A stretch of 64,000 nt of DNA from NCBI RefSeq assembly GCF_900312815.1, contig NZ_OMPE01000009.1:930001-994000 (forward strand), written 5' to 3'. The stretch comes from Aquimarina sp. AU474 (GTDB lineage Bacteria; Bacteroidota; Bacteroidia; Flavobacteriales; Flavobacteriaceae). The position numbers and the translations under genes were made by a program. The notes beneath the pieces were generated by a model that saw nothing but the letters and a program-made list of their open reading frames with translations, was not told where the DNA came from and made no database searches. This document shows, piece by piece, positions 1 to 64,000 of this stretch. Within the stretch, counting starts at the first letter, position 1; each line of letters begins with the position of its first letter.

Positions 1-619
1 AGCCAACGATTAGAAAAGGAAGGGTGAATAAAATCATAAATAGAATCACGAACCAAGGATAATCATTACTTTCTTTTGTTAGATCAAGATACGTTTCTTC
101 AGGTACTCTTGTGTATCCATAAGGTTGTCCTAAATGATGCAATATAATATCTACTCCTTTTTGAATACCGGTTGCGTAGGCTTCATTTTTAAATTCAGGA
201 ATCATGATTTGTCGTATAATTTTACCACAAAGGAGATCTGTTAATGATTCTTCTAGTCCATAACCAACTTCAATACGCACTTTTTGGTCATTTTTTGCAA
301 ATAAGATTAAAACACCGTTATCCTTTTCTTTTTGACCCAGTTTATTTTTATTAAAAACTTCAAAAGCAGTTTGTTCGATACTTAATCCTGATAGCGAGGC
401 TATAGTTACCACGGCTATTTGATTTGAAGTTCGTTCTTCAAAATCGATCAACAACCTCTCCAGTTCTTCGGTTTGAACATTGGAAAAAACGTGTGCATTA
501 TCTGTAACTCTTTTTGAAAGGATTATATCTACAGGGTTTTGACAAAATCCTGTAAATACGCATACCAGGTAAAAAACCAGGGTGATTTTTATTTTTTGGA
601 AGGAGTAATACTTTTTCAA
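1..619 (-). CDS. TPM-domain protein, 3' end beyond window edge
   Basis: Partial gene read leftwards off the window edge. The translation starts at a TTG (617-619) with a basic, then hydrophobic signal segment ending near GFCQN. It continues with the TPM fold (DNAHVFS, then a stretch rich in E/L, IAVVTI, DNGVLILFAKND, VRIEVGYGLE), known from YgcG/Psb32-like proteins. These are usually anchored in the membrane, and a hydrophobic segment (ILFMILFTLPFLIVG) lies at the window edge. A TGA lies in frame three codons before the TTG, so no upstream ATG is possible. Its function is uncertain; TPM proteins have been linked to membrane-protein repair and to acid phosphatase activity. No LemA gene, a common neighbour, is seen on the side inside the window. 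Confidence 0.8.
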   Translation of the reverse strand, partial: MKKYYSFQKIKITLVFYLVCVFTGFCQNPVDIILSKRVTDNAHVFSNVQTEELERLLIDFEERTSNQIAVVTIASLSGLSIEQTAFEVFNKNKLGQKEKDNGVLILFAKNDQKVRIEVGYGLEESLTDLLCGKIIRQIMIPEFKNEAYATGIQKGVDIILHHLGQPYGYTRVPEETYLDLTKESNDYPWFVILFMILFTLPFLIVG

Positions 620-778
620 AAAAAATCAAATTAGATGCTTCAAAATAAAAAAATAAAAACGACAATAGAGGTTTTAGTTCATAAAATCGCAAGTATTATC
701 GTAACATTTCAAAATGAAAGAATATCTTCTTGATAGTTTAAAAAAAAGGGAAGATGGGAATAAAAATAAAAGAGTTTT

Positions 779-1822
779 TTAAAATTCCGAAAAACGATCA
801 TCATTTAAGAAATCATCGTCGGTAAGTGTTTTTAGAAAAGCTATGATCTGTAGTTTTTCTTCTGCGGTCATAGGGATCCCTAGGGTACCGTCTTGTCTTT
901 TAAACGTTGGTTCTAACGTTTCAGAATTTACAACACCATCACTATAATGATCTAATACATCATTTAGAGTTTTTAACCTACCATCATGCATATACGGAAA
1001 AGTAAGTTCAATATTCCTTAAACTAGGTACTTTAAATTTGTGAAGATCTTCAGCCAAGCCAGTAACTCTATTTCTTCCTATATCATTGTATTGTGGATCA
1101 ATAGCTAGGCCATTATTACGATAAGATTGATCTGTAAAAAGAGTTCCTTGATGACACGAAGCACACTTGGATTTAAAAAGCTCAAAACCTGAGGCCTCTT
1201 CTTGAGTAAAGACAGAACCTTCATTCCTTTCAATCTTGTCATATTTAGTATTGGCAGAAATCATCATGATCATAAATTGAGAAAGTGCTTTGAGGATATT
1301 ATCAGGATTGATTTTTTGATCTTCAAAAGCTTCAGCAAAAAGTTTTACATATTCTGGCTGGTCCTCTAATTTTTTAACAATGCCGCTAAAGGTTTCATTC
1401 ATTTCAACCTCTGCGGTAATTGGTATAATCGGTTGTAAATCCAGATGTCTGGCAGCTCCATCCCAAGTAAACTCTTTCATAAACGCCATATTGTGTAAAG
1501 GTTGGGCATTACGAGTACCTAATGCTCCACCAACACCATGACTTACGATATGTGTATGATGGGTAAATGCAAAATCCTGTATATGACAAAATCCACAAGA
1601 AATAACGCCATCGGATGATAATCGACCATCATAAAAAAGTTTTTTCCCTAATTCAAACCCTTTTTCTGTAGGAGGGTTTAAAGAAACATTATAACTAGGT
1701 TCGGGAAAATTAGCAGGAACCGTAAATTGAAGTGCTGCATTCTCAATAGGAACATAGTCTTCCTTATCAGAGCTACAAGAAGCTCCAATAAGGATAATCA
1801 CTATGTATGAGAATATTTTCAA
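779..1822 (-). CDS. Di-heme cytochrome c peroxidase, MbnH/MauG-like lipoprotein
   Basis: A 347-residue lipoprotein (lipobox IGASC, Cys16) with two c-type heme sites, CGFCH (76-80) and CASCH (220-224), in the bacterial cytochrome c peroxidase/MauG fold. It starts at TTG: the stop of the upstream gene lies in the same frame three codons earlier, and the signal peptide would be lost with any later Met. The gene is 6 bp downstream of an MbnP-family gene. That pairing is typical of MbnH, which oxidises a tryptophan of MbnP to kynurenine in characterised systems. The pairing makes MbnH more likely than a peroxide-detoxifying peroxidase, but the exact substrate is inferred. Acts in the periplasm. 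Confidence 0.85.
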   Translation of the reverse strand: MKIFSYIVIILIGASCSSDKEDYVPIENAALQFTVPANFPEPSYNVSLNPPTEKGFELGKKLFYDGRLSSDGVISCGFCHIQDFAFTHHTHIVSHGVGGALGTRNAQPLHNMAFMKEFTWDGAARHLDLQPIIPITAEVEMNETFSGIVKKLEDQPEYVKLFAEAFEDQKINPDNILKALSQFMIMMISANTKYDKIERNEGSVFTQEEASGFELFKSKCASCHQGTLFTDQSYRNNGLAIDPQYNDIGRNRVTGLAEDLHKFKVPSLRNIELTFPYMHDGRLKTLNDVLDHYSDGVVNSETLEPTFKRQDGTLGIPMTAEEKLQIIAFLKTLTDDDFLNDDRFSEF

Positions 1823-1828
1823 AATAAT

Positions 1829-2599
1829 TTAATTAGAAACGGCAGTTACTGTAAACATTGCCGTTATGTTTTCTGCGATTAATGGAGCATTTACTGGATC
1901 TACTTGCACATCACTTTTTGTTACCAAAGAATGGGTGTTGATACCGTCAAATATTTTTGCAATATCGACATTAATAGCTACTTCAGGAGATGCAGACTCT
2001 GTAATGGTTAAAGCAGTAGGCAAATCAAGTGTAATTTCTTTATAATTGTCCAAAGTGGTGCCATGGCTTCCTACATGGATTAAAAAATCAGCAGGAGTTC
2101 CACCATTTACCGTATATGATCCTTCAAATTTAATAAATTTATATCCAGCAGACCAACTCCATAGCATTCCACTTTCTTCGGCTGTAGGTATAAAGTTAGT
2201 CATTCCGTTAAGAGGATATTTGGATTGATCTACACCAAATCCAAACTTGATTTTTGTATACTCTCCAGAAGAGATATCTGCAAGATTTATTTTTTTACTA
2301 GCCACAACTTCCTCATTGATCAAAAAGTAACTACGGTCAACAGGATATACAAACTCTTCCCCGTTGGCTTTGATGAGTACAATATTGCTGATAATATATT
2401 TTAACTCTGAAATGGTATACACTTCATTACTTGCATTAGTATACGAATCGGTTCCTAATTCGATACCAGTAGCATTGATTGTATTTTTAAAATCCAGAGC
2501 TAAAGTACCAAAGGTTGGTTCTGGTGTTCCTCCATCATCATTTTTACAAGATAGTACGATTACTAAAAACGTTAAGAGGATATATGCTATTTTTTTCAT
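1829..2599 (-). CDS. MbnP-family lipoprotein
   Basis: A 256-residue lipoprotein (Cys18 after VIVLS) with the MbnP pattern: an early GTLALDF strand, the block ELKYIISNI, then LWSWSAGYKFIKFEG (Trp147, Trp149) and a His-rich FLIHVGSHG (His175, His179). MbnP proteins are periplasmic partners of MbnH di-heme enzymes and can bind copper after a tryptophan is turned into kynurenine. The gene lies directly upstream of the MbnH-like gene, with 6 bp between them, so the two are very likely co-transcribed. I cannot tell which Trp would be modified. No methanobactin precursor is seen, so the pair fits the widespread MbnPH form outside methanobactin operons. Confidence 0.85.
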   Translation of the reverse strand: MKKIAYILLTFLVIVLSCKNDDGGTPEPTFGTLALDFKNTINATGIELGTDSYTNASNEVYTISELKYIISNIVLIKANGEEFVYPVDRSYFLINEEVVASKKINLADISSGEYTKIKFGFGVDQSKYPLNGMTNFIPTAEESGMLWSWSAGYKFIKFEGSYTVNGGTPADFLIHVGSHGTTLDNYKEITLDLPTALTITESASPEVAINVDIAKIFDGINTHSLVTKSDVQVDPVNAPLIAENITAMFTVTAVSN

Positions 2600-2604
2600 T
2601 GTGT

Positions 2605-3972
2605 TTATTTATATTTTATAATTAATACATCTTTGGATCCCTTGTTATTAGAGATATCCAAATCACTACTTTCAGAACTACCAACAACTACAATTTTTTT
2701 GTCATTAGTTTCAATACAGCTCTCGCCAAATTCGGCTTTACTACCACCTGTTGTAGTTTTCCATTGAACTTCACCAGTAGCATCTATAATAAGGTTTAAA
2801 ACATCGCTTTGTCCTTTGTTTTGGGTTATGTCAACATCATTACTTCTGGAGTTTCCGGTAATGATAAAACCTCCACTTTGGGTTTTATTGATTCCTCGGC
2901 CAGTATCAAATTGGGTACCACCGATTGACTTTTCCCAAATTAAATTACCGTTACCATCAATTTGAATCATCCAGAGGTCAGCATTTCCCTTGGCATTTGT
3001 GATATCGCCATCACTACTTCTCGAATCGCCAACAATAACAAACCGACCATTACCTGTAGGTGCGATTGCATAAGCTACATCAATTTCAACCCCACCAAAG
3101 GATTTCTCCCATATTTTAGTGCCTTCAGAGTTTACTTTTACTGCCCAAAAATCATAACTACCTTTACTGTTGGTGATATCAAAATCAATACTTTCTGAAG
3201 AACCAATCATTAAAAATCCGTTATCATCTGTTTGAACTACATCATAACTACGATCGTTGTTTGTGCCTCCAAAATAACGTCTCCATTCTTTCTCTCCAGA
3301 AGCATCCAGTTTAATTCCCCAAAATTCGCCAACGCCATGTTTAGAGAAATTACTTTTATCATCATTTCCTTCTCCCCCGCTTGCAGTAACATCAAGAAAC
3401 CCAGTAATGAAATACCCTCCATCATTGGTTTGTATAACAGAGAAGGCTCTGTCAATTCCTGGAAACCCAAAACTTTTTTCCCAAAGAATATCACCAGAGG
3501 CATTGACCTTTAGGATCCAATAATCTTGAAGACCAGCATTTACAGCTACATCTTCATCATTACTTCTGCTATAGCCTACCATTACATATCCACCATCAGA
3601 GGTTTGGATAAGTTTTTCTCCTCTATCATCACCAGAGCCACCATAGGTTTTGCTCCACGAAATTTCTCCGTCTTGATTAAGTTTTAGTAACCAGTAATCA
3701 CTATCGGGAGCGGTTTTGTCTGTTACATCACCATCGATACTTTGTGTATATCCAGCAATAGCATATCCACCATCTGTAGTCTCTACTACCGATAGGGCGT
3801 TGTCCTCATTGCTTCCTCCAAATGTTTTTACCCAATCAACTTCACCCAAAAAACCATCTATTGGAGTGCCGGGTGGGGGTGGGTCATCAGAGTTATCACT
3901 ACTGCATGCAACAAAACTAAGTGTGGCAATACAGAGAATGAGTATATAGGGTAAGAATTTATGACGATTCAT
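2605..3972 (-). CDS. Lipoprotein with about seven W-K-FGG...DGGY repeats
   Basis: A 455-residue lipoprotein (Cys23 before SSDNSDDPPPPG). After a short linker it is built of about seven repeats of roughly 55 residues. Each has the pattern W-x-K-x-(F/Y)-GG-x3-D, then T-DGGY, G-x-S-x-S-x-D-x-D and D-x-W-(L/I)-x-K-x-(N/D)-x2-G. Such repeats form beta-propeller-like surface domains in Bacteroidota; no catalytic residues are evident. It sits between a choice-of-anchor B gene (18 bp upstream) and the MbnP gene (5 bp downstream), so it is probably in one operon with the MbnP/MbnH pair. A protein with the same repeat type is encoded at 26201-27763. Function unknown; exposure at the cell surface is inferred. 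Confidence 0.75.
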   Translation of the reverse strand: MNRHKFLPYILILCIATLSFVACSSDNSDDPPPPGTPIDGFLGEVDWVKTFGGSNEDNALSVVETTDGGYAIAGYTQSIDGDVTDKTAPDSDYWLLKLNQDGEISWSKTYGGSGDDRGEKLIQTSDGGYVMVGYSRSNDEDVAVNAGLQDYWILKVNASGDILWEKSFGFPGIDRAFSVIQTNDGGYFITGFLDVTASGGEGNDDKSNFSKHGVGEFWGIKLDASGEKEWRRYFGGTNNDRSYDVVQTDDNGFLMIGSSESIDFDITNSKGSYDFWAVKVNSEGTKIWEKSFGGVEIDVAYAIAPTGNGRFVIVGDSRSSDGDITNAKGNADLWMIQIDGNGNLIWEKSIGGTQFDTGRGINKTQSGGFIITGNSRSNDVDITQNKGQSDVLNLIIDATGEVQWKTTTGGSKAEFGESCIETNDKKIVVVGSSESSDLDISNNKGSKDVLIIKYK

Positions 3973-3990
3973 TGACCAATTTTTTTTGTG

Positions 3991-6696
3991 TTATTTTTTC
4001 ACAAAACGTTTAGTAACGACTTGTTGATCTTTGGTAGCAACCTGTAAAAAATAGACTCCTGATTTTAAAGCAGAAACATCTATAATATTACTAACGCTTC
4101 CCTTTCGTACTAATTGTCCTACAAAGTTCTTTATTTCAAAGTTAGAAACATTTTTATTATTAGTTGATAAATTTAACATGGGTCCATCAACAGGGTTCGG
4201 AAAAATAGAAAAGTTTAGATCTTCTAATACGACAATAGAACTATTTACGGCAACACTTGTTGTAATTGATAAGTTATCTATTGCGATATCTGCTTGCCAT
4301 GAATTACCAGTAATTCTATTAAACCTTAATTGCACACCATCTCCGGTATAAGGAGTAAGATCTATAGTTGCATTTTGCCATGAATTTCCTTGATTTCCTG
4401 TTTGATTCCATAAGCTTGTCCAAGAAACACCTTCGTCTGTACTTGCTTCTAAAGCAATACTTCCCATATTTGTATTACCATACATATGATATGAAAAAGA
4501 TAGTGTAGCATCTGCTGCAGAACCAAGGTCTATACAGGGCGAGGTAATAATTGCACTTTTATTAGGATATCCTGTTCCGTTTCCCGAAGCTTCGACATAG
4601 ATGTAGTAAGTGCCATCAGTGGCACTCGATGGTCCAGTATTTCGTGATGGAGTACCGTTGGAATCTATGGTCCAATCTAAATCATCTGAGCTTGATTGAG
4701 TCCAGCTTCCTAAAGTGTTTTCAAATCCTTCATTGTAAGGGAAAGAAGAAATTCCTGAAGTACAGCCACTTGGTCCGGGTCCTCCGGGACCACCACCAGT
4801 AATATTTACTGTATAATCTTCAACTTCGCCATATTGAAAAGATTCGCAAGGAGAGGGCACTCCATTATATTTCATAGAGACGCGCATTCTAGTTGATCCA
4901 TTAAGTGCTGCAGCAGGAATAGTAAAATCTCCTGTAACTGGTGTATCTCTTGTTGCGTTTTGAGACAATAACTGTTCTCCAGAATCCGAAAAATCACCAT
5001 CTTGATTAAGGTCTATCCAAATACTATATCCTTCACTATAAACTGTACCAGTCCATGTAGGAGTAATGGTAATGGTATGAGACGTATTTTTTGCAAGATC
5101 GGTAGAAATCGATGTATAATCTACATACCCTCCAGTAGAAGCACCAGAAGGATTATTTATAGTACCAATAGCCACATTACTTATATATTCATCAGATACA
5201 CTGTTTCCATTAGAATCACAGTAAGTTAATTGTGTATCGGTTGTGGTAAAAGTAGTTGAACTACTATAAGAAGAATTGTCCCCTCCAGAGCATTTACTTC
5301 TTACCTGAGCTTCATATTGCGTAAGAGCAGAGAGCCCCGTTATGGTATATGAAGTTCCTGAAAGAGGGACAGTGGTCCATGAAGATGCTCCTACAACTCG
5401 ATATCGTATATCATAAGTGGCACCCGCTACAGGACTCCAACTCACTGTTGCCGAAACCGATCCAATGTTAGAAGAAGAAAGAGAGGTAGGAACAGTTGCA
5501 TTACATACAACTGGGCTACTTTTTTTAATTAAGAAAAATCCACCTTCGATATCACTAATCACAATGTTCCCACTATTAAAATATGGGTAAACATTCCAGA
5601 CACCATTAAAAGCAGCTCCGTTACTCGAAGTATAGGTATCAAAAAAACCAATCTCCGTCATGTTTTTGTTAGCAATGTCAGAAATATCTATTACTCGTAT
5701 ACCTGCTCTGTAATTGGCAAGATAAAACTTATCTCCCTTTACGTACCCATTATGATCAATAGCAGCAGTTGGCCCAGTATAGGTCATGTGTTCTATTGGG
5801 TTGTCTAAATCCAGAAAATCAAAAATGACTGTTCTGGTGTTAAACCCAACACCTTGTTCATCGGTTTCATCTCCTAATATAAAATATCTCATATCTTCGG
5901 TAAACCACCCTTGGTGAGTATACCCCACATCAGAATATTTTATGGTAGAAAGAGTAACAGGATTATTTTTATCTGTAATATCAGCAATTACTACTTCAAT
6001 TTCATTACTTCCGATTAATATTTCTCTACCGGTATAATTAGTATCAGGTCCACTGTAGGTAACTACTTGCGCATCGTGGGTATAGGCTCTTTGCCCACCA
6101 GATAAAAATCCACCTGCATTTATTGGGTTTTTAGGATCTTGTATGTTGATAAATAGAGGACCACCTCTATATGGACCACTATTTCTTTGGGCACCAACAA
6201 CATATGCGTATCCAGTATCTTCATTGATTACAATGTTATGAGCATTACCAAATTCGGTATATCTCGTATCTGCAGTAAAGGTTTGCGGAGGATTTGCTAC
6301 ATTTCTTAGTCTTGTAAGATCAAAAACTTGCATTCCATGATTAGAAGCTTCGCTAACAATAAATGCATGATTCTGATATACTTTTACATCTCTCCATGAA
6401 CTGTTGCTGGTTGCTGTTGGTAGTTTACCCAGATAAACAGGATTAGTAGGATTAGAAATATCGATAAATGCGGTTCCATTATTTAATCCAATAAGAGCAT
6501 ATTCTTTTCCGTTTTGTGGGTCTGTCCATCCCCAACTATCGTTACCTGCCCCAGCATTCATTTGAGAAAGAGTAATAGTAGACATTAGATCGTAATCGTT
6601 GCAAGGATAAGAGCCTGCCAGACCATTTTGACATGGTGTCTGACCATAGGCCCATACTACTGTGGTTAACAGTAGTGTGGTGATAAGATTTTTCAT
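3991..6696 (-). CDS. Choice-of-anchor B protein with FN3, GEVED, MAM-like and T9SS sorting domains
   Basis: A 901-residue secreted protein with a signal peptide (cleavage near VWAYGQ). Residues about 20-395 are the choice-of-anchor B region, with LVIVD-type repeats (for example AFIDISNPTNPVYLGKL and VFDLTRLR). A fibronectin type III domain follows (about 400-485), then a GEVED domain (about 490-635), a Gly/Pro linker, a MAM-like jelly roll (about 645-815) and a C-terminal type IX secretion sorting domain ending in VTKRFVKK. The protein should cross the outer membrane by the type IX system and stay at the surface. The first half is nearly identical to the protein encoded at 7016-8257, so the two are recent paralogues. 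It heads the cluster with the repeat lipoprotein, MbnP and the MbnH-like enzyme. No enzyme activity can be assigned. Confidence 0.85.
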   Translation of the reverse strand: MKNLITTLLLTTVVWAYGQTPCQNGLAGSYPCNDYDLMSTITLSQMNAGAGNDSWGWTDPQNGKEYALIGLNNGTAFIDISNPTNPVYLGKLPTATSNSSWRDVKVYQNHAFIVSEASNHGMQVFDLTRLRNVANPPQTFTADTRYTEFGNAHNIVINEDTGYAYVVGAQRNSGPYRGGPLFINIQDPKNPINAGGFLSGGQRAYTHDAQVVTYSGPDTNYTGREILIGSNEIEVVIADITDKNNPVTLSTIKYSDVGYTHQGWFTEDMRYFILGDETDEQGVGFNTRTVIFDFLDLDNPIEHMTYTGPTAAIDHNGYVKGDKFYLANYRAGIRVIDISDIANKNMTEIGFFDTYTSSNGAAFNGVWNVYPYFNSGNIVISDIEGGFFLIKKSSPVVCNATVPTSLSSSNIGSVSATVSWSPVAGATYDIRYRVVGASSWTTVPLSGTSYTITGLSALTQYEAQVRSKCSGGDNSSYSSSTTFTTTDTQLTYCDSNGNSVSDEYISNVAIGTINNPSGASTGGYVDYTSISTDLAKNTSHTITITPTWTGTVYSEGYSIWIDLNQDGDFSDSGEQLLSQNATRDTPVTGDFTIPAAALNGSTRMRVSMKYNGVPSPCESFQYGEVEDYTVNITGGGPGGPGPSGCTSGISSFPYNEGFENTLGSWTQSSSDDLDWTIDSNGTPSRNTGPSSATDGTYYIYVEASGNGTGYPNKSAIITSPCIDLGSAADATLSFSYHMYGNTNMGSIALEASTDEGVSWTSLWNQTGNQGNSWQNATIDLTPYTGDGVQLRFNRITGNSWQADIAIDNLSITTSVAVNSSIVVLEDLNFSIFPNPVDGPMLNLSTNNKNVSNFEIKNFVGQLVRKGSVSNIIDVSALKSGVYFLQVATKDQQVVTKRFVKK

Positions 6697-6774
6697 TGAG
6701 TTTGTGTTTTAAGAGTTAGTTTGTAATTGGGTTTATATCATATATTTAATATTTTAATGCGTTATAATTCAATT

Positions 6775-6792
6775 AATTACCTAATTTATTGA
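6775..6792. repeat. 18-nt direct repeat, copy 1
   Basis: AATTACCTAATTTATTGA occurs here and again at 6878-6895, 103 bp apart start to start. Both lie upstream of the minus-strand choice-of-anchor B gene. They could be paired protein-binding sites or a remnant of a local duplication. Confidence 0.6.
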
Positions 6793-6877
6793 ATTTATTC
6801 AAAGAAACATCCTTAAACACAACGAATTTGTTGTTTTTTTAACTCTTTTTAACAATTTGGTTGTCTACCTGATAATA

Positions 6878-6895
6878 AATTACCTAATTTATTGA
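6878..6895. repeat. 18-nt direct repeat, copy 2
   Basis: Second exact copy of AATTACCTAATTTATTGA (first at 6775-6792). It lies just before the terminator hairpin of the 7016-8257 gene. Role unknown. Confidence 0.6.
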
Positions 6896-6903
6896 GAGTT
6901 TAT

Positions 6904-6948
6904 AAAAAAACACCACCAATGCCGTTGAAAGCATTGGTGGTGTTTTTT
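6904..6948. terminator. Bidirectional hairpin terminator
   Basis: Arms CACCACCAATGC and GCATTGGTGGTG flank a short loop, with A-rich sequence before and T-rich sequence after. It can end transcription in both directions; it should serve the minus-strand gene at 7016-8257. Confidence 0.85.
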
Positions 6949-7015
6949 AGTTTTGGATTGCCCTTAGAAAAGGCACATCTTTAACTAGGTAAATTATTAG
7001 TAAAGTTTAGTTTTG

Positions 7016-8257
7016 TTATTGCTCTTTTATGAGGATAAACCCAGAATTTATGTCACTGATCACAATATTACCGCTATTAAAATAAGGATATACGTTCCAA
7101 GCACCGCTAAAATCCGCATTATTGTTAGACGGGAACGTATCAAAAAAACCTATTTCAGAAATATTTTTATTGGCGATATCAGATATGTCGATAACTCTAA
7201 CACCTGCTCTATAATTAGCAAGATAAAATTTATTTCCTTTTACATATCCATTATGATCAATAGCCGCGGTTGGTCCAGTATACGTCATATGCTCTATAGG
7301 AGTATCTAAATCTTCAAAATCAAAGATGATTGTTCGTGTATTAAAGCCAACACCTTGTTCATCGGTTTCATCTCCCAAAATAAAATACCTCATATCTTCT
7401 GTAAACCATCCTTGATGTGTATATCCAACATCTGCATATTTTATAGTAGAGATGGTTATTGGATTATCTTTATCGGTAATATCTGCAATAACGATTTCTA
7501 TTTCGTTACTTCCTATTAATATCTCTTGACCTGTATAATCACTATCTGGACCGCTGTATGTAACTACTTGCGCATCGTGACTATAAGCTCTATCTCCAGA
7601 TGATAAAAAGCCACCGGCATTAATAGGGTTTTTGGGATCTTGGATATTGATAAAAACAGGACCTCCTTGAAACGGTCCCGATCGACTTGTTCCCACGGCA
7701 TAAGCAAAACCAGTATCTTCATTAATTACAATATTATGTGCACTCCCAAATTCTGTAAAACGAGTATCTGCTGTAAAGTTCTGAGGAGGATTAGAAACAT
7801 TGCGTAACCTTGTTAAATCAAATACTTGCATACCATGATTGGGTGCTTCACTAACAATAAAAGCATGGTTATTAAATACTTTTACATCTCTCCAAGAACT
7901 ATTGACTGTAGCGGTGGGTAATTTGCCTAAATATATGGGAGTTTCTGGTGTAGAAATATCAATAAAGGCGGTGCCATTATCTAATCCGATAAGAGCATAT
8001 TCTTTACCATTAGTAGGATCTGTCCAACCCCAACTATCATTTCCAGCATTTGCATTCATAGTACTTAGGGATATCGCAGAAACAAAATCGTATCCATTAC
8101 AAGGATAAAATCCTGCGGCGGTACCATTTTCGCAAATATTAGAAACATTTGGATCGGGACCCATATCTATAGGCGCACCTCCGTCATCATCTCCACTGCA
8201 ACCCAATAAAAAAATAAAAGAGAAGAGTGTATAAATGGGGTATTTATAATTTTTCAT
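7016..8257 (-). CDS. Choice-of-anchor B lipoprotein
   Basis: A 413-residue lipoprotein (Cys20 in LLGCSGDDDGG) made only of the choice-of-anchor B region with LVIVD-type repeats. It is close to identical to the first 395 residues of the 3991-6696 protein (shared blocks such as NDSWGWTDP, SWRDVKV, GNAHNIVINEDTG-like, HDAQVVTYSGPD), but it lacks the FN3, GEVED, MAM and sorting domains. One paralogue is thus lipid-anchored and the other exported by the type IX system, with the same core. Function unknown. The strong upstream terminator shows that the two genes are separate transcription units. Confidence 0.85.
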   Translation of the reverse strand: MKNYKYPIYTLFSFIFLLGCSGDDDGGAPIDMGPDPNVSNICENGTAAGFYPCNGYDFVSAISLSTMNANAGNDSWGWTDPTNGKEYALIGLDNGTAFIDISTPETPIYLGKLPTATVNSSWRDVKVFNNHAFIVSEAPNHGMQVFDLTRLRNVSNPPQNFTADTRFTEFGSAHNIVINEDTGFAYAVGTSRSGPFQGGPVFINIQDPKNPINAGGFLSSGDRAYSHDAQVVTYSGPDSDYTGQEILIGSNEIEIVIADITDKDNPITISTIKYADVGYTHQGWFTEDMRYFILGDETDEQGVGFNTRTIIFDFEDLDTPIEHMTYTGPTAAIDHNGYVKGNKFYLANYRAGVRVIDISDIANKNISEIGFFDTFPSNNNADFSGAWNVYPYFNSGNIVISDINSGFILIKEQ

Positions 8258-8403
8258 ACTGACAACTATTTTAGTAAAAATACCAAACTTTTTTGAACTT
8301 AATTTAATAACGTAGAATAACTAGTTTTGTTTTAAAAGGTTACCTAACTTCATATGCACTAATTTTTCGAAAGATTTTTATGAATTAGAATTAGATTGTT
8401 GGC

Positions 8404-8411
8404 TACCTTTG
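8404..8411 (+). promoter_or_regulatory. Putative -7 box TACCTTTG of thiL
   Basis: TACCTTTG matches the Bacteroidota -7 consensus TAnnTTTG and ends only 4 nt before the ATG at 8416. If it is used, the transcript would start at or very near the start codon, giving a leaderless or almost leaderless mRNA. No clear -33 TTTG is seen 19 nt upstream. Confidence 0.45.
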
Positions 8412-8415
8412 CAAA

Positions 8416-9462
8416 ATGATTGAAGATAAAAATACACCCAGAACGCAAATATCTGAACTAGGAGAGTTTGGATTAATTAATCATTTAACCAAGAACTTTA
8501 AGATTAACCAAAAAACTACTAATCTTGGTATTGGTGACGATGCTGCAGTTTTAGATTTTGATTCTAATAAATGTGTTCTAACTACAGATTTGTTAATTGA
8601 GGGGGTGCATTTTGATCTTTCATATGTTCCTTTAAAGCATCTAGGATATAAAGCCGTGGTTGTAAATCTTTCTGATGTATATGCAATGAATGCGACAGCA
8701 TCGCAAATCACAGTGTCTATTGCTGTTTCTAATAGATTTCCTTTAGAAGCAATCGAGGAACTTTATGCTGGTATAGAAACTGCAGCCAAAATTTATAATA
8801 TTGATGTTGTTGGAGGAGACACAACGTCTTCTACTACTGGATTAATAATTAGTGTTACCGCTGTTGGTTATAGTAACAATGAAGATTTGGTTTATCGTAA
8901 TGGAGCTGGAGAAAAAGACCTTTTAGTAGTTACAGGAGATTTGGGAGCCGCATATATGGGACTTCAAGTATTAGAAAGAGAAAAACAAGTATTCGAAGTA
9001 AATCCAAATTCTCAACCAGATTTAGATCAATACACCTATCTTATTGAAAGACAACTAAAACCCGAAGCACGAAAGGATATTCGTGAACTTTTAAAAGCGC
9101 TAGAGGTTCAACCAACAAGTATGATAGATATTAGCGATGGATTATCATCAGAGGTGATACACCTTTGTACACAATCGAATGTTGGTGTAAATCTATACGA
9201 AGAAAAAATACCTTTAGATCCTGCTGTAATTTCTGTGTGTGAAGAATTTAAAATAAATAGTACGACTGTAGCACTTAATGGAGGAGAAGATTATGAATTA
9301 TTATTTACTATTAAACAAGAAGATTATCCAAAAATAAAAGCAAATCCAAATTTGACCGTTATTGGTCATATGACAGATGAAAAAAGTGGAGTAGGATTAG
9401 TAACTAGAGCCAATGAAAAAATAGAACTACAAGCTCAAGGTTGGAATCCGATTAAAGAATAG
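8416..9462 (+). CDS. thiL: Thiamine-monophosphate kinase
   Basis: A 348-residue cytosolic enzyme that phosphorylates thiamine monophosphate to thiamine diphosphate with ATP, the last step of thiamine diphosphate synthesis. It shows the family marks: GIGDDAAVLD near residue 42, TTDLLIEGVHFD, NLSDVYAMNA, VVGGDTTSS and the C-terminal MIDISDGLSSE and GGEDYELLF blocks, in the order of the PurM/ThiL fold. The length is normal. It is a single gene facing away from the minus-strand cluster. No other thi gene is adjacent. Confidence 0.95.
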   Translation: MIEDKNTPRTQISELGEFGLINHLTKNFKINQKTTNLGIGDDAAVLDFDSNKCVLTTDLLIEGVHFDLSYVPLKHLGYKAVVVNLSDVYAMNATASQITVSIAVSNRFPLEAIEELYAGIETAAKIYNIDVVGGDTTSSTTGLIISVTAVGYSNNEDLVYRNGAGEKDLLVVTGDLGAAYMGLQVLEREKQVFEVNPNSQPDLDQYTYLIERQLKPEARKDIRELLKALEVQPTSMIDISDGLSSEVIHLCTQSNVGVNLYEEKIPLDPAVISVCEEFKINSTTVALNGGEDYELLFTIKQEDYPKIKANPNLTVIGHMTDEKSGVGLVTRANEKIELQAQGWNPIKE

Positions 9463-9476
9463 AAGAATACGATAGA

Positions 9477-9746
9477 TTAGGAAGCTACTTGAAAAGCAGT
9501 ATTTACTTTGTTTTTAGCAATTTTCTTAGCATGCACTGAAGCCAATGCATTATTAATTTCTTTTAATTTGGGAGTCATAGCTTCTAATCGACCTCGGCTA
9601 TTGGTTGTAGCTTGTTCTCCACAATGCGAGCAAGAATATTCTTTTATGTGATGAGTTACATTTTTGGACAACACATAATTATGACCAAATAGAGAACAGT
9701 AAATTTTTGAAAAGGAAAATGCGGGGCTGGGGGTAGATTTTTTCAT
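9477..9746 (-). CDS. Small basic protein with Cys pairs, DUF1660-like
   Basis: An 89-residue protein with CSLFGHNY (Cys17, His22), KEYSCSHCGE (Cys39, Cys42) and a Lys/Ala-rich helical tail. The pattern of C-x3-GH followed by CxxC recalls the DUF1660 zinc-ribbon-like family; this is a resemblance seen by eye, not a database match. It is convergent with thiL (14 bp between the stops) and stands alone. A structural or nucleic-acid-binding role is possible but not shown. The start ATG lies after an A/T-rich leader; no alternative start is better. Confidence 0.6.
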   Translation of the reverse strand: MKKSTPSPAFSFSKIYCSLFGHNYVLSKNVTHHIKEYSCSHCGEQATTNSRGRLEAMTPKLKEINNALASVHAKKIAKNKVNTAFQVAS

Positions 9747-9965
9747 AATTTTCTAAGGGGTTACAAATTCATGCACGGGTGTTATAGGTTCATTATCAAT
9801 ACAATAATAATATTTTTTTTGAAACTACAAACATATTTGTAAGAAAAATGTGGCTTAAATTGTGCTTTTTTAACACAAAACCTGCTTTTAATAGGTATTT
9901 TGCCTTAAAAAAGAGCATTTCATCTATGTTAAATTTGCATTAATTCTCCCTGTTTCAGTATTTTC

Positions 9966-10748
9966 TTAGGGTGATGCTAAGAGAAATTTATCCAATTCGG
10001 ATAAAAACTCTTCCTTATTTTCTACATACGACATATGTCCACCATCAAAGCTTACGAGATCAATATTGTATTGTTTTGCTTCTTGTAGACTTTGTGAATA
10101 TATTAATATAGGATCAAGTTTTCCTGCAAAGATAACTTTAGCTCCTTTAAAATTTTGTAAAATATTACCACGATCTTTTCTAATTTTCATTCCTTCCAAA
10201 GAAGAAATAATTCCTTGTAAAGATGTTTTTGAAGCTTGGTTTTTAATACTATTTATTTGTTGAGAAAATTTGAATCTGTGTTTTTCTGCAAAAAGATTTG
10301 CAATAGCCATACTCGTATAAGCATTTGGGTTTTTCTTTACGATATCAATTGCCCGAGAACGACTTATTTTTCGTTCTTCGCTATCTGGTAAAGAAGTAGA
10401 ATTAAGTAACACTAATCCAGAAACTGAATCGGCAAAAAGATCGATGTATGCTAGTGCTACATATCCACCCATAGAGTGACCAACAAATGTTGCGGTATTA
10501 ATTTTTAGAGAATCTAATACAACTCTTACAGCTTGAGACATGTCTTCCATAGTATGTACATATCCTAAGTTCTCTGTATTGCCGTGCCCTAACAAATCAA
10601 TAGATATACATTGATACTGATTCGAAAAAAATGTAATTGCTTCTTCCCACATAGTTGAATTTTCTAAAAACCCATGTAGAAAAACAACTGGAGCCCCTTT
10701 TCCAAAGGTGTTATAATTTATTTTAATCCCTTTGTGTGCTAAAATCAT
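9966..10748 (-). CDS. Alpha/beta hydrolase
   Basis: A 260-residue alpha/beta-fold hydrolase. Visible marks are the oxyanion HG (VVFLHGFLEN, residue 25), the early SIDLLGHG turn, the nucleophile elbow GHSMGG (Ser92), an acid near AGKLDPI and the catalytic His in DGGHMSYVE close to the C terminus. There is no signal peptide, so it acts in the cytosol. The family holds esterases, lipases and MhpC/BioH-like enzymes, and the substrate cannot be read from the sequence. It is divergent from brnQ, with only 37 bp between the starts, so the two promoters must overlap. Confidence 0.85.
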   Translation of the reverse strand: MILAHKGIKINYNTFGKGAPVVFLHGFLENSTMWEEAITFFSNQYQCISIDLLGHGNTENLGYVHTMEDMSQAVRVVLDSLKINTATFVGHSMGGYVALAYIDLFADSVSGLVLLNSTSLPDSEERKISRSRAIDIVKKNPNAYTSMAIANLFAEKHRFKFSQQINSIKNQASKTSLQGIISSLEGMKIRKDRGNILQNFKGAKVIFAGKLDPILIYSQSLQEAKQYNIDLVSFDGGHMSYVENKEEFLSELDKFLLASP

Positions 10749-10785
10749 TTTGAAAGTTTATTTTTAGGCGCATAAACCTAACTAA

Positions 10786-12063
10786 ATGAGATTTAATAAA
10801 GAAACTTTCGTCGCAGGATTTGCGTTATTTTCTATGTTTTTTGGTGCCGGAAACTTAATGCTTCCGCCCTTATTAGGTTTAAAAGCGGGAGATGCCTGGT
10901 TTATGGTAACCTTAGGTTTTGTAATCTCTGCAGTGATTATCCCATTACTTGGAATAGTAGCACACGCTAGATTACAAGGCACGATGCTAGATTTTGCAAA
11001 AAAGGTATCACCTAATTTTAGTCTTATTTATTGTTTATTAGTGTATGCTATTTCTTTATCCTTGCCCTCACCAAGAACGGCATCTGTAACTCATGAAATA
11101 GCCATCCAACCTTTTTTTGGTACTAGCGCATGGCTGACCAGTAGTGTGTATTTTGCGTTGGTTCTCCTTTTTGTACTTAACCGATCTAGGATCTTAGGGT
11201 TACTAGGAAAATTCCTTTCTCCTATTATCTTTATAGTTGTTCTTAGTATTATTTTTATTGGTGTTTTTTCTGCGCAAACACCAGGAATAGGACCATCCGA
11301 ACTTCAAATCCCGCTAGTTAGTGGATTACTAGAAGGATATCAAACGTTTGATGCTATTGGAGCAGTTGTGGTTGGTGGGGTTATTATTATTTCTTTGCAG
11401 ATAAAAGGGAAAAACAGTTTTGAGCACAATAAAGGACTTATTATTAGATCAGGTATTGTAGCCGGTTTAGGACTACTTATCATTTATTCAGGAATGATTT
11501 ATAATGGTGCTCTATATAGCAATGTTTTTGATCAAGAAACTACTAGAACAGAATTGTTATCTGGTTTAAGTTTAATCACTTTAGGAAACATAGGAAAAAC
11601 GCTTTTGAGTATTCTCGTAGGATTAGCCTGCTTTACTACGGCGGTTGGTATAGTGACTGGTACAGCAGATTTTATGAAAGGGATATTTAAAAACTCTAAA
11701 AAGGCTTATGTGCTGACCGCAATCATAGGTTGTATTCTGGGTGTGGTAATGGGGCAATTTGATGTACATTACATTATTGATGTTGCGGTGCCTGCACTAA
11801 TGTTTATTTATCCAATAACAATAGTTTTAATTTTGCTTAATGTTTTACCAGATAAATTGACACATCCGTTGGTTTTTAGAGCAGTAGTTATTGTGACCAT
11901 TATATTCAGCTTACCGGATTTTCTGGGTTCTATTGGTCTGAAGGAGCAAGTAGCTCCCATTTTAGAGACCCTGCCTTTTGGCGAGTTTAGCTTAGCATGG
12001 CTAGTTCCTGCAGTTATTACTTTTGTTATTATGAATATAATATTACTTACCAAAAAACAATAA
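10786..12063 (+). CDS. brnQ: Branched-chain amino acid carrier
   Basis: A 425-residue integral membrane protein of the LIVCS family (BrnQ), which brings leucine, isoleucine and valine into the cell with Na+ or H+. The N terminus has the family signature FAGFALFSMFFGAGNLM-like (residues 9-23) and PPLLGLKAG. About twelve hydrophobic segments fill the length, which is normal for the family. Transcribed alone; a weak hairpin follows the stop codon. Confidence 0.92.
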   Translation: MRFNKETFVAGFALFSMFFGAGNLMLPPLLGLKAGDAWFMVTLGFVISAVIIPLLGIVAHARLQGTMLDFAKKVSPNFSLIYCLLVYAISLSLPSPRTASVTHEIAIQPFFGTSAWLTSSVYFALVLLFVLNRSRILGLLGKFLSPIIFIVVLSIIFIGVFSAQTPGIGPSELQIPLVSGLLEGYQTFDAIGAVVVGGVIIISLQIKGKNSFEHNKGLIIRSGIVAGLGLLIIYSGMIYNGALYSNVFDQETTRTELLSGLSLITLGNIGKTLLSILVGLACFTTAVGIVTGTADFMKGIFKNSKKAYVLTAIIGCILGVVMGQFDVHYIIDVAVPALMFIYPITIVLILLNVLPDKLTHPLVFRAVVIVTIIFSLPDFLGSIGLKEQVAPILETLPFGEFSLAWLVPAVITFVIMNIILLTKKQ

Positions 12064-12079
12064 TTTTTTAATTGCGCTT

Positions 12080-12098
12080 AGGGGTAATTTCCCCTTTT
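12080..12098 (+). terminator. Short hairpin after brnQ
   Basis: AGGGG-taattt-CCCCT followed by TTT. The stem is only five pairs, so this is a weak or partial terminator. Confidence 0.4.
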
Positions 12099-12180
12099 AT
12101 ATTCTTTAGGTTTTTGATATTTTCGCGTGCAGAAAACAACCACAGATAATAAATAAACCTAAAACAAAAAAGCGGGATTA

Positions 12181-13524
12181 ATGAAAAAAATAATTACCCT
12201 GACAGGAATAGTATTGCTATTATTTTCTTGTACTAATGATGATAATTATGTACCAATAGAAAACACATTAGATGTTCAATTAAAAGAACTATTAACGAGT
12301 GCTTCTGAAGGAAAAGAACTTTCTTACTTTATTTTTCCAGAAAGTGATGATTACTCAAAAATTCCTCATGATCCTAAAAATCCTATTACAAAGGCCAAAG
12401 TTGATTTAGGAAAATTACTTTTACATGAAACGGCATTGGGTAGAAGCCCAAAAGTTGAAAAGATGCGAGAGACTTATTCTTGTGCTTCTTGTCATCAAGT
12501 TAACGCTGGTTTCAGTTCTGGATTACGTCAGGGAATTGGTGAGTGCGGAGTTGGTTTTGGAATAAACGGTAATGGTCGAGTAATTGATCAAAGTGTACCT
12601 GTTAACTCGGTAGATATACAACCTTTAAGGTCACCTACATTATTAAATGTTGCATATCAAGATGTTATGCTATGGAACGGTCAATTTGGAGGAACCGGAA
12701 CCAATGAAGGTACAGAAGCAAGTTGGGACAATATTCAGGAGAACTTTTTAGGATTTCAAGGAGTTGAGGTACAAGCCATAAAAGGGCAAGGTGTACATCG
12801 ATTATTAATTGATGATGAATTTGTAAATACTCACGGATATAAAGAACTGTTTGATGCTGCTTTTGGCGATATTGATGAAAGTGAGCGATATAGTACTACA
12901 AATGCCGCATTGGCTATGGCCGCGTATGAAAGAATATTATTAGCCAATCAAGCACCATGGCAAGAATGGTTAAAGGGAAAGAACAATGCTATGAATACTG
13001 CCGAAAAAAGAGGTGCAATTGCTTTTTTTGGAAACGGAAAATGTTATGAATGTCACACAGGACCGGCATTAAATGATAAAGATTTTCATGCTTTTGGAAT
13101 GGGTGATTTTGATGATTCTAGCAAAGCTATTATTTTGGATGATGCGGGATTTGATAAAGTGAAAAAAGGAAGAGGTGGATTTACTCAAAAATCAGAAGAC
13201 AACTATAAATTTAAGACACCTACTTTATACAATATCGCAGATAATGGATTTTATGGTCATGGAGGAACTTTTACTTCTATAAAAGAAGTGGTCGTATATA
13301 AAAATGAAGGAGTACCACAATCTAGTGATGTAACTACCGAAAACTTAGCAATACAATTTGGCACTATTAATTTAACAGATCAAGAAGTTGATGATATCGC
13401 GGTATTTATCGAAAATGGATTAAGAGATCCAAACCTAAAAAGATATGTGCCAGAAATCGTAAATTCTGGTGCTTGTTTCCCTAATAATGATGACCAATCA
13501 AGAAACGATCTTGGTTGTGATTAA
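12181..13524 (+). CDS. Di-heme cytochrome c peroxidase family lipoprotein
   Basis: A 447-residue lipoprotein (Cys17 in LLFSCTND) with two c-heme motifs, CASCH (101-105) and CYECH (288-292), in the CcpA/MauG fold. It is longer than the MbnH-like protein at 779-1822 and has no MbnP gene beside it. Its hydrogen-peroxide or electron-transfer role is therefore open; peroxide reduction in the periplasm is the usual guess. The preceding 117 bp has no obvious -7 box of full match. The gene stands alone between brnQ and a convergent VOC gene. Confidence 0.85.
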   Translation: MKKIITLTGIVLLLFSCTNDDNYVPIENTLDVQLKELLTSASEGKELSYFIFPESDDYSKIPHDPKNPITKAKVDLGKLLLHETALGRSPKVEKMRETYSCASCHQVNAGFSSGLRQGIGECGVGFGINGNGRVIDQSVPVNSVDIQPLRSPTLLNVAYQDVMLWNGQFGGTGTNEGTEASWDNIQENFLGFQGVEVQAIKGQGVHRLLIDDEFVNTHGYKELFDAAFGDIDESERYSTTNAALAMAAYERILLANQAPWQEWLKGKNNAMNTAEKRGAIAFFGNGKCYECHTGPALNDKDFHAFGMGDFDDSSKAIILDDAGFDKVKKGRGGFTQKSEDNYKFKTPTLYNIADNGFYGHGGTFTSIKEVVVYKNEGVPQSSDVTTENLAIQFGTINLTDQEVDDIAVFIENGLRDPNLKRYVPEIVNSGACFPNNDDQSRNDLGCD

Positions 13525-13550
13525 TATATGAGGATAAAGACGCATAAAAA

Positions 13551-13578
13551 CACCTTCTCCTTGTGGAGAGGGTTTCTT
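13551..13578. terminator. Hairpin between convergent genes
   Basis: CCTTCTCC-ttgt-GGAGAGGG with one G-T pair, followed by TTTCTTT. It ends the plus-strand di-heme gene just before the convergent VOC gene stop. Confidence 0.65.
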
Positions 13579-13583
13579 TATAA

Positions 13584-13967
13584 TTAATTTAATGTAGCAA
13601 TCCACCAGGTGTTACCAAAGGGGTCTTGAAAACCTGCTCCTCGGGCTCCGCTATCCTCATCCATGGGTTGCATTAATGATGAGGCCCCAGAATCTAATGC
13701 ATCATAATAGGTTTGATCAGTATCTTGTACATACACGTACATTGATCCTGGATGTGCTGGATAGTGTAATGAAGCTTCGGCAAGAAGGATAGTGCTATCT
13801 CCAATTTTAATTTCTGAATGTTGAATTCTTTTATCCCCGTCAAGGCTACGAAGCATTTCTTGAGCGTTGAATATTTTACGAATAAAATCAATAAAATCTT
13901 CAGCTTTTTCAACCACTAGATAAGGCATTGCTTGTTGGTGACCGGCAGTAATTTTCATTCGTTTCAT
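13584..13967 (-). CDS. VOC-family (glyoxalase/PhnB-like) protein
   Basis: A 127-residue protein with the vicinal-oxygen-chelate beta-alpha-beta3 layout. It shows PYLVVEKAEDFIDFIRKIF at the start, IGDSTILLAEA in the middle and the C-terminal GFQDPFGNTWWIAT, which is typical of PhnB/YciB-like members. Such proteins include glyoxalases, dioxygenases and resistance proteins, and many have no known substrate. It is a single gene ahead of the pepP-like gene on the same strand. A cytosolic location is inferred from the lack of a signal peptide. Confidence 0.85.
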   Translation of the reverse strand: MKRMKITAGHQQAMPYLVVEKAEDFIDFIRKIFNAQEMLRSLDGDKRIQHSEIKIGDSTILLAEASLHYPAHPGSMYVYVQDTDQTYYDALDSGASSLMQPMDEDSGARGAGFQDPFGNTWWIATLN

Positions 13968-14037
13968 AGGATATAAAGAAAGAGTTTTTATATCAACGAA
14001 ATAACGTAATAAAATATTCTATAAACCATTAAAATAA

Positions 14038-14073
14038 TAAGCCTCAATTGTTTTTATAACAATTGAGGCTTAT
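14038..14073. terminator. Bidirectional hairpin terminator
   Basis: Arms AAGCCTCAATTGTT and AACAATTGAGGCTT, fully complementary, with a TTTAT-type loop. It follows the stop of the minus-strand aminopeptidase gene. Confidence 0.8.
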
Positions 14074-14091
14074 CCTTATATAATCTAAAAA

Positions 14092-15381
14092 TTAGTTCAT
14101 TAGATCTTCAATTTCTTCAGTTTCTATAGGGATGTTTTCCATAAGATTAAAAGGTTCTCCTTTTTCTTGAATTACCACGTCGTCTTCTAATCGTATCCCA
14201 AAACCTTCATCAGGAAGGTAAATACCAGGTTCTACAGTAAAAATCATATTGGTCTGCATTGGCTCAGTAAGAATTCCGTAATCATGGGTGTCTAAACCTA
14301 TGTGGTGGGATGTGCCATGCATAAAATACTTTTTATAAGCTGGCCATTCGGGATCTTCTTTTTGCACATCTGCTTTATCCAAAAGACCTAGTCCAAGCAA
14401 TTCTGATGTCATAATTTTACCTACCTCGACGTGATAATCTGCCCAAATCGTACCAGGAACCAACATTTTTGTAGCTTCGTTTTTAACTCTCAATACAGCA
14501 TCGTATACATCTTTTTGTCTTTTTGTATAGCGCCCCGATACGGGAATCGTTCTAGATAAATCACTAGCATAATTTGCATATTCTGCAGCAACATCCATAA
14601 GTATTAAATCCCCATCTTTACATTCTTGGTTGTTTTCTATATAATGAAGTACATTAGCATTAGGTCCACTTGCAATAATTGGAGTATAAGCAAAACCTTT
14701 GGATCGATTATTAATAAATTCATGCAATAATTCTGCTTCAATATTGTATTCCCATACACTAGGTTTTACGAAGCTTAATAACCTTCTAAATCCTTTTTCG
14801 GTTATATTACATGCGGTTTGCATTAATTCAATTTCTATCGGATCTTTTACAGATCGTAGTCGTTGTAAAATAGGGTTGCTTTTCGCAACATTATGGGCAG
14901 GATATTTTGCTTTCCACCATTTGGTAAAACGATCTTCTCTGGTTTCAGTTTCTACATTAGACCTATAATGTTCATTTGTGTTTACATATACTGTCTCACA
15001 CTGCGTCATTACTTCAAAGAAAACTTTTTCTAGATCTTTTAACCAGTATACTGTTTGTACACCAGATACTTCAAAAGCTTTTTCTTTAGTTAGTTTTTCA
15101 CCTTCCCAAATCGCAATATGTTCGTTAGTTTCTCTTAAAAACAAGATCTCACGATGTTTTTCTTTTGGAGCATCAGGAAAAAGTAATAAAATACTTTCTT
15201 CTTGGTCAACACCACTTAGATAAAAAATATCTCTGTGTTGTTCAAAAGGTATGGTACTATCTGCACTAATAGGATATATGTCATTACTGTTAAAAATAGC
15301 AATACTATTTGACTTCATTTTAGCCATAAAATTCTTTCTATTCTTGATAAAAAGAGCCTTATCTATTTGGTGATATTTCAT
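14092..15381 (-). CDS. Aminopeptidase P family protein (M24 metallopeptidase)
   Basis: A 429-residue cytosolic peptidase of the pita-bread fold that removes an N-terminal residue before proline. The N-terminal creatinase-like domain covers about 1-170. The C-terminal M24 domain carries the metal ligands in ILMDVAAEYANYASDLSRT (two Asp), HGTSHHIGLDTHD (His), IFTVEPGIY (Glu) and GIRLEDDVVI (Glu). The N terminus MKYHQIDKALF resembles long bacterial PepP proteins. It is a single gene with a terminator at each end. Confidence 0.9.
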   Translation of the reverse strand: MKYHQIDKALFIKNRKNFMAKMKSNSIAIFNSNDIYPISADSTIPFEQHRDIFYLSGVDQEESILLLFPDAPKEKHREILFLRETNEHIAIWEGEKLTKEKAFEVSGVQTVYWLKDLEKVFFEVMTQCETVYVNTNEHYRSNVETETREDRFTKWWKAKYPAHNVAKSNPILQRLRSVKDPIEIELMQTACNITEKGFRRLLSFVKPSVWEYNIEAELLHEFINNRSKGFAYTPIIASGPNANVLHYIENNQECKDGDLILMDVAAEYANYASDLSRTIPVSGRYTKRQKDVYDAVLRVKNEATKMLVPGTIWADYHVEVGKIMTSELLGLGLLDKADVQKEDPEWPAYKKYFMHGTSHHIGLDTHDYGILTEPMQTNMIFTVEPGIYLPDEGFGIRLEDDVVIQEKGEPFNLMENIPIETEEIEDLMN

Positions 15382-15441
15382 GAGACGTTTTTATTTATAA
15401 AATACGTTTTCAAAAATAGGATTATTATTGATGTAATAAAA

Positions 15442-15473
15442 AAAGGAACTCATAAGATTTGAGTTCCTTTTTT
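15442..15473. terminator. Bidirectional hairpin terminator
   Basis: AAAGGAACTCA-taagatt-TGAGTTCCTTT with A and T runs at the flanks. It follows the minus-strand glycine-zipper gene and lies between it and pepP. Confidence 0.8.
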
Positions 15474-15496
15474 AAAGTAATGTATTCACAATAATT

Positions 15497-15778
15497 TTAT
15501 TTGCTAATCGCTTTTTTGATCAGTCCTATAATGGCCATTAACACACCTCCTCCAACACCACCGCCGGCTACGCTTCCTAGTATGCCTGCGATATCCATTC
15601 CGCCACTAGTATCTATACCTAGCATTCCTAGAAGATAACCTCCTATACCACCACCTAGAATACCTAGGATAGAATTCCCTATTCTACCAAATGATGCATT
15701 TTTAAGTAATGAACCAGCTATATTTCCTCCAATAGCCCCACTTATTAACTGAATTATTAATGGCAAATACTCTTCCAT
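15497..15778 (-). CDS. Small glycine-zipper membrane protein
   Basis: A 93-residue, almost wholly hydrophobic protein rich in GxxxG spacing (SGAIGGNIAGSLL, GILGGGIGGYLLGMLG, GSVAGGGVGGGVLMAIIGLI). Two or three membrane segments are likely, and the C terminus is short and basic (KKAISK). It has no recognisable catalytic motif. Proteins of this composition often sit in the inner membrane and may oligomerise through the glycine zippers. I cannot name the family. Transcribed alone. Confidence 0.7.
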   Translation of the reverse strand: MEEYLPLIIQLISGAIGGNIAGSLLKNASFGRIGNSILGILGGGIGGYLLGMLGIDTSGGMDIAGILGSVAGGGVGGGVLMAIIGLIKKAISK

Positions 15779-15958
15779 GATTTCATGTTTTTTAATTAGT
15801 TAACAATAAATTAACTAAAAATTAGTGATAATCGCAAAAATTAACCAATTAAATATAAATGTTTCAGTTTTAAGTTTTTGAGTGTTGTTAAACAATTTCT
15901 AAAAATTTTGAAGCTATTTCAGCAATGCATACTTTCCGCTCGCTAAACCATCCATATA

Positions 15959-18814
15959 ATGAAATCATATACAATAACTTTATTCTTTTTATTAATTAGT
16001 ACTATCGGTTTTTCTTGGCAATCTGCCACTAATACCAAAACAATTCAAGAAAGTTTATTACAAAAGCAAAAGATGACTAATGAGTCATTAGTTAAAAATG
16101 TAGCATTCAAAAACATAGGACCTTCTGTGATGAGTGGTCGTGTTGTTGATGTTGATGTAAACCCAGATAATACTACAGAGTTTTATGTAGCTTATGCCTC
16201 TGGGGGGTTGTGGCATACGGTTAATAATGGAACTACATTTACTCCTGTAATGGATTCTGCTGAAACAATTAACATAGGAGATATCGCCGTAGATTGGAAA
16301 AATGAAATTATTTGGGTAGGAACTGGTGAGAATAACTCTTCTAGATCATCTTATGCTGGTACAGGAATTTTAAAATCTATTGATAATGGTAAAAATTGGA
16401 AAAATATGGGATTACGCGATTCACACCATATAGGGAGAATCGTTATACATCCTGAGAACCCAAATGAGGTTATTATTGGTGTAACAGGGCATCTTTATTC
16501 TTCGAATAACGAAAGAGGAGTATATAAAACCTCTGATGGAGGAAACACCTGGCAAAACACGTTATTTATTAATGATCATACTGGAATTATTGATTTGGCA
16601 TTTGCACCAGGAAACTTTAATGTAATGTATGCCGCAGCTTGGGATAAAGATCGTAAGGCTTGGGATTTTAGAGGTAGTGGTAATGGATCGGCTATATATA
16701 AAAGTATCGATGCAGGAAGTACGTGGAATAAAATTTCGGTAAATGGAAGCGGTTTTCCAACTGGAGACGGTGTTGGGCGAATAGGGTTAGCTGTCTTTGA
16801 TGACAAAACATTGTATGTAGTGCATGATAATCAATACAGAAGAAAAAATAATAATCCAGAAAAAATTAATGATCGGTTGACTAAAGAAGATTTTAAAACC
16901 ATGTCAACAGAAGAGTTTTTACAAATTAATAATAAAAAGTTAAATGCATTTTTGAAGACTAATGGTTTTCAAGAAAAATATAGGGCGGATAATCTAAAGC
17001 AAATGGTAAGCGTTGGGACGGTAGAACCTAAAGATTTGACCAAATACCTTGTGGATGCCAATTCGATGTTATTCGATACACCAGTAATAGGTACAGAGGT
17101 CTACAGAAGTGATGATGGAGGAAAATCATGGATTAAAACACACAAAAATTATTTAGATGATATTTATTTTAGTTATGGGTATTATTTTGGTCAGATTCAG
17201 GTCAACCCCAAAAATAAAGAACACATCTACATTAGTGGCGTGCCTATACTAAAATCTAAGAATGGAGGAGAAACATTTTCTAGTATTAACGGTAAAAATG
17301 TGCATGCAGATCATCATTCTTTATGGATCAATCCAAAAAATCCGAATCATTTGATAAATGGAAATGATGGAGGTGTTAATATTTCTTATGATGATGGTAG
17401 GCATTGGATCAAGGCTAATCAACCCAATGTTGGACAATTTTATGCCATTAATATAGATAATGAAACGCCATACAATGTATATGGGGGGTTACAGGATAAC
17501 GGAGTCTGGATGGGAGCTCACACTTCAAAAGAAGATGCTTCTTGGCATCAAAATGGGGAATATCCTTGGGATAAAATTTTAGAAGGAGATGGGATGCAAG
17601 TTCAGATTGATAATAGAGATGCTAACATTATATATACAGGATTTCAGTTTGGAAATTATTTTAGATTGAACCGAAGAGAAAAAGAACAAACTTATATTCA
17701 ACCTAAACATAAATTAGGAGAATCACCATATAGATTTAATTGGCAAACTCCAATACTGCTCTCACCTCACAATCAGGATATACTCTATATGGGAGGGAAC
17801 AAACTTATGCGATCTATGAATAAGGGTGATGATTGGACTGCTATTTCTAAAGATCTTACTAGGGGTGGTAAAAAAGGAAATATAGCTTATGGAACTCTTA
17901 CTACGATTTCAGAATCTCCACTTCAATTTGGTTTGATATACACAGGAAGTGATGATGGGTTAGTGTATGTCACCAAAAATTCTGGAGGAAACTGGAAAAA
18001 TATTTCTGATAATCTCCCCCAAAACTTATGGATATCTAGAGTAGCAGCATCTTCACATAAGAATGAAAGAGTATATGTTACTTTAAATGGTTATCGTTTT
18101 GATGACTTTACCTCTTATATATATGTTAGTGAAGATTATGGCCAAAATTGGAAAAATATTGGAAAGAATCTACCAGTCTCATCGGTTAATGTCATTAAAG
18201 AAGATCCTAAGAATCAAAATGTATTGTATGTAGGTACTGATAACGGAGCTTATGTATCATTGGATAAAGGTAATACCTGGAATGCCTTTTCTGAAGGACT
18301 TCCTAATGTTGCTGTGCATGATATTGTTATTCAGCCTGATGTAAATGATCTGTTACTAGGAACTCACGGGAGAAGCATCTATAAAACTAACATAAGGCCC
18401 ATTCAATTATTTGATCCAGAAATTCAAAAAAAATCATTATATATTTTTGATATTAAAAGTATTCCATGGTCTGAAGGATGGGGGATGTCTTGGAGTAAAT
18501 GGTTAGAGCCTGATGAACACCCGTCTTCAACAATTCAATTTTATACTGCAGCAGCTGGTGATTTTTTAGTTCAAATTACTTCTCTTGAAGGTAAAACACT
18601 ACATGAGTTTTCAGTAGAAGCCGATAAGGGTCTTAATTATGTAGAGTATGATGTGACGATGACCGAAAAAGGAAAAGAGGTTTTAGAAAAAGAATTTGAT
18701 GATGAGGAAGTGGCGAAGAAAAAGAATGGAAAATATTACCTCCCAGTTGGTAAATATTATGCGCAAATCTCCAATAAAAATAGTGTTGAAAAAATAGTGT
18801 TTGAGGTAAAATAA
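15959..18814 (+). CDS. VPS10/BNR-repeat protein of the glycosyl-hydrolase-like group
   Basis: A 951-residue secreted protein with a signal peptide (cleavage near IGFSW). Most of it is a double beta-propeller of the sortilin/VPS10 type. Asp-box motifs S/T-x-D-x-G-x-T-W recur, such as SIDNGKNW, TSDGGNTW, SIDAGSTW, SDDGGKSW, YDDGRHW, SEDYGQNW and SLDKGNTW. The last 150 residues form a separate beta-rich domain. Proteins of this type in Bacteroidota are often annotated as glycosyl hydrolases, but no catalytic pair can be shown here. It stands alone and has no polysaccharide-utilisation genes next to it. An extracellular or periplasmic binding role is equally possible. Confidence 0.8.
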   Translation: MKSYTITLFFLLISTIGFSWQSATNTKTIQESLLQKQKMTNESLVKNVAFKNIGPSVMSGRVVDVDVNPDNTTEFYVAYASGGLWHTVNNGTTFTPVMDSAETINIGDIAVDWKNEIIWVGTGENNSSRSSYAGTGILKSIDNGKNWKNMGLRDSHHIGRIVIHPENPNEVIIGVTGHLYSSNNERGVYKTSDGGNTWQNTLFINDHTGIIDLAFAPGNFNVMYAAAWDKDRKAWDFRGSGNGSAIYKSIDAGSTWNKISVNGSGFPTGDGVGRIGLAVFDDKTLYVVHDNQYRRKNNNPEKINDRLTKEDFKTMSTEEFLQINNKKLNAFLKTNGFQEKYRADNLKQMVSVGTVEPKDLTKYLVDANSMLFDTPVIGTEVYRSDDGGKSWIKTHKNYLDDIYFSYGYYFGQIQVNPKNKEHIYISGVPILKSKNGGETFSSINGKNVHADHHSLWINPKNPNHLINGNDGGVNISYDDGRHWIKANQPNVGQFYAINIDNETPYNVYGGLQDNGVWMGAHTSKEDASWHQNGEYPWDKILEGDGMQVQIDNRDANIIYTGFQFGNYFRLNRREKEQTYIQPKHKLGESPYRFNWQTPILLSPHNQDILYMGGNKLMRSMNKGDDWTAISKDLTRGGKKGNIAYGTLTTISESPLQFGLIYTGSDDGLVYVTKNSGGNWKNISDNLPQNLWISRVAASSHKNERVYVTLNGYRFDDFTSYIYVSEDYGQNWKNIGKNLPVSSVNVIKEDPKNQNVLYVGTDNGAYVSLDKGNTWNAFSEGLPNVAVHDIVIQPDVNDLLLGTHGRSIYKTNIRPIQLFDPEIQKKSLYIFDIKSIPWSEGWGMSWSKWLEPDEHPSSTIQFYTAAAGDFLVQITSLEGKTLHEFSVEADKGLNYVEYDVTMTEKGKEVLEKEFDDEEVAKKKNGKYYLPVGKYYAQISNKNSVEKIVFEVK

Positions 18815-18922
18815 TGAGGAAACTCATATTATTTTTTGAATTAAACAGTAAATATTTTAAAAATGTTAAGGGGGATTTGCACTGTAAAACGTTCTAGATA
18901 TTGTAATACTTTGTTTTAACCA

Positions 18923-20614
18923 ATGAAAATAAACCCGTACAACATTATTTTACTATTAGGATGTCTGGGTATTGCAGTTTTCGCAGTTTTTAATCTTCTT
19001 TGTAACAAAAAGAAGAAAAAGACATTTAAGTATTTTTATTATTTCCTAATTACTGCCAGTTTGGTGATTCTTCAGATACTATTAATAGATTTTGGAATCA
19101 CTAAATTATACTCTTGGATTCTTATATTATATACTCCATTCGAATTTTTGTCTCCCGTTTTGTTTACAGCATTTACCTGTTACTATCTTGAAAAAGAAGA
19201 AGTATATCAAAAATATAGGCATTATCTTTTGATTCCGTTCGTGGTATTTTTTATTATATATACGGTAATAAAAGTTAACATATTTATAGATTATTCTGTT
19301 TTTTCAAGGAGTAGTGTTTCCTTTTTATTGAATGAAATAGATGAAAATTTTGCAGTTATTTTTTGTTTTCTACTTTCGGTATGGAATTATCGTATTATAC
19401 AAGAGTATGAGAATTCTTTAGGAAGATTATCTTTTGTTTATGTTAGGAAAAAAACAAAATGGATAAAGAGTGTTTTTATTACTTTAGTACTATTATCTAT
19501 ATTTTGGATGCTTACCATTATTCTTTTCTTTATTAAAGAAGAAGTAACGGGGCACTCTGCATATTATCCAATTTGGATATTGTATATGATCTTTTGCTAT
19601 GTTTTTATTTTTTTAGGAAGGAAACATTTAAATAAAGTATCGGGTCGCGTGAACAATTTAGAAGATCCTATACAAGAAAAGATTACTAAATTTCAACTAT
19701 CTGGATTAGAGCATGTTTTCTCAGAGAAAGAACTTCAATTAATACACTCTAATCCTATTTCGATAACTGGAATATTAAGCTATTTTGCCACTTCGTTGTT
19801 TGATAAAAACAAAAGTAATGATGTCTTATTAGATATTGTAGAAAACTGCATTTCTCAATTACAAATACAGCAGTGTAGTATCTATATGGTTTGTAATGAA
19901 AATAAAGTACTGATTCCTAAAGCGACATATAACAATAAAACTAATTGTGAAATTATTAAAAAGGAAAAAAGAATATCTATCCCTATAGAAGGAATCTTAG
20001 GTAAGGTTGTAATGACAGGCAAATATCAATACATAGAAGATTTAGGTGTAGTAGAAGATAACAACAACAATGTTGGAAAATCAAAACTTTCTATTCCATT
20101 ATTTATAAAAGAGAAAGTAATAGGAGTCCTTGATGTTGAACACGATGAAAAATCATATTTTGAACCCTACGATATTACATTGTTTTTATTGATAGCTAAA
20201 TTAACAGAAATAAAACTTTCTCAAATAAGAACAAATAATAGTGGTATTACTTATACTAACATCCCAAATGATAATGTTTATTTTAAAGAGCTAGAATTTA
20301 TAATGAAAGAAGAAAAGATATATCTGGACTCCAACTTAGGGCTTGAGAATATTTCTAAAAGATTACAAATAAGCAGCAATTATTTATCTCAGTTGATTAA
20401 TAAATTAGTGGGCAGCAATTTTAGTGATTATATAAATAGTCATAGGGTAGAGGAAGTAAAATCCAAGCTAAAAGATCCCGATTTTAGTAATTATACTATA
20501 CTCGGTATTGCAATGGAATCTGGTTTTAATTCAAAGTCTCCTTTTTATTCTGCATTTAAAAAACACACGGGAATCTCTCCCAAAGAATATAAGCAACGAC
20601 AAATTATCTCCTGA
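18923..20614 (+). CDS. Membrane GAF-domain regulator with AraC-type DNA-binding domain
   Basis: A 563-residue protein. Residues about 1-235 contain six or seven hydrophobic segments. A linker (about 236-285) leads to a GAF domain (about 285-435, starting ISITGILSYFATSLFDK) and a C-terminal AraC-type double helix-turn-helix (about 460-560). The latter contains ISSNYLSQLINKL, FSDYINSHRVEE, and ILGIAMESGFNSKSPFYSAFKK with GISPKEYK. It is a one-component sensor: the membrane part or GAF domain would sense a ligand. Its last 290 residues are clearly paralogous to the protein encoded at 24831-26042. The stop codon lies inside regulatory element A (20609-20642). It is the best local candidate, with its paralogue, for the regulator of the six-element regulon; that link is inferred. 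Confidence 0.85.
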   Translation: MKINPYNIILLLGCLGIAVFAVFNLLCNKKKKKTFKYFYYFLITASLVILQILLIDFGITKLYSWILILYTPFEFLSPVLFTAFTCYYLEKEEVYQKYRHYLLIPFVVFFIIYTVIKVNIFIDYSVFSRSSVSFLLNEIDENFAVIFCFLLSVWNYRIIQEYENSLGRLSFVYVRKKTKWIKSVFITLVLLSIFWMLTIILFFIKEEVTGHSAYYPIWILYMIFCYVFIFLGRKHLNKVSGRVNNLEDPIQEKITKFQLSGLEHVFSEKELQLIHSNPISITGILSYFATSLFDKNKSNDVLLDIVENCISQLQIQQCSIYMVCNENKVLIPKATYNNKTNCEIIKKEKRISIPIEGILGKVVMTGKYQYIEDLGVVEDNNNNVGKSKLSIPLFIKEKVIGVLDVEHDEKSYFEPYDITLFLLIAKLTEIKLSQIRTNNSGITYTNIPNDNVYFKELEFIMKEEKIYLDSNLGLENISKRLQISSNYLSQLINKLVGSNFSDYINSHRVEEVKSKLKDPDFSNYTILGIAMESGFNSKSPFYSAFKKHTGISPKEYKQRQIIS

Positions 20615-20669
20615 TTTCTTGAAATTCAAACTTTAAGGACATTTATAATTTTTAATAATATTAGAATTG
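20609..20669 (+). promoter_or_regulatory. Regulatory element A and -7-like box
   Basis: A 34-nt element (20609-20642) with outer arm TCCTGA, inner dyad TTGAA-A-TTCAA and end AAGGACAT, then exactly 19 nt and TAGAATTG (20662-20669), one mismatch from TAnnTTTG. It overlaps the stop codon of the preceding regulator gene. No gene follows in the plus direction; the next structure is a hairpin terminator at 20708-20750. The outer arm on the right (AAGGA) is the poorest of the six copies. Confidence 0.75.
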
Positions 20670-20675
20670 CATCTC

Positions 20676-20750
20676 ATTTGTATTGTATACAGTTGAGTTT
20701 GTGTATGAGGTGAGTATGATTTTAGATTTTTAAAATATACTCACCTTTTT
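20676..20750 (+). ncRNA. Candidate short non-coding transcript ending in a terminator hairpin
   Basis: From the predicted start of element A, about 75 nt run to a strong hairpin: AGGTGAGTAT (20708-20717) pairs fully with ATACTCACCT (20737-20746). An inner ATTTTA/TAAAAT stem follows a single bulged G, and five T come after. Only stop-rich tiny frames exist in this stretch. It could be a small RNA controlled with the regulon, or the remnant of a lost gene. The start is set from spacing only and may be off by a few nucleotides. Confidence 0.45.
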
Positions 20751-20835
20751 CAAAAACGTAAAAAATAAATTAAACAAAAATCGTAATCTAAGTTTGGTAT
20801 AATTGAGCAATACAAACTACAAAAAACAATAATGT

Positions 20836-20871
20836 AAAAAAGTCTCCGGCTATCGAAACTGGAGACTTCTT
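20836..20871 (-). terminator. Terminator of the 20978-21829 lipoprotein gene
   Basis: On the minus strand AAGTCTCC and GGAGACTT enclose a 13-nt loop and are followed by TTTT. It lies about 105 nt beyond the stop codon. Confidence 0.75.
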
Positions 20872-20977
20872 AATATCTGTAATTTTATAAACCCTAGTTG
20901 CAAGAGGGATATAATGCTTCTTCATTGGATCACTCAAATTGACTTGATTTTCTTACATCGCATTCAGGTTATAAATG

Positions 20978-21829
20978 TCATTTGTATTTTTTGAAATACA
21001 TTAAACCGCCATATACAAATCCTGAGGTGTACGGATCATTCGCTTTTATCTCCATATATCGTCTTTTGTTACTTGAGTATTCTTTTGCCCATGAGACCGT
21101 ATAGTAACTAGGGATTTTTATGCTGGTTACCCATATATAATTTCCCAATATGTTCTTTTTATAGGTAGCAATTCTAAGATCGTCATCATAATTACAGTTT
21201 GTAATGTCGAACCCGATTTTTTTACATTTGTCACTCCCTTTTTTCCCTGAAGAATAAAAACTATTAATACCATCAATTGAGTAATAGCCTTTATAAAGAC
21301 GAGAATACATACCATTACTGTCAAACTCTTGAATCATCTCATACGGGTTATCTGGCTCAATGCAAATGGAAGGAGGAGGGGTTGCCTTTTGCGTTTTAAA
21401 AATTTCAGATAATGATTTACCAATGATAGGTTCGGGATGATATGAAATAATGGCTCTTTCAGAAGCTTTTATCTTTATTTTTTGATCTTCTATAGCAATA
21501 CGAAGGCTCTCTGGAACAGCAACATCATTGTTGGTTATGGTAAGGAATAATTCTGAAATGCTTAACTCATTTAATATGCTCAATCCTTTAAATAAATCAG
21601 TTTTGCCAATAGCATGATAAGAGATCCCGTCTTTTTCTTTTATAAAAGATATGGTAATTTGTTCAGGTAATATCACTCTAGCCAATAATTTTTCCTCTAT
21701 ACTATTATTAATCGATTGTAATTCTGTTGATGAATCGGGCATCAAATTTTCTTCTTCTGTACAAGAATATAATAGGCTGCATACCATAATAAATAAGACT
21801 ACTTTCTTTTTAATTAATTTGATTTTCAT
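20978..21829 (-). CDS. Lipoprotein of unknown function under element B
   Basis: A 283-residue lipoprotein with a basic start, a hydrophobic stretch and lipobox LLYSC (Cys23) followed by TEEEN. The first half is polar and mixed; the second half, after a Thr-Pro-Pro stretch near 150, is Tyr-rich, with YSRLYKGYYSIDG, YKKNILGNYIWV and SFVYGG-like motifs at the end. I do not recognise a domain. Its promoter region holds element B, with the -7-like box 22 nt before the ATG. It is thus predicted to be co-controlled with the peptide and lipoprotein genes to its right. Confidence 0.75.
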   Translation of the reverse strand: MKIKLIKKKVVLFIMVCSLLYSCTEEENLMPDSSTELQSINNSIEEKLLARVILPEQITISFIKEKDGISYHAIGKTDLFKGLSILNELSISELFLTITNNDVAVPESLRIAIEDQKIKIKASERAIISYHPEPIIGKSLSEIFKTQKATPPPSICIEPDNPYEMIQEFDSNGMYSRLYKGYYSIDGINSFYSSGKKGSDKCKKIGFDITNCNYDDDLRIATYKKNILGNYIWVTSIKIPSYYTVSWAKEYSSNKRRYMEIKANDPYTSGFVYGGLMYFKKYK

Positions 21830-21850
21830 GTGTATAAAATTTTATTTCTG

Positions 21851-21911
21851 CAGATGTATCAAAATTAAATAACACCTATATCCTGATACTTTGATTTTAA
21901 AATTTTCAGGA
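21851..21911 (-). promoter_or_regulatory. Regulatory element B and -7-like box
   Basis: On the minus strand the 34-nt element covers 21911 down to 21878. Its outer arms TCCTGA and TCAGGA are perfectly complementary, 19 nt apart, and it ends in GGATAT. Nineteen nt later lies TACATCTG (21858-21851), one mismatch from TAnnTTTG. The inner dyad is degenerate (TTTTAAAATCAAA). The ATG of the lipoprotein gene follows 21 nt after the box. Confidence 0.8.
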
Positions 21912-22018
21912 CAAAGTTTTGGAATCGTATAGAGAATGAGCACATATTAGAAAGGATTTCTATTGTTTAACAGGAATAGTGCAGGTTTTTTCTAGAAACC
22001 TTCGTACTCACAAATATG

Positions 22019-22079
22019 TCCTGATTTTTTGAAACCATGTAAATCAGGACTTTCAAAAAGAAAAATAAATATAGATTCG
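22019..22079 (+). promoter_or_regulatory. Regulatory element C and -7-like box
   Basis: The 34-nt element (22019-22052) has perfect outer arms: GTCCTGATTT, counted with the base before it, against AAATCAGGAC. The inner left arm TTGAAA is present, while the inner right arm is lost. After exactly 19 nt comes TAGATTCG (22072-22079), one mismatch from TAnnTTTG. It should drive the six-cysteine GG-leader peptide at 22196. Confidence 0.8.
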
Positions 22080-22094
22080 GACCTTGTTTTGCAC

Positions 22095-22162
22095 AGTGTT
22101 TAAACACTTCAATAAAGCTGTAAAATCATAAAGACAGAGTTTCAGATGTCTATAAACTGTCT
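22095..22162 (+). promoter_or_regulatory. Structured leader of the GG-peptide gene
   Basis: The predicted 110-nt 5' leader contains a 14-bp perfect palindrome AGTGTTTAAACACT (22095-22108). It also contains a hairpin of AGACAG-ag-TTT with AAACTGTCT (22132-22162). The former could be an operator close to the transcription start; the latter could affect translation. No known riboswitch is recognised. Confidence 0.4.
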
Positions 22163-22195
22163 GGAGTTTTTTAATCAAATACAATTTATAATATT

Positions 22196-22378
22196 ATGTT
22201 ATTCGAAATTTTAAATGGAATTGAAACTAAAGTATTAGACAAAACAGCGCAAAAATCAATTAACGGAGGGGTTCGTGGTAATGGATGCGTAGGAGATCCT
22301 TGTAGTAGTGGTAAACACGGACAAAAATGTGGCTGCGGAGCGGTATGCTATAATAATGTATGTGGCTATAAAATATAA
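22196..22378 (+). CDS. Double-glycine-leader peptide with six-cysteine core
   Basis: A 60-residue precursor. Residues 1-25 form a leader ending in QKSINGG, the type cut by peptidase-containing ABC exporters. The core (26-60) has six Cys at 31, 36, 45, 47, 51 and 56, spaced C-x4-C-x8-C-x-C-x3-C-x4-C, which suggests three disulfides in a knottin-like compact fold. It is Gly-rich and basic. Bacteriocin-like GG peptides of this kind are common in Flavobacteriaceae, but the core is not one I recognise. No exporter or modifying enzyme is nearby. Element C lies upstream; a shared terminator lies downstream. Activity is unknown; a bacteriocin, signal or effector role is possible. Confidence 0.7.
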   Translation: MLFEILNGIETKVLDKTAQKSINGGVRGNGCVGDPCSSGKHGQKCGCGAVCYNNVCGYKI

Positions 22379-22474
22379 TCTTGGATTTATGTAATACAAT
22401 AAGGCAAGGTATAATCATACTAGATTCGCCTCAATAGGTTATTCTTTTTAAGCAGTTCATGCTTAAATATAACC

Positions 22475-22513
22475 AAATATGGAAGCAGTTGACATTACCC
22501 TGCTTCCATATTT
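22475..22513. terminator. Shared terminator between convergent peptide genes
   Basis: ATATGGAAGCA and TGCTTCCATAT form an 11-bp stem with A/T-rich flanks. It can serve both the plus-strand peptide gene (22196-22378) and the minus-strand one (22559-22768). Confidence 0.8.
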
Positions 22514-22558
22514 TAATCTTTAGAAATACTTCTAATTTATTTTTCAAAAATGCTAAAA

Positions 22559-22768
22559 CTACAGTTGAATTATTGTAGGAGTTGTGCAATTTGCTCCAAC
22601 TCGTGTTTGGCAATCAAGACCTTGGCTGTATGCCAAAATATCATCTTCTTCACATTTATAACAACTAGGTCTTCTACTTTTACGACCTCCTTGTATAGCA
22701 TTCATATTATTTAACTTAGCAACACTCAATTTTTGAAGGCTAAGTTTTTTCCCCCTTGCTTTTTTCAT
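22559..22768 (-). CDS. GG-leader RiPP precursor, class I lanthipeptide-like
   Basis: A 69-residue precursor. The leader (1-28) is basic and has the pattern KLSLQKLSVAKLN ending in NAIQGG, which matches the leader type of Bacteroidota class I lanthipeptides and related natural-product precursors. The core (29-69) has four Cys (36, 39, 53, 61) and several Ser/Thr, so lanthionine rings are possible. No LanB, LanC, LanM or radical SAM gene lies in the window, so any modification would need enzymes encoded elsewhere. A dyad of the second type (22856-22876) lies about 90 bp upstream. Whether the peptide is modified at all is unknown. Confidence 0.7.
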   Translation of the reverse strand: MKKARGKKLSLQKLSVAKLNNMNAIQGGRKSRRPSCYKCEEDDILAYSQGLDCQTRVGANCTTPTIIQL

Positions 22769-22855
22769 AATAGTTGATTTTAATTACTTTTTTATTTCCC
22801 GCCTTAAATATACAAGAAAAATAAACAAACAGGCTTTTGGTTAGGGAGTTGTAAT

Positions 22856-22876
22856 TCGAAATTCCGTGAATTTCGA
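22856..22876. promoter_or_regulatory. Second-type dyad, copy 1
   Basis: TCGAAATTC-cgt-GAATTTCGA is a perfect inverted repeat with 9-nt arms and a 3-nt spacer. It lies just after the stop of the TPR/AraC regulator gene and 88 bp before the start of the lanthipeptide-like gene. The second copy is at 24747-24767. Confidence 0.7.
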
Positions 22877-22881
22877 TAAAA

Positions 22882-24618
22882 TTATAGAATATCTAAATCG
22901 TTAAGTTTCTTAATAAAATAAGAAGTTTTAATACCTGTGGTTTTTTTAAATGCAGACGAAAAAGACTCGGCTGTATTGAACCCCATCTCTTCAGCAATGC
23001 CTTGGATGGTATAATTTTTTAAGGTGCTATTAGTCTTGAGTTGATCTACAGCATAAACAATCCTAAGATCATTAATATAGTTAGCAAAGTTCTTTTGCTT
23101 ATGATGGTTAATCACCTTCGATAGATACTTTGTATTGGTTTTAATATCCTTGGCTAAAGAGGTAACGCTGATATTTTTTTTCAAAAAAAGTTGCTTTTCT
23201 TCAAAAGCGTCAAGCTTACTAAGGATTTCTGCAATAATTTCTTCGGCTACCCCAATATCTGTATTAGTAGTTTGTTCATTGGTTAAGTTACCTTTATCAT
23301 CTTTTTTAATGAGTTGTTCAAACTTTGATTGATACGTCTTTCTTTTTTGATATTGTCGGTACAAAAAGACGATAACCACTAGTGTAAGTACAACAAGAAA
23401 AGCAACTAAAAAGTTTAAGCTTTTATTACTGCCTTTTAACTCACTAATCAATTTTTCTTTTTCTTTAAGCAAGGCAGGTGTATCAAATTCTTTAAATAAT
23501 CTAGAAGAAATGGATGAGGTCTCAGTATTTGCTATACTATCAAATTTCAATAACTTGTCGATGTACGCTAAGTGAGCTTCTTTATTGTTATTTTCTCTAG
23601 AGAAATTAATCATAACTTCATAACTCTCCCGCACTTCTAGAGGTGCTATTTTTTCACTTTGAAGGATAGAATCTACTACTATAAAATGTTGTTGTGCAGC
23701 AGCATTGTCTTGCCGTTTTAGTTTTAATTTACCCAAATAAAACTCACCTAAAATATGGGTTTGATTATTCTCTTTTTTAAATGTATTAAGTACTGTAAGT
23801 CCTTTAGAAATGCGATCATAAGCAGCGCCATAATTTTTTTTAAAGAAAAGATTAATCCCTTCATTAATGATGATCTTGCCATAATATCGATCATGATGAT
23901 ATTTAGACGCTCTAAGTTTTTGAAGAGCTTTCTGATTAATTATAGATGCAGAATCTAATCGGTTATTATATCGATACGACTCTGCCAGGGCGATTGCTGA
24001 TTTTAGATATCTAGTCGTATCAATAGGTTGTTTTTGACTATTGTGATTAAAATTTTCATTAAATAAAGGAAGTGCCTCATCATGTTTACCAATTATGGTT
24101 TTAATACGAGCAATATTATGTTTGGTGATATATAAGTACTCGGTATTATTGAAACGTTCTGCAATAGGGATTATCTTTAAATAATTATCGAGTGCCAGTG
24201 CGTAATTTCCTTTTCTTAAGTAATATCCTCCTTTAAAAGAATATGCTTCTATGGGATAGGTTTTGTTTTCTAATCCACTACTCAGTGCAATAGATCGATC
24301 AAGTAAGGCAAGTTTTTTTTGCTCTTCTATAGCATAATAAGATAATTGGCAATATGCCCTAGCCATTCTTATGGCATCATCTTCCGTTGTAGCTTTTTTT
24401 AAATAGGAATATAAGTATGTTTTAGAAGTCAAAGTATCTTGCCAATTTTTTAAATAGGAAGAGTATAATGCCTTATAATCCCATGTTTGTAAAGAATCTG
24501 GGATTACATATGCCTTATCTTCTTGGCTATAGGCGAATTGAGTAGTACACAGCAAAAAAAAGAATATTGCTGTTATGCCATAAGAGGGGATAAAAAGATA
24601 TGTCTTTTTTAATCTCAA
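22882..24618 (-). CDS. TPR-domain membrane regulator with AraC-type DNA-binding domain
   Basis: A 578-residue one-component regulator. A signal or membrane segment (about 12-32) is followed by a periplasmic block of tetratricopeptide-like helices (about 60-380), a membrane segment (about 395-417, NFLVAFLVVLTLVVIVFLY), a coiled linker and a C-terminal AraC-type domain (about 485-578). The latter contains TKYLSKVINHHK, FANYINDLRIVYAV and IQGIAEEMGFNTAESFSSAFKKTTG. This layout is typical of Flavobacteriaceae. The start is TTG, since the frame has a stop upstream and no ATG before the signal segment. Dyads of the second type lie beyond both ends of the gene, which suggests autoregulation or control of both neighbours. 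Confidence 0.85.
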   Translation of the reverse strand: MRLKKTYLFIPSYGITAIFFFLLCTTQFAYSQEDKAYVIPDSLQTWDYKALYSSYLKNWQDTLTSKTYLYSYLKKATTEDDAIRMARAYCQLSYYAIEEQKKLALLDRSIALSSGLENKTYPIEAYSFKGGYYLRKGNYALALDNYLKIIPIAERFNNTEYLYITKHNIARIKTIIGKHDEALPLFNENFNHNSQKQPIDTTRYLKSAIALAESYRYNNRLDSASIINQKALQKLRASKYHHDRYYGKIIINEGINLFFKKNYGAAYDRISKGLTVLNTFKKENNQTHILGEFYLGKLKLKRQDNAAAQQHFIVVDSILQSEKIAPLEVRESYEVMINFSRENNNKEAHLAYIDKLLKFDSIANTETSSISSRLFKEFDTPALLKEKEKLISELKGSNKSLNFLVAFLVVLTLVVIVFLYRQYQKRKTYQSKFEQLIKKDDKGNLTNEQTTNTDIGVAEEIIAEILSKLDAFEEKQLFLKKNISVTSLAKDIKTNTKYLSKVINHHKQKNFANYINDLRIVYAVDQLKTNSTLKNYTIQGIAEEMGFNTAESFSSAFKKTTGIKTSYFIKKLNDLDIL

Positions 24619-24659
24619 AAGGGTTTGTTCTTGATTCTAAATGTATTTACGCTATGGTA

Positions 24660-24695
24660 AAGATACTATTTTATTGATTTACAACATAGTATCTT
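24660..24695. repeat. Perfect inverted repeat upstream of the TPR regulator
   Basis: AAGATACTAT (24660-24669) and ATAGTATCTT (24686-24695) are fully complementary with a 16-nt spacer, 42 bp upstream of the TTG start. It could be an operator or a leader hairpin. Without a T run it is not a terminator. Confidence 0.5.
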
Positions 24696-24746
24696 ATAAA
24701 CAGTATAAATCAATGATTATCAGGTGTTTGATTCATGTTTTGTACT

Positions 24747-24767
24747 TCGGAATTCTGAGAATTTCGA
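24747..24767. promoter_or_regulatory. Second-type dyad, copy 2
   Basis: TCGGAATTC-tga-GAATTTCGA matches the dyad at 22856-22876 in both arms except one base. It lies between the divergent TPR/AraC and GAF/AraC regulator genes and could act on either. Confidence 0.7.
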
Positions 24768-24776
24768 GATATTCCG

Positions 24777-24809
24777 TTTGTTTTTTCCTCTAATGTAAAG
24801 GTATATTTG
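24777..24809 (+). promoter_or_regulatory. Promoter of the second GAF regulator
   Basis: TTTG (24777-24780), 21 nt, then TATATTTG (24802-24809), a full match to TAnnTTTG. It decides the start of the next gene: the TTG at 24807 lies inside the -7 box, so the ATG at 24831 is used. Confidence 0.65.
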
Positions 24810-24830
24810 ACAAGGACAAAAAAACTTCTC

Positions 24831-26042
24831 ATGGAGAATAACAAGAAAAATATTGGAGGCATTACAGTAATAAAAGTTGCTGTGATATTGATATGCTTCC
24901 CTATGTTTTTTTTAGTAAACCATACGTATACTTCCTTTTTGTACCTATTATTTCTTTCGGCAGGAAGTATTATTGCATTACTCACTCAGAATATAGAAGA
25001 GTTAAAAACGATATTGTTTGATAGGCTTTTGAAACTTAATTTTTCTAGTAGTACAATGTTATCAGGAGGTGTTCAATATACTTTTAACGAGCCAAAAACT
25101 TTAGATAATAATACACTCAAGAAAAATGCTAAGGATAAAAACAAAGGATGTTCCAGTCAATTTTTCTCAGAAATAGAAAATGATTTTTTGGATAATCCTT
25201 CAAGAGAAACATTATCCATATTAAGCTATTTTGCAACTTCATTATTCGGGAAAAACAATACAGATGAGGTTCTTTGGGATATTGTCGAAAATTGTATTTC
25301 ACAATTGCACTTAGAAGATTGTGTGATCTATATCCTAGACAAACAAAAGAAAGTATTGAATCAAAAAACAGCGTACGGAAATAAAAATAATGGACAAAAA
25401 AAAGTAATAAGCCCTATTCAGATCAAGGTCGGAGAAGGCATTGTGGGGTGTGTTGCTCAAACGGGGACTTATCGATGTGTGAAGGATGTAACATTAAATT
25501 CTAACTATATTATTGATGACGCCCAACGAATGTCTGAATTATCTGTACCTATTTTTATCGAAGATGAATTGATAGGTGTTCTTGACTCTGAGCATTCTCA
25601 AAAAGACTTTTTTACGCAAGAACATATTTTCTTATTTCATTTAATAGCCAAACTTACAGAGAAAAAGCTCACACACATTTATGCAAAAACTGCATGTAAT
25701 ATTACTTCCAACAATGTGTATTTTAAAGAGCTTGATTTTTTGATGAAAGAAGCAAAGATATACAGAGATCCTAATTTGGGATTAGATAGTATGGCCCAAA
25801 AATTAAAAATTAGCAGCAATTACCTATCACAATTAGTGAACAAGTTAGCCCATCAAAACTTTGCCGATTATGTAAATGGGTTCAGAATTGAAGACGCAAA
25901 ATCCAAATTAAGAAATTCGAAATTTATACACTATACAGTAATCAGTATTGGCTTAGAATCGGGTTTTAATTCAAAATCTACTTTTTATAGCGCATTCAAA
26001 AAACTTGTAGGAGTCTCACCTAGTACTTATAGAAAATCCTAA
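24831..26042 (+). CDS. GAF-domain regulator with AraC-type DNA-binding domain
   Basis: A 403-residue protein with two hydrophobic segments near the N terminus (about 10-55), a GAF domain (about 125-280, with SILSYFATSLFGK and DIVENCISQL) and a C-terminal AraC-type domain (about 300-403). The latter contains ISSNYLSQLVNKL, FADYVNGFRIED, and ISIGLESGFNSKSTFYSAFKK with GVSPSTYRK. It is a paralogue of the last 290 residues of the 18923-20614 protein, but it has a much shorter membrane part, so its input may differ. The DNA-contacting helices are nearly the same in both, and the two may bind related sites. Element D begins 10 bp after its stop codon. Confidence 0.85.
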   Translation: MENNKKNIGGITVIKVAVILICFPMFFLVNHTYTSFLYLLFLSAGSIIALLTQNIEELKTILFDRLLKLNFSSSTMLSGGVQYTFNEPKTLDNNTLKKNAKDKNKGCSSQFFSEIENDFLDNPSRETLSILSYFATSLFGKNNTDEVLWDIVENCISQLHLEDCVIYILDKQKKVLNQKTAYGNKNNGQKKVISPIQIKVGEGIVGCVAQTGTYRCVKDVTLNSNYIIDDAQRMSELSVPIFIEDELIGVLDSEHSQKDFFTQEHIFLFHLIAKLTEKKLTHIYAKTACNITSNNVYFKELDFLMKEAKIYRDPNLGLDSMAQKLKISSNYLSQLVNKLAHQNFADYVNGFRIEDAKSKLRNSKFIHYTVISIGLESGFNSKSTFYSAFKKLVGVSPSTYRKS

Positions 26043-26051
26043 CCTAATACG

Positions 26052-26112
26052 TCCGGATTCTTTGAAATTCAAACTTTCTGGATATCTGTATTTCTAAGTC
26101 CAACTACTTTTG
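26052..26112 (+). promoter_or_regulatory. Regulatory element D and -7 box
   Basis: Element 26052-26085 has TCCGGA, TTTGAAATTCAAA and TCTGGA followed by TAT. Then come 19 nt and TACTTTTG (26105-26112), a full TAnnTTTG match. It lies 88 nt upstream of the repeat lipoprotein gene at 26201. Confidence 0.85.
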
Positions 26113-26200
26113 TTTCATACATCTACAATAACAATAGATGAAGCAATCACATTAAGAGCTATAACAGATACACAACGCTGTGTAAATTAAAATAACCACA

Positions 26201-27763
26201 ATGAAAAAGAATCATTTTTTATATATAGTACTCACTATGGTAATACTTATTATAAGTTGTAGTGAAGACGAAGAAATAGTTGCACCGCCGCAAAATCAAA
26301 ATCCAGGAGCTTTTTCGATAGAAGTTGCGCAAATAACCGTGAATAGTGCATTACTTAAATGGAACCCTGCTATTGATCCTGATAATGATAAAGTGACATA
26401 TACTGTATTTTTATTAGATAATGAGGTAGTGTCGGATATTGAAAACACAGAATTTTTATTAGAGAACCTAGAGCCCAAAACAAACTATACTGGGATGATA
26501 ATGGCTTCAGATGGTAAAACAGGAATAACCGAGAGTACATTTCTGTTTTCAACTATTGAAAACACGAATGGAGAAATAGGTATTGTTTGGCAAAAATCTC
26601 TAGGCGGTGATGTTAATGATGAGGCGTATGTGATACGAGAAACCGATGATGGAGGATATATTATCGGAGGAGTTTCAGAATCTGATAATGGAGATGTAAG
26701 TGAAAATAAGGGAGGAAAAGATTGTTGGGTTGTAAGATTAGATAATGTTGGTAATATTGTATGGGAAAAAAACTTTGGAGGAAGCCAAAATGAAACTATT
26801 CATGATATTCAATTAACAGATGATGGGGGTTATATTGTAGGTGCATTTTCGACATCTAGTGATGGAGATGTATCCGGAAACAATGGGATGCGTGACTTCT
26901 GGATTGTAAAACTAAATGCTTCTGGAGATCTGGTATGGGAAACTAATATAGGAGGTGAAAGTGATGATATTCTAGAGTCAATTATACAAGCTGCCGATGG
27001 AGGCTATATTGCTTCAGGGTTTTCGAGTTCTGATGAGATAGGGATTAATGGTCAATCTGATGCATGGATTGTAAAATTAGATGATTTAGGCAATTTGCTT
27101 TGGGAAACAAATATAGGAGGATCACAAAGAGATATTGCTATGTCTATAGATAATACAATAGATCAGGGATTTGTAGTAGCTGGATATACTGAAACTTCTG
27201 ATGATAAAAGAGATGTGTGGATGGCAAAGTTTAATGAAGCAGGAGGGCTTGAGTGGCAAAATACTTATGGTGGATCTGATGATGAAGAAGCAGGTTCGGT
27301 ACAGCAAACGTTGGATGGTGGGTATATTATTTCGGGATATTCAAGATCAAGTGATAGTGACGTTACAGAAAATAAAGGATCTGCAGATGGCTGGGTAATA
27401 AAAACAAACAGCGCAGGAGGTTTAATGTGGGAGAAAACGTATGGAGGTATGGGGTCCGAAGGAATAAGTGACATACAACAAACCAACGACGGAGGATACA
27501 TTGCAACGGGCAGCTCCAGTTCTTCCGATGGGGATATTGAAGAAAATAATGGCGCACGCGATTTTTGGATTTTAAGATTGAACAATAGCGGTACGATCGT
27601 TTGGCAAAAGAATTTGGGTAGTGAAGGAGATGACTATGCATTTTCTATACAACAAACAGCAGATCAAGGTTATGCTGTTGCGGGGTCATGGTATACTAAT
27701 ATTATGGGTAATGGAGAAGGAACAACGGGTGATTTTAACTATTGGGTAATAAAACTACAATAA
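26201..27763 (+). CDS. Lipoprotein with FN3 domain and W-x-K-x-GG...DGGY repeats
   Basis: A 520-residue lipoprotein (lipobox LIISC, Cys20, then SEDEE). A fibronectin type III-like domain (about 35-120) is followed by about seven repeats of 55 residues, of the kind seen at 2605-3972: W-x-K-x-(L/F/Y)-GG-x4-E/D, then T-DGGY, S-SDGDV and D-x-W-(I/V)-x-K. The repeats are likely blades of a beta-propeller on the cell surface. It is the first gene behind element D and so a predicted regulon member. A terminator follows, so it forms its own transcript. Confidence 0.8.
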   Translation: MKKNHFLYIVLTMVILIISCSEDEEIVAPPQNQNPGAFSIEVAQITVNSALLKWNPAIDPDNDKVTYTVFLLDNEVVSDIENTEFLLENLEPKTNYTGMIMASDGKTGITESTFLFSTIENTNGEIGIVWQKSLGGDVNDEAYVIRETDDGGYIIGGVSESDNGDVSENKGGKDCWVVRLDNVGNIVWEKNFGGSQNETIHDIQLTDDGGYIVGAFSTSSDGDVSGNNGMRDFWIVKLNASGDLVWETNIGGESDDILESIIQAADGGYIASGFSSSDEIGINGQSDAWIVKLDDLGNLLWETNIGGSQRDIAMSIDNTIDQGFVVAGYTETSDDKRDVWMAKFNEAGGLEWQNTYGGSDDEEAGSVQQTLDGGYIISGYSRSSDSDVTENKGSADGWVIKTNSAGGLMWEKTYGGMGSEGISDIQQTNDGGYIATGSSSSSDGDIEENNGARDFWILRLNNSGTIVWQKNLGSEGDDYAFSIQQTADQGYAVAGSWYTNIMGNGEGTTGDFNYWVIKLQ

Positions 27764-27827
27764 GTGTAACACTACTTTGTATACGTAATGATTAAGTTTT
27801 TTTGTCCAATTGCTTTTCATTACCCGG

Positions 27828-27874
27828 AGATCCTCATTAACTAGCCTAAACTATAGTGATGGGGATCTTTTTTT
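27828..27874 (+). terminator. Hairpin terminator
   Basis: AGATCCtCAT pairs with ATGgGGATCT across a 20-nt A/T-rich loop; seven T follow. It ends the 26201-27763 transcript. Confidence 0.75.
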
Positions 27875-27911
27875 ATGATACAGTAACCAGTATAATACTT
27901 ATATTTAAGAG

Positions 27912-29267
27912 ATGAACCGTACCAAAATCACAATCTTATTTTTAATAGCAAATTTTTGTGTTGTTTTTCCTTGTTTTTGGGATTATGATACCATTGAAAT
28001 GGAAAGGCAACAATTTCCTAGTGTGATCGAATTGATTTCGGGAAAATTTCTTAGACATTCACCAGAGTTTTATTATTGGAGAGTAAAGGATAGAGAAGAA
28101 AAACTCAAAAATTCTCCTGATAGCCTCTACCTCCTTGATGACTTGGCCGTTTCATATTCAAAGATTGGAGATAACAAAAAGGCAATAGAGATTATATTCA
28201 AAAAAGAACAAATCCAACCTGGAGAATATGAAACGTATGCAAATTTGGGCACATTTTATTTGCATGATGGACAATTTTCTAAAGGAATTCAATATATAGA
28301 AAAAGCAATAGCGATTAATCCCAATGCGCATTTTGGAAGAGAAATATATCAACTATATGTTGCTCAATATGTTCTTGGTAAGATGAAAGATGGTAAGATA
28401 CCATTTCCATTATCGTCCAAATTTAGAACTTGTCTAGCTTGTCTTCCCAAACCTTATCTTGAAGATAATTTCTATACTTTTTTAGTAGATAAGCATAGAG
28501 AAGGTGATGAAAAATCAAAGAGAAGATTATCTAAAAAAGAATTAGAAAAGGCCATTATTGGTATTTTGGGAATGATGAAATTTGGTAATCACGACTCCCC
28601 TATTTTATTAGAAGTATTAGGAGATTTATTAGTGGGGGCAGCAAGAAAAGAAGGAGCAAGACAATTGGCGGCTAGAGCTTATTTTAAAGCATCTTATAAA
28701 TTTGAGAATGAGAAAACAAAAGAAGTTTATAGAAAAAAGATCATAGCAGCACTTTATCATCAATACACAAAAAAGAGAGGTAAAAAATTCAACTTATATG
28801 AGTTAGAAGAATTGTTAACAGAAGAGATTGAAGAAGGAAATACGTACTACAATGGGGTACGAAAAGATGAAATGAGTTGGATACTAACGGGTAAAAATCC
28901 AGAACACGAATTTGATGTAAAATACTATGTGGCACCAACGATAGGAATAAGAATTCAAAACAGTAAAGGGGAAGAAAGTGATATAACAAAACGATATTCA
29001 AGAGATACCACTATTGGAAAAATTATAGATTATCGACCAATTCCAAAACAAAATATACTTTTGAGTATTGCCGCAAAAGAAAGTATAGATAGTTTATTTG
29101 AGAAGGATCTAATTAAGGAAGAAAGAATACCCAATAATGATGGCATAGAGAAAAAAGAGAATCCAAAAACAAAATATTGGGTAGTTGCATTATTGCTAAT
29201 GGGTATTTTGGGCATTGGTTTTTGGATATGGGTAAGAGCAAAAAACAATAATATCAGTAATAGATAA
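27912..29267 (+). CDS. Tetratricopeptide-repeat protein with C-terminal membrane anchor
   Basis: A 451-residue protein with an N-terminal signal segment (about 5-22). Helical TPR units follow (about 55-150, for example AVSYSKIGDNKKAIEIIF and LGTFYLHDGQFSKGIQYIEKAIAIN). The middle is Lys/Glu-rich, and a hydrophobic C-terminal segment (about 420-440, VVALLLMGILGIGFWIWV) ends in basic residues. It is therefore probably a periplasmic protein anchored in the inner membrane. No catalytic motif is seen. It has no copy of the regulon element in front and lies between two regulon units. Function unknown. Confidence 0.75.
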   Translation: MNRTKITILFLIANFCVVFPCFWDYDTIEMERQQFPSVIELISGKFLRHSPEFYYWRVKDREEKLKNSPDSLYLLDDLAVSYSKIGDNKKAIEIIFKKEQIQPGEYETYANLGTFYLHDGQFSKGIQYIEKAIAINPNAHFGREIYQLYVAQYVLGKMKDGKIPFPLSSKFRTCLACLPKPYLEDNFYTFLVDKHREGDEKSKRRLSKKELEKAIIGILGMMKFGNHDSPILLEVLGDLLVGAARKEGARQLAARAYFKASYKFENEKTKEVYRKKIIAALYHQYTKKRGKKFNLYELEELLTEEIEEGNTYYNGVRKDEMSWILTGKNPEHEFDVKYYVAPTIGIRIQNSKGEESDITKRYSRDTTIGKIIDYRPIPKQNILLSIAAKESIDSLFEKDLIKEERIPNNDGIEKKENPKTKYWVVALLLMGILGIGFWIWVRAKNNNISNR

Positions 29268-29346
29268 GATTAAAATAGCTATTGTTGATTTTCTTCTAAA
29301 CAGGGCTTTTACTTTTTGTCTTCCCGAGTAAACCCCTTTAAATACG

Positions 29347-29407
29347 TCCGAATTCTTTGAAATTCAAACTTTCTGGATATCCAAAAATACTTCCCTCACT
29401 AGGTTTG
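29347..29407 (+). promoter_or_regulatory. Regulatory element E and -7 box
   Basis: Element 29347-29380 (TCCGAA, inner dyad TTGAA-A-TTCAA, TCTGGATAT), 19 nt, then TAGGTTTG (29400-29407), a full -7 match. The ATG of the collagen-like lipoprotein follows after 27 nt. Confidence 0.85.
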
Positions 29408-29434
29408 TGACCTAAACTTTTTAAAAACATAAAA

Positions 29435-30019
29435 ATGAAGGTAATGAAAAATTTAGTGAAGCTAAGTTGGATACTTGTGATCTTAATTTCTCTATTTTCT
29501 TGTTCAGATGGAGAAGACGGTTCAATAGGTCCAGTTGGAGAACAAGGAGAACAAGGACCAATAGGAGAGCAAGGAGATCCGGGAACAGCAAATGTGATAT
29601 ATTCAGACTGGATTCCAAATGGTTTTAATCCAGGAGGGGGATTACTCCAAAAACTATTCACATTAGCTAGTGAACAACAGATTACAGATTTAGGGGTTAA
29701 TCTAGATACAAGTACTGTTTTGGTGTACGGCAGAGGTGATATCTTAGCAGTAATTGGAGATGAAGTACTTCCATTGCCTTATGAAAATAGAGCTACCGAT
29801 GAGCGATATACCTATGCCATTTATAATGGATCTATACGAGCGGTAGGATTAGCAGCCTCGAATACTGATAATGATTTTGATCGCTTTGATGACTATAGAT
29901 ATGTTATTATACCAGGAGGAGTAGCGGTTGGTTCAAATACGTCATCTATAAAATCTAAGATAGATTATACCACGATGTCCTATCAACAAATTGCCATCCT
30001 ATTTAATATCCCAGAATAA
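29435..30019 (+). CDS. Collagen-like lipoprotein, copy 1
   Basis: A 194-residue lipoprotein (lipobox LFSC, then SDGEDG). It has about nine Gly-x-Y triplets (GPVGEQGEQGP and onward to GDPGTA) and then a globular domain beginning ANVIYSDW and ending with [11 protein letters not shown] and IDY-x2-MSYQQ. The triplets can form a short collagen-like triple helix that trimerises the protein on the surface. It is paralogous to 33319-33906 from the start of the mature protein to the end, and both have the same regulatory element. It is the first gene after element E; a hairpin terminator follows. Confidence 0.8.
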   Translation: MKVMKNLVKLSWILVILISLFSCSDGEDGSIGPVGEQGEQGPIGEQGDPGTANVIYSDWIPNGFNPGGGLLQKLFTLASEQQITDLGVNLDTSTVLVYGRGDILAVIGDEVLPLPYENRATDERYTYAIYNGSIRAVGLAASNTDNDFDRFDDYRYVIIPGGVAVGSNTSSIKSKIDYTTMSYQQIAILFNIPE

Positions 30020-30083
30020 TGAATTGAGCCTGATAATAGAGATATACTTCTATTATGTTACCCCATTTAATTTTTTGACTATG

Positions 30084-30122
30084 CCCTTCAGACGTTGTAA
30101 ATAGTTCATCTGAAGGGTTTTT
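30084..30122 (+). terminator. Hairpin terminator after collagen-like gene 1
   Basis: CCCTTCAGA and TCTGAAGGG pair fully across a 16-nt loop and are followed by TTTTT. It lies 65 nt after the stop codon, so the genes after it may be expressed by read-through or by a separate promoter. Confidence 0.85.
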
Positions 30123-30146
30123 AAAAAAATACAAAATCAAATAAAA

Positions 30147-31160
30147 ATGAAAAATCAGATATATTTAATTTTAGCAATCATGTGTTTGACTTTAGTGTCT
30201 TGCGATATTGAAGAAGAAGAAGTGATTGAAGATTCAGAAGCAGTAACTTCTAAAATGTTATTTCCAAAAACTAAACATCTTAAATCCACACTTGTCACTA
30301 AAGAAGTACCTTTTGGAGGACGAGCAAGACATGCCTCTTTAATCTTTGATAAAAAGATGTGGGTGATCGCTGGTAATGGACCAGGTATTTATTATAACGA
30401 TGCTTGGTTTAGTACTAATGGAACAGATTGGGTTGCTGCTACAAAAAATGCAGCATTTTCTAAGCGAGCGAATCATGCTGTAACAGTTTCTAATGGAAAA
30501 ATGTGGATAACGGGAGGTACAATATCTGCCGCAATGAATGATGTATGGTACTCTAAGGATGGCAAACAATGGAATTTGGCAACGAAAAATGCTGCTTTTT
30601 CTCCACGATCCGGTCATGGGATGGCAACCTTGAACGGAAGAATGTTCGTTATCGGAGGTCATGAAAATGGTGTTGAAAAAGGAGATGTTTGGGTAAGTGG
30701 CGATGGTATAAACTGGAGTTTGGCTACCAACTTAGCTCCTTTTGGTGAACGAAGAGATCACTCAGTAACGGTTTACGATAATAAGATATGGGTTATAGGA
30801 GGGTATGACATTAATAATAATTTTTTAAACGATGTATGGTATTCTCCAAATGGTTATCAATGGTTTATTGCTACTGCAAATGCAAACTTTCTACCTAGAA
30901 GAGATCATGGATTAACCACAAATGAAAAAGGAATGTGGCTTACCGCCGGAACACGAAATAATGACTTTAAATATTTTAATGATATCTGGTTTAGTAATGA
31001 TGGTATAAACTGGACCGAAGTTAAGGCTTCTAAAAATTATCCAGAAAGAACAGAGCACACCTCATTGTATTATGATAAAAAATTATGGGTGATTAATGGA
31101 TATGGATTAGATCTAGGGAATTACTATGATTTTTATACCGATGTGTGGTCTTTTGAATAA
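30147..31160 (+). CDS. Kelch-like repeat lipoprotein
   Basis: A 337-residue lipoprotein (lipobox LVSC, Cys19, before DIEEEE). It has about six repeats of some 48 residues of the form R-x2-H, then M/I-W-V-x-G-G, NDVWYS-x-DG and W-x2-A-T-x-N-A-x-F. They match the Kelch/galactose-oxidase beta-propeller style, so the protein is a surface or periplasmic propeller. A binding function is likely, but no ligand can be named. It is followed closely by two more genes on the same strand, suggesting an operon with 31173-32496. Confidence 0.75.
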   Translation: MKNQIYLILAIMCLTLVSCDIEEEEVIEDSEAVTSKMLFPKTKHLKSTLVTKEVPFGGRARHASLIFDKKMWVIAGNGPGIYYNDAWFSTNGTDWVAATKNAAFSKRANHAVTVSNGKMWITGGTISAAMNDVWYSKDGKQWNLATKNAAFSPRSGHGMATLNGRMFVIGGHENGVEKGDVWVSGDGINWSLATNLAPFGERRDHSVTVYDNKIWVIGGYDINNNFLNDVWYSPNGYQWFIATANANFLPRRDHGLTTNEKGMWLTAGTRNNDFKYFNDIWFSNDGINWTEVKASKNYPERTEHTSLYYDKKLWVINGYGLDLGNYYDFYTDVWSFE

Positions 31161-31172
31161 AAAACAGAAAAA

Positions 31173-31862
31173 ATGAAAACAATAAAAATAAATATAACTA
31201 TCGCATTAATCAGTCTACTATGGGCTTGTAGTAGCGATGATGATTCGGGAAATATTAGATTAGAGTATCCAGAAGTATTTGAAACCCTTTATCTAAATGA
31301 AACGGAAGTTTCTCCTACAGTTTTGGATTGGCAAGGAGAAATAGGGACACTTTCGATTTCTTCTACAACCGAGATTTTAAATAGACCCGTAGTATTTTTT
31401 GATGAAGATACAGGTGTTATTTCGTGGGGTAATAGATTACCTCTAGGTGCTTTTCCATTTGTGATTGAAGCAAAAAACTCGACAAGTACCGCAAGATTTG
31501 AAATTATAATAGAGAATAAATTTGAAGAAGGCCTTTTTGAAGGAGGTTTTTTGGAAGATACTTCAGATGAGCCAGATTTTTCGATGATATCTCAGGAGTA
31601 TTTTTTAACCTTTCTTGATGATGGAACATTTACAATGCAAAATTTTGATATGCCAGATCTTTCTTTTGAAGGAGAATGGATTATTGATGGTTCGAGGGTT
31701 ATTGCAACTCGTATAGATGATATGGCCGCAAATGATTTTATAATGGTGGGTTATATCTCTGTTGGTAATTCACCAGGTTTTTCGGGAAGATATGGTTCGA
31801 GTTTAAACGATCAGGATGAAATCCAAGATTTTGAAGGGATTTTTAGATTCGATTTAGATTAA
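31173..31862 (+). CDS. Lipoprotein of unknown function with acidic beta domain
   Basis: A 229-residue lipoprotein (lipobox LWAC, Cys19, followed by SSDDDSG). The first half resembles a bacterial Ig-like domain. The second half (TFTMQNFDMPDLSFEGEWIIDGSRVIATR) has the look of a lipocalin-like or DUF-type barrel, with an F-D-G-x-W motif. It is acidic throughout. It starts 12 bp after the Kelch-like gene and precedes the SIMPL-domain gene. I do not recognise a named family. Confidence 0.6.
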   Translation: MKTIKINITIALISLLWACSSDDDSGNIRLEYPEVFETLYLNETEVSPTVLDWQGEIGTLSISSTTEILNRPVVFFDEDTGVISWGNRLPLGAFPFVIEAKNSTSTARFEIIIENKFEEGLFEGGFLEDTSDEPDFSMISQEYFLTFLDDGTFTMQNFDMPDLSFEGEWIIDGSRVIATRIDDMAANDFIMVGYISVGNSPGFSGRYGSSLNDQDEIQDFEGIFRFDLD

Positions 31863-31890
31863 TATATACATAACTATTAGAGAAAAAGAC

Positions 31891-32496
31891 ATGAAAAAAA
31901 TAATTATAGGTATATTATTGTGTACCGCACCAATTTTTGGACAACAACAAAATACAATAACAGTAATTGGCGAGACATTCAAAAAAACAACTATTAAAGA
32001 ATACGTCGTTAATATTGAAATTAAAGATATCGTAGCTGATACATATCAAAATATAGAATCTAAGAAGAGACCTCAGCTTATTGAAGAATATAAAAGTAAA
32101 TTAAATAGTATTGGTATAGATTTCAAAAAGTTCAAAGAAAACAAACTATATGCGGTCACTGGTCTTACTCACCGTACAAATTCGAATTATTACTATACAA
32201 CAACATCTTTTGAAGAGGTAGAAAAAATGTTTGGACAATTGATAAAAGGAGTAACGATTATCTGGATTGATATAATACCAAATGAAAGCACAAATACCGA
32301 AATTGCAACATTGAATAGTATGGCAATACAAGATGCAGCGAATAAGGCTACACTAACCGCCAAAAACATCAATAAAAAAATTGGCGATATTCAAAAAGTA
32401 GAAACATTGGATAATAGGCAATCCAAGTATTATAATACTGCTAAACCAAAAGAACCTCAGAAATACTATGTGCAGGTTACATTTTTGCTAGAGTAA
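31891..32496 (+). CDS. SIMPL-domain (DUF541-like) secreted protein
   Basis: A 201-residue secreted protein with a signal peptide (cleavage after IFGQ). The domain begins ITVIGETFKK and ends with QDAANKATLTAKNINKKIGDI and YYVQVTFLL, as in SIMPL-fold proteins. These periplasmic proteins form ring-like oligomers, and some are linked to oxidative stress. The family match is by pattern only. It lies 28 bp after the preceding gene and 35 bp before the next. Confidence 0.65.
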   Translation: MKKIIIGILLCTAPIFGQQQNTITVIGETFKKTTIKEYVVNIEIKDIVADTYQNIESKKRPQLIEEYKSKLNSIGIDFKKFKENKLYAVTGLTHRTNSNYYYTTTSFEEVEKMFGQLIKGVTIIWIDIIPNESTNTEIATLNSMAIQDAANKATLTAKNINKKIGDIQKVETLDNRQSKYYNTAKPKEPQKYYVQVTFLLE

Positions 32497-32531
32497 ATGT
32501 GTTAATTTAAAAAATAAAACCACAGTATACC

Positions 32532-33158
32532 ATGAAAAGAATATATCAGATTATAGCATTATGTTTTAGTACTCTTTCTTGTGCAAATTTGAACAAAAGT
32601 AATGCTCCCACTCAAGTAGCTGCGTATACAAAAACAAATCAGCAAGTGGTACCTAATAATGATACACTTAAAGTAGGATATACATATTGGTGGCCTCAAT
32701 CTGGACCTTTTATTGGATACTGTGGTAGTAGTTATACATTAGCTTTTTTGGGAACGGTTGATCATATTGACCAGCCTATAAAAAATGAAGATTTACTCTA
32801 TGTTTCCCAAAAAGGCATCATTAATATTGAAGAAGTATTGACTGCAAGAGATGTAAAGAAAAGTTCTTTTAGATCCCAAAAATTCTTTGTTTCAACATGC
32901 TTTTATGAACAAGGTTTAAAAAAGGGAGATAAGGTTCTGGTTTTTTGTTATGAATATGAGGGCGATTATAGTATACCTGGAGGGGAATCGATACTAAAAA
33001 TTAAAAACAGCAATGATCAGGTAGTTAGATCTATTAAAAGATATATTAAATCTGGTCAAAATGGATTAGAGTTAAAAAAGGACATTGCTTTGTGGGAGAA
33101 ATATGGTTTAAGAGAGGATGTAAAACGGGTCATCGCTTGTAAAGAGAGAGTAGATTAA
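32532..33158 (+). CDS. Hypothetical lipoprotein
   Basis: A 208-residue protein with a lipobox LSC (Cys17, after FSTLS). It contains one conspicuous block, YWWPQSGPFIGYCGSSYTL (about residues 50-68), and several Lys-rich stretches. No domain is recognised. It is the last gene of the 30147-33158 run and lies before element F. Confidence 0.6.
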   Translation: MKRIYQIIALCFSTLSCANLNKSNAPTQVAAYTKTNQQVVPNNDTLKVGYTYWWPQSGPFIGYCGSSYTLAFLGTVDHIDQPIKNEDLLYVSQKGIINIEEVLTARDVKKSSFRSQKFFVSTCFYEQGLKKGDKVLVFCYEYEGDYSIPGGESILKIKNSNDQVVRSIKRYIKSGQNGLELKKDIALWEKYGLREDVKRVIACKERVD

Positions 33159-33230
33159 AAACGAAACATCTAAACCAACTATAAAAGCGGTGTTTACCGT
33201 ATGAGATTGAGTCGAACCTCTCAAAAAATG

Positions 33231-33291
33231 TCCGGATTCTTTGAAATTCAAGCTTTTCGGATATATCAAGTTACTTCCCCAGTTAGGTTTG
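33231..33291 (+). promoter_or_regulatory. Regulatory element F and -7 box
   Basis: Element 33231-33264 (TCCGGA, TTTGAAATTCAA, then GCTTTTCGGATAT), 19 nt, then TAGGTTTG (33284-33291), a full -7 match. The ATG of collagen-like lipoprotein 2 follows 27 nt later, as with element E. Confidence 0.85.
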
Positions 33292-33318
33292 CAGTATTAA
33301 CTTTTAAAAATTAGTAAA

Positions 33319-33906
33319 ATGAAAGCAAAAAAAAGTTTAATGCGAATTATAATTGCATGCATGTTAACGGGTTTAATTTTTTCATGTTCTGATGGTGAGG
33401 ATGGTGCTATTGGACCACAAGGACCACAGGGTGAACAAGGTTTATCTGGTGAACAAGGTGAACAGGGAGAAACTGGAGAACAAGGAGAAACAGGAACAGC
33501 CAATGTTATTTATTCTGAGTGGATAGCCGAAGATTTTGAAACGAATGTGGCAGCAGAGACCAATACTCAATTATTAGAGACATTTAACCTAGTTGAATTT
33601 AACTTAGCCGAAGATGTATTGCTGGTTTATGGGCGCCGTGAAGTAAACGCAATAGTTTCTGAAATATCCCCATTGCCATATATACTTGCTTCGCAAAGTG
33701 AGTATTACGGTTTTCAGGTATCAAATTTTGTTGGAGGTAGTTCTTTAAGAATCCAAGTAGCTACACTAGATGGAGGTACGAATTTATTCACTTTTTTCGA
33801 TGATTTTAGGTATGTTATCATTCCTGGAGGAGTGGCAAAATCGTCGATAGATTATGCATCTATGTCATATCAAGAGATTGTTGAGTTGTTTAACATCTCA
33901 AAATAA
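33319..33906 (+). CDS. Collagen-like lipoprotein, copy 2
   Basis: A 195-residue lipoprotein (lipobox IFSC, then SDGEDG). It has about eleven Gly-x-Y triplets ([10 protein letters not shown] and on to GETGTA) and a C-terminal globular domain with [27 protein letters not shown] and the final [10 protein letters not shown]. It is a paralogue of the protein at 29435-30019. The triplet tract is longer and the middle less similar, so the globular core is the conserved part. It is expressed from element F; a perfect 16-bp hairpin follows. Confidence 0.8.
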
Positions 33907-33935
33907 CATCATAAATTAAAAAGGGGTATGATGTA

Positions 33936-33974
33936 AACGTCTCATTTCATTAAATCTTAATGAAATGAGACGTT
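33936..33974 (+). terminator. Perfect 16-bp hairpin after collagen-like gene 2
   Basis: AACGTCTCATTTCATT and AATGAAATGAGACGTT are fully complementary, with a 7-nt loop. There is no T run after it, so it may stabilise the 3' end or be a site for processing rather than a classical terminator. Confidence 0.6.
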
Positions 33975-34014
33975 GTGTATATCGCTATATCGTAAATCAT
34001 TAAAAAAGGAAAAT

Positions 34015-34617
34015 ATGATAATTTATGGAGGCAAAGCAGTTCATTTAAAATCTGTACAATCTAAAACGGGAATTTGCCCAAGTTGTAAAACTCAAGGCTC
34101 TTTACTTATAAGTGTTTTTAGAAAACATGCTCATGTTTTTTGGATTCCTTTGTTTCCTATTGGTAAAAAGGGAATATCTCAATGCCAACATTGTAAAAAT
34201 GTTCTTAAAACAAATGAGATGCCAAAACCTATTAAAAGAGAATACGATAATTTAAAAAATAGAACTAAAGGGCCAATATGGCAATTTTCTGGATTAGGTA
34301 TAATTGTAATTTTAATGGCTTGGGGTAGTTATGCTAGTGCAGCAGATAAAAAACAAGAATCAGAATATATAACATTTCCTAAAGAAGGAGATATCTATGA
34401 ATACAAAATTAAAACAGGAAGTTATTCAACTTTAAAAGTAATTAGTGTTTCAAAAGATAGCGTATTTATATCTCCAAATGAATATGAAATAAGTAAGATT
34501 ACGAAAATTCACAAAATTGATAAACCTGAAAATTATGCTGAGTTTTCATATGCAATCTCAAAAAACAAGCTAAAAGAGATGTATGATTCAAAAGAAGTTT
34601 TAGGTATAAATAGATAG
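34015..34617 (+). CDS. Zinc-ribbon membrane protein
   Basis: A 200-residue protein from the ATG at 34015. The frame is open to an upstream TTG at 33973, but that lies in the hairpin region. A zinc ribbon is formed by CPSC (Cys21, Cys24) and CQHC (Cys57, Cys60), with a hydrophobic FWIPLFPIG between them. One membrane segment (about 86-106) follows, and the C-terminal 90 residues are Lys/Tyr-rich. The N-terminal ribbon would be cytosolic. The N-terminal part resembles zinc-ribbon 'family 15'-type proteins; no known enzymatic role. It is the last gene before the 850-bp empty stretch. Confidence 0.7.
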   Translation: MIIYGGKAVHLKSVQSKTGICPSCKTQGSLLISVFRKHAHVFWIPLFPIGKKGISQCQHCKNVLKTNEMPKPIKREYDNLKNRTKGPIWQFSGLGIIVILMAWGSYASAADKKQESEYITFPKEGDIYEYKIKTGSYSTLKVISVSKDSVFISPNEYEISKITKIHKIDKPENYAEFSYAISKNKLKEMYDSKEVLGINR

Positions 34618-35471
34618 CGATTATCCTATTTGTTATCTAAACACACAACAAAACTAAATAATTTTAAACCCCATGACATGACATCATGGGGTTTACAGTA
34701 AATAAATTTAGGGAGTAAAAAGGAGGACAATTTAGTATCCCAATCTAACGTTTACTCTTGATCCTCCCTTTACAGTGTTTATAAAAGAATCCTCATTAGT
34801 ATTCATAGACATATAATTATTAATTTTTTACGCTATTCTTTTTATTTTATTAAAATATATGTAGGTATACTTATGTAACTATGGTTTTTTCTTCAAAATC
34901 TTATATAACTCATTTAATCAAATGAATTACAAGATCACAACATTGTAGTTGGTTTTTGTAAATAGGTGTCTGCATTAAATTCCGAATTTAAAGCAAATCT
35001 AAAACCTAATTAATCCTTCCTTAAAGTTTTGCAGTTTAAAACCTCTTATGATTATAAATAAATAACTGACTGTTTATTAATAACTAGAGGGATTATCAAT
35101 ATGAAGGAAAAATTACTCCAAGACAAAGCCATAGAGGTAGTTCATTTAAGAAAAACATTAACCTACCGCTACTGCAAACCCCTGATTTAATCAATAGTTT
35201 ATCAGTGATTTGTATTCGTCAAGCACATAAAAAGAGCATAACACTAGAAAGAATAAATGCTAAAACCCAAAAAAAAGGTAAGAGCATAGTAACATATCAA
35301 TGATTAGGATACTTAAGTAAAAGGAAAATTTACAAAGTATGTAATTATTTGGATCTGAGTCCTTTTTAAATTCAATTCTATGATACATCATTTAGAAGGA
35401 AAAACACCACTTTTTTGCCAGTTATAGGAGGGGATAAAAACATATTAATAATTATTAAAATATTATTTTCA
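34618..35471. other. Long A/T-rich intergenic region before the RHS pair
   Basis: 854 bp without a credible gene. It holds the terminator above and a perfect inverted repeat TTAAATTC-c-GAATTTAA (34975-34991), which resembles the regulator dyads but has no 19-nt spaced -7 box. It also holds a 29-codon frame at 35101-35190, too short to support as a gene. The promoter of the RHS pair should lie near its end, but I see no clear TAnnTTTG. It may contain a decayed gene. Confidence 0.6.
34666..34694 (+). terminator. Hairpin terminator
   Basis: AAACCCCATGA and TCATGGGGTTT, 11 pairs with a 7-nt loop; the T run after it is short. Confidence 0.65.
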
Positions 35472-38400
35472 ATGGAATACAGATTTAAAAAGCCTTTATA
35501 CTTTATCTTGTTACTTACCGGGTCTTTTATCTGGGCACAACAACCAGAATTACAAACCAAAGAAACATTCAATATTGCAGGCCCAGGAGCTTCTGATTTT
35601 ATAAAACATGGTAATGTAGAATCTTCTAAATATCAGGGAACCCTCAATTTGTCAATACCATTATTCTCTATTAATGACAAAGATTTTCCTTTATCGGCTA
35701 GCTTGTCTAATAATTCTGGCGGTTTTAAACCTAATAAACACGAAAGCATCGTTGGATTAGATTGGTCTTTAAATATAGGAGGATCTATTACTAGAGAAGT
35801 AAGAGGTTTACCCGACGACAAAGAAGGTAACCCAATAAGTAATAGAGCTACGGTTAATGGGTATTATGTGGGACTAAAACGCTTGGGAGTGCCTTATCCT
35901 AAAGATGATATTTTTAATTTAAGAAGTAATGTTGGTTTTAGGTCTATTAACCCTATATGGGTTTTTGGGCAAGAAGGTAATTTCAATTCTTATTTTGAGA
36001 GTCAACCAGATATTTTTCATTTCAATGTGATGGGAATTTCCGGGAAATTTTTTATAGATCATGATAAGACGGTAAAAGTTCAAACTGATGCCCCAATAAA
36101 TATTAAAGTAGATCTAAGTAGGTTTAAAAAACAACCTCATACTTATAAAATGTGTAGTCCTGTTGATTCAGAAATCACAATGCATTTAGACAATGGATAC
36201 ACCTATGTTTTTGGTGGTAGATATACGGCTATAGATCATAACATCACAATTAAAGATAATATTCAACTTAATGGTTTTTTCGAATTTAATAATACTACGA
36301 TTGATCCCGTCATAAATACTTGGCATTTAACCGAAGTTATTGCTCCTAATAGAACAAAACTTGAATTTTCCTATGAGGGAGATCAACATATAGGTGGTGA
36401 TTCTGAAGAACTTTATGATGAATTTTGTAAAATTCTTGAAAAGTATGATTTTAACCAATTACCTGAACCCCCGGTGATGCTTAATTCATTTTTTGATGAA
36501 TCTCGTGAAATACACACTACACAATGGAATAATAGTGTAGCTCCTCCTTTTGTAGATGGGGCTACTTTTAAGGATGACTATAGCGGTATAACCAGACACA
36601 ATATCACAAAAGTTTCTTATTTAAGAGAAATAAAATCGGAAGGTAATTTTAAAATTGAGTTTGAGTATACTTATGCTGATGAAGAGTACCATACTAAATC
36701 TATTTTATCAGGTAAAAGGTTTAATACAAAGAAAAAACAACTAAATAAAATACGAGTATCTGAAATTGCTGATGGGGTTATTTTAAACCCGAATGCACCA
36801 ACTGTAGATATTTTTGCTAGGACATTTACTTTTGATTATATCCATAAAGGAAAATACGATAACGGCACTTTGAGTGCTAATAGAATGTTCTTGTCCAAAG
36901 TTCAGGAATCGGGAAAAGAACCTTACCTATTTCATTATTATAAAAATGACAAACTCCCTGTTAAATATACCAAAGGAATAGATCATTGGGGGTTCTGGAA
37001 TGGTAAGGATGATAATACTACTTTAATTCCTGAAACTATGCAAAATAGAGCTGGTGATTTTCGTTACTTGAGTAAAGAACGAGATCCAAACCCTTACTTA
37101 TGCGACGTTGCTCTAATAAAAAGAGTCATATACCCGACCAAGGGATATTCAGAATTCACTTATGAACCCCATCAATATGCGCGAAGATTAGAGCGTAGAA
37201 GTGATCAAAACTTTTTTACTGATATCTATGATGATATGGGTGTACAATATGCCGGAGGAGCAAGAATAAAAGAAATTAAGGACGTTACAGAAAACGGAGA
37301 AACTAATCGAAGAGAATTTATCTATGCCAAAGATTATTCAACATTAAAGAATGAAAATGTAAGTTCGGGAATATTAAATGACTGGCCAAGATATATATAC
37401 ATGCTATGGGAAAATGTAGGCACGTTTAGCGCAACATCAAGTAGAGTAAAAAACGTTTCGTTTAATAAATACGTATTGGATGGCAGTCATATGGTATATG
37501 ATCAGGTTACAGAGCTTAAAAGCGATGGATCATCATCTGAAGATACATTTATTAGTTTTTCGAATACTCCTGATGGATTAATTTCAGAAATTGGCAACCA
37601 AGATTCTAAACTTGGACAGGTAACTAATACAGTAAATCCAGTTTGGTTACATGCAAACTTTATAGGCGTACGTAGATTAGATAAATCTGTTTATAGAGGT
37701 AAACTATTTAAACAAAAGTTATACAACTCAGAAAATCAAATAGTTTCTGAAACAGAATACGCTTATAATAATTTGATCCCTGATCAATATATTATAGATA
37801 TTCACCCTTCGGGGTCATTGATTCAATCATCAAAACGTTTCTTCTCTCCGGTTTTTAATACTTCTATAAAAACAACGATGTATTACGGTAATGAAAAGGT
37901 AGAACAAATTCAAGATTTTACCCATGACTATAATTTTCATAAAAAGATTACAGAAAGCAGTACCAATTCTCTAGGAGAGATTACCGAAATGGAATACAAA
38001 TACCCATACCATATTAATTGTTCTTCGGGTATTTATAAGGATTTGGTAAGAGATAATTTGATTAGTAAACCGATAGAGGTAGTTACCAAAATAAACAATA
38101 AAGTAGTCCAAGCATCTGTATTTGATTATTCTAGACCTGCAGGAACAGAATATGTTTTAATGAAATCCAATAAGTTATTGAGATCTGCTGCCGGGATATC
38201 CAATTATCAATCAGTATCTGCTGGGTCCGATTGCCAATTGGTAACAGATTCTAGAATGAAAACTGAATATGCCTACACCAAATATAGTGAAGATAATTTG
38301 CTAGAATTTTCTTTCAAAGAACAGCCTCCTACTTCATTACTTTGGGGATATGATAATAGAAACCTGTTGGCACGTGTTGATGGTGTAGGGTATGATAGAA

Positions 38401-39071
38401 TGATTGAAATCGCAGGAACATCTAATATTTCAAATGCAGTTTTTCTATCTGAAAGTGAAAATACTGAGCAAGAAGAGATTGCATTGCAAAATGAACTTGA
38501 TAATATCAGAACAAACCTTAATAATGCTCCTGAATCTATTTTAACAACTACATATATTCATGACCCATATATCGGTGTAAAAAGGATTGGAGATACAAGA
38601 GGCAACTGGACGTCTTTTGAGTATGACAATAGACGAAGATTAATCAATATCTGGGACCGAGATAATAAGCTTGTTGAAAAATATAGGTATAACCACAAAA
38701 CTAATAACATAATACCTGCCATTGATACAGAAGATGATTACCCAGAACTATATGGTTTTCTTCATCATTACTTTAATACTAGTGGAGACCTTATTGTAAA
38801 ACCTATTGTTGACAGAGGGTCTGGGAGATATTCTTTTTCTTGGTTTTCGAATCAAGGACATGTAGGCATTGCCAACGGTGACACATACAAAATAAACAGG
38901 CAAACTGTTCCTTGTCATGGATCGTCAAATGGTCTGCAAATACAATGTACTATCATAGATAGATTAACAGGAAAAACATACATAGCGAGGCAGTATGTTA
39001 CTAAGTACTGTGACCCCGGAGATCCTACTGATCCTACTGATCCCGATCCAGACACTACACAACAACAATAA
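35472..39071 (+). CDS. Large secreted RHS/YD-type protein, first of a pair
   Basis: A 1199-residue protein from the ATG at 35472; a TTG 57 bp upstream is in frame but precedes the natural signal sequence MEYRFKKPLYFILLLTGSFIW. The N-terminal 400 residues have the SpvB/RHS-like style (YQGTLNLSIPLFSINDKDFPLSASL, GLDWSLNIGGSITREVRGLPDD). The later half has YD-like strands (FTYEPHQYARRLERR, WTSFEYDNRRRLINIWD), and the end is a Pro/Asp-rich tail with DPTDPTDPDPD. In Bacteroidota such genes stand next to a DUF6443-RHS gene, as here (21 bp between). The two may be made together and form a shell; a toxin or surface-adhesion role is inferred. Confidence 0.75.
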   Translation: MEYRFKKPLYFILLLTGSFIWAQQPELQTKETFNIAGPGASDFIKHGNVESSKYQGTLNLSIPLFSINDKDFPLSASLSNNSGGFKPNKHESIVGLDWSLNIGGSITREVRGLPDDKEGNPISNRATVNGYYVGLKRLGVPYPKDDIFNLRSNVGFRSINPIWVFGQEGNFNSYFESQPDIFHFNVMGISGKFFIDHDKTVKVQTDAPINIKVDLSRFKKQPHTYKMCSPVDSEITMHLDNGYTYVFGGRYTAIDHNITIKDNIQLNGFFEFNNTTIDPVINTWHLTEVIAPNRTKLEFSYEGDQHIGGDSEELYDEFCKILEKYDFNQLPEPPVMLNSFFDESREIHTTQWNNSVAPPFVDGATFKDDYSGITRHNITKVSYLREIKSEGNFKIEFEYTYADEEYHTKSILSGKRFNTKKKQLNKIRVSEIADGVILNPNAPTVDIFARTFTFDYIHKGKYDNGTLSANRMFLSKVQESGKEPYLFHYYKNDKLPVKYTKGIDHWGFWNGKDDNTTLIPETMQNRAGDFRYLSKERDPNPYLCDVALIKRVIYPTKGYSEFTYEPHQYARRLERRSDQNFFTDIYDDMGVQYAGGARIKEIKDVTENGETNRREFIYAKDYSTLKNENVSSGILNDWPRYIYMLWENVGTFSATSSRVKNVSFNKYVLDGSHMVYDQVTELKSDGSSSEDTFISFSNTPDGLISEIGNQDSKLGQVTNTVNPVWLHANFIGVRRLDKSVYRGKLFKQKLYNSENQIVSETEYAYNNLIPDQYIIDIHPSGSLIQSSKRFFSPVFNTSIKTTMYYGNEKVEQIQDFTHDYNFHKKITESSTNSLGEITEMEYKYPYHINCSSGIYKDLVRDNLISKPIEVVTKINNKVVQASVFDYSRPAGTEYVLMKSNKLLRSAAGISNYQSVSAGSDCQLVTDSRMKTEYAYTKYSEDNLLEFSFKEQPPTSLLWGYDNRNLLARVDGVGYDRMIEIAGTSNISNAVFLSESENTEQEEIALQNELDNIRTNLNNAPESILTTTYIHDPYIGVKRIGDTRGNWTSFEYDNRRRLINIWDRDNKLVEKYRYNHKTNNIIPAIDTEDDYPELYGFLHHYFNTSGDLIVKPIVDRGSGRYSFSWFSNQGHVGIANGDTYKINRQTVPCHGSSNGLQIQCTIIDRLTGKTYIARQYVTKYCDPGDPTDPTDPDPDTTQQQ

Positions 39072-39091
39072 TCAAGATAAGAGCAAAAAAG

Positions 39092-42000
39092 ATGAAAAAT
39101 ATACTTTATATACTATTGCTAGGATTTTCGATACTGGCATATGGTCAAAATACTACCGAAAATTTTGTGGGCAAAACCACAATGAAAAACGGAAGTGTAG
39201 AACGTAATATTAACGAGAACAGTGTTATTAATGGCAAGGATAAAATAGAAAGCATTGTATACTATGATGGTATAGGCAGACCTAAACAAACCATTGCAAT
39301 TAATGCAGGAGGTAATCCATTATCTGCTAATGATACATATTGGCAAGACGAATGGGAAATAGGCCTTAATAGCACTCCTTTTTTTAATCGAAATGGAGCT
39401 ACTTCAGAAAATTTAATAACGTACGGTGCTTCTCCTTTTACGGATAAAGAGGTGCTATGGAAATGTGGCAATGATGCTGCCCGTGATGCAGATGGAGGAT
39501 GGAATACAGATTATTTTGAAGTAGATAAAAATGTAGCCTATCGCTATATGGTTTGGGTAAAACGTACAGGATCACAAGATGGTAATACCTATCATGGTAC
39601 TCAAAATGTAAATAACCTTGATGGCACAGCCAATGGCAACCCTTATTTCTGGGTTGGTGATTTACCTCAATTAGATACTTGGTACTTGATGGTGGGAATA
39701 GTACATCCGCACACGTATACTGGTGGCTATTCTGGTGTAAGTGGAGTATATGATATTAATGGAAATAAAGTAAAAAGTGGTAAAGATTATAAATGGAGAG
39801 ACAACACCACTACTTCGCGATTTAGAAACTATTTGTATTATAGTACCGATATCAATGTAAAACAATACTTCTATAATCCTATTGGTCAAGAGGGCATTGA
39901 TGTGCAAGAAAATATTGCTGAGGTTATCAATCGGCAAAAACCTAAGCAAATTATATCGCATATAGAATATGATGCTTTAGGAAGAGCAGAGAAAGAATTT
40001 CTTTCTTTTGCTACAACGCAAAACACAGAAGGAAATATATATAATAACGCGCAATCTGGCGTAGCAGGGTTTTATAATACGCTCAAGTATGAAAATACGA
40101 TGAATGCGTATTCTCAAACTGTGTATGAACGTTCACCGCTTAGCAGAGTAGTTGAGCAAGCGGCTCCTGGAGATCCCTGGAAATATGATCCAGATAATCT
40201 AGAGTATGTTGATCCACAATATCAAACTGTAACGATAAGACCTGGTAACTATGACAAGTCTATTCATTATACAAACTTTATCACAAACCAATCTATTAAA
40301 CTTGGTTTAGTAATAAGTGAAGATGCAGCTATACAAATTCGTAGTGGGGTTCTAAAAATGGATATGGACTTCTATTTTAGTTTTGGCCAAACGACTACGT
40401 TGAAGACTGGAGTAATTAGTAATCTCGATGTAGATCCACAAATAGCATTTGCTGATTTGGGGTATATTCAAAAATCAACTTCAACAGGAAATGTAAACAC
40501 CAACTATAAGGTTACTATAGAAAATAATAATTTAATTATTACGAATGCATCATCCACTCCGGAGTCTGTTAATAATATCATTTTTCATGCTCAGGTTGAT
40601 GTTACGAGACAGGAGGAGCAATTAGTAGGGTATGATGCCGTATATTCAAAAAACCATACGATTCGTTTTGAGTATAATACAAACGTCGCTGGTACTATAA
40701 AAAAATATAATATTGGGTTTACTAATAATGATACAGAAAAACCAGTACTACAGGATCTTGGTTTTTATCCAAAAAACGAGTTGCATCACACTATAACACG
40801 TGATGAAAACTGGAAACCAGCAGAAGGTAATAATCATACCTCTCATGAATATAAAGATAAACAAGGTCGTGTTGTATTAAAACGCACATATAATGATAAT
40901 ATCGCGCATGATACTTATTATGTATATGATAAGGTTAGTAACCTTATTTATGTAATCCCTCCAAAAGTAAACACTTCGAACGGAGTATCTGCTACAGAGC
41001 TCAATGAGCTTTGTTATCAATATAAGTATGATGATAGAAATCGACTGGTAGAAAAGAAAATCCCAGGCAAAGGGTGGGAGTATATTGTATATAACAAACT
41101 GGATCGACCTATATTAACTCAGGATGCAAATCAGAGAGCTAGAAACGAATGGTTATTTACAAAGTATGATGTGTTTGGAAGGATAATACTAACAGGGATT
41201 TATGAGGACAATAGAGATCGATTGGCGGTCCAAGGTTCTGCTAATAATACTGTATATCAGTATGACACAAAATTACCTGATGGCCAAATAGGGCTATTTT
41301 ATTATTCTACCAATGCATATCCAACTAATGTACAGTATTATAATGTGCACTTAATTAATTATTATGAAGAGTATGTGTATTTTGGTGGAGATTTGGCAGT
41401 ACCTACTTCTTCTTATAATACACCAATCAGTCATAACTTAAAAGGGTTATTAGCAACATCAAAAGTGAAAGTGCTTGGTGTACCAGACGCCTTTATCACT
41501 ACACAAACAGGATATGATGAAAAAGGGCGTGTTATTTATACATCGATACGAAATAAATATTTAGAAACTGTAGATATTATAGAATCTAAGCTTGATTTTA
41601 CTGGTAAAATATTAGCATCCAAAACTACACACACTAAAGGCATTAATCCAGCTATAATTACCACAGACACCTTTACCTATGATCATATGGATCGGTTGTT
41701 AACTCAAAAACAAAAAATCAACAATCAGCCAGAAGAACTAATTACAAGTAACACCTATGATGATATTGGGCAATTAGAAGCCAAAAGTGTTGGAAACTCT
41801 ACAAGAAAGACATTACAAACGGTAGATTATAAATATAATGTACGTGGATGGTTAACCGATATCAATGATGTAAACAACATTGGGGATGACCTATTTACAT
41901 TTAGAATTAATTATAATAAACCAGAAGAAAGTCTAAGTACAACTCCCTTATATAACGGTAATATAAGCGAAACGATATGGAAAACTGCCAATGATGATCA

Positions 42001-43651
42001 ATTAAGTAGGTTATATAGTTATAATTATGACAAGCTTAATAGGCTCACTAATGCCAGTTACTACAAAGGTTTAGCCGGAATAGCATATTTTCCCCAGTTT
42101 ACTCATGGTGGAGGATATACGTATGACAAGAACGGAAATATTCAGAGTTTAAGAAGAGTTGGGGAAGAAAGATTTGGAACCATTATGGATGTTCTTGAAT
42201 ACACCTATGACTCTGGTAATAAACTATTAAAAGTTGTTGAAAATGGAGATGTCGCAAAAGGTTTTAAAGATGGCACCAATACCAATGATGATTTTGAGTA
42301 TGATGCTAATGGTAATATGACTATTGATAGAAATAAGGGAATTTCTACGATTCGGTATAATCATCTTAATCTTCCGGTTATTATAGAAACAGAAGAAGGC
42401 GAAATTGTATACACCTATTCTGCGACTGGAGAAAAATTGCGGAAAGAATTTACCATTTTTGAAACAAATTCTCCTCCCTATATGGATATTACCACTCTAA
42501 CCGAGTATGCAGGTAATTATGTTTATAAGAATGGCAATCTTGAATTCATTGCTGACCCAGAAGGTTATTTAGAACCTAAAGATGTGAATGACCTTTCTAA
42601 AGGGTTTTATTATGTATACCAATTTAAGGATATTTGGGGTAATACTAGGATTACTTTTGCAGATAATGATGTTGATGGTAAAATTGACATTTTTAGAAAT
42701 AATTCTGATTTAGATGAAGATGGAGATAATACTCATGAAATTAGAAGAGAACAGAATTACTACCCTTTCGGATTAGAGCATAAAGGATATAATGCTATCT
42801 TGATAGGGGTTAAGAATAATTTCAAAACATATCAAGGACAAGAACTTACCGAGGATTTAGGAATAAATGTTCACGAATGGAAATATCGTATTAGTGATCC
42901 AGCTATTGGTAGGTTTTGGCAAATTGATCCATTAGCAGAGAAATATACTTATAATTCTACTTACGCGTTTCAAGAAAATAAAATGGGGATAGGTGTTGAA
43001 CTTGAAGGGCTAGAAGTAGAGGAATTTAAAAAAGCCAATTTTTTTACTCCAACTTATAAAACACAAGGTAAGATATTTAGTTATTCCGGAACACTAAGAG
43101 GTAAATTAGGACCTTCTATAAATATTGAAACCTCGGCAGGTAATACAAAAGCTTCTATTAATGGGGCATTTGCTGAAGGAAGTATTACAGCGACATCTGA
43201 TAATAAAATAAAAGGTAAAGGGAATATTTTAAAAGTCGGTGCAGGTTTTGGTGTAGAAGGTATAGGAGAATCAAAGGTTTCAATTTCTGCAGGTCAATTA
43301 AAAGGATCTATTTCGGAATCAGGAACAGAAGGAGAGGCATCTCTTTTGGCTGTTGATCTTTCAGCAACAATTAGAGATGGTTTTACAGTTTCAGAAAGTG
43401 GAGCGTTGATAAGTACGAATGAAGAAAAAAATGGACAATTTACAGGTTTGTATAAAATTTCTAACGATACATTTTCTGGTGTTTTAAGTGGGAATAAAAT
43501 TGGTGTTGGTATGGGGGCTGGTCCGGCATCAGTAGCTGTATCTGCAGATGTTGAAGAGACAGGTAATATGCTTAGTAATATTTACAATAAAGTAATAGAT
43601 TTAATATCTAATGGTTGGAACTCAACTGAAGAAAAATTAAATAAAAAATAA
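39092..43651 (+). CDS. DUF6443/RHS-repeat protein with variable C-terminal tail
   Basis: A 1519-residue secreted protein with a signal peptide (cleavage near ILAYGQ). It shows the DUF6443 N-terminal domain (about 30-160, with DKIESIVYYDGIGRPKQ), many YD repeats (about 280-1200, such as YDKLNRLTNASYYKG and YDANGNMTIDR), and the RHS-associated core (about 1260-1308: EHKGYN, YRISDPAIGRFWQIDPLAEKY, YAFQENKMG). After GVELEGLE the last 210 residues are a different, Gly/Ser-rich beta-like tail. In RHS systems this position is variable and often toxic, but I recognise no toxin fold, and no obvious immunity gene follows. The pair with 35472-39071 is a single transcription unit. Confidence 0.85.
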   Translation: MKNILYILLLGFSILAYGQNTTENFVGKTTMKNGSVERNINENSVINGKDKIESIVYYDGIGRPKQTIAINAGGNPLSANDTYWQDEWEIGLNSTPFFNRNGATSENLITYGASPFTDKEVLWKCGNDAARDADGGWNTDYFEVDKNVAYRYMVWVKRTGSQDGNTYHGTQNVNNLDGTANGNPYFWVGDLPQLDTWYLMVGIVHPHTYTGGYSGVSGVYDINGNKVKSGKDYKWRDNTTTSRFRNYLYYSTDINVKQYFYNPIGQEGIDVQENIAEVINRQKPKQIISHIEYDALGRAEKEFLSFATTQNTEGNIYNNAQSGVAGFYNTLKYENTMNAYSQTVYERSPLSRVVEQAAPGDPWKYDPDNLEYVDPQYQTVTIRPGNYDKSIHYTNFITNQSIKLGLVISEDAAIQIRSGVLKMDMDFYFSFGQTTTLKTGVISNLDVDPQIAFADLGYIQKSTSTGNVNTNYKVTIENNNLIITNASSTPESVNNIIFHAQVDVTRQEEQLVGYDAVYSKNHTIRFEYNTNVAGTIKKYNIGFTNNDTEKPVLQDLGFYPKNELHHTITRDENWKPAEGNNHTSHEYKDKQGRVVLKRTYNDNIAHDTYYVYDKVSNLIYVIPPKVNTSNGVSATELNELCYQYKYDDRNRLVEKKIPGKGWEYIVYNKLDRPILTQDANQRARNEWLFTKYDVFGRIILTGIYEDNRDRLAVQGSANNTVYQYDTKLPDGQIGLFYYSTNAYPTNVQYYNVHLINYYEEYVYFGGDLAVPTSSYNTPISHNLKGLLATSKVKVLGVPDAFITTQTGYDEKGRVIYTSIRNKYLETVDIIESKLDFTGKILASKTTHTKGINPAIITTDTFTYDHMDRLLTQKQKINNQPEELITSNTYDDIGQLEAKSVGNSTRKTLQTVDYKYNVRGWLTDINDVNNIGDDLFTFRINYNKPEESLSTTPLYNGNISETIWKTANDDQLSRLYSYNYDKLNRLTNASYYKGLAGIAYFPQFTHGGGYTYDKNGNIQSLRRVGEERFGTIMDVLEYTYDSGNKLLKVVENGDVAKGFKDGTNTNDDFEYDANGNMTIDRNKGISTIRYNHLNLPVIIETEEGEIVYTYSATGEKLRKEFTIFETNSPPYMDITTLTEYAGNYVYKNGNLEFIADPEGYLEPKDVNDLSKGFYYVYQFKDIWGNTRITFADNDVDGKIDIFRNNSDLDEDGDNTHEIRREQNYYPFGLEHKGYNAILIGVKNNFKTYQGQELTEDLGINVHEWKYRISDPAIGRFWQIDPLAEKYTYNSTYAFQENKMGIGVELEGLEVEEFKKANFFTPTYKTQGKIFSYSGTLRGKLGPSINIETSAGNTKASINGAFAEGSITATSDNKIKGKGNILKVGAGFGVEGIGESKVSISAGQLKGSISESGTEGEASLLAVDLSATIRDGFTVSESGALISTNEEKNGQFTGLYKISNDTFSGVLSGNKIGVGMGAGPASVAVSADVEETGNMLSNIYNKVIDLISNGWNSTEEKLNKK

Positions 43652-43679
43652 AAGCTTAATTGTTTTACCTACCTCCCTT

Positions 43680-43800
43680 TCCCCGCTACCGCTAGTCTGT
43701 GACTAGTGGCGATACTGAGTAATCTGTACGAGTGAGGAAATAAAAGTAAAGACATGATCGCTCATATATGATAGCGCAGATTTGCAATCTGTGCGACGTA
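43680..43800. repeat. REP-like pair of imperfect hairpins
   Basis: Two small palindromes: CCGCTAGTC-tgt-GACTAGTGG (43689-43709) and GCGCAGATT-tgc-AATCTGTGC (43774-43794), each with one G-T pair, separated by 64 nt. Paired stem-loops of this style recur as REP-like units in many Bacteroidota genomes. I cannot count copies outside the window. They lie downstream of the RHS tail. Confidence 0.5.
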
Positions 43801-43825
43801 TGAGTATGTGGTACAAATAAGAAAC

Positions 43826-43856
43826 AAAAGCTACCGTAGTGTTATGGTAGCTTTTT
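43826..43856 (+). terminator. Hairpin terminator
   Basis: AAAAGCTACC-gtagtgttat-GGTAGCTTTTT, a clear stem with a T run; it ends the RHS pair transcript. Confidence 0.85.
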
Positions 43857-43937
43857 GTATTTTGGTAAGACGAGTAATAATTACCAAGATATTATACTAT
43901 CTTTTAAAACAAATTAGAATTGATAAATATATATGCT

Positions 43938-44333
43938 ATGACACTTACAATGAGTATTCCTGCACTATTATTTCCTGCAATATCCTTAACGATGTTGGCG
44001 TATAATGCTCGATACCTGGCTATTGCTGCTTTAATTAGGCAATTACATAAAGAGTATATAGCATCTCCATCACAAAACACAGTATTACAGATTAAAAATT
44101 TAAGAAAACGATTGTGGCTAATTCAGAACATGCAAGCAATTGCCATTGCCAGTTTTCTTACGAGTGTAATCACTATGTTTTTGTTATATATTGAGATGAA
44201 TAAATGGGCAAATATTGTATTTGGCATAAGTTTATTTTGCCTTATGATTTCATTGTTATTGTCTTTTGTAGAGGTTCAAATTTCTACTAAAGCGCTGTCA
44301 ATCAGGTTGGATAGAATTGAAGAAAATAACTAA
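43938..44333 (+). CDS. DUF2721 family membrane protein
   Basis: A 131-residue protein from the ATG at 43938 (a TTG at 43920 is in frame but less likely). Three hydrophobic segments (about 5-25, 65-85, 95-115) and a basic loop with LRKRLWLIQNMQ between the first and second match DUF2721, an inner membrane family of unknown role. The C terminus ends acidic (RLDRIEENN). It is followed 46 bp later by the histidine kinase gene. Confidence 0.75.
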   Translation: MTLTMSIPALLFPAISLTMLAYNARYLAIAALIRQLHKEYIASPSQNTVLQIKNLRKRLWLIQNMQAIAIASFLTSVITMFLLYIEMNKWANIVFGISLFCLMISLLLSFVEVQISTKALSIRLDRIEENN

Positions 44334-44379
44334 TAAATCCTTATCTTGTTAGTATCATTACCCCCATAAAACCTTCTTA

Positions 44380-45831
44380 ATGCTTCAAAATGAACTTTTT
44401 AACAATGTAATACGAGATTTCAATGCAGGTCATTGGGAGTTACACGTTGATCCCAGTAGAGAAATTTGGTCCGAAAAGTTCTATACGTTTCTTGGGTTTG
44501 ATGAAAAAGAAATTAAACCTGATATCGATTATTTTCTAGAGCATCTCATTCACAAAGAAGATGTAGAGGTGTTTAGAGATAACTTTCTCAATTATCGCCG
44601 TAATCAGGTAAATTTTAAGCAGCATATAAAAATCCTGACCAAAGAAGGAAATTATAAACTGTTTAGATGTGCTACAAATGATGAGTTACCAGTAAATATT
44701 AAGTCCGAAATCTATCTCATCTTTTTTTTCGAAATTAAGTTAGAGCCAGAGCAAGATATCTCAAAAGATAATTTCTATTATAAAGAAACAGCCCAAATGA
44801 CTGCTACGGGGAGCTGGTATGTAGATTTTCATAAAAGAAAGAGTTATTGGGATTTTGAAACCAGAAGAATTTTGGAGTATGAGGATGACTATATGCCATC
44901 TTTAAAGGATTCTGCCAACTACTATTCAGAAGATTGTAGACAACAAGCAGCGGATTTATTTTTTAATTGTGCAATGGCAGGCACACCATTTAATACCGAG
45001 ATTAAAATGGTTACGGCCAATAAGCGAATCTTTTGGGTTAGGGCGATCGGAAAACCGGTGTATAATGAAAATAAAGAAATCATTGGTATTCGTGGTGTTT
45101 TTCAGGATATAGATGATATAAAAACCAAAGAACTTAAACTACAGAAATCTATAGATATTATTGCATCTCAAAACTCAAGACTTTTCAATTTTGCTCATAT
45201 TGTATCTCACAACCTTAGATCTCATACTAGTAATTTGTCATTATTGGTACAATTAATAGAGGATATAGATGATCCTACCGAGAAGATAGCATTGATTAAA
45301 GAAATAACGCAGATATCATCAAGTTTAAATACAACTATAGAACACCTTAATGAAATTGTTGCGATTCATACCAATAAAGATCAAGAAAGAAGATCTGTAA
45401 AATTTCAGGATGCATTAAGTTTGGTGACTAGCGGTATTGGTCAAATGATTGCTGTAAGTAAAACCAGCATAGATGTAGATTTTAGTCAATTAAAAGAGAT
45501 CGATTATATCCCTGCATATCTCGAAAGTATCTTGTTAAATTTAATTACAAACGCAATTAAGTATAAGCATAAAGAAAGGGATCCTGTGATCGAGATTAAA
45601 ACATATGAAAAAGGAAAATCAAAATATCTAAAAATAACAGATAATGGCAGAGGAATAGATATGAAACTATTTAAGGATAAAGTGTTTGGTATGTATAAAA
45701 CATTTCATTACAACGAGGATGCAGTAGGAATAGGTTTGTTTTTAACCAAAAACCAAGTAGAATCACTAAACGGAAACATTGCTATAGAAAGCGAAGTAGA
45801 TAAAGGAACCACTTTTTTGATTGAATTTTAA
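44380..45831 (+). CDS. PAS-domain sensor histidine kinase
   Basis: A 483-residue soluble kinase. Two PAS-like domains (about 10-125 and 135-250) are followed by the dimerisation helix with the phospho-acceptor His277 in FAHIVSHNLRSH. The ATPase domain (about 370-483) shows N-box LLNLITNAIKYKH, G1 ITDNGRGID and G2 AVGIGLFLTKNQV. It lacks a membrane segment, so it senses an intracellular signal or binds a partner. It is 24 bp before a response regulator without an output domain, so the two likely form one phosphorelay. Confidence 0.9.
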   Translation: MLQNELFNNVIRDFNAGHWELHVDPSREIWSEKFYTFLGFDEKEIKPDIDYFLEHLIHKEDVEVFRDNFLNYRRNQVNFKQHIKILTKEGNYKLFRCATNDELPVNIKSEIYLIFFFEIKLEPEQDISKDNFYYKETAQMTATGSWYVDFHKRKSYWDFETRRILEYEDDYMPSLKDSANYYSEDCRQQAADLFFNCAMAGTPFNTEIKMVTANKRIFWVRAIGKPVYNENKEIIGIRGVFQDIDDIKTKELKLQKSIDIIASQNSRLFNFAHIVSHNLRSHTSNLSLLVQLIEDIDDPTEKIALIKEITQISSSLNTTIEHLNEIVAIHTNKDQERRSVKFQDALSLVTSGIGQMIAVSKTSIDVDFSQLKEIDYIPAYLESILLNLITNAIKYKHKERDPVIEIKTYEKGKSKYLKITDNGRGIDMKLFKDKVFGMYKTFHYNEDAVGIGLFLTKNQVESLNGNIAIESEVDKGTTFLIEF

Positions 45832-45855
45832 ACCACATAACCAACCCCCTTCACA

Positions 45856-46269
45856 ATGAGTCATACCATAGGATTAGCTTGCATTATCGATGATGATAGC
45901 ATGTATGTAAATCTTGTAAAAAAGATTATCGAAGCAAAAAAACTTTGTAAAAATCTAATGATATTCCAAAACGGAATGGAAGCGCTTAATTATTTTGAAG
46001 CTATTTTAAATAATCTAGACAAAAAAAGTATTCCTGAAATTATCTTTTTAGATCTCAACATGCCCATTATGGACGGATGGGAATTTCTAGAAAATTTTAC
46101 GAAGATTGAAAATAAAATCAATAAAGTTATTACGCTTTACATTGTAAGTTCATCCATTAACCCCGTAGATATAGAAAAAGCTAAGCAGATGAACTCTGTA
46201 AAAGATTATCTAATTAAACCGGTTACCATAGAAGATTTGGAAGCTATTTTCTTGGGAGAGGTATTATAA
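45856..46269 (+). CDS. Single-domain response regulator
   Basis: A 137-residue CheY-like receiver. Asp12/Asp13 form the acidic pocket, Asp66 in FLDLNMPIMDGWEF is the phospho-acceptor, and the conserved Lys is in YLIKPV near 119. No output domain is present, so it acts by protein contact or phosphotransfer. It lies right behind the PAS kinase, which should be its partner. A terminator follows its stop codon. Confidence 0.9.
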   Translation: MSHTIGLACIIDDDSMYVNLVKKIIEAKKLCKNLMIFQNGMEALNYFEAILNNLDKKSIPEIIFLDLNMPIMDGWEFLENFTKIENKINKVITLYIVSSSINPVDIEKAKQMNSVKDYLIKPVTIEDLEAIFLGEVL

Positions 46270-46270
46270 A

Positions 46271-46297
46271 AAAAGACCTCAATGAGTGAGGTCTTTT
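46271..46297. terminator. Bidirectional terminator between convergent genes
   Basis: AAAAGACCTCA-atgag-TGAGGTCTTTT, shared by the response regulator (plus) and pyk (minus). Confidence 0.85.
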
Positions 46298-46327
46298 GTA
46301 TATGTATACTTTTAAAATTAGAGCTTT

Positions 46328-47755
46328 TTAGATTTGTGATACTCGTAGTGTATTTACCATTCCTTTTGATGTAATTGGCATAGCAGCAAGATTGATAAGC
46401 ATATCTCCTGATTGTACAAAACCACGTTCTGAAGCTATTTGATTAATATCTTCTACGGTTTCATCAGTACTTACAAATCGATCATAAAAAAATGCCTTTA
46501 CACCCCATAGTAAACTAAGTTGAGAAAGGATTCTTCGGTTACTGGTAAAAACTAAAATATGCGCATCGGGTCTCCATGCCGAAATCTGAAAGGCAGTATA
46601 ACCACTATTGGTTAATGTACAGATAGCCTTTGCATCAATATCATTAGCCATATGCGCAGCGTGATAACAGATAGATTTTGTTATAAAACGACTGGTCCTA
46701 ATATGAGGAGGGTCTTGAGGAACCGTTATTAGATCAGAGTTTTCTACACTATTTATTATTTTAGTCATAGTCTCAATAACTTGCACAGGATATTTTCCTA
46801 CCGATGTTTCTCCTGATAGCATAACGGCATCTGCTCCATCCATTACAGAATTGGCAACATCGTTTACTTCTGCTCGCGTTGGTGTAAGACTATCGATCAT
46901 AGTTTCCATCATTTGCGTAGCAATAATAACCGGTATCCTTGCAGTTTTAGCTCGCAATACTAATTTTTTCTGAATAAGAGGAACCTCCTGTGCAGGGATT
47001 TCAACTCCTAAATCACCTCTAGCAACCATTAACCCATCACAATAGGCTACTATTTTATCAATATTTTCTACCCCCTCAGGCTTTTCTATTTTGGCGATGA
47101 TAGGGATTTTGTGATCACTGTGTTTTTTGATAATCTCTTGTAGCTCCATCAAATCTTGAGCGTGTCTTACAAAAGATAAAGCAATCCAATCTACTTCTTG
47201 CTCACAAGCAAAAATGGCATCTTTTACATCTTTTTCTGTTAAGGCAGGTAAAGAGATATTGGTGTTAGGGAGATTAACGCCCTTTTTAGATTTTAAAGGC
47301 CCCCCTTGTATTACTTTCGTTTTAACGGTGTCTTTACCGTTTGAAGAAACAACTTCAAAAATTAATTTACCGTCATCTAATAATATTCTTTCACCAGCTT
47401 TCACATCTTTAGGAAAGCTTTGGTAATTCATATACACTTGTTCTTTGGTGCCTTCAAAAGGCTTTCCGGTAACAAAATTGATGGTATCTCCTTTGTTTAC
47501 GATAATATCTCCTTTCATAACACCAACTCTCAATTTTGGCCCTTGTAAATCTGCCAATATCGAAGCATTATAACCATGTTCTTCACTAAGTTCCCGTATG
47601 ATTTTAACACGTTCTTTCACGTCACTGTAATCTGCATGAGAGAAGTTTACTCTAAATACGTTTACACCAGCCTCTAGCATCTGCTTTAAAACTTGTTTAC
47701 TACTTGTTGCGGGGCCTAGAGTAGCAACTATTTTGGTTCTTTTACGTTTCGGCAT
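46328..47755 (-). CDS. pyk: Pyruvate kinase
   Basis: A 475-residue cytosolic glycolytic enzyme that transfers phosphate from phosphoenolpyruvate to ADP. Family marks are the N-terminal KRTKIVATLGPA, RVNFSHADY, the active-site IPIIAKIEKPEGVENI, VARGDLGVEIP, and the VMDGADAVMLSGETSVGKYP block. The length is normal. Its ATG overlaps the stop of the upstream gene by one base, so translation is probably coupled. Confidence 0.95.
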   Translation of the reverse strand: MPKRKRTKIVATLGPATSSKQVLKQMLEAGVNVFRVNFSHADYSDVKERVKIIRELSEEHGYNASILADLQGPKLRVGVMKGDIIVNKGDTINFVTGKPFEGTKEQVYMNYQSFPKDVKAGERILLDDGKLIFEVVSSNGKDTVKTKVIQGGPLKSKKGVNLPNTNISLPALTEKDVKDAIFACEQEVDWIALSFVRHAQDLMELQEIIKKHSDHKIPIIAKIEKPEGVENIDKIVAYCDGLMVARGDLGVEIPAQEVPLIQKKLVLRAKTARIPVIIATQMMETMIDSLTPTRAEVNDVANSVMDGADAVMLSGETSVGKYPVQVIETMTKIINSVENSDLITVPQDPPHIRTSRFITKSICYHAAHMANDIDAKAICTLTNSGYTAFQISAWRPDAHILVFTSNRRILSQLSLLWGVKAFFYDRFVSTDETVEDINQIASERGFVQSGDMLINLAAMPITSKGMVNTLRVSQI

Positions 47756-48246
47756 TATTCAAATATTAAGTTGTTCTTTGATTTAAGTTCTGTATGATCT
47801 ACTGGATATGCAGTTATAATTTGCGTAACAGTGAGCATATGGGTCAACATTGGTTTACTCGAAAACATAGAAGACTCTGTCTCTATCTTTAAGAAGTAAT
47901 CCACATTTTTAAGTTCAGGGATTAGATATTTAGTAACATAAGAATCCTCTGACGTAGCAAATAATCCTTGGGGAGCTGATTGATTAGGCTCTGTTTTGGT
48001 TTTAAATTTATTACCCAAAAGATTATATGTGTTATATTGAAAAAGATCATCATATTGATAAAGCGGAAAATTTGCTACCACATCATCATATTCAAAATTG
48101 ACGTCTTTGTTTTTTCTAAAAAGTTTTAAATTCAGATGTTTGTTTAATAGAAATGCTAATCGGTACGGAGCTAATGAACAATGAATGGCAATAAGTTCAT
48201 AATCATCGTCGGTAATGGTATCTAATACTAACCGCTGAATAGCCAC
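47755..48246 (-). CDS. IPExxxVDY family protein
   Basis: A 163-residue protein with the family's signature IPELKNVDYFLKIE (about 110-125), found in Bacteroidota between rnc and pyk. The start codon is GTG. It is small, soluble and without a known function. The neighbourhood (acpP, fabF, rnc, pyk) is conserved in Flavobacteria, so it may be tied to this housekeeping cluster. The 180-bp gap before it, after rnc, has no terminator. Confidence 0.85.
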   Translation of the reverse strand: MAIQRLVLDTITDDDYELIAIHCSLAPYRLAFLLNKHLNLKLFRKNKDVNFEYDDVVANFPLYQYDDLFQYNTYNLLGNKFKTKTEPNQSAPQGLFATSEDSYVTKYLIPELKNVDYFLKIETESSMFSSKPMLTHMLTVTQIITAYPVDHTELKSKNNLIFE

Positions 48247-48427
48247 TTTGAATTTGTTTTTGTTTTCAGAATTAACGGGAAATATACAAATAATTTAATC
48301 TAACAACTTTAATTAAATTTAAAGATATTTCACGAAAACGATTGAGTTAGTATCTTTTATAAAGAAAAGAGATATTTAGGCTATAAAATGATCAAATAAG
48401 GGGTTTTGATGAGTAAATTATATAGCT

Positions 48428-49165
48428 TTATTGAAGGGATATTTTATTTTGAAATGCAAAATATGCCCTTTTTGATGCCTTTTCTTCAGCTTTTTTCTTT
48501 GAGGTTGCTCTGGCTTTTGCAATTACTTTATCGTTTATCCATAGTTTTACGGCAAAGTGTTTCATCTCATCTCTACCGGTATCCTCATAAATTTCATAGT
48601 TGAAAGGTTTCTTTTCTTTTTGGCACCATTCTATTAGTAAACTTTTATAACTGATAACCTGCCCTTCAAGACTTTCGATATCAACATAAGGATCAATAAC
48701 GGCTTCTTTTATAAATCGCTCACAGTAGACATATCCACGATCTAGATAAATAGCACCAATTAAAGCTTCAAAAAGATTTCCGTGTATGTTTATTCCAAAT
48801 TGTGATTTCGGGATATTGGTACGTACTAATTCTATGAGTTTAAGATCTTTTCCTAATTCATTAAGATGTTTTCTACTCACTACTTTGGCTCTCATTTTGG
48901 TAAGATAGCCTTCATTTCCTTCAGGAACTTCTTTAAAAAGATGGGAGGCGATAACACTGCTTAACATAGCGTCACCAAGAAATTCAAGCCTTTCAAAATT
49001 AACCGCATTTCCTTTTTTGTCCTTTAAATTAAGGGATCTGTGGGTAAATGCCTTCTCGTATGGCTTAATATTTTTAGGTTTGAACCCTAAAATCTTTTGA
49101 ATTTTAATAAAAAAATTCCCGTTCTTTTCAGATCGGGAACTTAGTATGTTTCGAATAACATTCAT
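48428..49165 (-). CDS. rnc: Ribonuclease III
   Basis: A 245-residue endonuclease that cuts double-stranded RNA in rRNA and mRNA maturation. The catalytic signature ERLEFLGDAMLS (Glu61, Asp65) and the later HGNLFEALIGAIYLDRG block are present. A double-stranded-RNA-binding domain follows at about 165-240 (YKSLLIEWCQ through KKKAEEKASKRA). It starts 4 bp after the stop of fabF. Confidence 0.95.
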   Translation of the reverse strand: MNVIRNILSSRSEKNGNFFIKIQKILGFKPKNIKPYEKAFTHRSLNLKDKKGNAVNFERLEFLGDAMLSSVIASHLFKEVPEGNEGYLTKMRAKVVSRKHLNELGKDLKLIELVRTNIPKSQFGINIHGNLFEALIGAIYLDRGYVYCERFIKEAVIDPYVDIESLEGQVISYKSLLIEWCQKEKKPFNYEIYEDTGRDEMKHFAVKLWINDKVIAKARATSKKKAEEKASKRAYFAFQNKISLQ

Positions 49166-49169
49166 TTTA

Positions 49170-50423
49170 TTATTCGTCTAATTTTTTGAACAACACACAA
49201 GCGTTATGACCTCCAAAACCAAAGGTATTACTCATTGCATATGTGATATCACGTTTCTGTGCTTTGTTTAAGGTTAAATTCAAACTAGCATCTATATTCT
49301 CATCCACTTCTGAGTGGTTGATTGTAGGAGGTACTATACCTTTTTGCATAGCCAAGATTGAAGCGATTGCCTCAATAGCTCCGGCAGCACCAAGCAAGTG
49401 TCCTGTCATAGATTTTGTTGAATTTATATTGATGTTAGGTGCATGACTTCCAAAAACCTTAGTAATAGCTTTCAATTCTGCAACATCTCCTAAAGGAGTG
49501 GATGTTCCATGAGTGTTTATAGCATCTACTTGTTCTGGTGTTACACCTGCATCCCTTAAGCAATTTAGCATTACACGCTCTACACCAATTCCATCAGGAT
49601 GAGGGGCCGTCATGTGATAAGCATCACTAGACATTCCTCCTCCAACAACTTCGGCATAGATTTTAGCACCTCGTGCTTTAGCGTGCTCATATTCTTCAAG
49701 AATTAGAGCCCCACCACCTTCGCCAAGAACAAAACCATCTCTGGTTGCGTCAAATGGCCTAGAAGCAGTTTCTGGACTTTCATTTCTCGTAGATAAAGCG
49801 TGCATCGCATTAAATCCTCCCATACCCGCTATTGTAACTGCAGCTTCACTTCCTCCTGTAATGATAATGTCACAATGACCTAAACGAATATAGTTTAGTG
49901 CATCGATCATCGCATTTGCAGAAGAAGCACAGGCAGATACTGTGGTATAGTTTGGTCCCATAAAACCATTTCTAATAGAAATATGTCCAGGAGCGATATC
50001 GGCGATCATTTTAGGAATGAAGAATGGATTGAAACGTGGTGTTCCATTTCCTTGGGCATACCCAACTACTTCTTCCTGAAAAGTTTCTATTCCTCCGATT
50101 CCAGCTCCCCAGATCACACCAACTCTAAATTTGTCAACCTTCTCAAGATCGATAGCAGCATCCTGTATTGCTTCTTCTGAAGAGACAATGGCATACTGCG
50201 CAAATTTATCAAGTTTACGTGCTTCTTTCCTATCAAAATAGTCCGTGGGAATGTAATTTTTGATTTCACAAGCAAATTTAGTCTTGAAATTTTCGGTATC
50301 GAAATAAGTTATAGGTGCGCAACCGCTTTTCCCATTTACTAATCCATCCCAATATTCATCAATATTGCTACCGATAGGTGTTAATGCACCTAGTCCTGTG
50401 ACTACAACTCGCTTAAGATTCAT
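49170..50423 (-). CDS. fabF: Beta-ketoacyl-ACP synthase II
   Basis: A 417-residue condensing enzyme that extends acyl-ACP with malonyl-ACP in fatty acid synthesis. The active-site Cys165 lies in TVSACASSAN, and the two His lie in INTHGTSTPLGD and STKSMTGHLLGAAG. The length is normal for FabF. It follows acpP by 17 bp on the same strand, so carrier and synthase are expressed together. Confidence 0.96.
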   Translation of the reverse strand: MNLKRVVVTGLGALTPIGSNIDEYWDGLVNGKSGCAPITYFDTENFKTKFACEIKNYIPTDYFDRKEARKLDKFAQYAIVSSEEAIQDAAIDLEKVDKFRVGVIWGAGIGGIETFQEEVVGYAQGNGTPRFNPFFIPKMIADIAPGHISIRNGFMGPNYTTVSACASSANAMIDALNYIRLGHCDIIITGGSEAAVTIAGMGGFNAMHALSTRNESPETASRPFDATRDGFVLGEGGGALILEEYEHAKARGAKIYAEVVGGGMSSDAYHMTAPHPDGIGVERVMLNCLRDAGVTPEQVDAINTHGTSTPLGDVAELKAITKVFGSHAPNININSTKSMTGHLLGAAGAIEAIASILAMQKGIVPPTINHSEVDENIDASLNLTLNKAQKRDITYAMSNTFGFGGHNACVLFKKLDE

Positions 50424-50440
50424 ACTTTGTTGTGAAGTTA

Positions 50441-50674
50441 TTACTTTGCGTCTTCAATATAAGATATTGCTTGACCAACTGTAGCGATGTTTTCAGCTTG
50501 ATCATCTGGAATTTGAATATCGAATTCTTTTTCGAACTCCATAATCAATTCTACAGTGTCTAGCGAATCAGCTCCTAGATCGTTTGTGAAGCTTGCTTCG
50601 TTTACAACCTCGTTTTCGTCTACACCTAATTTGTCAACGATTATCGCTTTTACTCTTGATGCAATGTCTGACAT
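50441..50674 (-). CDS. acpP: Acyl carrier protein
   Basis: A 77-residue acidic protein carrying the growing fatty acyl chain. Ser37 in [13 protein letters not shown] is the phosphopantetheine site. It heads the acpP-fabF-rnc cluster. The intergenic region to purN on the other strand is 183 bp and should hold both promoters. Confidence 0.97.
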
Positions 50675-50857
50675 AATGTTTAATTTTAATTTTTAATTTA
50701 GGAGGCAAAAATAAAAAACTTTATTTTAAAACCCCATAATCCCGTAAAAATGTATGTGCCTTTTTATCAAATATAGGGAAGTATTATGTTTTTGCCACCT
50801 ATTATGTTAATAATAATTGTTTTTTTTGTGCTTTATTAATCATCAATTTTAAGACGT

Positions 50858-51433
50858 ATGAAGCGTATAATAATTTTTGCTTCGGGCTCTGGCACCAATG
50901 CCGAAAATATTATAAAGTATTTTCAAACTCAAAAAACTGCTGAGGTTACACATGTGTTCTCTAACAACCAGCGTGCCAAAGTTTTACGAAGGGCTCATGA
51001 CCTAAAAACAAAGGCGTTACACTTTGACAGAGTGTCATTTTATGACACAAATGACGTACTTAATATTTTAAAAGATGCTCAACCTGACTTAATTGTCCTT
51101 GCTGGTTTCTTGTGGATTTTTCCTAAAAAGATTATCGATATTTTTCCTAATAGCGTAATAAATATTCATCCTGCATTATTACCAAAATATGGAGGAAAAG
51201 GAATGTATGGCAATCATGTTCATGAAGCAGTTGTTAGAAATAAAGAAAAAGAAAGTGGTATTACGATCCATTATGTGAACGAACATTATGATGAGGGAGC
51301 GATTATTTTTCAGGCAAAAACGCCAGTAGATAAGAATGACACCGCCGAGGATGTGGCCCATGCCATACATCAATTAGAATATAAACATTTTCCTATCGTT
51401 ATAGAAAAACTACTGTTTCCAAAAGAACAGTAA
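50858..51433 (+). CDS. purN: Phosphoribosylglycinamide formyltransferase
   Basis: A 191-residue enzyme that transfers a formyl group from 10-formyl-tetrahydrofolate to GAR in purine synthesis. It shows ASGSGTNAENII at the N terminus, the catalytic Asn-x-His in VINIHPALLPKYGGKGMYG, and the Asp-containing HYVNEHYDEGAII. It is divergent from acpP and followed at 76 bp by the RNase H gene. Confidence 0.95.
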   Translation: MKRIIIFASGSGTNAENIIKYFQTQKTAEVTHVFSNNQRAKVLRRAHDLKTKALHFDRVSFYDTNDVLNILKDAQPDLIVLAGFLWIFPKKIIDIFPNSVINIHPALLPKYGGKGMYGNHVHEAVVRNKEKESGITIHYVNEHYDEGAIIFQAKTPVDKNDTAEDVAHAIHQLEYKHFPIVIEKLLFPKEQ

Positions 51434-51509
51434 AAGAACTTCATACTAAGATAAAGTTATGTATGGCTGTTTATAAGAATGGACACTATATTGACTATCA
51501 ACTGAAAAA

Positions 51510-52145
51510 ATGGCAAAAAAAGAGAAATTTTACGTGGTTTGGGAAGGACACAAACCTGGGATTTATACCAAATGGGATGATTGTAAGGCTGCAGTAAAAG
51601 GATATGCATCTGCAAAATATAAATCTTTTGACTCTTTTGATATAGCCAAAAAGGCATATAACGGAAATTATGATGATTATAAGGGTAAAAGTAAATCCAA
51701 AAAGACATTAACAACAGAACAATTAGAAAAAATAGGGGAGCCAAATTTGTATTCTATTGCAGTTGATGCGGCTTCTAGTGGTAATCCTGGAGTTATGGAA
51801 TATAGAGGTGTAGATACGCAAACCGAAAAACAATTATTTCATCAAGGGCCTTTTAAACAAGGGACAAATAATATAGGAGAATTTTTGGCATTGGTTCATG
51901 GTCTGGCTTATTTAAAAAAGAAAAATAGTGATCGTATTATTTATTCAGATTCTAAAATTGCAATAGGTTGGGTAAAACAAAAGGTATGTAGAACAAAGTT
52001 AAAAAGGAATCCAAAAAATGCTGCAATGTTTGAATTGGTGGATCGTGGGATATTATGGTTAAAAGAGAATACTTACTCAACCAAAATTGTAAAATGGGAA
52101 ACTAAAGCCTGGGGCGAAATTCCTGCCGATTTTGGTAGAAAGTAA
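51510..52145 (+). CDS. rnhA: Ribonuclease HI with N-terminal viroplasmin domain
   Basis: A 211-residue enzyme that cuts the RNA strand of RNA-DNA hybrids. Residues 5-48 (KFYVVWEGHKPGIYTKWDDC) form the caulimovirus viroplasmin-like hybrid-binding domain. The RNase H fold (about 75-211) carries the acidic residues in IAVDAASSGNPG, NIGEFLAL, IYSDSKIAIGWV and near the end (PADFGRK). Confidence 0.92.
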   Translation: MAKKEKFYVVWEGHKPGIYTKWDDCKAAVKGYASAKYKSFDSFDIAKKAYNGNYDDYKGKSKSKKTLTTEQLEKIGEPNLYSIAVDAASSGNPGVMEYRGVDTQTEKQLFHQGPFKQGTNNIGEFLALVHGLAYLKKKNSDRIIYSDSKIAIGWVKQKVCRTKLKRNPKNAAMFELVDRGILWLKENTYSTKIVKWETKAWGEIPADFGRK

Positions 52146-52243
52146 ATAAAATAGTCATTAATAGTATTTAACATTGATATTTGTAATAAAACAGTGCTTT
52201 TTTCTACTAAACTTAAAATTTTTGAGTTCGAAAAGCATAGTAC

Positions 52244-52840
52244 ATGAAAACTATTTACTACTTACTTCTTCTTGTTCCTGTATTAGGATATAATCAATCT
52301 AATTGGAAACTAGCCAAGAATCAACGAGACATTGAAATATGGGTTCGTGATTATAAAGATAGTCCGTACAAGGAATATAAAGCAACAACAATCATTAAAA
52401 CTTCTTTAGAAAGTGTTGTTCAAGAACTTCTTGAAGCTCCAGAATATATGCAAAATTGTAAGGAAGGAATAAGTCATTTGGTTAAAGTAAATGATGCTCA
52501 AGAATATATTTTTTATGTAAGGAATGAGTTCCCTTGGCCAATAAAAAATAGAGATGTCGTATCTAAATTAAACGTTCAAAAGATATCCGACAATAAAGTA
52601 AAGTTATTCATTAATGCAGTTCCTAATGAAATTCCTGAGTTAGAAAAAACTCTTCGTATACAAGAATTGTCAGGGTATTGGTTGCTTGAACAAGAGGGCG
52701 GTACGGTAAAAATAACACAACAATTATATATTAATCCTGAAGGGACATTGCCTCCATTCGTTACAAATTCATTACTGGTTACGGGACCTTTTCGAACCTT
52801 TACATCTTTAAAACACACACTCGAAAATGTCAATTCTTAA
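52244..52840 (+). CDS. START-domain secreted protein
   Basis: A 198-residue protein with a signal peptide (YYLLLLVPVLGY). The rest is a START/SRPBCC fold, as judged by WKLAKNQRDIEIWVRDY and PWPIKNRDVVSKLNVQ. START domains carry hydrophobic ligands, often lipids. The signal peptide puts it in the periplasm. Function beyond binding is unknown. Confidence 0.8.
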   Translation: MKTIYYLLLLVPVLGYNQSNWKLAKNQRDIEIWVRDYKDSPYKEYKATTIIKTSLESVVQELLEAPEYMQNCKEGISHLVKVNDAQEYIFYVRNEFPWPIKNRDVVSKLNVQKISDNKVKLFINAVPNEIPELEKTLRIQELSGYWLLEQEGGTVKITQQLYINPEGTLPPFVTNSLLVTGPFRTFTSLKHTLENVNS

Positions 52841-52892
52841 GAATGAATTAAGAAGTCTTTACTTTTGATGGATTTGCTTGAAAAGTAAAGTG

Positions 52893-52900
52893 TATATTTG
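52893..52900 (+). promoter_or_regulatory. -7 box TATATTTG of the PfkB gene
   Basis: A full TAnnTTTG match 22 nt before the ATG at 52923; TTTG stands 16 nt upstream of it. The open frame extends back to an ATG at 52878, which lies before the promoter, so 52923 is chosen as the start. Confidence 0.6.
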
Positions 52901-52922
52901 CAAAAAAATTATAAGCTATTTT

Positions 52923-53852
52923 ATGAGCAAATTATTGATTGTAGGTTCTGTTGCTTTTGATGCTATAGAAACCCCATTTGGAAAAACTGACAAAATTTTA
53001 GGAGGAGCAGCACCATATATTGCTCTTTCTGCATCTAATTTTAATATTCCGTCGGCAATAGTTTCTGTTGTTGGAGAAGATTTCCCAAAGGATTATTTTA
53101 AAACATTAGAGGAGAAAAATATTGATACTTCTGCCATAAAAATTGTAGAAGGTGGTAAAACTTTTTTTTGGAGCGGAAAATATCATAACGATTTAAACTC
53201 TAGAGATACATTAGAAACGCAACTTAATGTGCTTGCAGATTTCCAACCCGTAGTTCCGGATAATTATAAGGATGCAGAAATTGTAGTATTGGGTAATTTA
53301 AATCCATCGGTACAGCTTAGTGTTTTGGAACAGTTTAGTGTAAAACCAAAACTGGCAATTCTTGATACCATGAATTTTTGGATGGAAGATGCGTTTATCG
53401 AAGACTTACGTAAAGTGATTGCAAAAGTAGATGTGATTACAATAAATGATGAAGAAGCTAGACAATTAAGTGGTGAGTATTCTTTGGTAAAAGCAGCAAG
53501 GGCTATTGAAAAAATGGGACCTTCCTATGTAGTTATCAAGAAGGGAGAACATGGAGCGTTATTGTTTCATAAAGATCAGATTTTCTTTGCGCCAGCGCTT
53601 CCGTTAGAAGAAGTGTTTGATCCAACTGGAGCTGGAGATACTTTTGCAGGAGGTTTTGCAGGATATTTGACTAAAACAAAAGATATTTCTTTCGAGAATA
53701 TGAAAAATGCGATTATCCATGCTTCTAATTTGGCTTCTTTTTGCGTAGAAAAATTTGGAACAGAACGAATGGAAAACTTAAGTCGAGAAGAAGTTCAGAA
53801 AAGACTTCAACAGTTTAAAGAATTAACACAATTCGAAATAGAATTGTCTTAA
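52923..53852 (+). CDS. PfkB-family carbohydrate kinase
   Basis: A 309-residue cytosolic kinase of the ribokinase fold, from the ATG at 52923. It has LLIVGSVAFDAIETP at the start, GGAAPYIALSAS (substrate side), and the C-terminal signature DPTGAGDTFAGGFAGYL with the catalytic Asp. The family phosphorylates sugars or nucleosides such as adenosine. The exact substrate cannot be told, but the next gene being purF suggests a nucleoside or ribose role. A terminator separates it from purF. Confidence 0.88.
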   Translation: MSKLLIVGSVAFDAIETPFGKTDKILGGAAPYIALSASNFNIPSAIVSVVGEDFPKDYFKTLEEKNIDTSAIKIVEGGKTFFWSGKYHNDLNSRDTLETQLNVLADFQPVVPDNYKDAEIVVLGNLNPSVQLSVLEQFSVKPKLAILDTMNFWMEDAFIEDLRKVIAKVDVITINDEEARQLSGEYSLVKAARAIEKMGPSYVVIKKGEHGALLFHKDQIFFAPALPLEEVFDPTGAGDTFAGGFAGYLTKTKDISFENMKNAIIHASNLASFCVEKFGTERMENLSREEVQKRLQQFKELTQFEIELS

Positions 53853-53863
53853 ATATAAAATAT

Positions 53864-53892
53864 AGCCCTAAACAATGCTTTGGGGCTTTTTT
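53864..53892 (+). terminator. Hairpin terminator
   Basis: AGCCCTAAA-caatg-CTTTGGGGCT followed by TTTTT, directly behind the kinase gene. Confidence 0.85.
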
Positions 53893-53937
53893 AATTATGG
53901 TTTACCCAACACAACAACTTAGAATTTTTGGAATACA

Positions 53938-55836
53938 ATGAGTGATGCGTTAAAACACGAATGCGGGATAGCATTTATTCGTCTACTGAAGCCATTAGAG
54001 TATTATAAACAAAAATACGGAAGTGCATTTTATGGTGTCAATAAAATGTATTTAATGATGGAAAAGCAACATAATCGAGGCCAAGATGGTGCCGGTTTTG
54101 CAAGTATAAAATTAAACACCCCTCCTGGAGAACGTTATATAAGTAGAGTTCGTTCTAGTGAGTCTCAGCCTATTCAAGATATATTCTCTCAAATAAATGA
54201 TAGAATTAATAAAGAATTAAGTGACCACCCCGAATATACAGATAATGTTGATCTACAAAAAAAGAATATACCTTATATAGGAGAAGTGCTACTTGGACAT
54301 GTACGTTATGGTACATTTGGTAAAAACAGTGTAGAGAGTGTTCATCCTTTTTTAAGACAAAATAACTGGATGCATCGTAATCTTATTGTTGCCGGAAACT
54401 TCAATATGACTAATAATGATGTGTTATTTGATAACCTGGTGAGATTAGGTCAGCATCCAAAAGATAAAGTGGATACGGTTACTGTAATGGAAAAAATTGG
54501 CCATTTCTTAGATTCTGAAGTAGCTAAATTGTATAAAAAATTAAAAAAAGAAGGCTTTAATAAGATTGATGCTTCTCCTCAAATCGTAGAGCGACTTAAT
54601 GTAGCTAAAATTCTCAAAAAATCTTCAAGAGATTGGGATGGCGGATATGCAATGGCAGGAATGTTAGGACATGGAGATGCATTTGTATTAAGAGACCCTG
54701 CAGGGATTAGGCCTGCGTATTACTATAAGGATGATGAAGTTGTTGTGGTTGCATCGGAAAGGCCTGTAATACAAACCGTATTTGATGTTCCTTTCGAGAA
54801 AGTACTTGAATTAGATCCAGGAAAAGCTATCATAGTAAAAAATAATGGAGATACTTCGATAAAAGAAATTATAGAACCATTACAACGTAAAGCATGTTCG
54901 TTTGAGAGGATATATTTTTCTAGAGGAAGTGATGCTGAAATCTATGAGGAAAGAAAAAAATTAGGAAAATTAATCATGCCTCAGGTTCTTAAAGAAATTG
55001 ATCATGATACTATAAATACAGTTTTTTCTTTTATTCCTAATACGGCAGAAACATCTTTCTATGGTATGGTTGAAGCTGCACAAGATGAATTGAATAAGCA
55101 GAAAAATGAAACTATACTTTCTGAAAAAGATAATTTAACAGATGAACGTTTGGCTGAAATTCTGTCATCTAGACTCAGAACAGAGAAAATTGCAATTAAA
55201 GATGCTAAGCTTCGTACGTTTATAACCGAAGATAGTAGTAGAGATGATCTTGTTGCTCATGTATATGATGTGACTTATGGAGTTGTAAAATCACAGGATA
55301 ATCTAGTAATCATAGATGATAGTATCGTAAGAGGTACTACTCTAAAGAAGAGTATCATTAAAATGATGGACAGGTTACAGCCAAAGAAAATTGTAATTGT
55401 CTCTTCGGCACCTCAAATTAGATACCCTGATTGCTATGGAATTGATATGGCAAGATTAGAAGGATTAATTGCATTTAAAGCTGCATTAGAACTTTTGAAA
55501 GAAAATGGGAATTATGATTTGGTAGAACGGGTTTATGAAAAATGTAAGGCCCAAGAAAATTTGGCAGATGAAGAAGTTCAAAATTTTGTAAAGGAAATTT
55601 ATGCTGGATTTCCTGATCAAGAGATCAGTGATAAAATTGCAGAATTGTTGAGTGATAAAACGGTAAATGCCGAAGTTAAAATCATTTATCAATCGGTAGA
55701 TAACCTGCATAAGGCTTGTCCTAAAAATCTGGGAGACTGGTATTTTACGGGGGATTACCCAACAATTGGAGGGAATAGAGTAGTAAATAAAGCCTTCATA
55801 AATTTTTATGAAGGGAAAAACGAAAGAGCGTACTAA
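53938..55836 (+). CDS. purF: Amidophosphoribosyltransferase, long form
   Basis: A 632-residue first enzyme of purine synthesis (glutamine to PRPP amide transfer). Cys9 in KHECGIAF must become the N-terminal nucleophile by removal of an eight-residue propeptide, as in Bacillus PurF. The class II glutaminase domain covers about 9-290. The phosphoribosyltransferase domain is recognised by LVIIDDSIVRGTTLKKS. The length exceeds that of enterobacterial PurF (about 505), as is usual in Bacteroidota, mainly through insertions. Confidence 0.93.
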   Translation: MSDALKHECGIAFIRLLKPLEYYKQKYGSAFYGVNKMYLMMEKQHNRGQDGAGFASIKLNTPPGERYISRVRSSESQPIQDIFSQINDRINKELSDHPEYTDNVDLQKKNIPYIGEVLLGHVRYGTFGKNSVESVHPFLRQNNWMHRNLIVAGNFNMTNNDVLFDNLVRLGQHPKDKVDTVTVMEKIGHFLDSEVAKLYKKLKKEGFNKIDASPQIVERLNVAKILKKSSRDWDGGYAMAGMLGHGDAFVLRDPAGIRPAYYYKDDEVVVVASERPVIQTVFDVPFEKVLELDPGKAIIVKNNGDTSIKEIIEPLQRKACSFERIYFSRGSDAEIYEERKKLGKLIMPQVLKEIDHDTINTVFSFIPNTAETSFYGMVEAAQDELNKQKNETILSEKDNLTDERLAEILSSRLRTEKIAIKDAKLRTFITEDSSRDDLVAHVYDVTYGVVKSQDNLVIIDDSIVRGTTLKKSIIKMMDRLQPKKIVIVSSAPQIRYPDCYGIDMARLEGLIAFKAALELLKENGNYDLVERVYEKCKAQENLADEEVQNFVKEIYAGFPDQEISDKIAELLSDKTVNAEVKIIYQSVDNLHKACPKNLGDWYFTGDYPTIGGNRVVNKAFINFYEGKNERAY

Positions 55837-55989
55837 AAAAGGCAAAAATTTTGTTGTTAAAAATGGTTAATTTGTGTATTTCAACAAGTATTTTGACCTT
55901 TCATCTAAAACATTTTTTCACAATGAAATTCCGTCTTATATTAGCAAAGCCATAGCATAAGTAGGTTAAGTTCATGGTAGATTTGGGGC

Positions 55990-56018
55990 AAAAAAAGGTG
56001 GACTTTCCACCTTTTTTT
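55990..56018 (+). terminator. Strong hairpin terminator 154 nt after purF
   Basis: AAAAAGGTGG-acttt-CCACCTTTTTTT. It is farther from purF than usual, so a short transcript of its own between about 55900 and 56018 cannot be excluded. Confidence 0.85.
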
Positions 56019-56051
56019 ATTTTAGAACATTTTGAAATATTTATATATATA

Positions 56052-56081
56052 AAAAAGAGTCACTAATTAGTGACTCTTTTT
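56052..56081. terminator. Bidirectional terminator
   Basis: AAAAAGAGTCACTA-attag-TGACTCTTTTT, close to the stop of the minus-strand superoxide dismutase gene. Confidence 0.85.
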
Positions 56082-56107
56082 CTTTTTGTAATACTATTTG
56101 TTTGATC

Positions 56108-56716
56108 TTATTTTCCTTGTGCATATCGACTAGAAACTTCATTCCAATCAATTACATTAAAAAATGCCGAAACATAATCTGGGCGACGATTCTGATAGTT
56201 TAAATAGTAAGCATGCTCCCAAACATCCAAACCAAGAATAGGTAATCCACCACAACCAATACCTGGCATTAATGGATTATCTTGATTAGGCGTAGAGCAA
56301 ATTTCTACTTTTCCTCCTTGATGAACACATAACCATGCCCATCCAGAACCAAATCGAGTACCAGCAGCTTTAGAGAAAGCATCTTTAAATGCATCAAAAG
56401 ATCCATAAGCTGCATTAATAGCATCTGCAAGATCTCCAGAAGGTTTTCCACCTCCATTCGGAGACATTATGTCCCAGAATAAGCTATGATTGTAATAACC
56501 ACCACCATTGTTTCTAACTGCATTATTAGACATATCAAGATTGATAAGAATGTTTTCAATAGTTTTTCCATCTAGATCAGTACCCTCGATAGCGGCGTTT
56601 AGTTTATTGGTATACCCAGCATGGTGTTTATCATGGTGGATTTCCATTGTACGAGCATCTATATGGGGTTCTAATGCATCAAATGCATAGTTTAATTTTG
56701 GTAATTCGAATGACAT
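56108..56716 (-). CDS. Superoxide dismutase, Fe/Mn type
   Basis: A 202-residue cytosolic enzyme that removes superoxide. Metal ligands are His27 (HHDKHHAGY), His77 ([11 protein letters not shown]), Asp164 and His168 ([16 protein letters not shown]). The length is normal. The metal (Mn or Fe) cannot be decided by eye. It is a single gene between terminators and addA. Confidence 0.95.
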
Positions 56717-56906
56717 ATGTTATTATTTTGATTAATAAAAATAAAAATGACATCAAATTTAACAATTAGAGTGATTAATAAAAATTAATAATTGTTATAA
56801 ATTAATTAAAAGCGAAAACGTAATTTATAAGATGATTAAAGAGTAATATTTTGATGATAGCTTAGCCTAGAAATCTATCCTTTTAGTATTTTAGTAAAAA
56901 AAAGAA

Positions 56907-59900
56907 TTGGATCCCCACGTTGCTTTTACCGTTTATAATGCTGCTGCCGGAGCAGGAAAAACATATACCCTTGTAAAAGCGTATTTGATCACTCTTTTAA
57001 AAGGAGAGTATAAAGACAGTTATAAGAATATTTTAGCGATCACATTTACTAATAAAGCGGTTGCTGAAATGAAAATGAGGATTTTAGAAAACCTTATTGC
57101 TATCAGTAGTGATACTATTTCTTCTAAGCACGAAAATTTATTTAATGATTTAGTCACAGAAACCGGAATAACAGAAGAAAAGCTTAAAAGAAGAGCTGGT
57201 GTTATATTAAATAGTATTCTTCATAACTATGCTGCTTTTGATATTGTTACAATCGATACTTTTACACATAGAGTGATTCGAACATTTGCATACGATCTTG
57301 GAATCCCGATGAATTTTGAGATTGAAATGGATACAGATGTATTGATACAAGAGGCAATAGATGCACTTATCTCTAAAATTGGCATAGATAAAGAATTAAC
57401 GAACTTAATTGTAGATTTTGCAAATAGTAAAATTGAAGATGACAAAAGTTGGGATATTACTTTAGAGCTTCAAAAAGTAGCAAAACTTTTATTTAGCGAA
57501 AATGACCGCAAACATCTTAATGTGTTTTCTAATAAGAGTATACAAGATTTTGAGGAGCTAAAGCAAGTATTATCAGGAAGAATTATTGAGACTCAAGATA
57601 TTATTGTGGCAACAGCAAATAAAATCTTAGATTCTATTAAACAAATAGGTTTACAATTTGAGGATTTTACTAGAGGCTCTATACCTACCCATTTTCAAAA
57701 ACTTGCTAATAAAGAAAAGGCAATAGATTTTAAAGCGGCATGGAAACAAGATATTCAATCTGCATCATTTTATAGTAGTAAATTAGAACATCATAAAAAA
57801 GAAGATATAGATAGCATTAGATCAATGATTGAAGAGAGTTTTATAAAAACTAAACATGATTTAATTAAAGCCCGCCTTTTTCAAAATATAATTAAAAACC
57901 TAACTCCTCTTTCAGTATTAAATGCGATTAATAAGGAGTTAAATGCGATTAAAAAAGATCGAAAAATTCTTTTAATATCAGAGTTTAATACATTAATAAG
58001 TAATTCGATTCAGGATCAACCTGCTCCTTTTATTTATGAACGTTTAGGAGAGCGATATCGAGATTATTTTATTGATGAATTTCAGGATACCTCAGAGTTG
58101 CAATGGAATAACCTAGTGCCGTTGATTGATAACGCTGTGGCAACCGAAACACTTTCAGGAAAGAAAGGTCAAATCACTATTGTGGGAGATGCAAAACAAG
58201 CAATATATAGATGGCGAGGAGGAAAAGCAGAACAGTTCATTGACTTATCTGCAGATCAAAACCCTTTTTCAGTAAAAGAAAAACAAGTCCTTAATTTACC
58301 TAGAAACTATCGTAGTCATGAAGAGGTTATTACGTTCAATAATAGTTTTTTTACTTTTTTGGCAAATGATTGTAGTGATATAAAGCATAAAGAACTTTAT
58401 GTACTAGGTAATAACCAAAAGACGAATACCAAAAAAGACGGATATGTAAATATCTCTTTTGTTAAAGCCAAAAATGTTGCCGAAGAAAATGAACTGTATC
58501 CACAAAAAGTATTTGATCAGGTTTTAGAACTTCAGGGAAAAGGATATGGGTTAAATGAGATATGTATTATTGTGAGAAAACAAAAAGAAGGAGCTGTAAT
58601 TGCCGATTTTCTTACTAAAAAAGGAATATCTATAATTTCTTCTGAAACGTTATTGATTCAAAACGCACCAGAAGTTAAGTTCGTTATTGATATGTTGTCA
58701 TGGTTCGTAGAGCCTCAAAATCTATTAGCAAAAATTAATCTTTTGCATTTCGTTGCAGAGCAGTTTTCAATTCAGGATAAACATAGGTTTTTGCAAAAGA
58801 TGGTGTTTAGTGAGCAGGTCGAGTTTTTATCCCAGTTAAGAGTTTTGGGTATTGAGTTTGATCTTAAGTCATTAGAAATTAAACCTCTTTATGATGCAGT
58901 AGAATATATCATTAACTCTTTTAAGCTAGCAAAAGCAACTCCGGCTTATCTTCAATTTTTTCTGGATGTGGTGTTTTCATACACGCAAAAACATACAGAG
59001 GGAGTAATTGGATTTCTTTCTTACTGGAATGACAAAAAGGATAAGTTAAGTATAGTGGCTCCAGAGTCTGAAAAGGCAATTAAGATTATGACTATACACA
59101 AAGCCAAAGGATTAGAGTTTCCTTGTGTGATTTATCCTTACGCCAATATAGATATATATAGAGAGATAGAACCCAAAACCTGGCTTTCTGTAAATAACAA
59201 AGAGTATTCTAATTTCGAAGAAGTCTTTATAGATTACAATAAAAACATATCAGATTATGGGGTTAATGCTCAGGAAATTGTTTTGGATAGGCAAGCGCAA
59301 TTAGAGTTAGATGCTTTTAATCTTTTGTATGTAGTACTCACAAGAGCCGAAGAACAATTGTATGTCATTTCTAAATTAGAGGTTACTAGTAAGGGGGAGA
59401 GTAATCCTAACAAGTTCTCGGGGAAATTTATAAATTATTTAAAGAATATAGGTTTATGGGATCAAGAAAAGACCGAATATACTTTTGGTAATCCTTCGAG
59501 ACCTTACCATAAAGAAAAAGATATAGAGGGAAATGAAACCAATGTAGTAAAGTTAAGTAGATTCAATGATTTTTCTAGAACCTATAAAGTGCACATAATA
59601 ACCAACTCAGGTAAGCTTTGGGATACATCGCAAATGAATGCTATAGAAAAGGGGAATTTAATCCATGATCTTATGTCTTTAATATATACGGATCAAGATG
59701 TGGTAGGAGTAATTAATGAAGCTTATATAAAAGGAGAAATTACCATATTGGATAAAGAAGCAATAACCAAAGAGCTTATGGGCGTTGTGAAACACCCAGA
59801 ACTGTATCAATATTTTTCTGAAGGAAATACGGTATACAATGAGAGAGATATTGTTTTTAATGGAAAACTATTTAGGCCGGATAGAGTTGTGGTTGATAAA

Positions 59901-60062
59901 AATGGCATAACGACTATAATAGATTATAAAACCGGCACATACGATGCCTCGCACGCTAATCAAATTCTTGAATATAGTAGAATCTTGCAGGAAATGGGGT
60001 ATACGGTTATTAATAAGATTCTTATTTACTTTGACCATGATATCACTTTAAAATATATATAA
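56907..60062 (+). CDS. addA: UvrD-type helicase-nuclease subunit, AddA-like
   Basis: A 1051-residue subunit of an AddAB-type enzyme that processes double-strand breaks for recombination. Walker A AAAGAGKT (12-19), TFTNKAVAEMK, DEFQDTSELQW (Walker B), VGDAKQAIYRWRGG, PRNYRSH and VLTRAEEQLYV give the UvrD helicase. The C-terminal nuclease domain has FRPDRVVVD and IIDYKTGTYDASH. The start is TTG at 56907. It is paired with the addB gene after the OmpA gene. Confidence 0.88.
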   Translation: MDPHVAFTVYNAAAGAGKTYTLVKAYLITLLKGEYKDSYKNILAITFTNKAVAEMKMRILENLIAISSDTISSKHENLFNDLVTETGITEEKLKRRAGVILNSILHNYAAFDIVTIDTFTHRVIRTFAYDLGIPMNFEIEMDTDVLIQEAIDALISKIGIDKELTNLIVDFANSKIEDDKSWDITLELQKVAKLLFSENDRKHLNVFSNKSIQDFEELKQVLSGRIIETQDIIVATANKILDSIKQIGLQFEDFTRGSIPTHFQKLANKEKAIDFKAAWKQDIQSASFYSSKLEHHKKEDIDSIRSMIEESFIKTKHDLIKARLFQNIIKNLTPLSVLNAINKELNAIKKDRKILLISEFNTLISNSIQDQPAPFIYERLGERYRDYFIDEFQDTSELQWNNLVPLIDNAVATETLSGKKGQITIVGDAKQAIYRWRGGKAEQFIDLSADQNPFSVKEKQVLNLPRNYRSHEEVITFNNSFFTFLANDCSDIKHKELYVLGNNQKTNTKKDGYVNISFVKAKNVAEENELYPQKVFDQVLELQGKGYGLNEICIIVRKQKEGAVIADFLTKKGISIISSETLLIQNAPEVKFVIDMLSWFVEPQNLLAKINLLHFVAEQFSIQDKHRFLQKMVFSEQVEFLSQLRVLGIEFDLKSLEIKPLYDAVEYIINSFKLAKATPAYLQFFLDVVFSYTQKHTEGVIGFLSYWNDKKDKLSIVAPESEKAIKIMTIHKAKGLEFPCVIYPYANIDIYREIEPKTWLSVNNKEYSNFEEVFIDYNKNISDYGVNAQEIVLDRQAQLELDAFNLLYVVLTRAEEQLYVISKLEVTSKGESNPNKFSGKFINYLKNIGLWDQEKTEYTFGNPSRPYHKEKDIEGNETNVVKLSRFNDFSRTYKVHIITNSGKLWDTSQMNAIEKGNLIHDLMSLIYTDQDVVGVINEAYIKGEITILDKEAITKELMGVVKHPELYQYFSEGNTVYNERDIVFNGKLFRPDRVVVDKNGITTIIDYKTGTYDASHANQILEYSRILQEMGYTVINKILIYFDHDITLKYI

Positions 60063-60281
60063 ATAAGTAGTGTTTTTACAATTACTAAAAGAAATTTAAG
60101 GATAAAAGGTATTTTTATCTTATAATTGTATCATAATTATTGAGATAATTCAATAAGTTTTTCTCTAAAGTGGTCAAAATCATCGCTTTTTTTGGGGTTG
60201 AAAAACGATAACAAAAAACTTCAATACCCTCGAAAACGGTTATATATACTGGCCTGTTAAGAAAAATTTATTAGATTTATC

Positions 60282-60312
60282 TTTGACAGTTATGTTTAAC
60301 ATATTACATTTG
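60282..60312 (+). promoter_or_regulatory. Promoter of the OmpA-family gene
   Basis: TTTG (60282-60285), 19 nt, then TACATTTG (60305-60312), both full matches to the Bacteroidota consensus. It is a useful reference: the spacing equals that from the end of the regulon elements to their -7 boxes. Confidence 0.8.
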
Positions 60313-60346
60313 CTCTAATTAACACTTAAAAATTAAATTATTGAAT

Positions 60347-61741
60347 ATGAAACATCTTAGCAGATTTTTAGTGGCTTCGTTATTTGTACTGGGACTTAGT
60401 ACGGCGAATGCACAAGATGAAAACAATCCTTGGGCGGTTTCTATAGGCATTAACGCCGTTGACATTTTCCCTACTGGGGGAGACCTAATTAGTCAAGGAG
60501 AAATTTTCGATGAATTTTTTAATGCTAGTGACCACTGGAACGTACTTCCTTCTGTTTCCAAATTATCTGTTGGTAGATATATAGGAGATGGTTTTACTTT
60601 TACTGTTTCTGGGTCGGTTAACAAAATTGATAAAGCTGGAGAACTTCCTGATGGAACAGAAGTTTCTGTAGACGATTTATCTTACTATGCTGCTGATGGT
60701 AGAATTAGCTATAGTCTTAAAAACGTTTTAAACTCAGGTTGGTTTGATCCTTACTTAGGTGTAGGTGGGGGTTATACATGGGTAGATGAAGTAGGTGCTG
60801 GAACATTAAACGGTTCTCTTGGATTTAACTTTTGGTTAACTGAGAATTTAGCACTTAACCTTCAAACTACTTACAAGCATGTATTTGAAGATTACGAAGT
60901 GGAGAACTATCCTCCAACTCATTTCCAACATTCTGCTGGTCTTACTTTCGCTTTCGGAGGTAAAGATACAGACGGTGATGGTATATATGACAAAGATGAT
61001 GAATGTCCAGACGTTCCTGGTTTAGAGGAATTCAATGGATGTCCTGATACTGATGGTGATGGAATCACTGATGCCAAAGATGACTGTCCTGATACTGCAG
61101 GTTTAGCAGAATTTAATGGATGTGCTGATACAGACGGTGACGGTGTGCCAGATCCTAAAGATGAGTGTCCTACTGTTGCAGGATTAGCAGAACTTAATGG
61201 TTGTCCTGATGCTGACGGTGATGGAATCACTGACGCTAAGGATGGGTGTCCTAATGAAGCTGGACCAGCTGCTAACAACGGATGTCCTTACCAAGATAAA
61301 GATGGTGACGGTGTATTAGATAAAGATGATAACTGTCCTGACGTTGCTGGTACTGTTGCAAACAATGGTTGTCCAGAAGTAACTGAAGAGATTCAGAAAA
61401 CTCTTAACGAATATGCTGCACAAGTATTATTTGATTCAGGTAAATCTAGTATCAAAGAAGAATCAAACAAAGTACTTAAGGATATCATCGCTATCTTAAA
61501 AGAGTATCCTACTGCTAAATTTACTGTAGAAGGTCATACTGATAGTGCTGGTAGTGCTAAACTTAACCAGAGATTATCTGACTCTAGAGCTAATGCTGTT
61601 AAAAACTTCTTAGTTGAAAACGGTGTAGATCAATTCAGATTATCAGCTGTTGGTTATGGTGAAGACAAGCCTATCGCTACTAACAAAACTAGAGCTGGTA
61701 GAGCTAAAAACAGACGTGTTGAGATTAACTTAGTGAAATAA
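60347..61741 (+). CDS. OmpA-family porin with TSP3 repeats
   Basis: A 464-residue outer membrane protein from the ATG at 60347 (a TTG 6 nt upstream is in frame). A signal peptide is cut near STANAQD. An eight-stranded barrel (about 25-205) is followed by about five thrombospondin type 3 repeats (DTDGDGI, DGC/DDC-P, D-x-D-x-DG Ca-binding pattern) at about 210-340. The C-terminal peptidoglycan-binding OmpA domain has [22 protein letters not shown]. It links the outer membrane to the cell wall and probably binds calcium. Its codon use is strongly biased and its promoter strong, in line with an abundant protein. Confidence 0.93.
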
Positions 61742-61766
61742 GAATATCTCTTACTAATAAATTAGG

Positions 61767-61797
61767 AAAACGTCCCGATATTATCGGGACGTTTTTT
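61767..61797 (+). terminator. Hairpin terminator
   Basis: ACGTCCCGAT-att-ATCGGGACGT with TTTTT, directly after the OmpA gene. Confidence 0.9.
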
Positions 61798-61887
61798 ATT
61801 TTAGATAATTCAAAGAAAAGAAATAGATAATTGTTGGTATTCTTTGCCAATTCTTAAAGTGTTATAACAGATAAAACCGTTATACAA

Positions 61888-64000
61888 TTGAAAAGTTTTT
61901 TAAGAGAAGTTCTATTAGAACAGGGAGAAGATCCTCAAGAATTAAGTAAGCTTGTTTTTTTAGTACCTAGTAAAAGAGCAGGGTTATTTCTTAAAAAAGA
62001 ACTTGTACAACTATTCCCCAATCAAACTATTTTTGTTCCAGAAATTTATAGTATTGAAGAATTTATAACTAAAATTTCAGGATTACGACAAATAGACAAT
62101 ATCCAAGCATTATTCGAATTTTACGAGACATATAGAGAGACTCACCCTAATCTTGAGAAAGAAGATTTTGAAACTTTTAGTAATTGGGCGCAAACATTAA
62201 TTTACGATTTTAATGAAATCGATAGGTATTGTATAGACCACAAAAGCTTTTTTGCCTATCTATCAGGAATTCAGGATTTAAATCACTGGTATTTACAAAA
62301 GGAAAAAACAACCTTAGTCCAGAATTATATAAAATTTTGGGAGAGTTTAAAAGATTACTATGATGCTTTTAAAGACAAACTGATAACAAAAAAAATGGGT
62401 TATCAGGGTTTGTTATACAGAAAGGCTTCTGAAGATATTCTAACCTATATTAAAACCGAAACACGGAAACATATTTTAGTTGGCTTTAATGCATTAAATA
62501 ATGCTGAACAAACCATCTTTCAAACTTTATTAGATGCCGGTATGGCAAAAGCATATTGGGATGGTGATCAGTTTTTTATGAATAATCGGTACCACGAAGC
62601 ATCATTGTTTTTACGAACATATAAAGAACAATGGGGGTATTATCAAAAACAACCATTTGAGTGGATTGGTGATAATTTTTCAGAAAAAAAAGACATTCAG
62701 CTTATCGGAGTACCCAAAAATGTTGGTCAGGCAAAGTATGTTGGAGAAATTCTAACAACAATTCCAAAAGCAGACATAGAAAAAACAGCCTTAGTTTTGG
62801 CAGATGAGAGTTTACTACAGCCATTATTAAACACCTTACCGGATTCTATTCAGTCTATTAATATAACTATGGGTTTACCGCTTAAAGAAGCCCCTATAGC
62901 TGGTTTTTTTGAACTATTATTCAACTTACATAAAAATTCTAATGAAGAGGGTTTATATTTCAAATCTGTACTTAAAATTTTAAACAGTCTTCCTGCATAT
63001 AGATTATTAGGTGTTACTTCTAGGGATTTAACACATATAATATCTAAGGAAAATATTGTGTTTCCATCTCTAGAAAAATTACTTGAACGTGTTACGGATA
63101 ATGAAAAGGAAGTACTTGAGTTATTATTTAAACCATGGAGAAATGTGAATACCGCACTTAAAAATTGCGGTAAGATTATACAAAGGTTGAAAGATGCTAT
63201 CGATAAGGAAAAGAATGCTCTAGAACTAGAGTATGTATATCATTTTCATTTAGTATTCAATAGACTATCTACTATACATAGTAGTTATCAATACCTTAAT
63301 ACTATTAAGTCTTTACATATATTATATAAAGATCTTTTGATGACCGAAACTCTGGATTTTTCTGGAGAACCTTTTAGCGGATTACAATTTATGGGTATGT
63401 TAGAATCCAGGTGCTTAGACTTTGAAACGGTTATCATAAGTTCGGTAAATGAAGGTATGTTACCCGCCGGAAAAAGTATGAATTCTTTTATTCCGTATGA
63501 TTTAAAAAGGGCATATAATCTTCCTACATACAAAGAAAAGGATGCGATATATACGTATCACTTTTATCGATTGATTCAAAGAGCAAAAAATGTTTACGTA
63601 CTATATGACACAGAGGATGAAGGTGTAGGTGGAGGAGAAAAAAGTAGATTTTTACTTCAGTTAGAAATTGATAAAAGACCAAATCACTCACTCACAAAAT
63701 ATATTGTTGCTTCCGAAGTGCCTAAACTAATGAATTTGCCGCTACAGGTCGAAAAGAATGAAGAAGTTTTAATACAATTAAAAGCATTGGCCGCTCATGG
63801 GTTATCTCCTTCAGCGCTTACATCTTATATTAGAAACCCATTAGATTTTTATTATAAATATGTTTTGGGCATACAAGAAACAGATCAGGTCGAAGAAACC
63901 ATAGCAGCAAATACTCTGGGTACAGTGATTCATAATACACTAGAAACTTTTTATAAACCTATAGAAAACGCTTTTCTCACACTTGATCACATCAAGAAAA
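61888..64000 (+). CDS. addB: PD-(D/E)XK nuclease family protein, AddB-like; 3' end beyond window
   Basis: Partial: at least 704 residues without a stop from TTG at 61888 (KSFLREVLLEQGEDP). It has LVFLVPSKRAGLFLKKEL, IYSIEEFI and ETLDFSGEPFSGLQFMGMLESRCLDFE-like blocks, of the inactive-helicase AddB type. Near the window end, LSPSALTSYIRNPLDFYY begins the C-terminal nuclease domain, whose catalytic residues lie beyond 64000. It lies 146 bp after the OmpA gene; addA is on the other side. The two subunits should form the break-resection complex. Confidence 0.85.
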   Translation, partial: MKSFLREVLLEQGEDPQELSKLVFLVPSKRAGLFLKKELVQLFPNQTIFVPEIYSIEEFITKISGLRQIDNIQALFEFYETYRETHPNLEKEDFETFSNWAQTLIYDFNEIDRYCIDHKSFFAYLSGIQDLNHWYLQKEKTTLVQNYIKFWESLKDYYDAFKDKLITKKMGYQGLLYRKASEDILTYIKTETRKHILVGFNALNNAEQTIFQTLLDAGMAKAYWDGDQFFMNNRYHEASLFLRTYKEQWGYYQKQPFEWIGDNFSEKKDIQLIGVPKNVGQAKYVGEILTTIPKADIEKTALVLADESLLQPLLNTLPDSIQSINITMGLPLKEAPIAGFFELLFNLHKNSNEEGLYFKSVLKILNSLPAYRLLGVTSRDLTHIISKENIVFPSLEKLLERVTDNEKEVLELLFKPWRNVNTALKNCGKIIQRLKDAIDKEKNALELEYVYHFHLVFNRLSTIHSSYQYLNTIKSLHILYKDLLMTETLDFSGEPFSGLQFMGMLESRCLDFETVIISSVNEGMLPAGKSMNSFIPYDLKRAYNLPTYKEKDAIYTYHFYRLIQRAKNVYVLYDTEDEGVGGGEKSRFLLQLEIDKRPNHSLTKYIVASEVPKLMNLPLQVEKNEEVLIQLKALAAHGLSPSALTSYIRNPLDFYYKYVLGIQETDQVEETIAANTLGTVIHNTLETFYKPIENAFLTLDHIKK

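Follow-up and report, generated by a model that had tools for sequence, protein, structure and literature searches.

Six copies of a palindromic element lie in a 15-kb part of the window (the whole 64,000-nt stretch of DNA that was analysed), and the locus raises the question of whether they form a regulon and which protein acts on them. The sequence-only reading had taken them for activator-dependent promoters of a local regulon. The interpretation as a regulon is supported, and the regulon extends beyond both the 15 kb and the genus. Because the site travels with one sensor-regulator gene family in Aquimarina and related bacteria, it looks, from sequence comparison, like part of a conserved gene-control circuit.

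The dyad elements and the regulator genes

The dyad is a 31-base palindromic site at a fixed distance from a promoter, extended to a 34-mer in the full element. The inner arms, TTGAA-N-TTCAA, are supplemented by outer arms and the halves are inverted around one base. All six elements are found where they had been reported (20609, 21911 on the minus strand, 22019, 26052, 29347 and 33231), so that the observation itself is confirmed. The mismatches to the 20 fixed arm bases are, in this order, 1, 2, 5, 0, 1 and 1. The ending GGAYAT, claimed for all, is present in five; the exception is 22019, which ends in GGACTT and is the weakest copy, the right inner arm being the only one of the four that is lost. 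The claim that a -7 box with at most one mismatch follows exactly 19 nt past the 34-mer holds for 6/6 elements.

20609..20642, plus strand: dyad element, overlapping the stop codon of regulator 1
20662..20669, plus strand: -7 box TAGAATTG, N19 past the 20609 element, no ORF behind it in this genome
21878..21911, minus strand: dyad element of the TCCTGA/TCAGGA type
21851..21858, minus strand: -7 box TACATCTG
22019..22052, plus strand: dyad element, weakest copy, right inner arm missing, 5 mismatches
22072..22079, plus strand: -7 box TAGATTCG
26052..26085, plus strand: dyad element, 9 nt past the stop codon of regulator 2
26105..26112, plus strand: -7 box TACTTTTG
29347..29380, plus strand: dyad element
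29400..29407, plus strand: -7 box TAGGTTTG
33231..33264, plus strand: dyad element
33284..33291, plus strand: -7 box TAGGTTTG

The genome-wide consensus scan that had been proposed as a check gave six places in the 4.84-Mb genome at up to three mismatches, a threshold for which 22019 is too degenerate, and none with the reversed control. Five of the places belong to the cluster in the window and one is at C7:912315-912351, 18 kb ahead of the window; the prediction holds there too, with N19, a -7 box and then a gene for a lipoprotein. Dyads with up to three mismatches and the box at the offset number five in the window and none in 60 first-order Markov resamples; with up to six mismatches the numbers are six in the window and three across all 60 resamples.

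Three AraC-type proteins had been noticed in the same 15 kb, and all three were found.

18923..20614, plus strand: regulator 1, GAF-AraC protein of 563 aa (Pfam GAF, GAF_2 and HTH_18)
22882..24618, minus strand: TPR-AraC protein, a neighbour (Pfam)
24807..26042, plus strand: regulator 2, GAF domain and AraC-type HTH (Pfam), 411 aa as counted from a TTG, the true start being uncertain

Regulator 1 consists of a hydrophobic N-terminal region (judged by eye from the sequence), a GAF domain and a C-terminal AraC-type HTH. The HTH_18 matches of the two GAF-AraC proteins are 2.9e-18 and 6.1e-17, and the PDB profile matches include MarA, Rob, SoxS and AraC. The AlphaFold model of regulator 2 is confident for the predicted GAF and HTH parts and poor for residues 72-120 and 1-10. 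No GAF ligand can be proposed from the profile matches because they are spread over fRMsr, PtsP and cyclic-nucleotide GAF domains.

Promoter layout and mode of control

The element most likely serves as operator for the two GAF-AraC regulators (18923-20614 and 24807-26042), which would bind the inverted repeat and activate the promoters. The 15-bp half-site (TCCNGANNNTTTGAA) can be read as two blocks about one helical turn apart, a spacing that would suit the pair of helix-turn-helix motifs in a single AraC-type domain, and the inverted repeat would be bound by two domains as a dimer. Counted from a -7 box at -12 to -5, the repeat would lie between -65 and -35, centred on -50, so that its proximal half would extend into the -33 region and take the place of a -33 box. 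The promoters of lipoproteins (collagen-like, kelch, fn3 and others) and of a few GG-leader peptides would be turned on by a signal acting on the GAF domain and/or the membrane part.

The opposite effect, in which the same proteins on the same dyad cover the -33 region and block the polymerase until a signal releases the site, is an unlikely alternative. Inverted repeats are common for repressors, and the 34-mer reaches -32, the place of a -33 TTTG. The evidence against repression is indirect and lies in the boxes, which look poor for an unaided polymerase, and in the sequence before them. The sets compared comprised 97 Aquimarina promoters (one orientation per dyad, up to four mismatches, plus the copies in the window), reduced to 50 by removing those 80% alike, and 38 promoters from outside the genus, reduced to 31 in the same way. 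GG occurs inside the box in 18/31 outside-genus promoters against 19/391 other boxes of such loci, and in 8/50 against 38/826 in Aquimarina. It stands at -10/-9 in 18/31 promoters outside the genus and in 25/97 Aquimarina promoters, positions at which it is virtually absent in F. johnsoniae (PMC6847099). TTG at N18-20 precedes none of 81 non-redundant element promoters and 11/122 ordinary boxes; TTTG at N19 is found in 0/81, yet in only 2/122 ordinary boxes. The missing -33 TTTG is weak evidence, since so few ordinary boxes have a TTG before them and a -33 motif is in general ill-defined in F. johnsoniae (PMC6847099). The reading as an activator-dependent layout is supported overall. The computation establishes the site with its constant spacing, its co-occurrence with and position beside the regulator genes, the classes of target and the conservation in several genera; binding, dimer stoichiometry, activation as against repression and the signal are inferred. 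The OmpA promoter that had served as the point of comparison is present in the window as TTTG-N19-TACATTTG at 60282 (plus strand).

Class II promoters are known for the AraC/XylS-family activators AraC, RhaS and MelR. The circuit resembles them in the AraC-type double HTH, in a site that lies upstream of and reaches the -35 region, and in half-site blocks separated by one helical turn. Direct repeats, usual though not universal, are the more common target of AraC proteins, whereas the repeat here is inverted with a one-base centre and direct-repeat half-sites are lacking. Further differences are the Bacteroidota -7 box TAnnTTTG, the GAF domain, to which the longer proteins add a hydrophobic N-terminal region, and the copy of the site at the regulator's own 3' end. 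A Crp/Fnr-type operator has TTGAT-N4-ATCAA or similar, unlike the TTGAA-N-TTCAA with outer arms found here, where the linked gene is of the AraC type. Bacteroidota sigma-A promoters have TTTG/TAnnTTTG as -33/-7 (PMC6847099, PMC9723704); the -7 box and the short 5' leader agree with this, while the absence of the -33 TTTG and the common GG in the box do not. In Streptococcus pneumoniae, the activator PclR is encoded beside the collagen-like surface protein gene pclA and binds upstream of the core promoter (PMC9276737). The dedicated regulator gene beside such a surface protein gene is shared, activation being presumed for the present case. PclR resembles MgaSpn and belongs to a divergent gene pair in a Gram-positive host, whereas the regulators here are AraC-type and codirectional with several targets (PMC9276737). 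A literature search, with incomplete coverage of subscription papers, found no publication on such a regulon and no description of the control of collagen-like lipoproteins in marine Bacteroidota.

Occurrence in Aquimarina and in other genera

Among 52 Aquimarina genomes the dyad is present in 29 and a GAF-AraC relative above 200 bits in 29, with both in 28 and neither in 22 (Fisher 1.9e-12, which overstates independence because genomes of one genus are related). The exceptions are G015, with one perfect site and no GAF-AraC relative, and G011, where the regulator is accompanied by only a 3-mismatch site. A looser pattern with box was found in 31/52 genomes, but it also gave nine reversed-control matches in seven genomes and two matches in G020, a genome without the regulator. 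TAnnTTTG with at most one mismatch stands at the predicted offset on at least one side of 92/100 dyads in 42 sequences and is absent from eight; other offsets have counts of 0-7 each, except for 20 at offset 36 and 10 at 44. The earlier reading had named copies mainly inside genes, or intergenic copies without a -7 box, as the sign of a plain repeat. The copies do not show this picture: 92/100 have the box where predicted, and of 120 ORFs behind boxes 106 look like lipoproteins when judged with a crude pattern.

For 31/45 regulator genes an element lies right at the 3' end, either overlapping the stop codon or starting 4-9 nt past it, and the 31-mer overlapping the stop as at 20609 is found in five further genomes. 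The remaining 14 have no element directly behind, although one of them has an element 178 nt on; genomes G010 and G042 have no dyad with up to three mismatches in 20 kb around the regulator.

It is quite improbable that another regulator, such as the TPR-AraC protein at 22882-24618 or an unlinked factor, binds the site with the GAF-AraC genes as passengers. The TPR-AraC gene does sit between elements, its ortholog neighbours regulator 2 in some relatives (G016 and G046, for example), and G015 has the site without a GAF-AraC relative. However, the TPR-AraC ortholog (above 700 bits) occurs in 11/52 genomes against 29 with the dyad, so that it was rejected as a general partner of the element, and the position of the site behind the GAF-AraC gene is kept across genera. 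The suggestion that the AraC-type regulators are the partners thus stands for the two GAF-AraC proteins, which co-occur with and adjoin the site, and falls for the TPR-AraC protein, which generally does neither.

Extension of the strict consensus to the family gave only chance level (seven non-genus genomes, seven with the reversed control), except for G180. Of the seven, it alone combines a box without mismatch at the offset with a gene for an exported protein, and its site adjoins a regulator. In other genera the sites were located by starting from the regulator. In a first set, site and box at the offset were found in 14/15 loci, with 0-2 at other offsets and 0/60 for permuted palindromes. 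In a second set they were found in 22/28 regulator loci (24 elements; other offsets 0-2) and in 0/7 GAF-only relatives; the loci of this second set come from 68 listed ones, with 33 (Aquimarina titles and the MAG L184) left out. Exact outer arms plus box revealed four more, in total 26/28, with no site in L222 and none at the predicted offset in L215. In this second set, which is oriented, all 24 elements are downstream of and codirectional with the regulator, and 12 stand at a distance of exactly 16 nt from its aligned end; an arrangement in divergent pairs, suggested by some hits among the unoriented loci L159-L173, was accordingly rejected. In the other genera the outer arms, offset and box are kept and the inner arms have diverged. 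The Fodinibius site has a box with one mismatch and no ORF within 250 nt behind it. The outside promoter set and the 15- and 28-locus sets overlap in species, and L173 of the 15-locus set is the G180 site. Aquimarina, Kordia, Flagellimonas and Maribacter thereby offer a defined putative operator, promoters of fixed geometry, a candidate for the regulator and a list of targets, which makes this surface-protein circuit of marine Bacteroidota directly testable.

Probable growth of the regulon, and its target genes

The regulon probably grew in part by cassette duplication, because the site often abuts or overlaps the regulator stop and some distant copies are accompanied by the degenerate 3' end of a regulator; its growth may thus be readable from sequence scars. 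In 16 of 66 non-adjacent elements the upstream sequence resembles a regulator 3' end more closely in register than at each of 45 shifted positions, and one scar has 89% identity over 53 nt. The 33231 element is among the 16, but at 0.56 identity, and 29347 fails; neither has an in-register match among the best blastn matches listed. These scars, together with arm conservation that is partly by construction because the arms were the search key, could suggest that the copies are alike mainly as duplicates of one gene cassette and not by selection on the site. This has a very low probability: the box and its offset were no part of the search and are nevertheless kept in 92/100, spacer positions 35-53 are only 34-60% conserved, other genera change the inner arms while retaining the rest, and the layout is common to unrelated target families. 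That the copies are no more than a dispersed repeat, a hairpin or chance matches can practically be dismissed, for although the dyad could fold as a hairpin and the strict pattern equals its reversed control in the family, the offset to the box is exact instead of the copies being independent of genes and promoters, they are restricted to one region of their own genome, none arose in the resamples at up to three mismatches, and the offset counts and the loci outside the genus contradict it.

A more far-reaching reading, which we offer tentatively and at somewhat less than an even chance, is that the regulator, the operator in or next to its stop codon and a sigma-A promoter with a poor box (TAGGTTTG) are one inherited module. 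Targets would have been recruited by copying the regulator 3' tail together with the operator, the promoter and a lipoprotein gene; the tail would later have decayed to a scar, with the arms, the box and the spacing retained. In this way the regulon would record its own growth, and a collagen-like coat would have been enlarged under one sensor.

The targets had been described as lipoproteins, a GG peptide and two collagen-like proteins. This is correct except for the 20609 element.

20978..21829, minus strand: lipoprotein target, lipoprotein-like start, ATG 21 nt past the box
22196..22378, plus strand: small peptide target with GG-type leader (QKSINGG), ATG 116 nt past the box
26201..27763, plus strand: fn3-domain lipoprotein target, 520 aa (Pfam fn3)
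29435..30019, plus strand: collagen-like lipoprotein target; Collagen model below cut-off (20.1 against 27.2 bits), aligned with 27 others
30147..31160, plus strand: kelch-repeat lipoprotein (Pfam kelch), behind the collagen-like gene
33319..33906, plus strand: collagen-like lipoprotein target (Pfam Collagen 27.7 bits, cut-off 27.2; alignment)

Five relatives have a lipoprotein gene behind the 20609-type element; a tblastn search for a remnant of it behind 20609 gave no significant match (best E 8.6, elsewhere). A fold search with the collagen-like protein had a best E of 0.15. Collagen-like proteins are the most frequent class among the 120 ORFs, three others of which are GG peptides, and the start codon is 25-29 nt past the box in 61. 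The fn3 protein belongs to a cluster of 19 such targets. The kelch gene is possibly co-transcribed with the collagen-like gene before it, and in relatives 13 kelch-type ORFs lie directly behind elements.

Elements of fixed geometry and their probable partner in Aquimarina

The regulon with its predicted operator of fixed geometry, a nested inverted repeat or dyad, is real and conserved. The six elements claimed in the sequence-only reading (20609, 21911 on the minus strand, 22019, 26052, 29347 and 33231) were all found at their places in the window, and the -7 box TAnnTTTG lies in all six, as it stated, exactly 19 nt (N19) past the 34-mer. The weak member is 22019, with five mismatches. At up to three mismatches the dyad with box occurs five times in the window, versus none in 60 Markov resamples. 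The same threshold in the whole genome (4,838,585 bases) gave six places, five of them the window cluster, and the reversed pattern gave none. The sixth, C7:912315-912351, precedes the window by 18 kb and is separated from the cluster by about 38 kb. It was outside the view of that reading and fits the predicted layout, with N19, then TACATTAG (the box, one mismatch) and a lipoprotein gene 26 nt further.

Among 52 Aquimarina genomes, the dyad at up to two mismatches was found in 29 and its reversed control in none. Relatives of the GAF-AraC regulators (>200 bits) were also found in 29. The two coincide in 28 genomes and are both absent from 22; G015 has only the dyad and G011 only the regulator (Fisher 1.9e-12, which exaggerates independence, since the species are related). 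An ortholog of the TPR-AraC protein (>700 bits) is present in 11 of the 52. A looser pattern including the box matched 31 genomes, the same 29 plus G011 and G020, with nine reversed-control matches in seven genomes; one of the two matches in G020 is the site of another AraC gene. The GAF-AraC proteins are very probably the partner of the element.

Position behind the regulator gene

This would be AraC-type control in which the site is an inverted repeat joined to the 3' end of the regulator gene itself. No description of such a regulon was found in the literature searched, most subscription papers being outside its reach. In Aquimarina the element overlaps the regulator stop codon or starts 4-9 nt past it in 31 of 45 genes; the other 14 have no directly adjoining element, one of them having an element 178 nt on. 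Regulator 1 genes without element (G009, G014, G018, G026, G033, G034, G038, G043 and G044) are followed instead by a common terminator-like TTGTAAAAAAAGTTGTTCTTTTACA, of which G038 has a variant.

The search beyond Aquimarina covered 28 loci that encode a full-length regulator relative, including Flavivirga, Croceivirga, Bizionia, Maribacter, Kordia, Dokdonia, Euzebyella, Flagellimonas, Allomuricauda, a Cytophagales MAG and Fodinibius roseus (Balneolota). Allowing up to six mismatches in the dyad and one in the box, with the box at offset 22 counted from the 31-mer (N19 after the 34-mer), 22 loci have 24 elements in total, all downstream of the regulator and codirectional, versus 0-2 at each other offset. 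In 16 loci an element lies within 40 nt of the aligned regulator end, and the distance is exactly 16 nt in 12 of them. TCC-N25-GGA-N22-TAnnTTTG stands without mismatch behind the regulator in four of the remaining six loci, giving 26 of 28. Of the last two, L215 has the outer arms with the box one base closer (by eye), and L222 has no site behind the regulator in either the outer-arm and box or the dyad search. None of seven GAF-only relatives has a dyad with box. A previous set of 15 genomes from other genera, which overlaps in species with the 28 loci, had the site in 14 (other offsets 0-2), and 60 permuted palindromes gave none; the sole miss, L162, has exact outer arms and box.

Spacing and anatomy of the promoter

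The spacing was determined in 42 sequences (40 loci, L014 and the window, with its own copies counted) picked by dyad or regulator and not by box. A box with at most one mismatch is found at offset 22 on at least one side of 92 of the 100 dyads (up to three mismatches), in total on 99 sides, with both sides in seven dyads. Counts at other offsets are 0-7, except at offsets 36 (20) and 44 (10), where side peaks of -7-like boxes (L105-L144; 100 dyads) fall 14 and 22 nt past the main one. Of the eight remaining dyads, five have a two-mismatch box at offset 22 (L107:12306 only TTTTTTTA), in two an exact box stands at offset 21, and L141:782 lacks a box at offset 22.

Of the 20 fixed arm positions, 15 are conserved at 94-100% across 50 non-redundant Aquimarina promoters, partly by construction because the arms served as search key; spacer positions 35-53 reach 34-60%. 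The Aquimarina half-site is TCCNGANNNTTTGAA; outside the genus the outer arm is mostly TCCTG and the inner arm is variable. With the -7 box placed at -12 to -5, following PMC6847099 and PMC9723704, the dyad covers -65 to -35. Of 81 promoters none has TTG at N18-20, versus 11 among 122 ordinary boxes. Outside the genus, 18 of 31 non-redundant promoters carry GG as the middle pair of the box, versus 19 of 391 among the other boxes of such loci (p 1e-13). The corresponding figures in Aquimarina are 8 of 50 and 38 of 826 (p 0.003). In F. johnsoniae, G is virtually absent at these bases according to PMC6847099. The missing TTG and the GG suit promoters needing help, which is not proof. The regulator is likely, by inference, an activator.

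Symmetric TCCTGA...TCAGGA elements occur, among the matches listed, only in G000, G001, G002, G004, G027 and G030, the six genomes with either the window's own regulator 1 or one of 78-79% identity. This restriction hints at a separate specificity.

Target genes and the probable origin of some

The boxes are followed by 120 ORFs, 106 of them lipoprotein-like by a crude pattern, and in 61 the start codon lies 25-29 nt past the box.

Types of target ORF (of 120)
Collagen-like cluster: 49
Fn3-type: 19
Kelch: 13
Group of about 160 aa: 9
Group of mostly about 655 aa (Kordia, Bizionia, a MAG): 6
Lipoprotein missing behind the window's 20609 element: 5
GG peptides: 3 plus the window's own
Other types: the rest

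The C-terminal beta domain of the collagen-like protein is confidently predicted by a structure model and gave no good PDB match in a fold search. The one member tested of the 655 aa group combines BTRD1 repeats with a beta-lactamase-family domain.

For 16 of 66 dyads that do not adjoin a regulator, the 41 nt upstream resemble a regulator 3' end better in the true register than in any of 45 shifted ones, versus about 1.4 expected, although some of these 16 are related. The top case, L121:1108 before a collagen-like gene, has 89% identity over 53 nt to a regulator 1 tail, and L114:16678 has 81% over 42 nt. Judged from these scars, some targets very probably arose when a stretch running from the regulator tail through operator and gene was copied. 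Among the window copies, 33231 passes this register test weakly and 29347 fails it.

Positions 20643-20750 of the window comprise promoter spacer, leader and terminator-like hairpin (AGGTGAGTA...TACTCACCTTTTT) and match L106 in 96 of 111 aligned columns. L106 has a lipoprotein ORF after the leader; in the window the leader is kept and the ORF is gone, and this stretch may be a small RNA or attenuator. Near the GG peptide gene, 22559-22768 (minus strand) encodes a small peptide whose leader resembles those of class I lanthipeptides (18.3 bits, under the NCBIfam cut-off of 22).

The same layout with a different site is found in five Aquimarina genomes (L246-L250), where the gene of another AraC paralog precedes a direct repeat of TTCTAACTTTT (about 20 nt or less from the stop codon), then TAATTTTG and a 135-aa lipoprotein gene.
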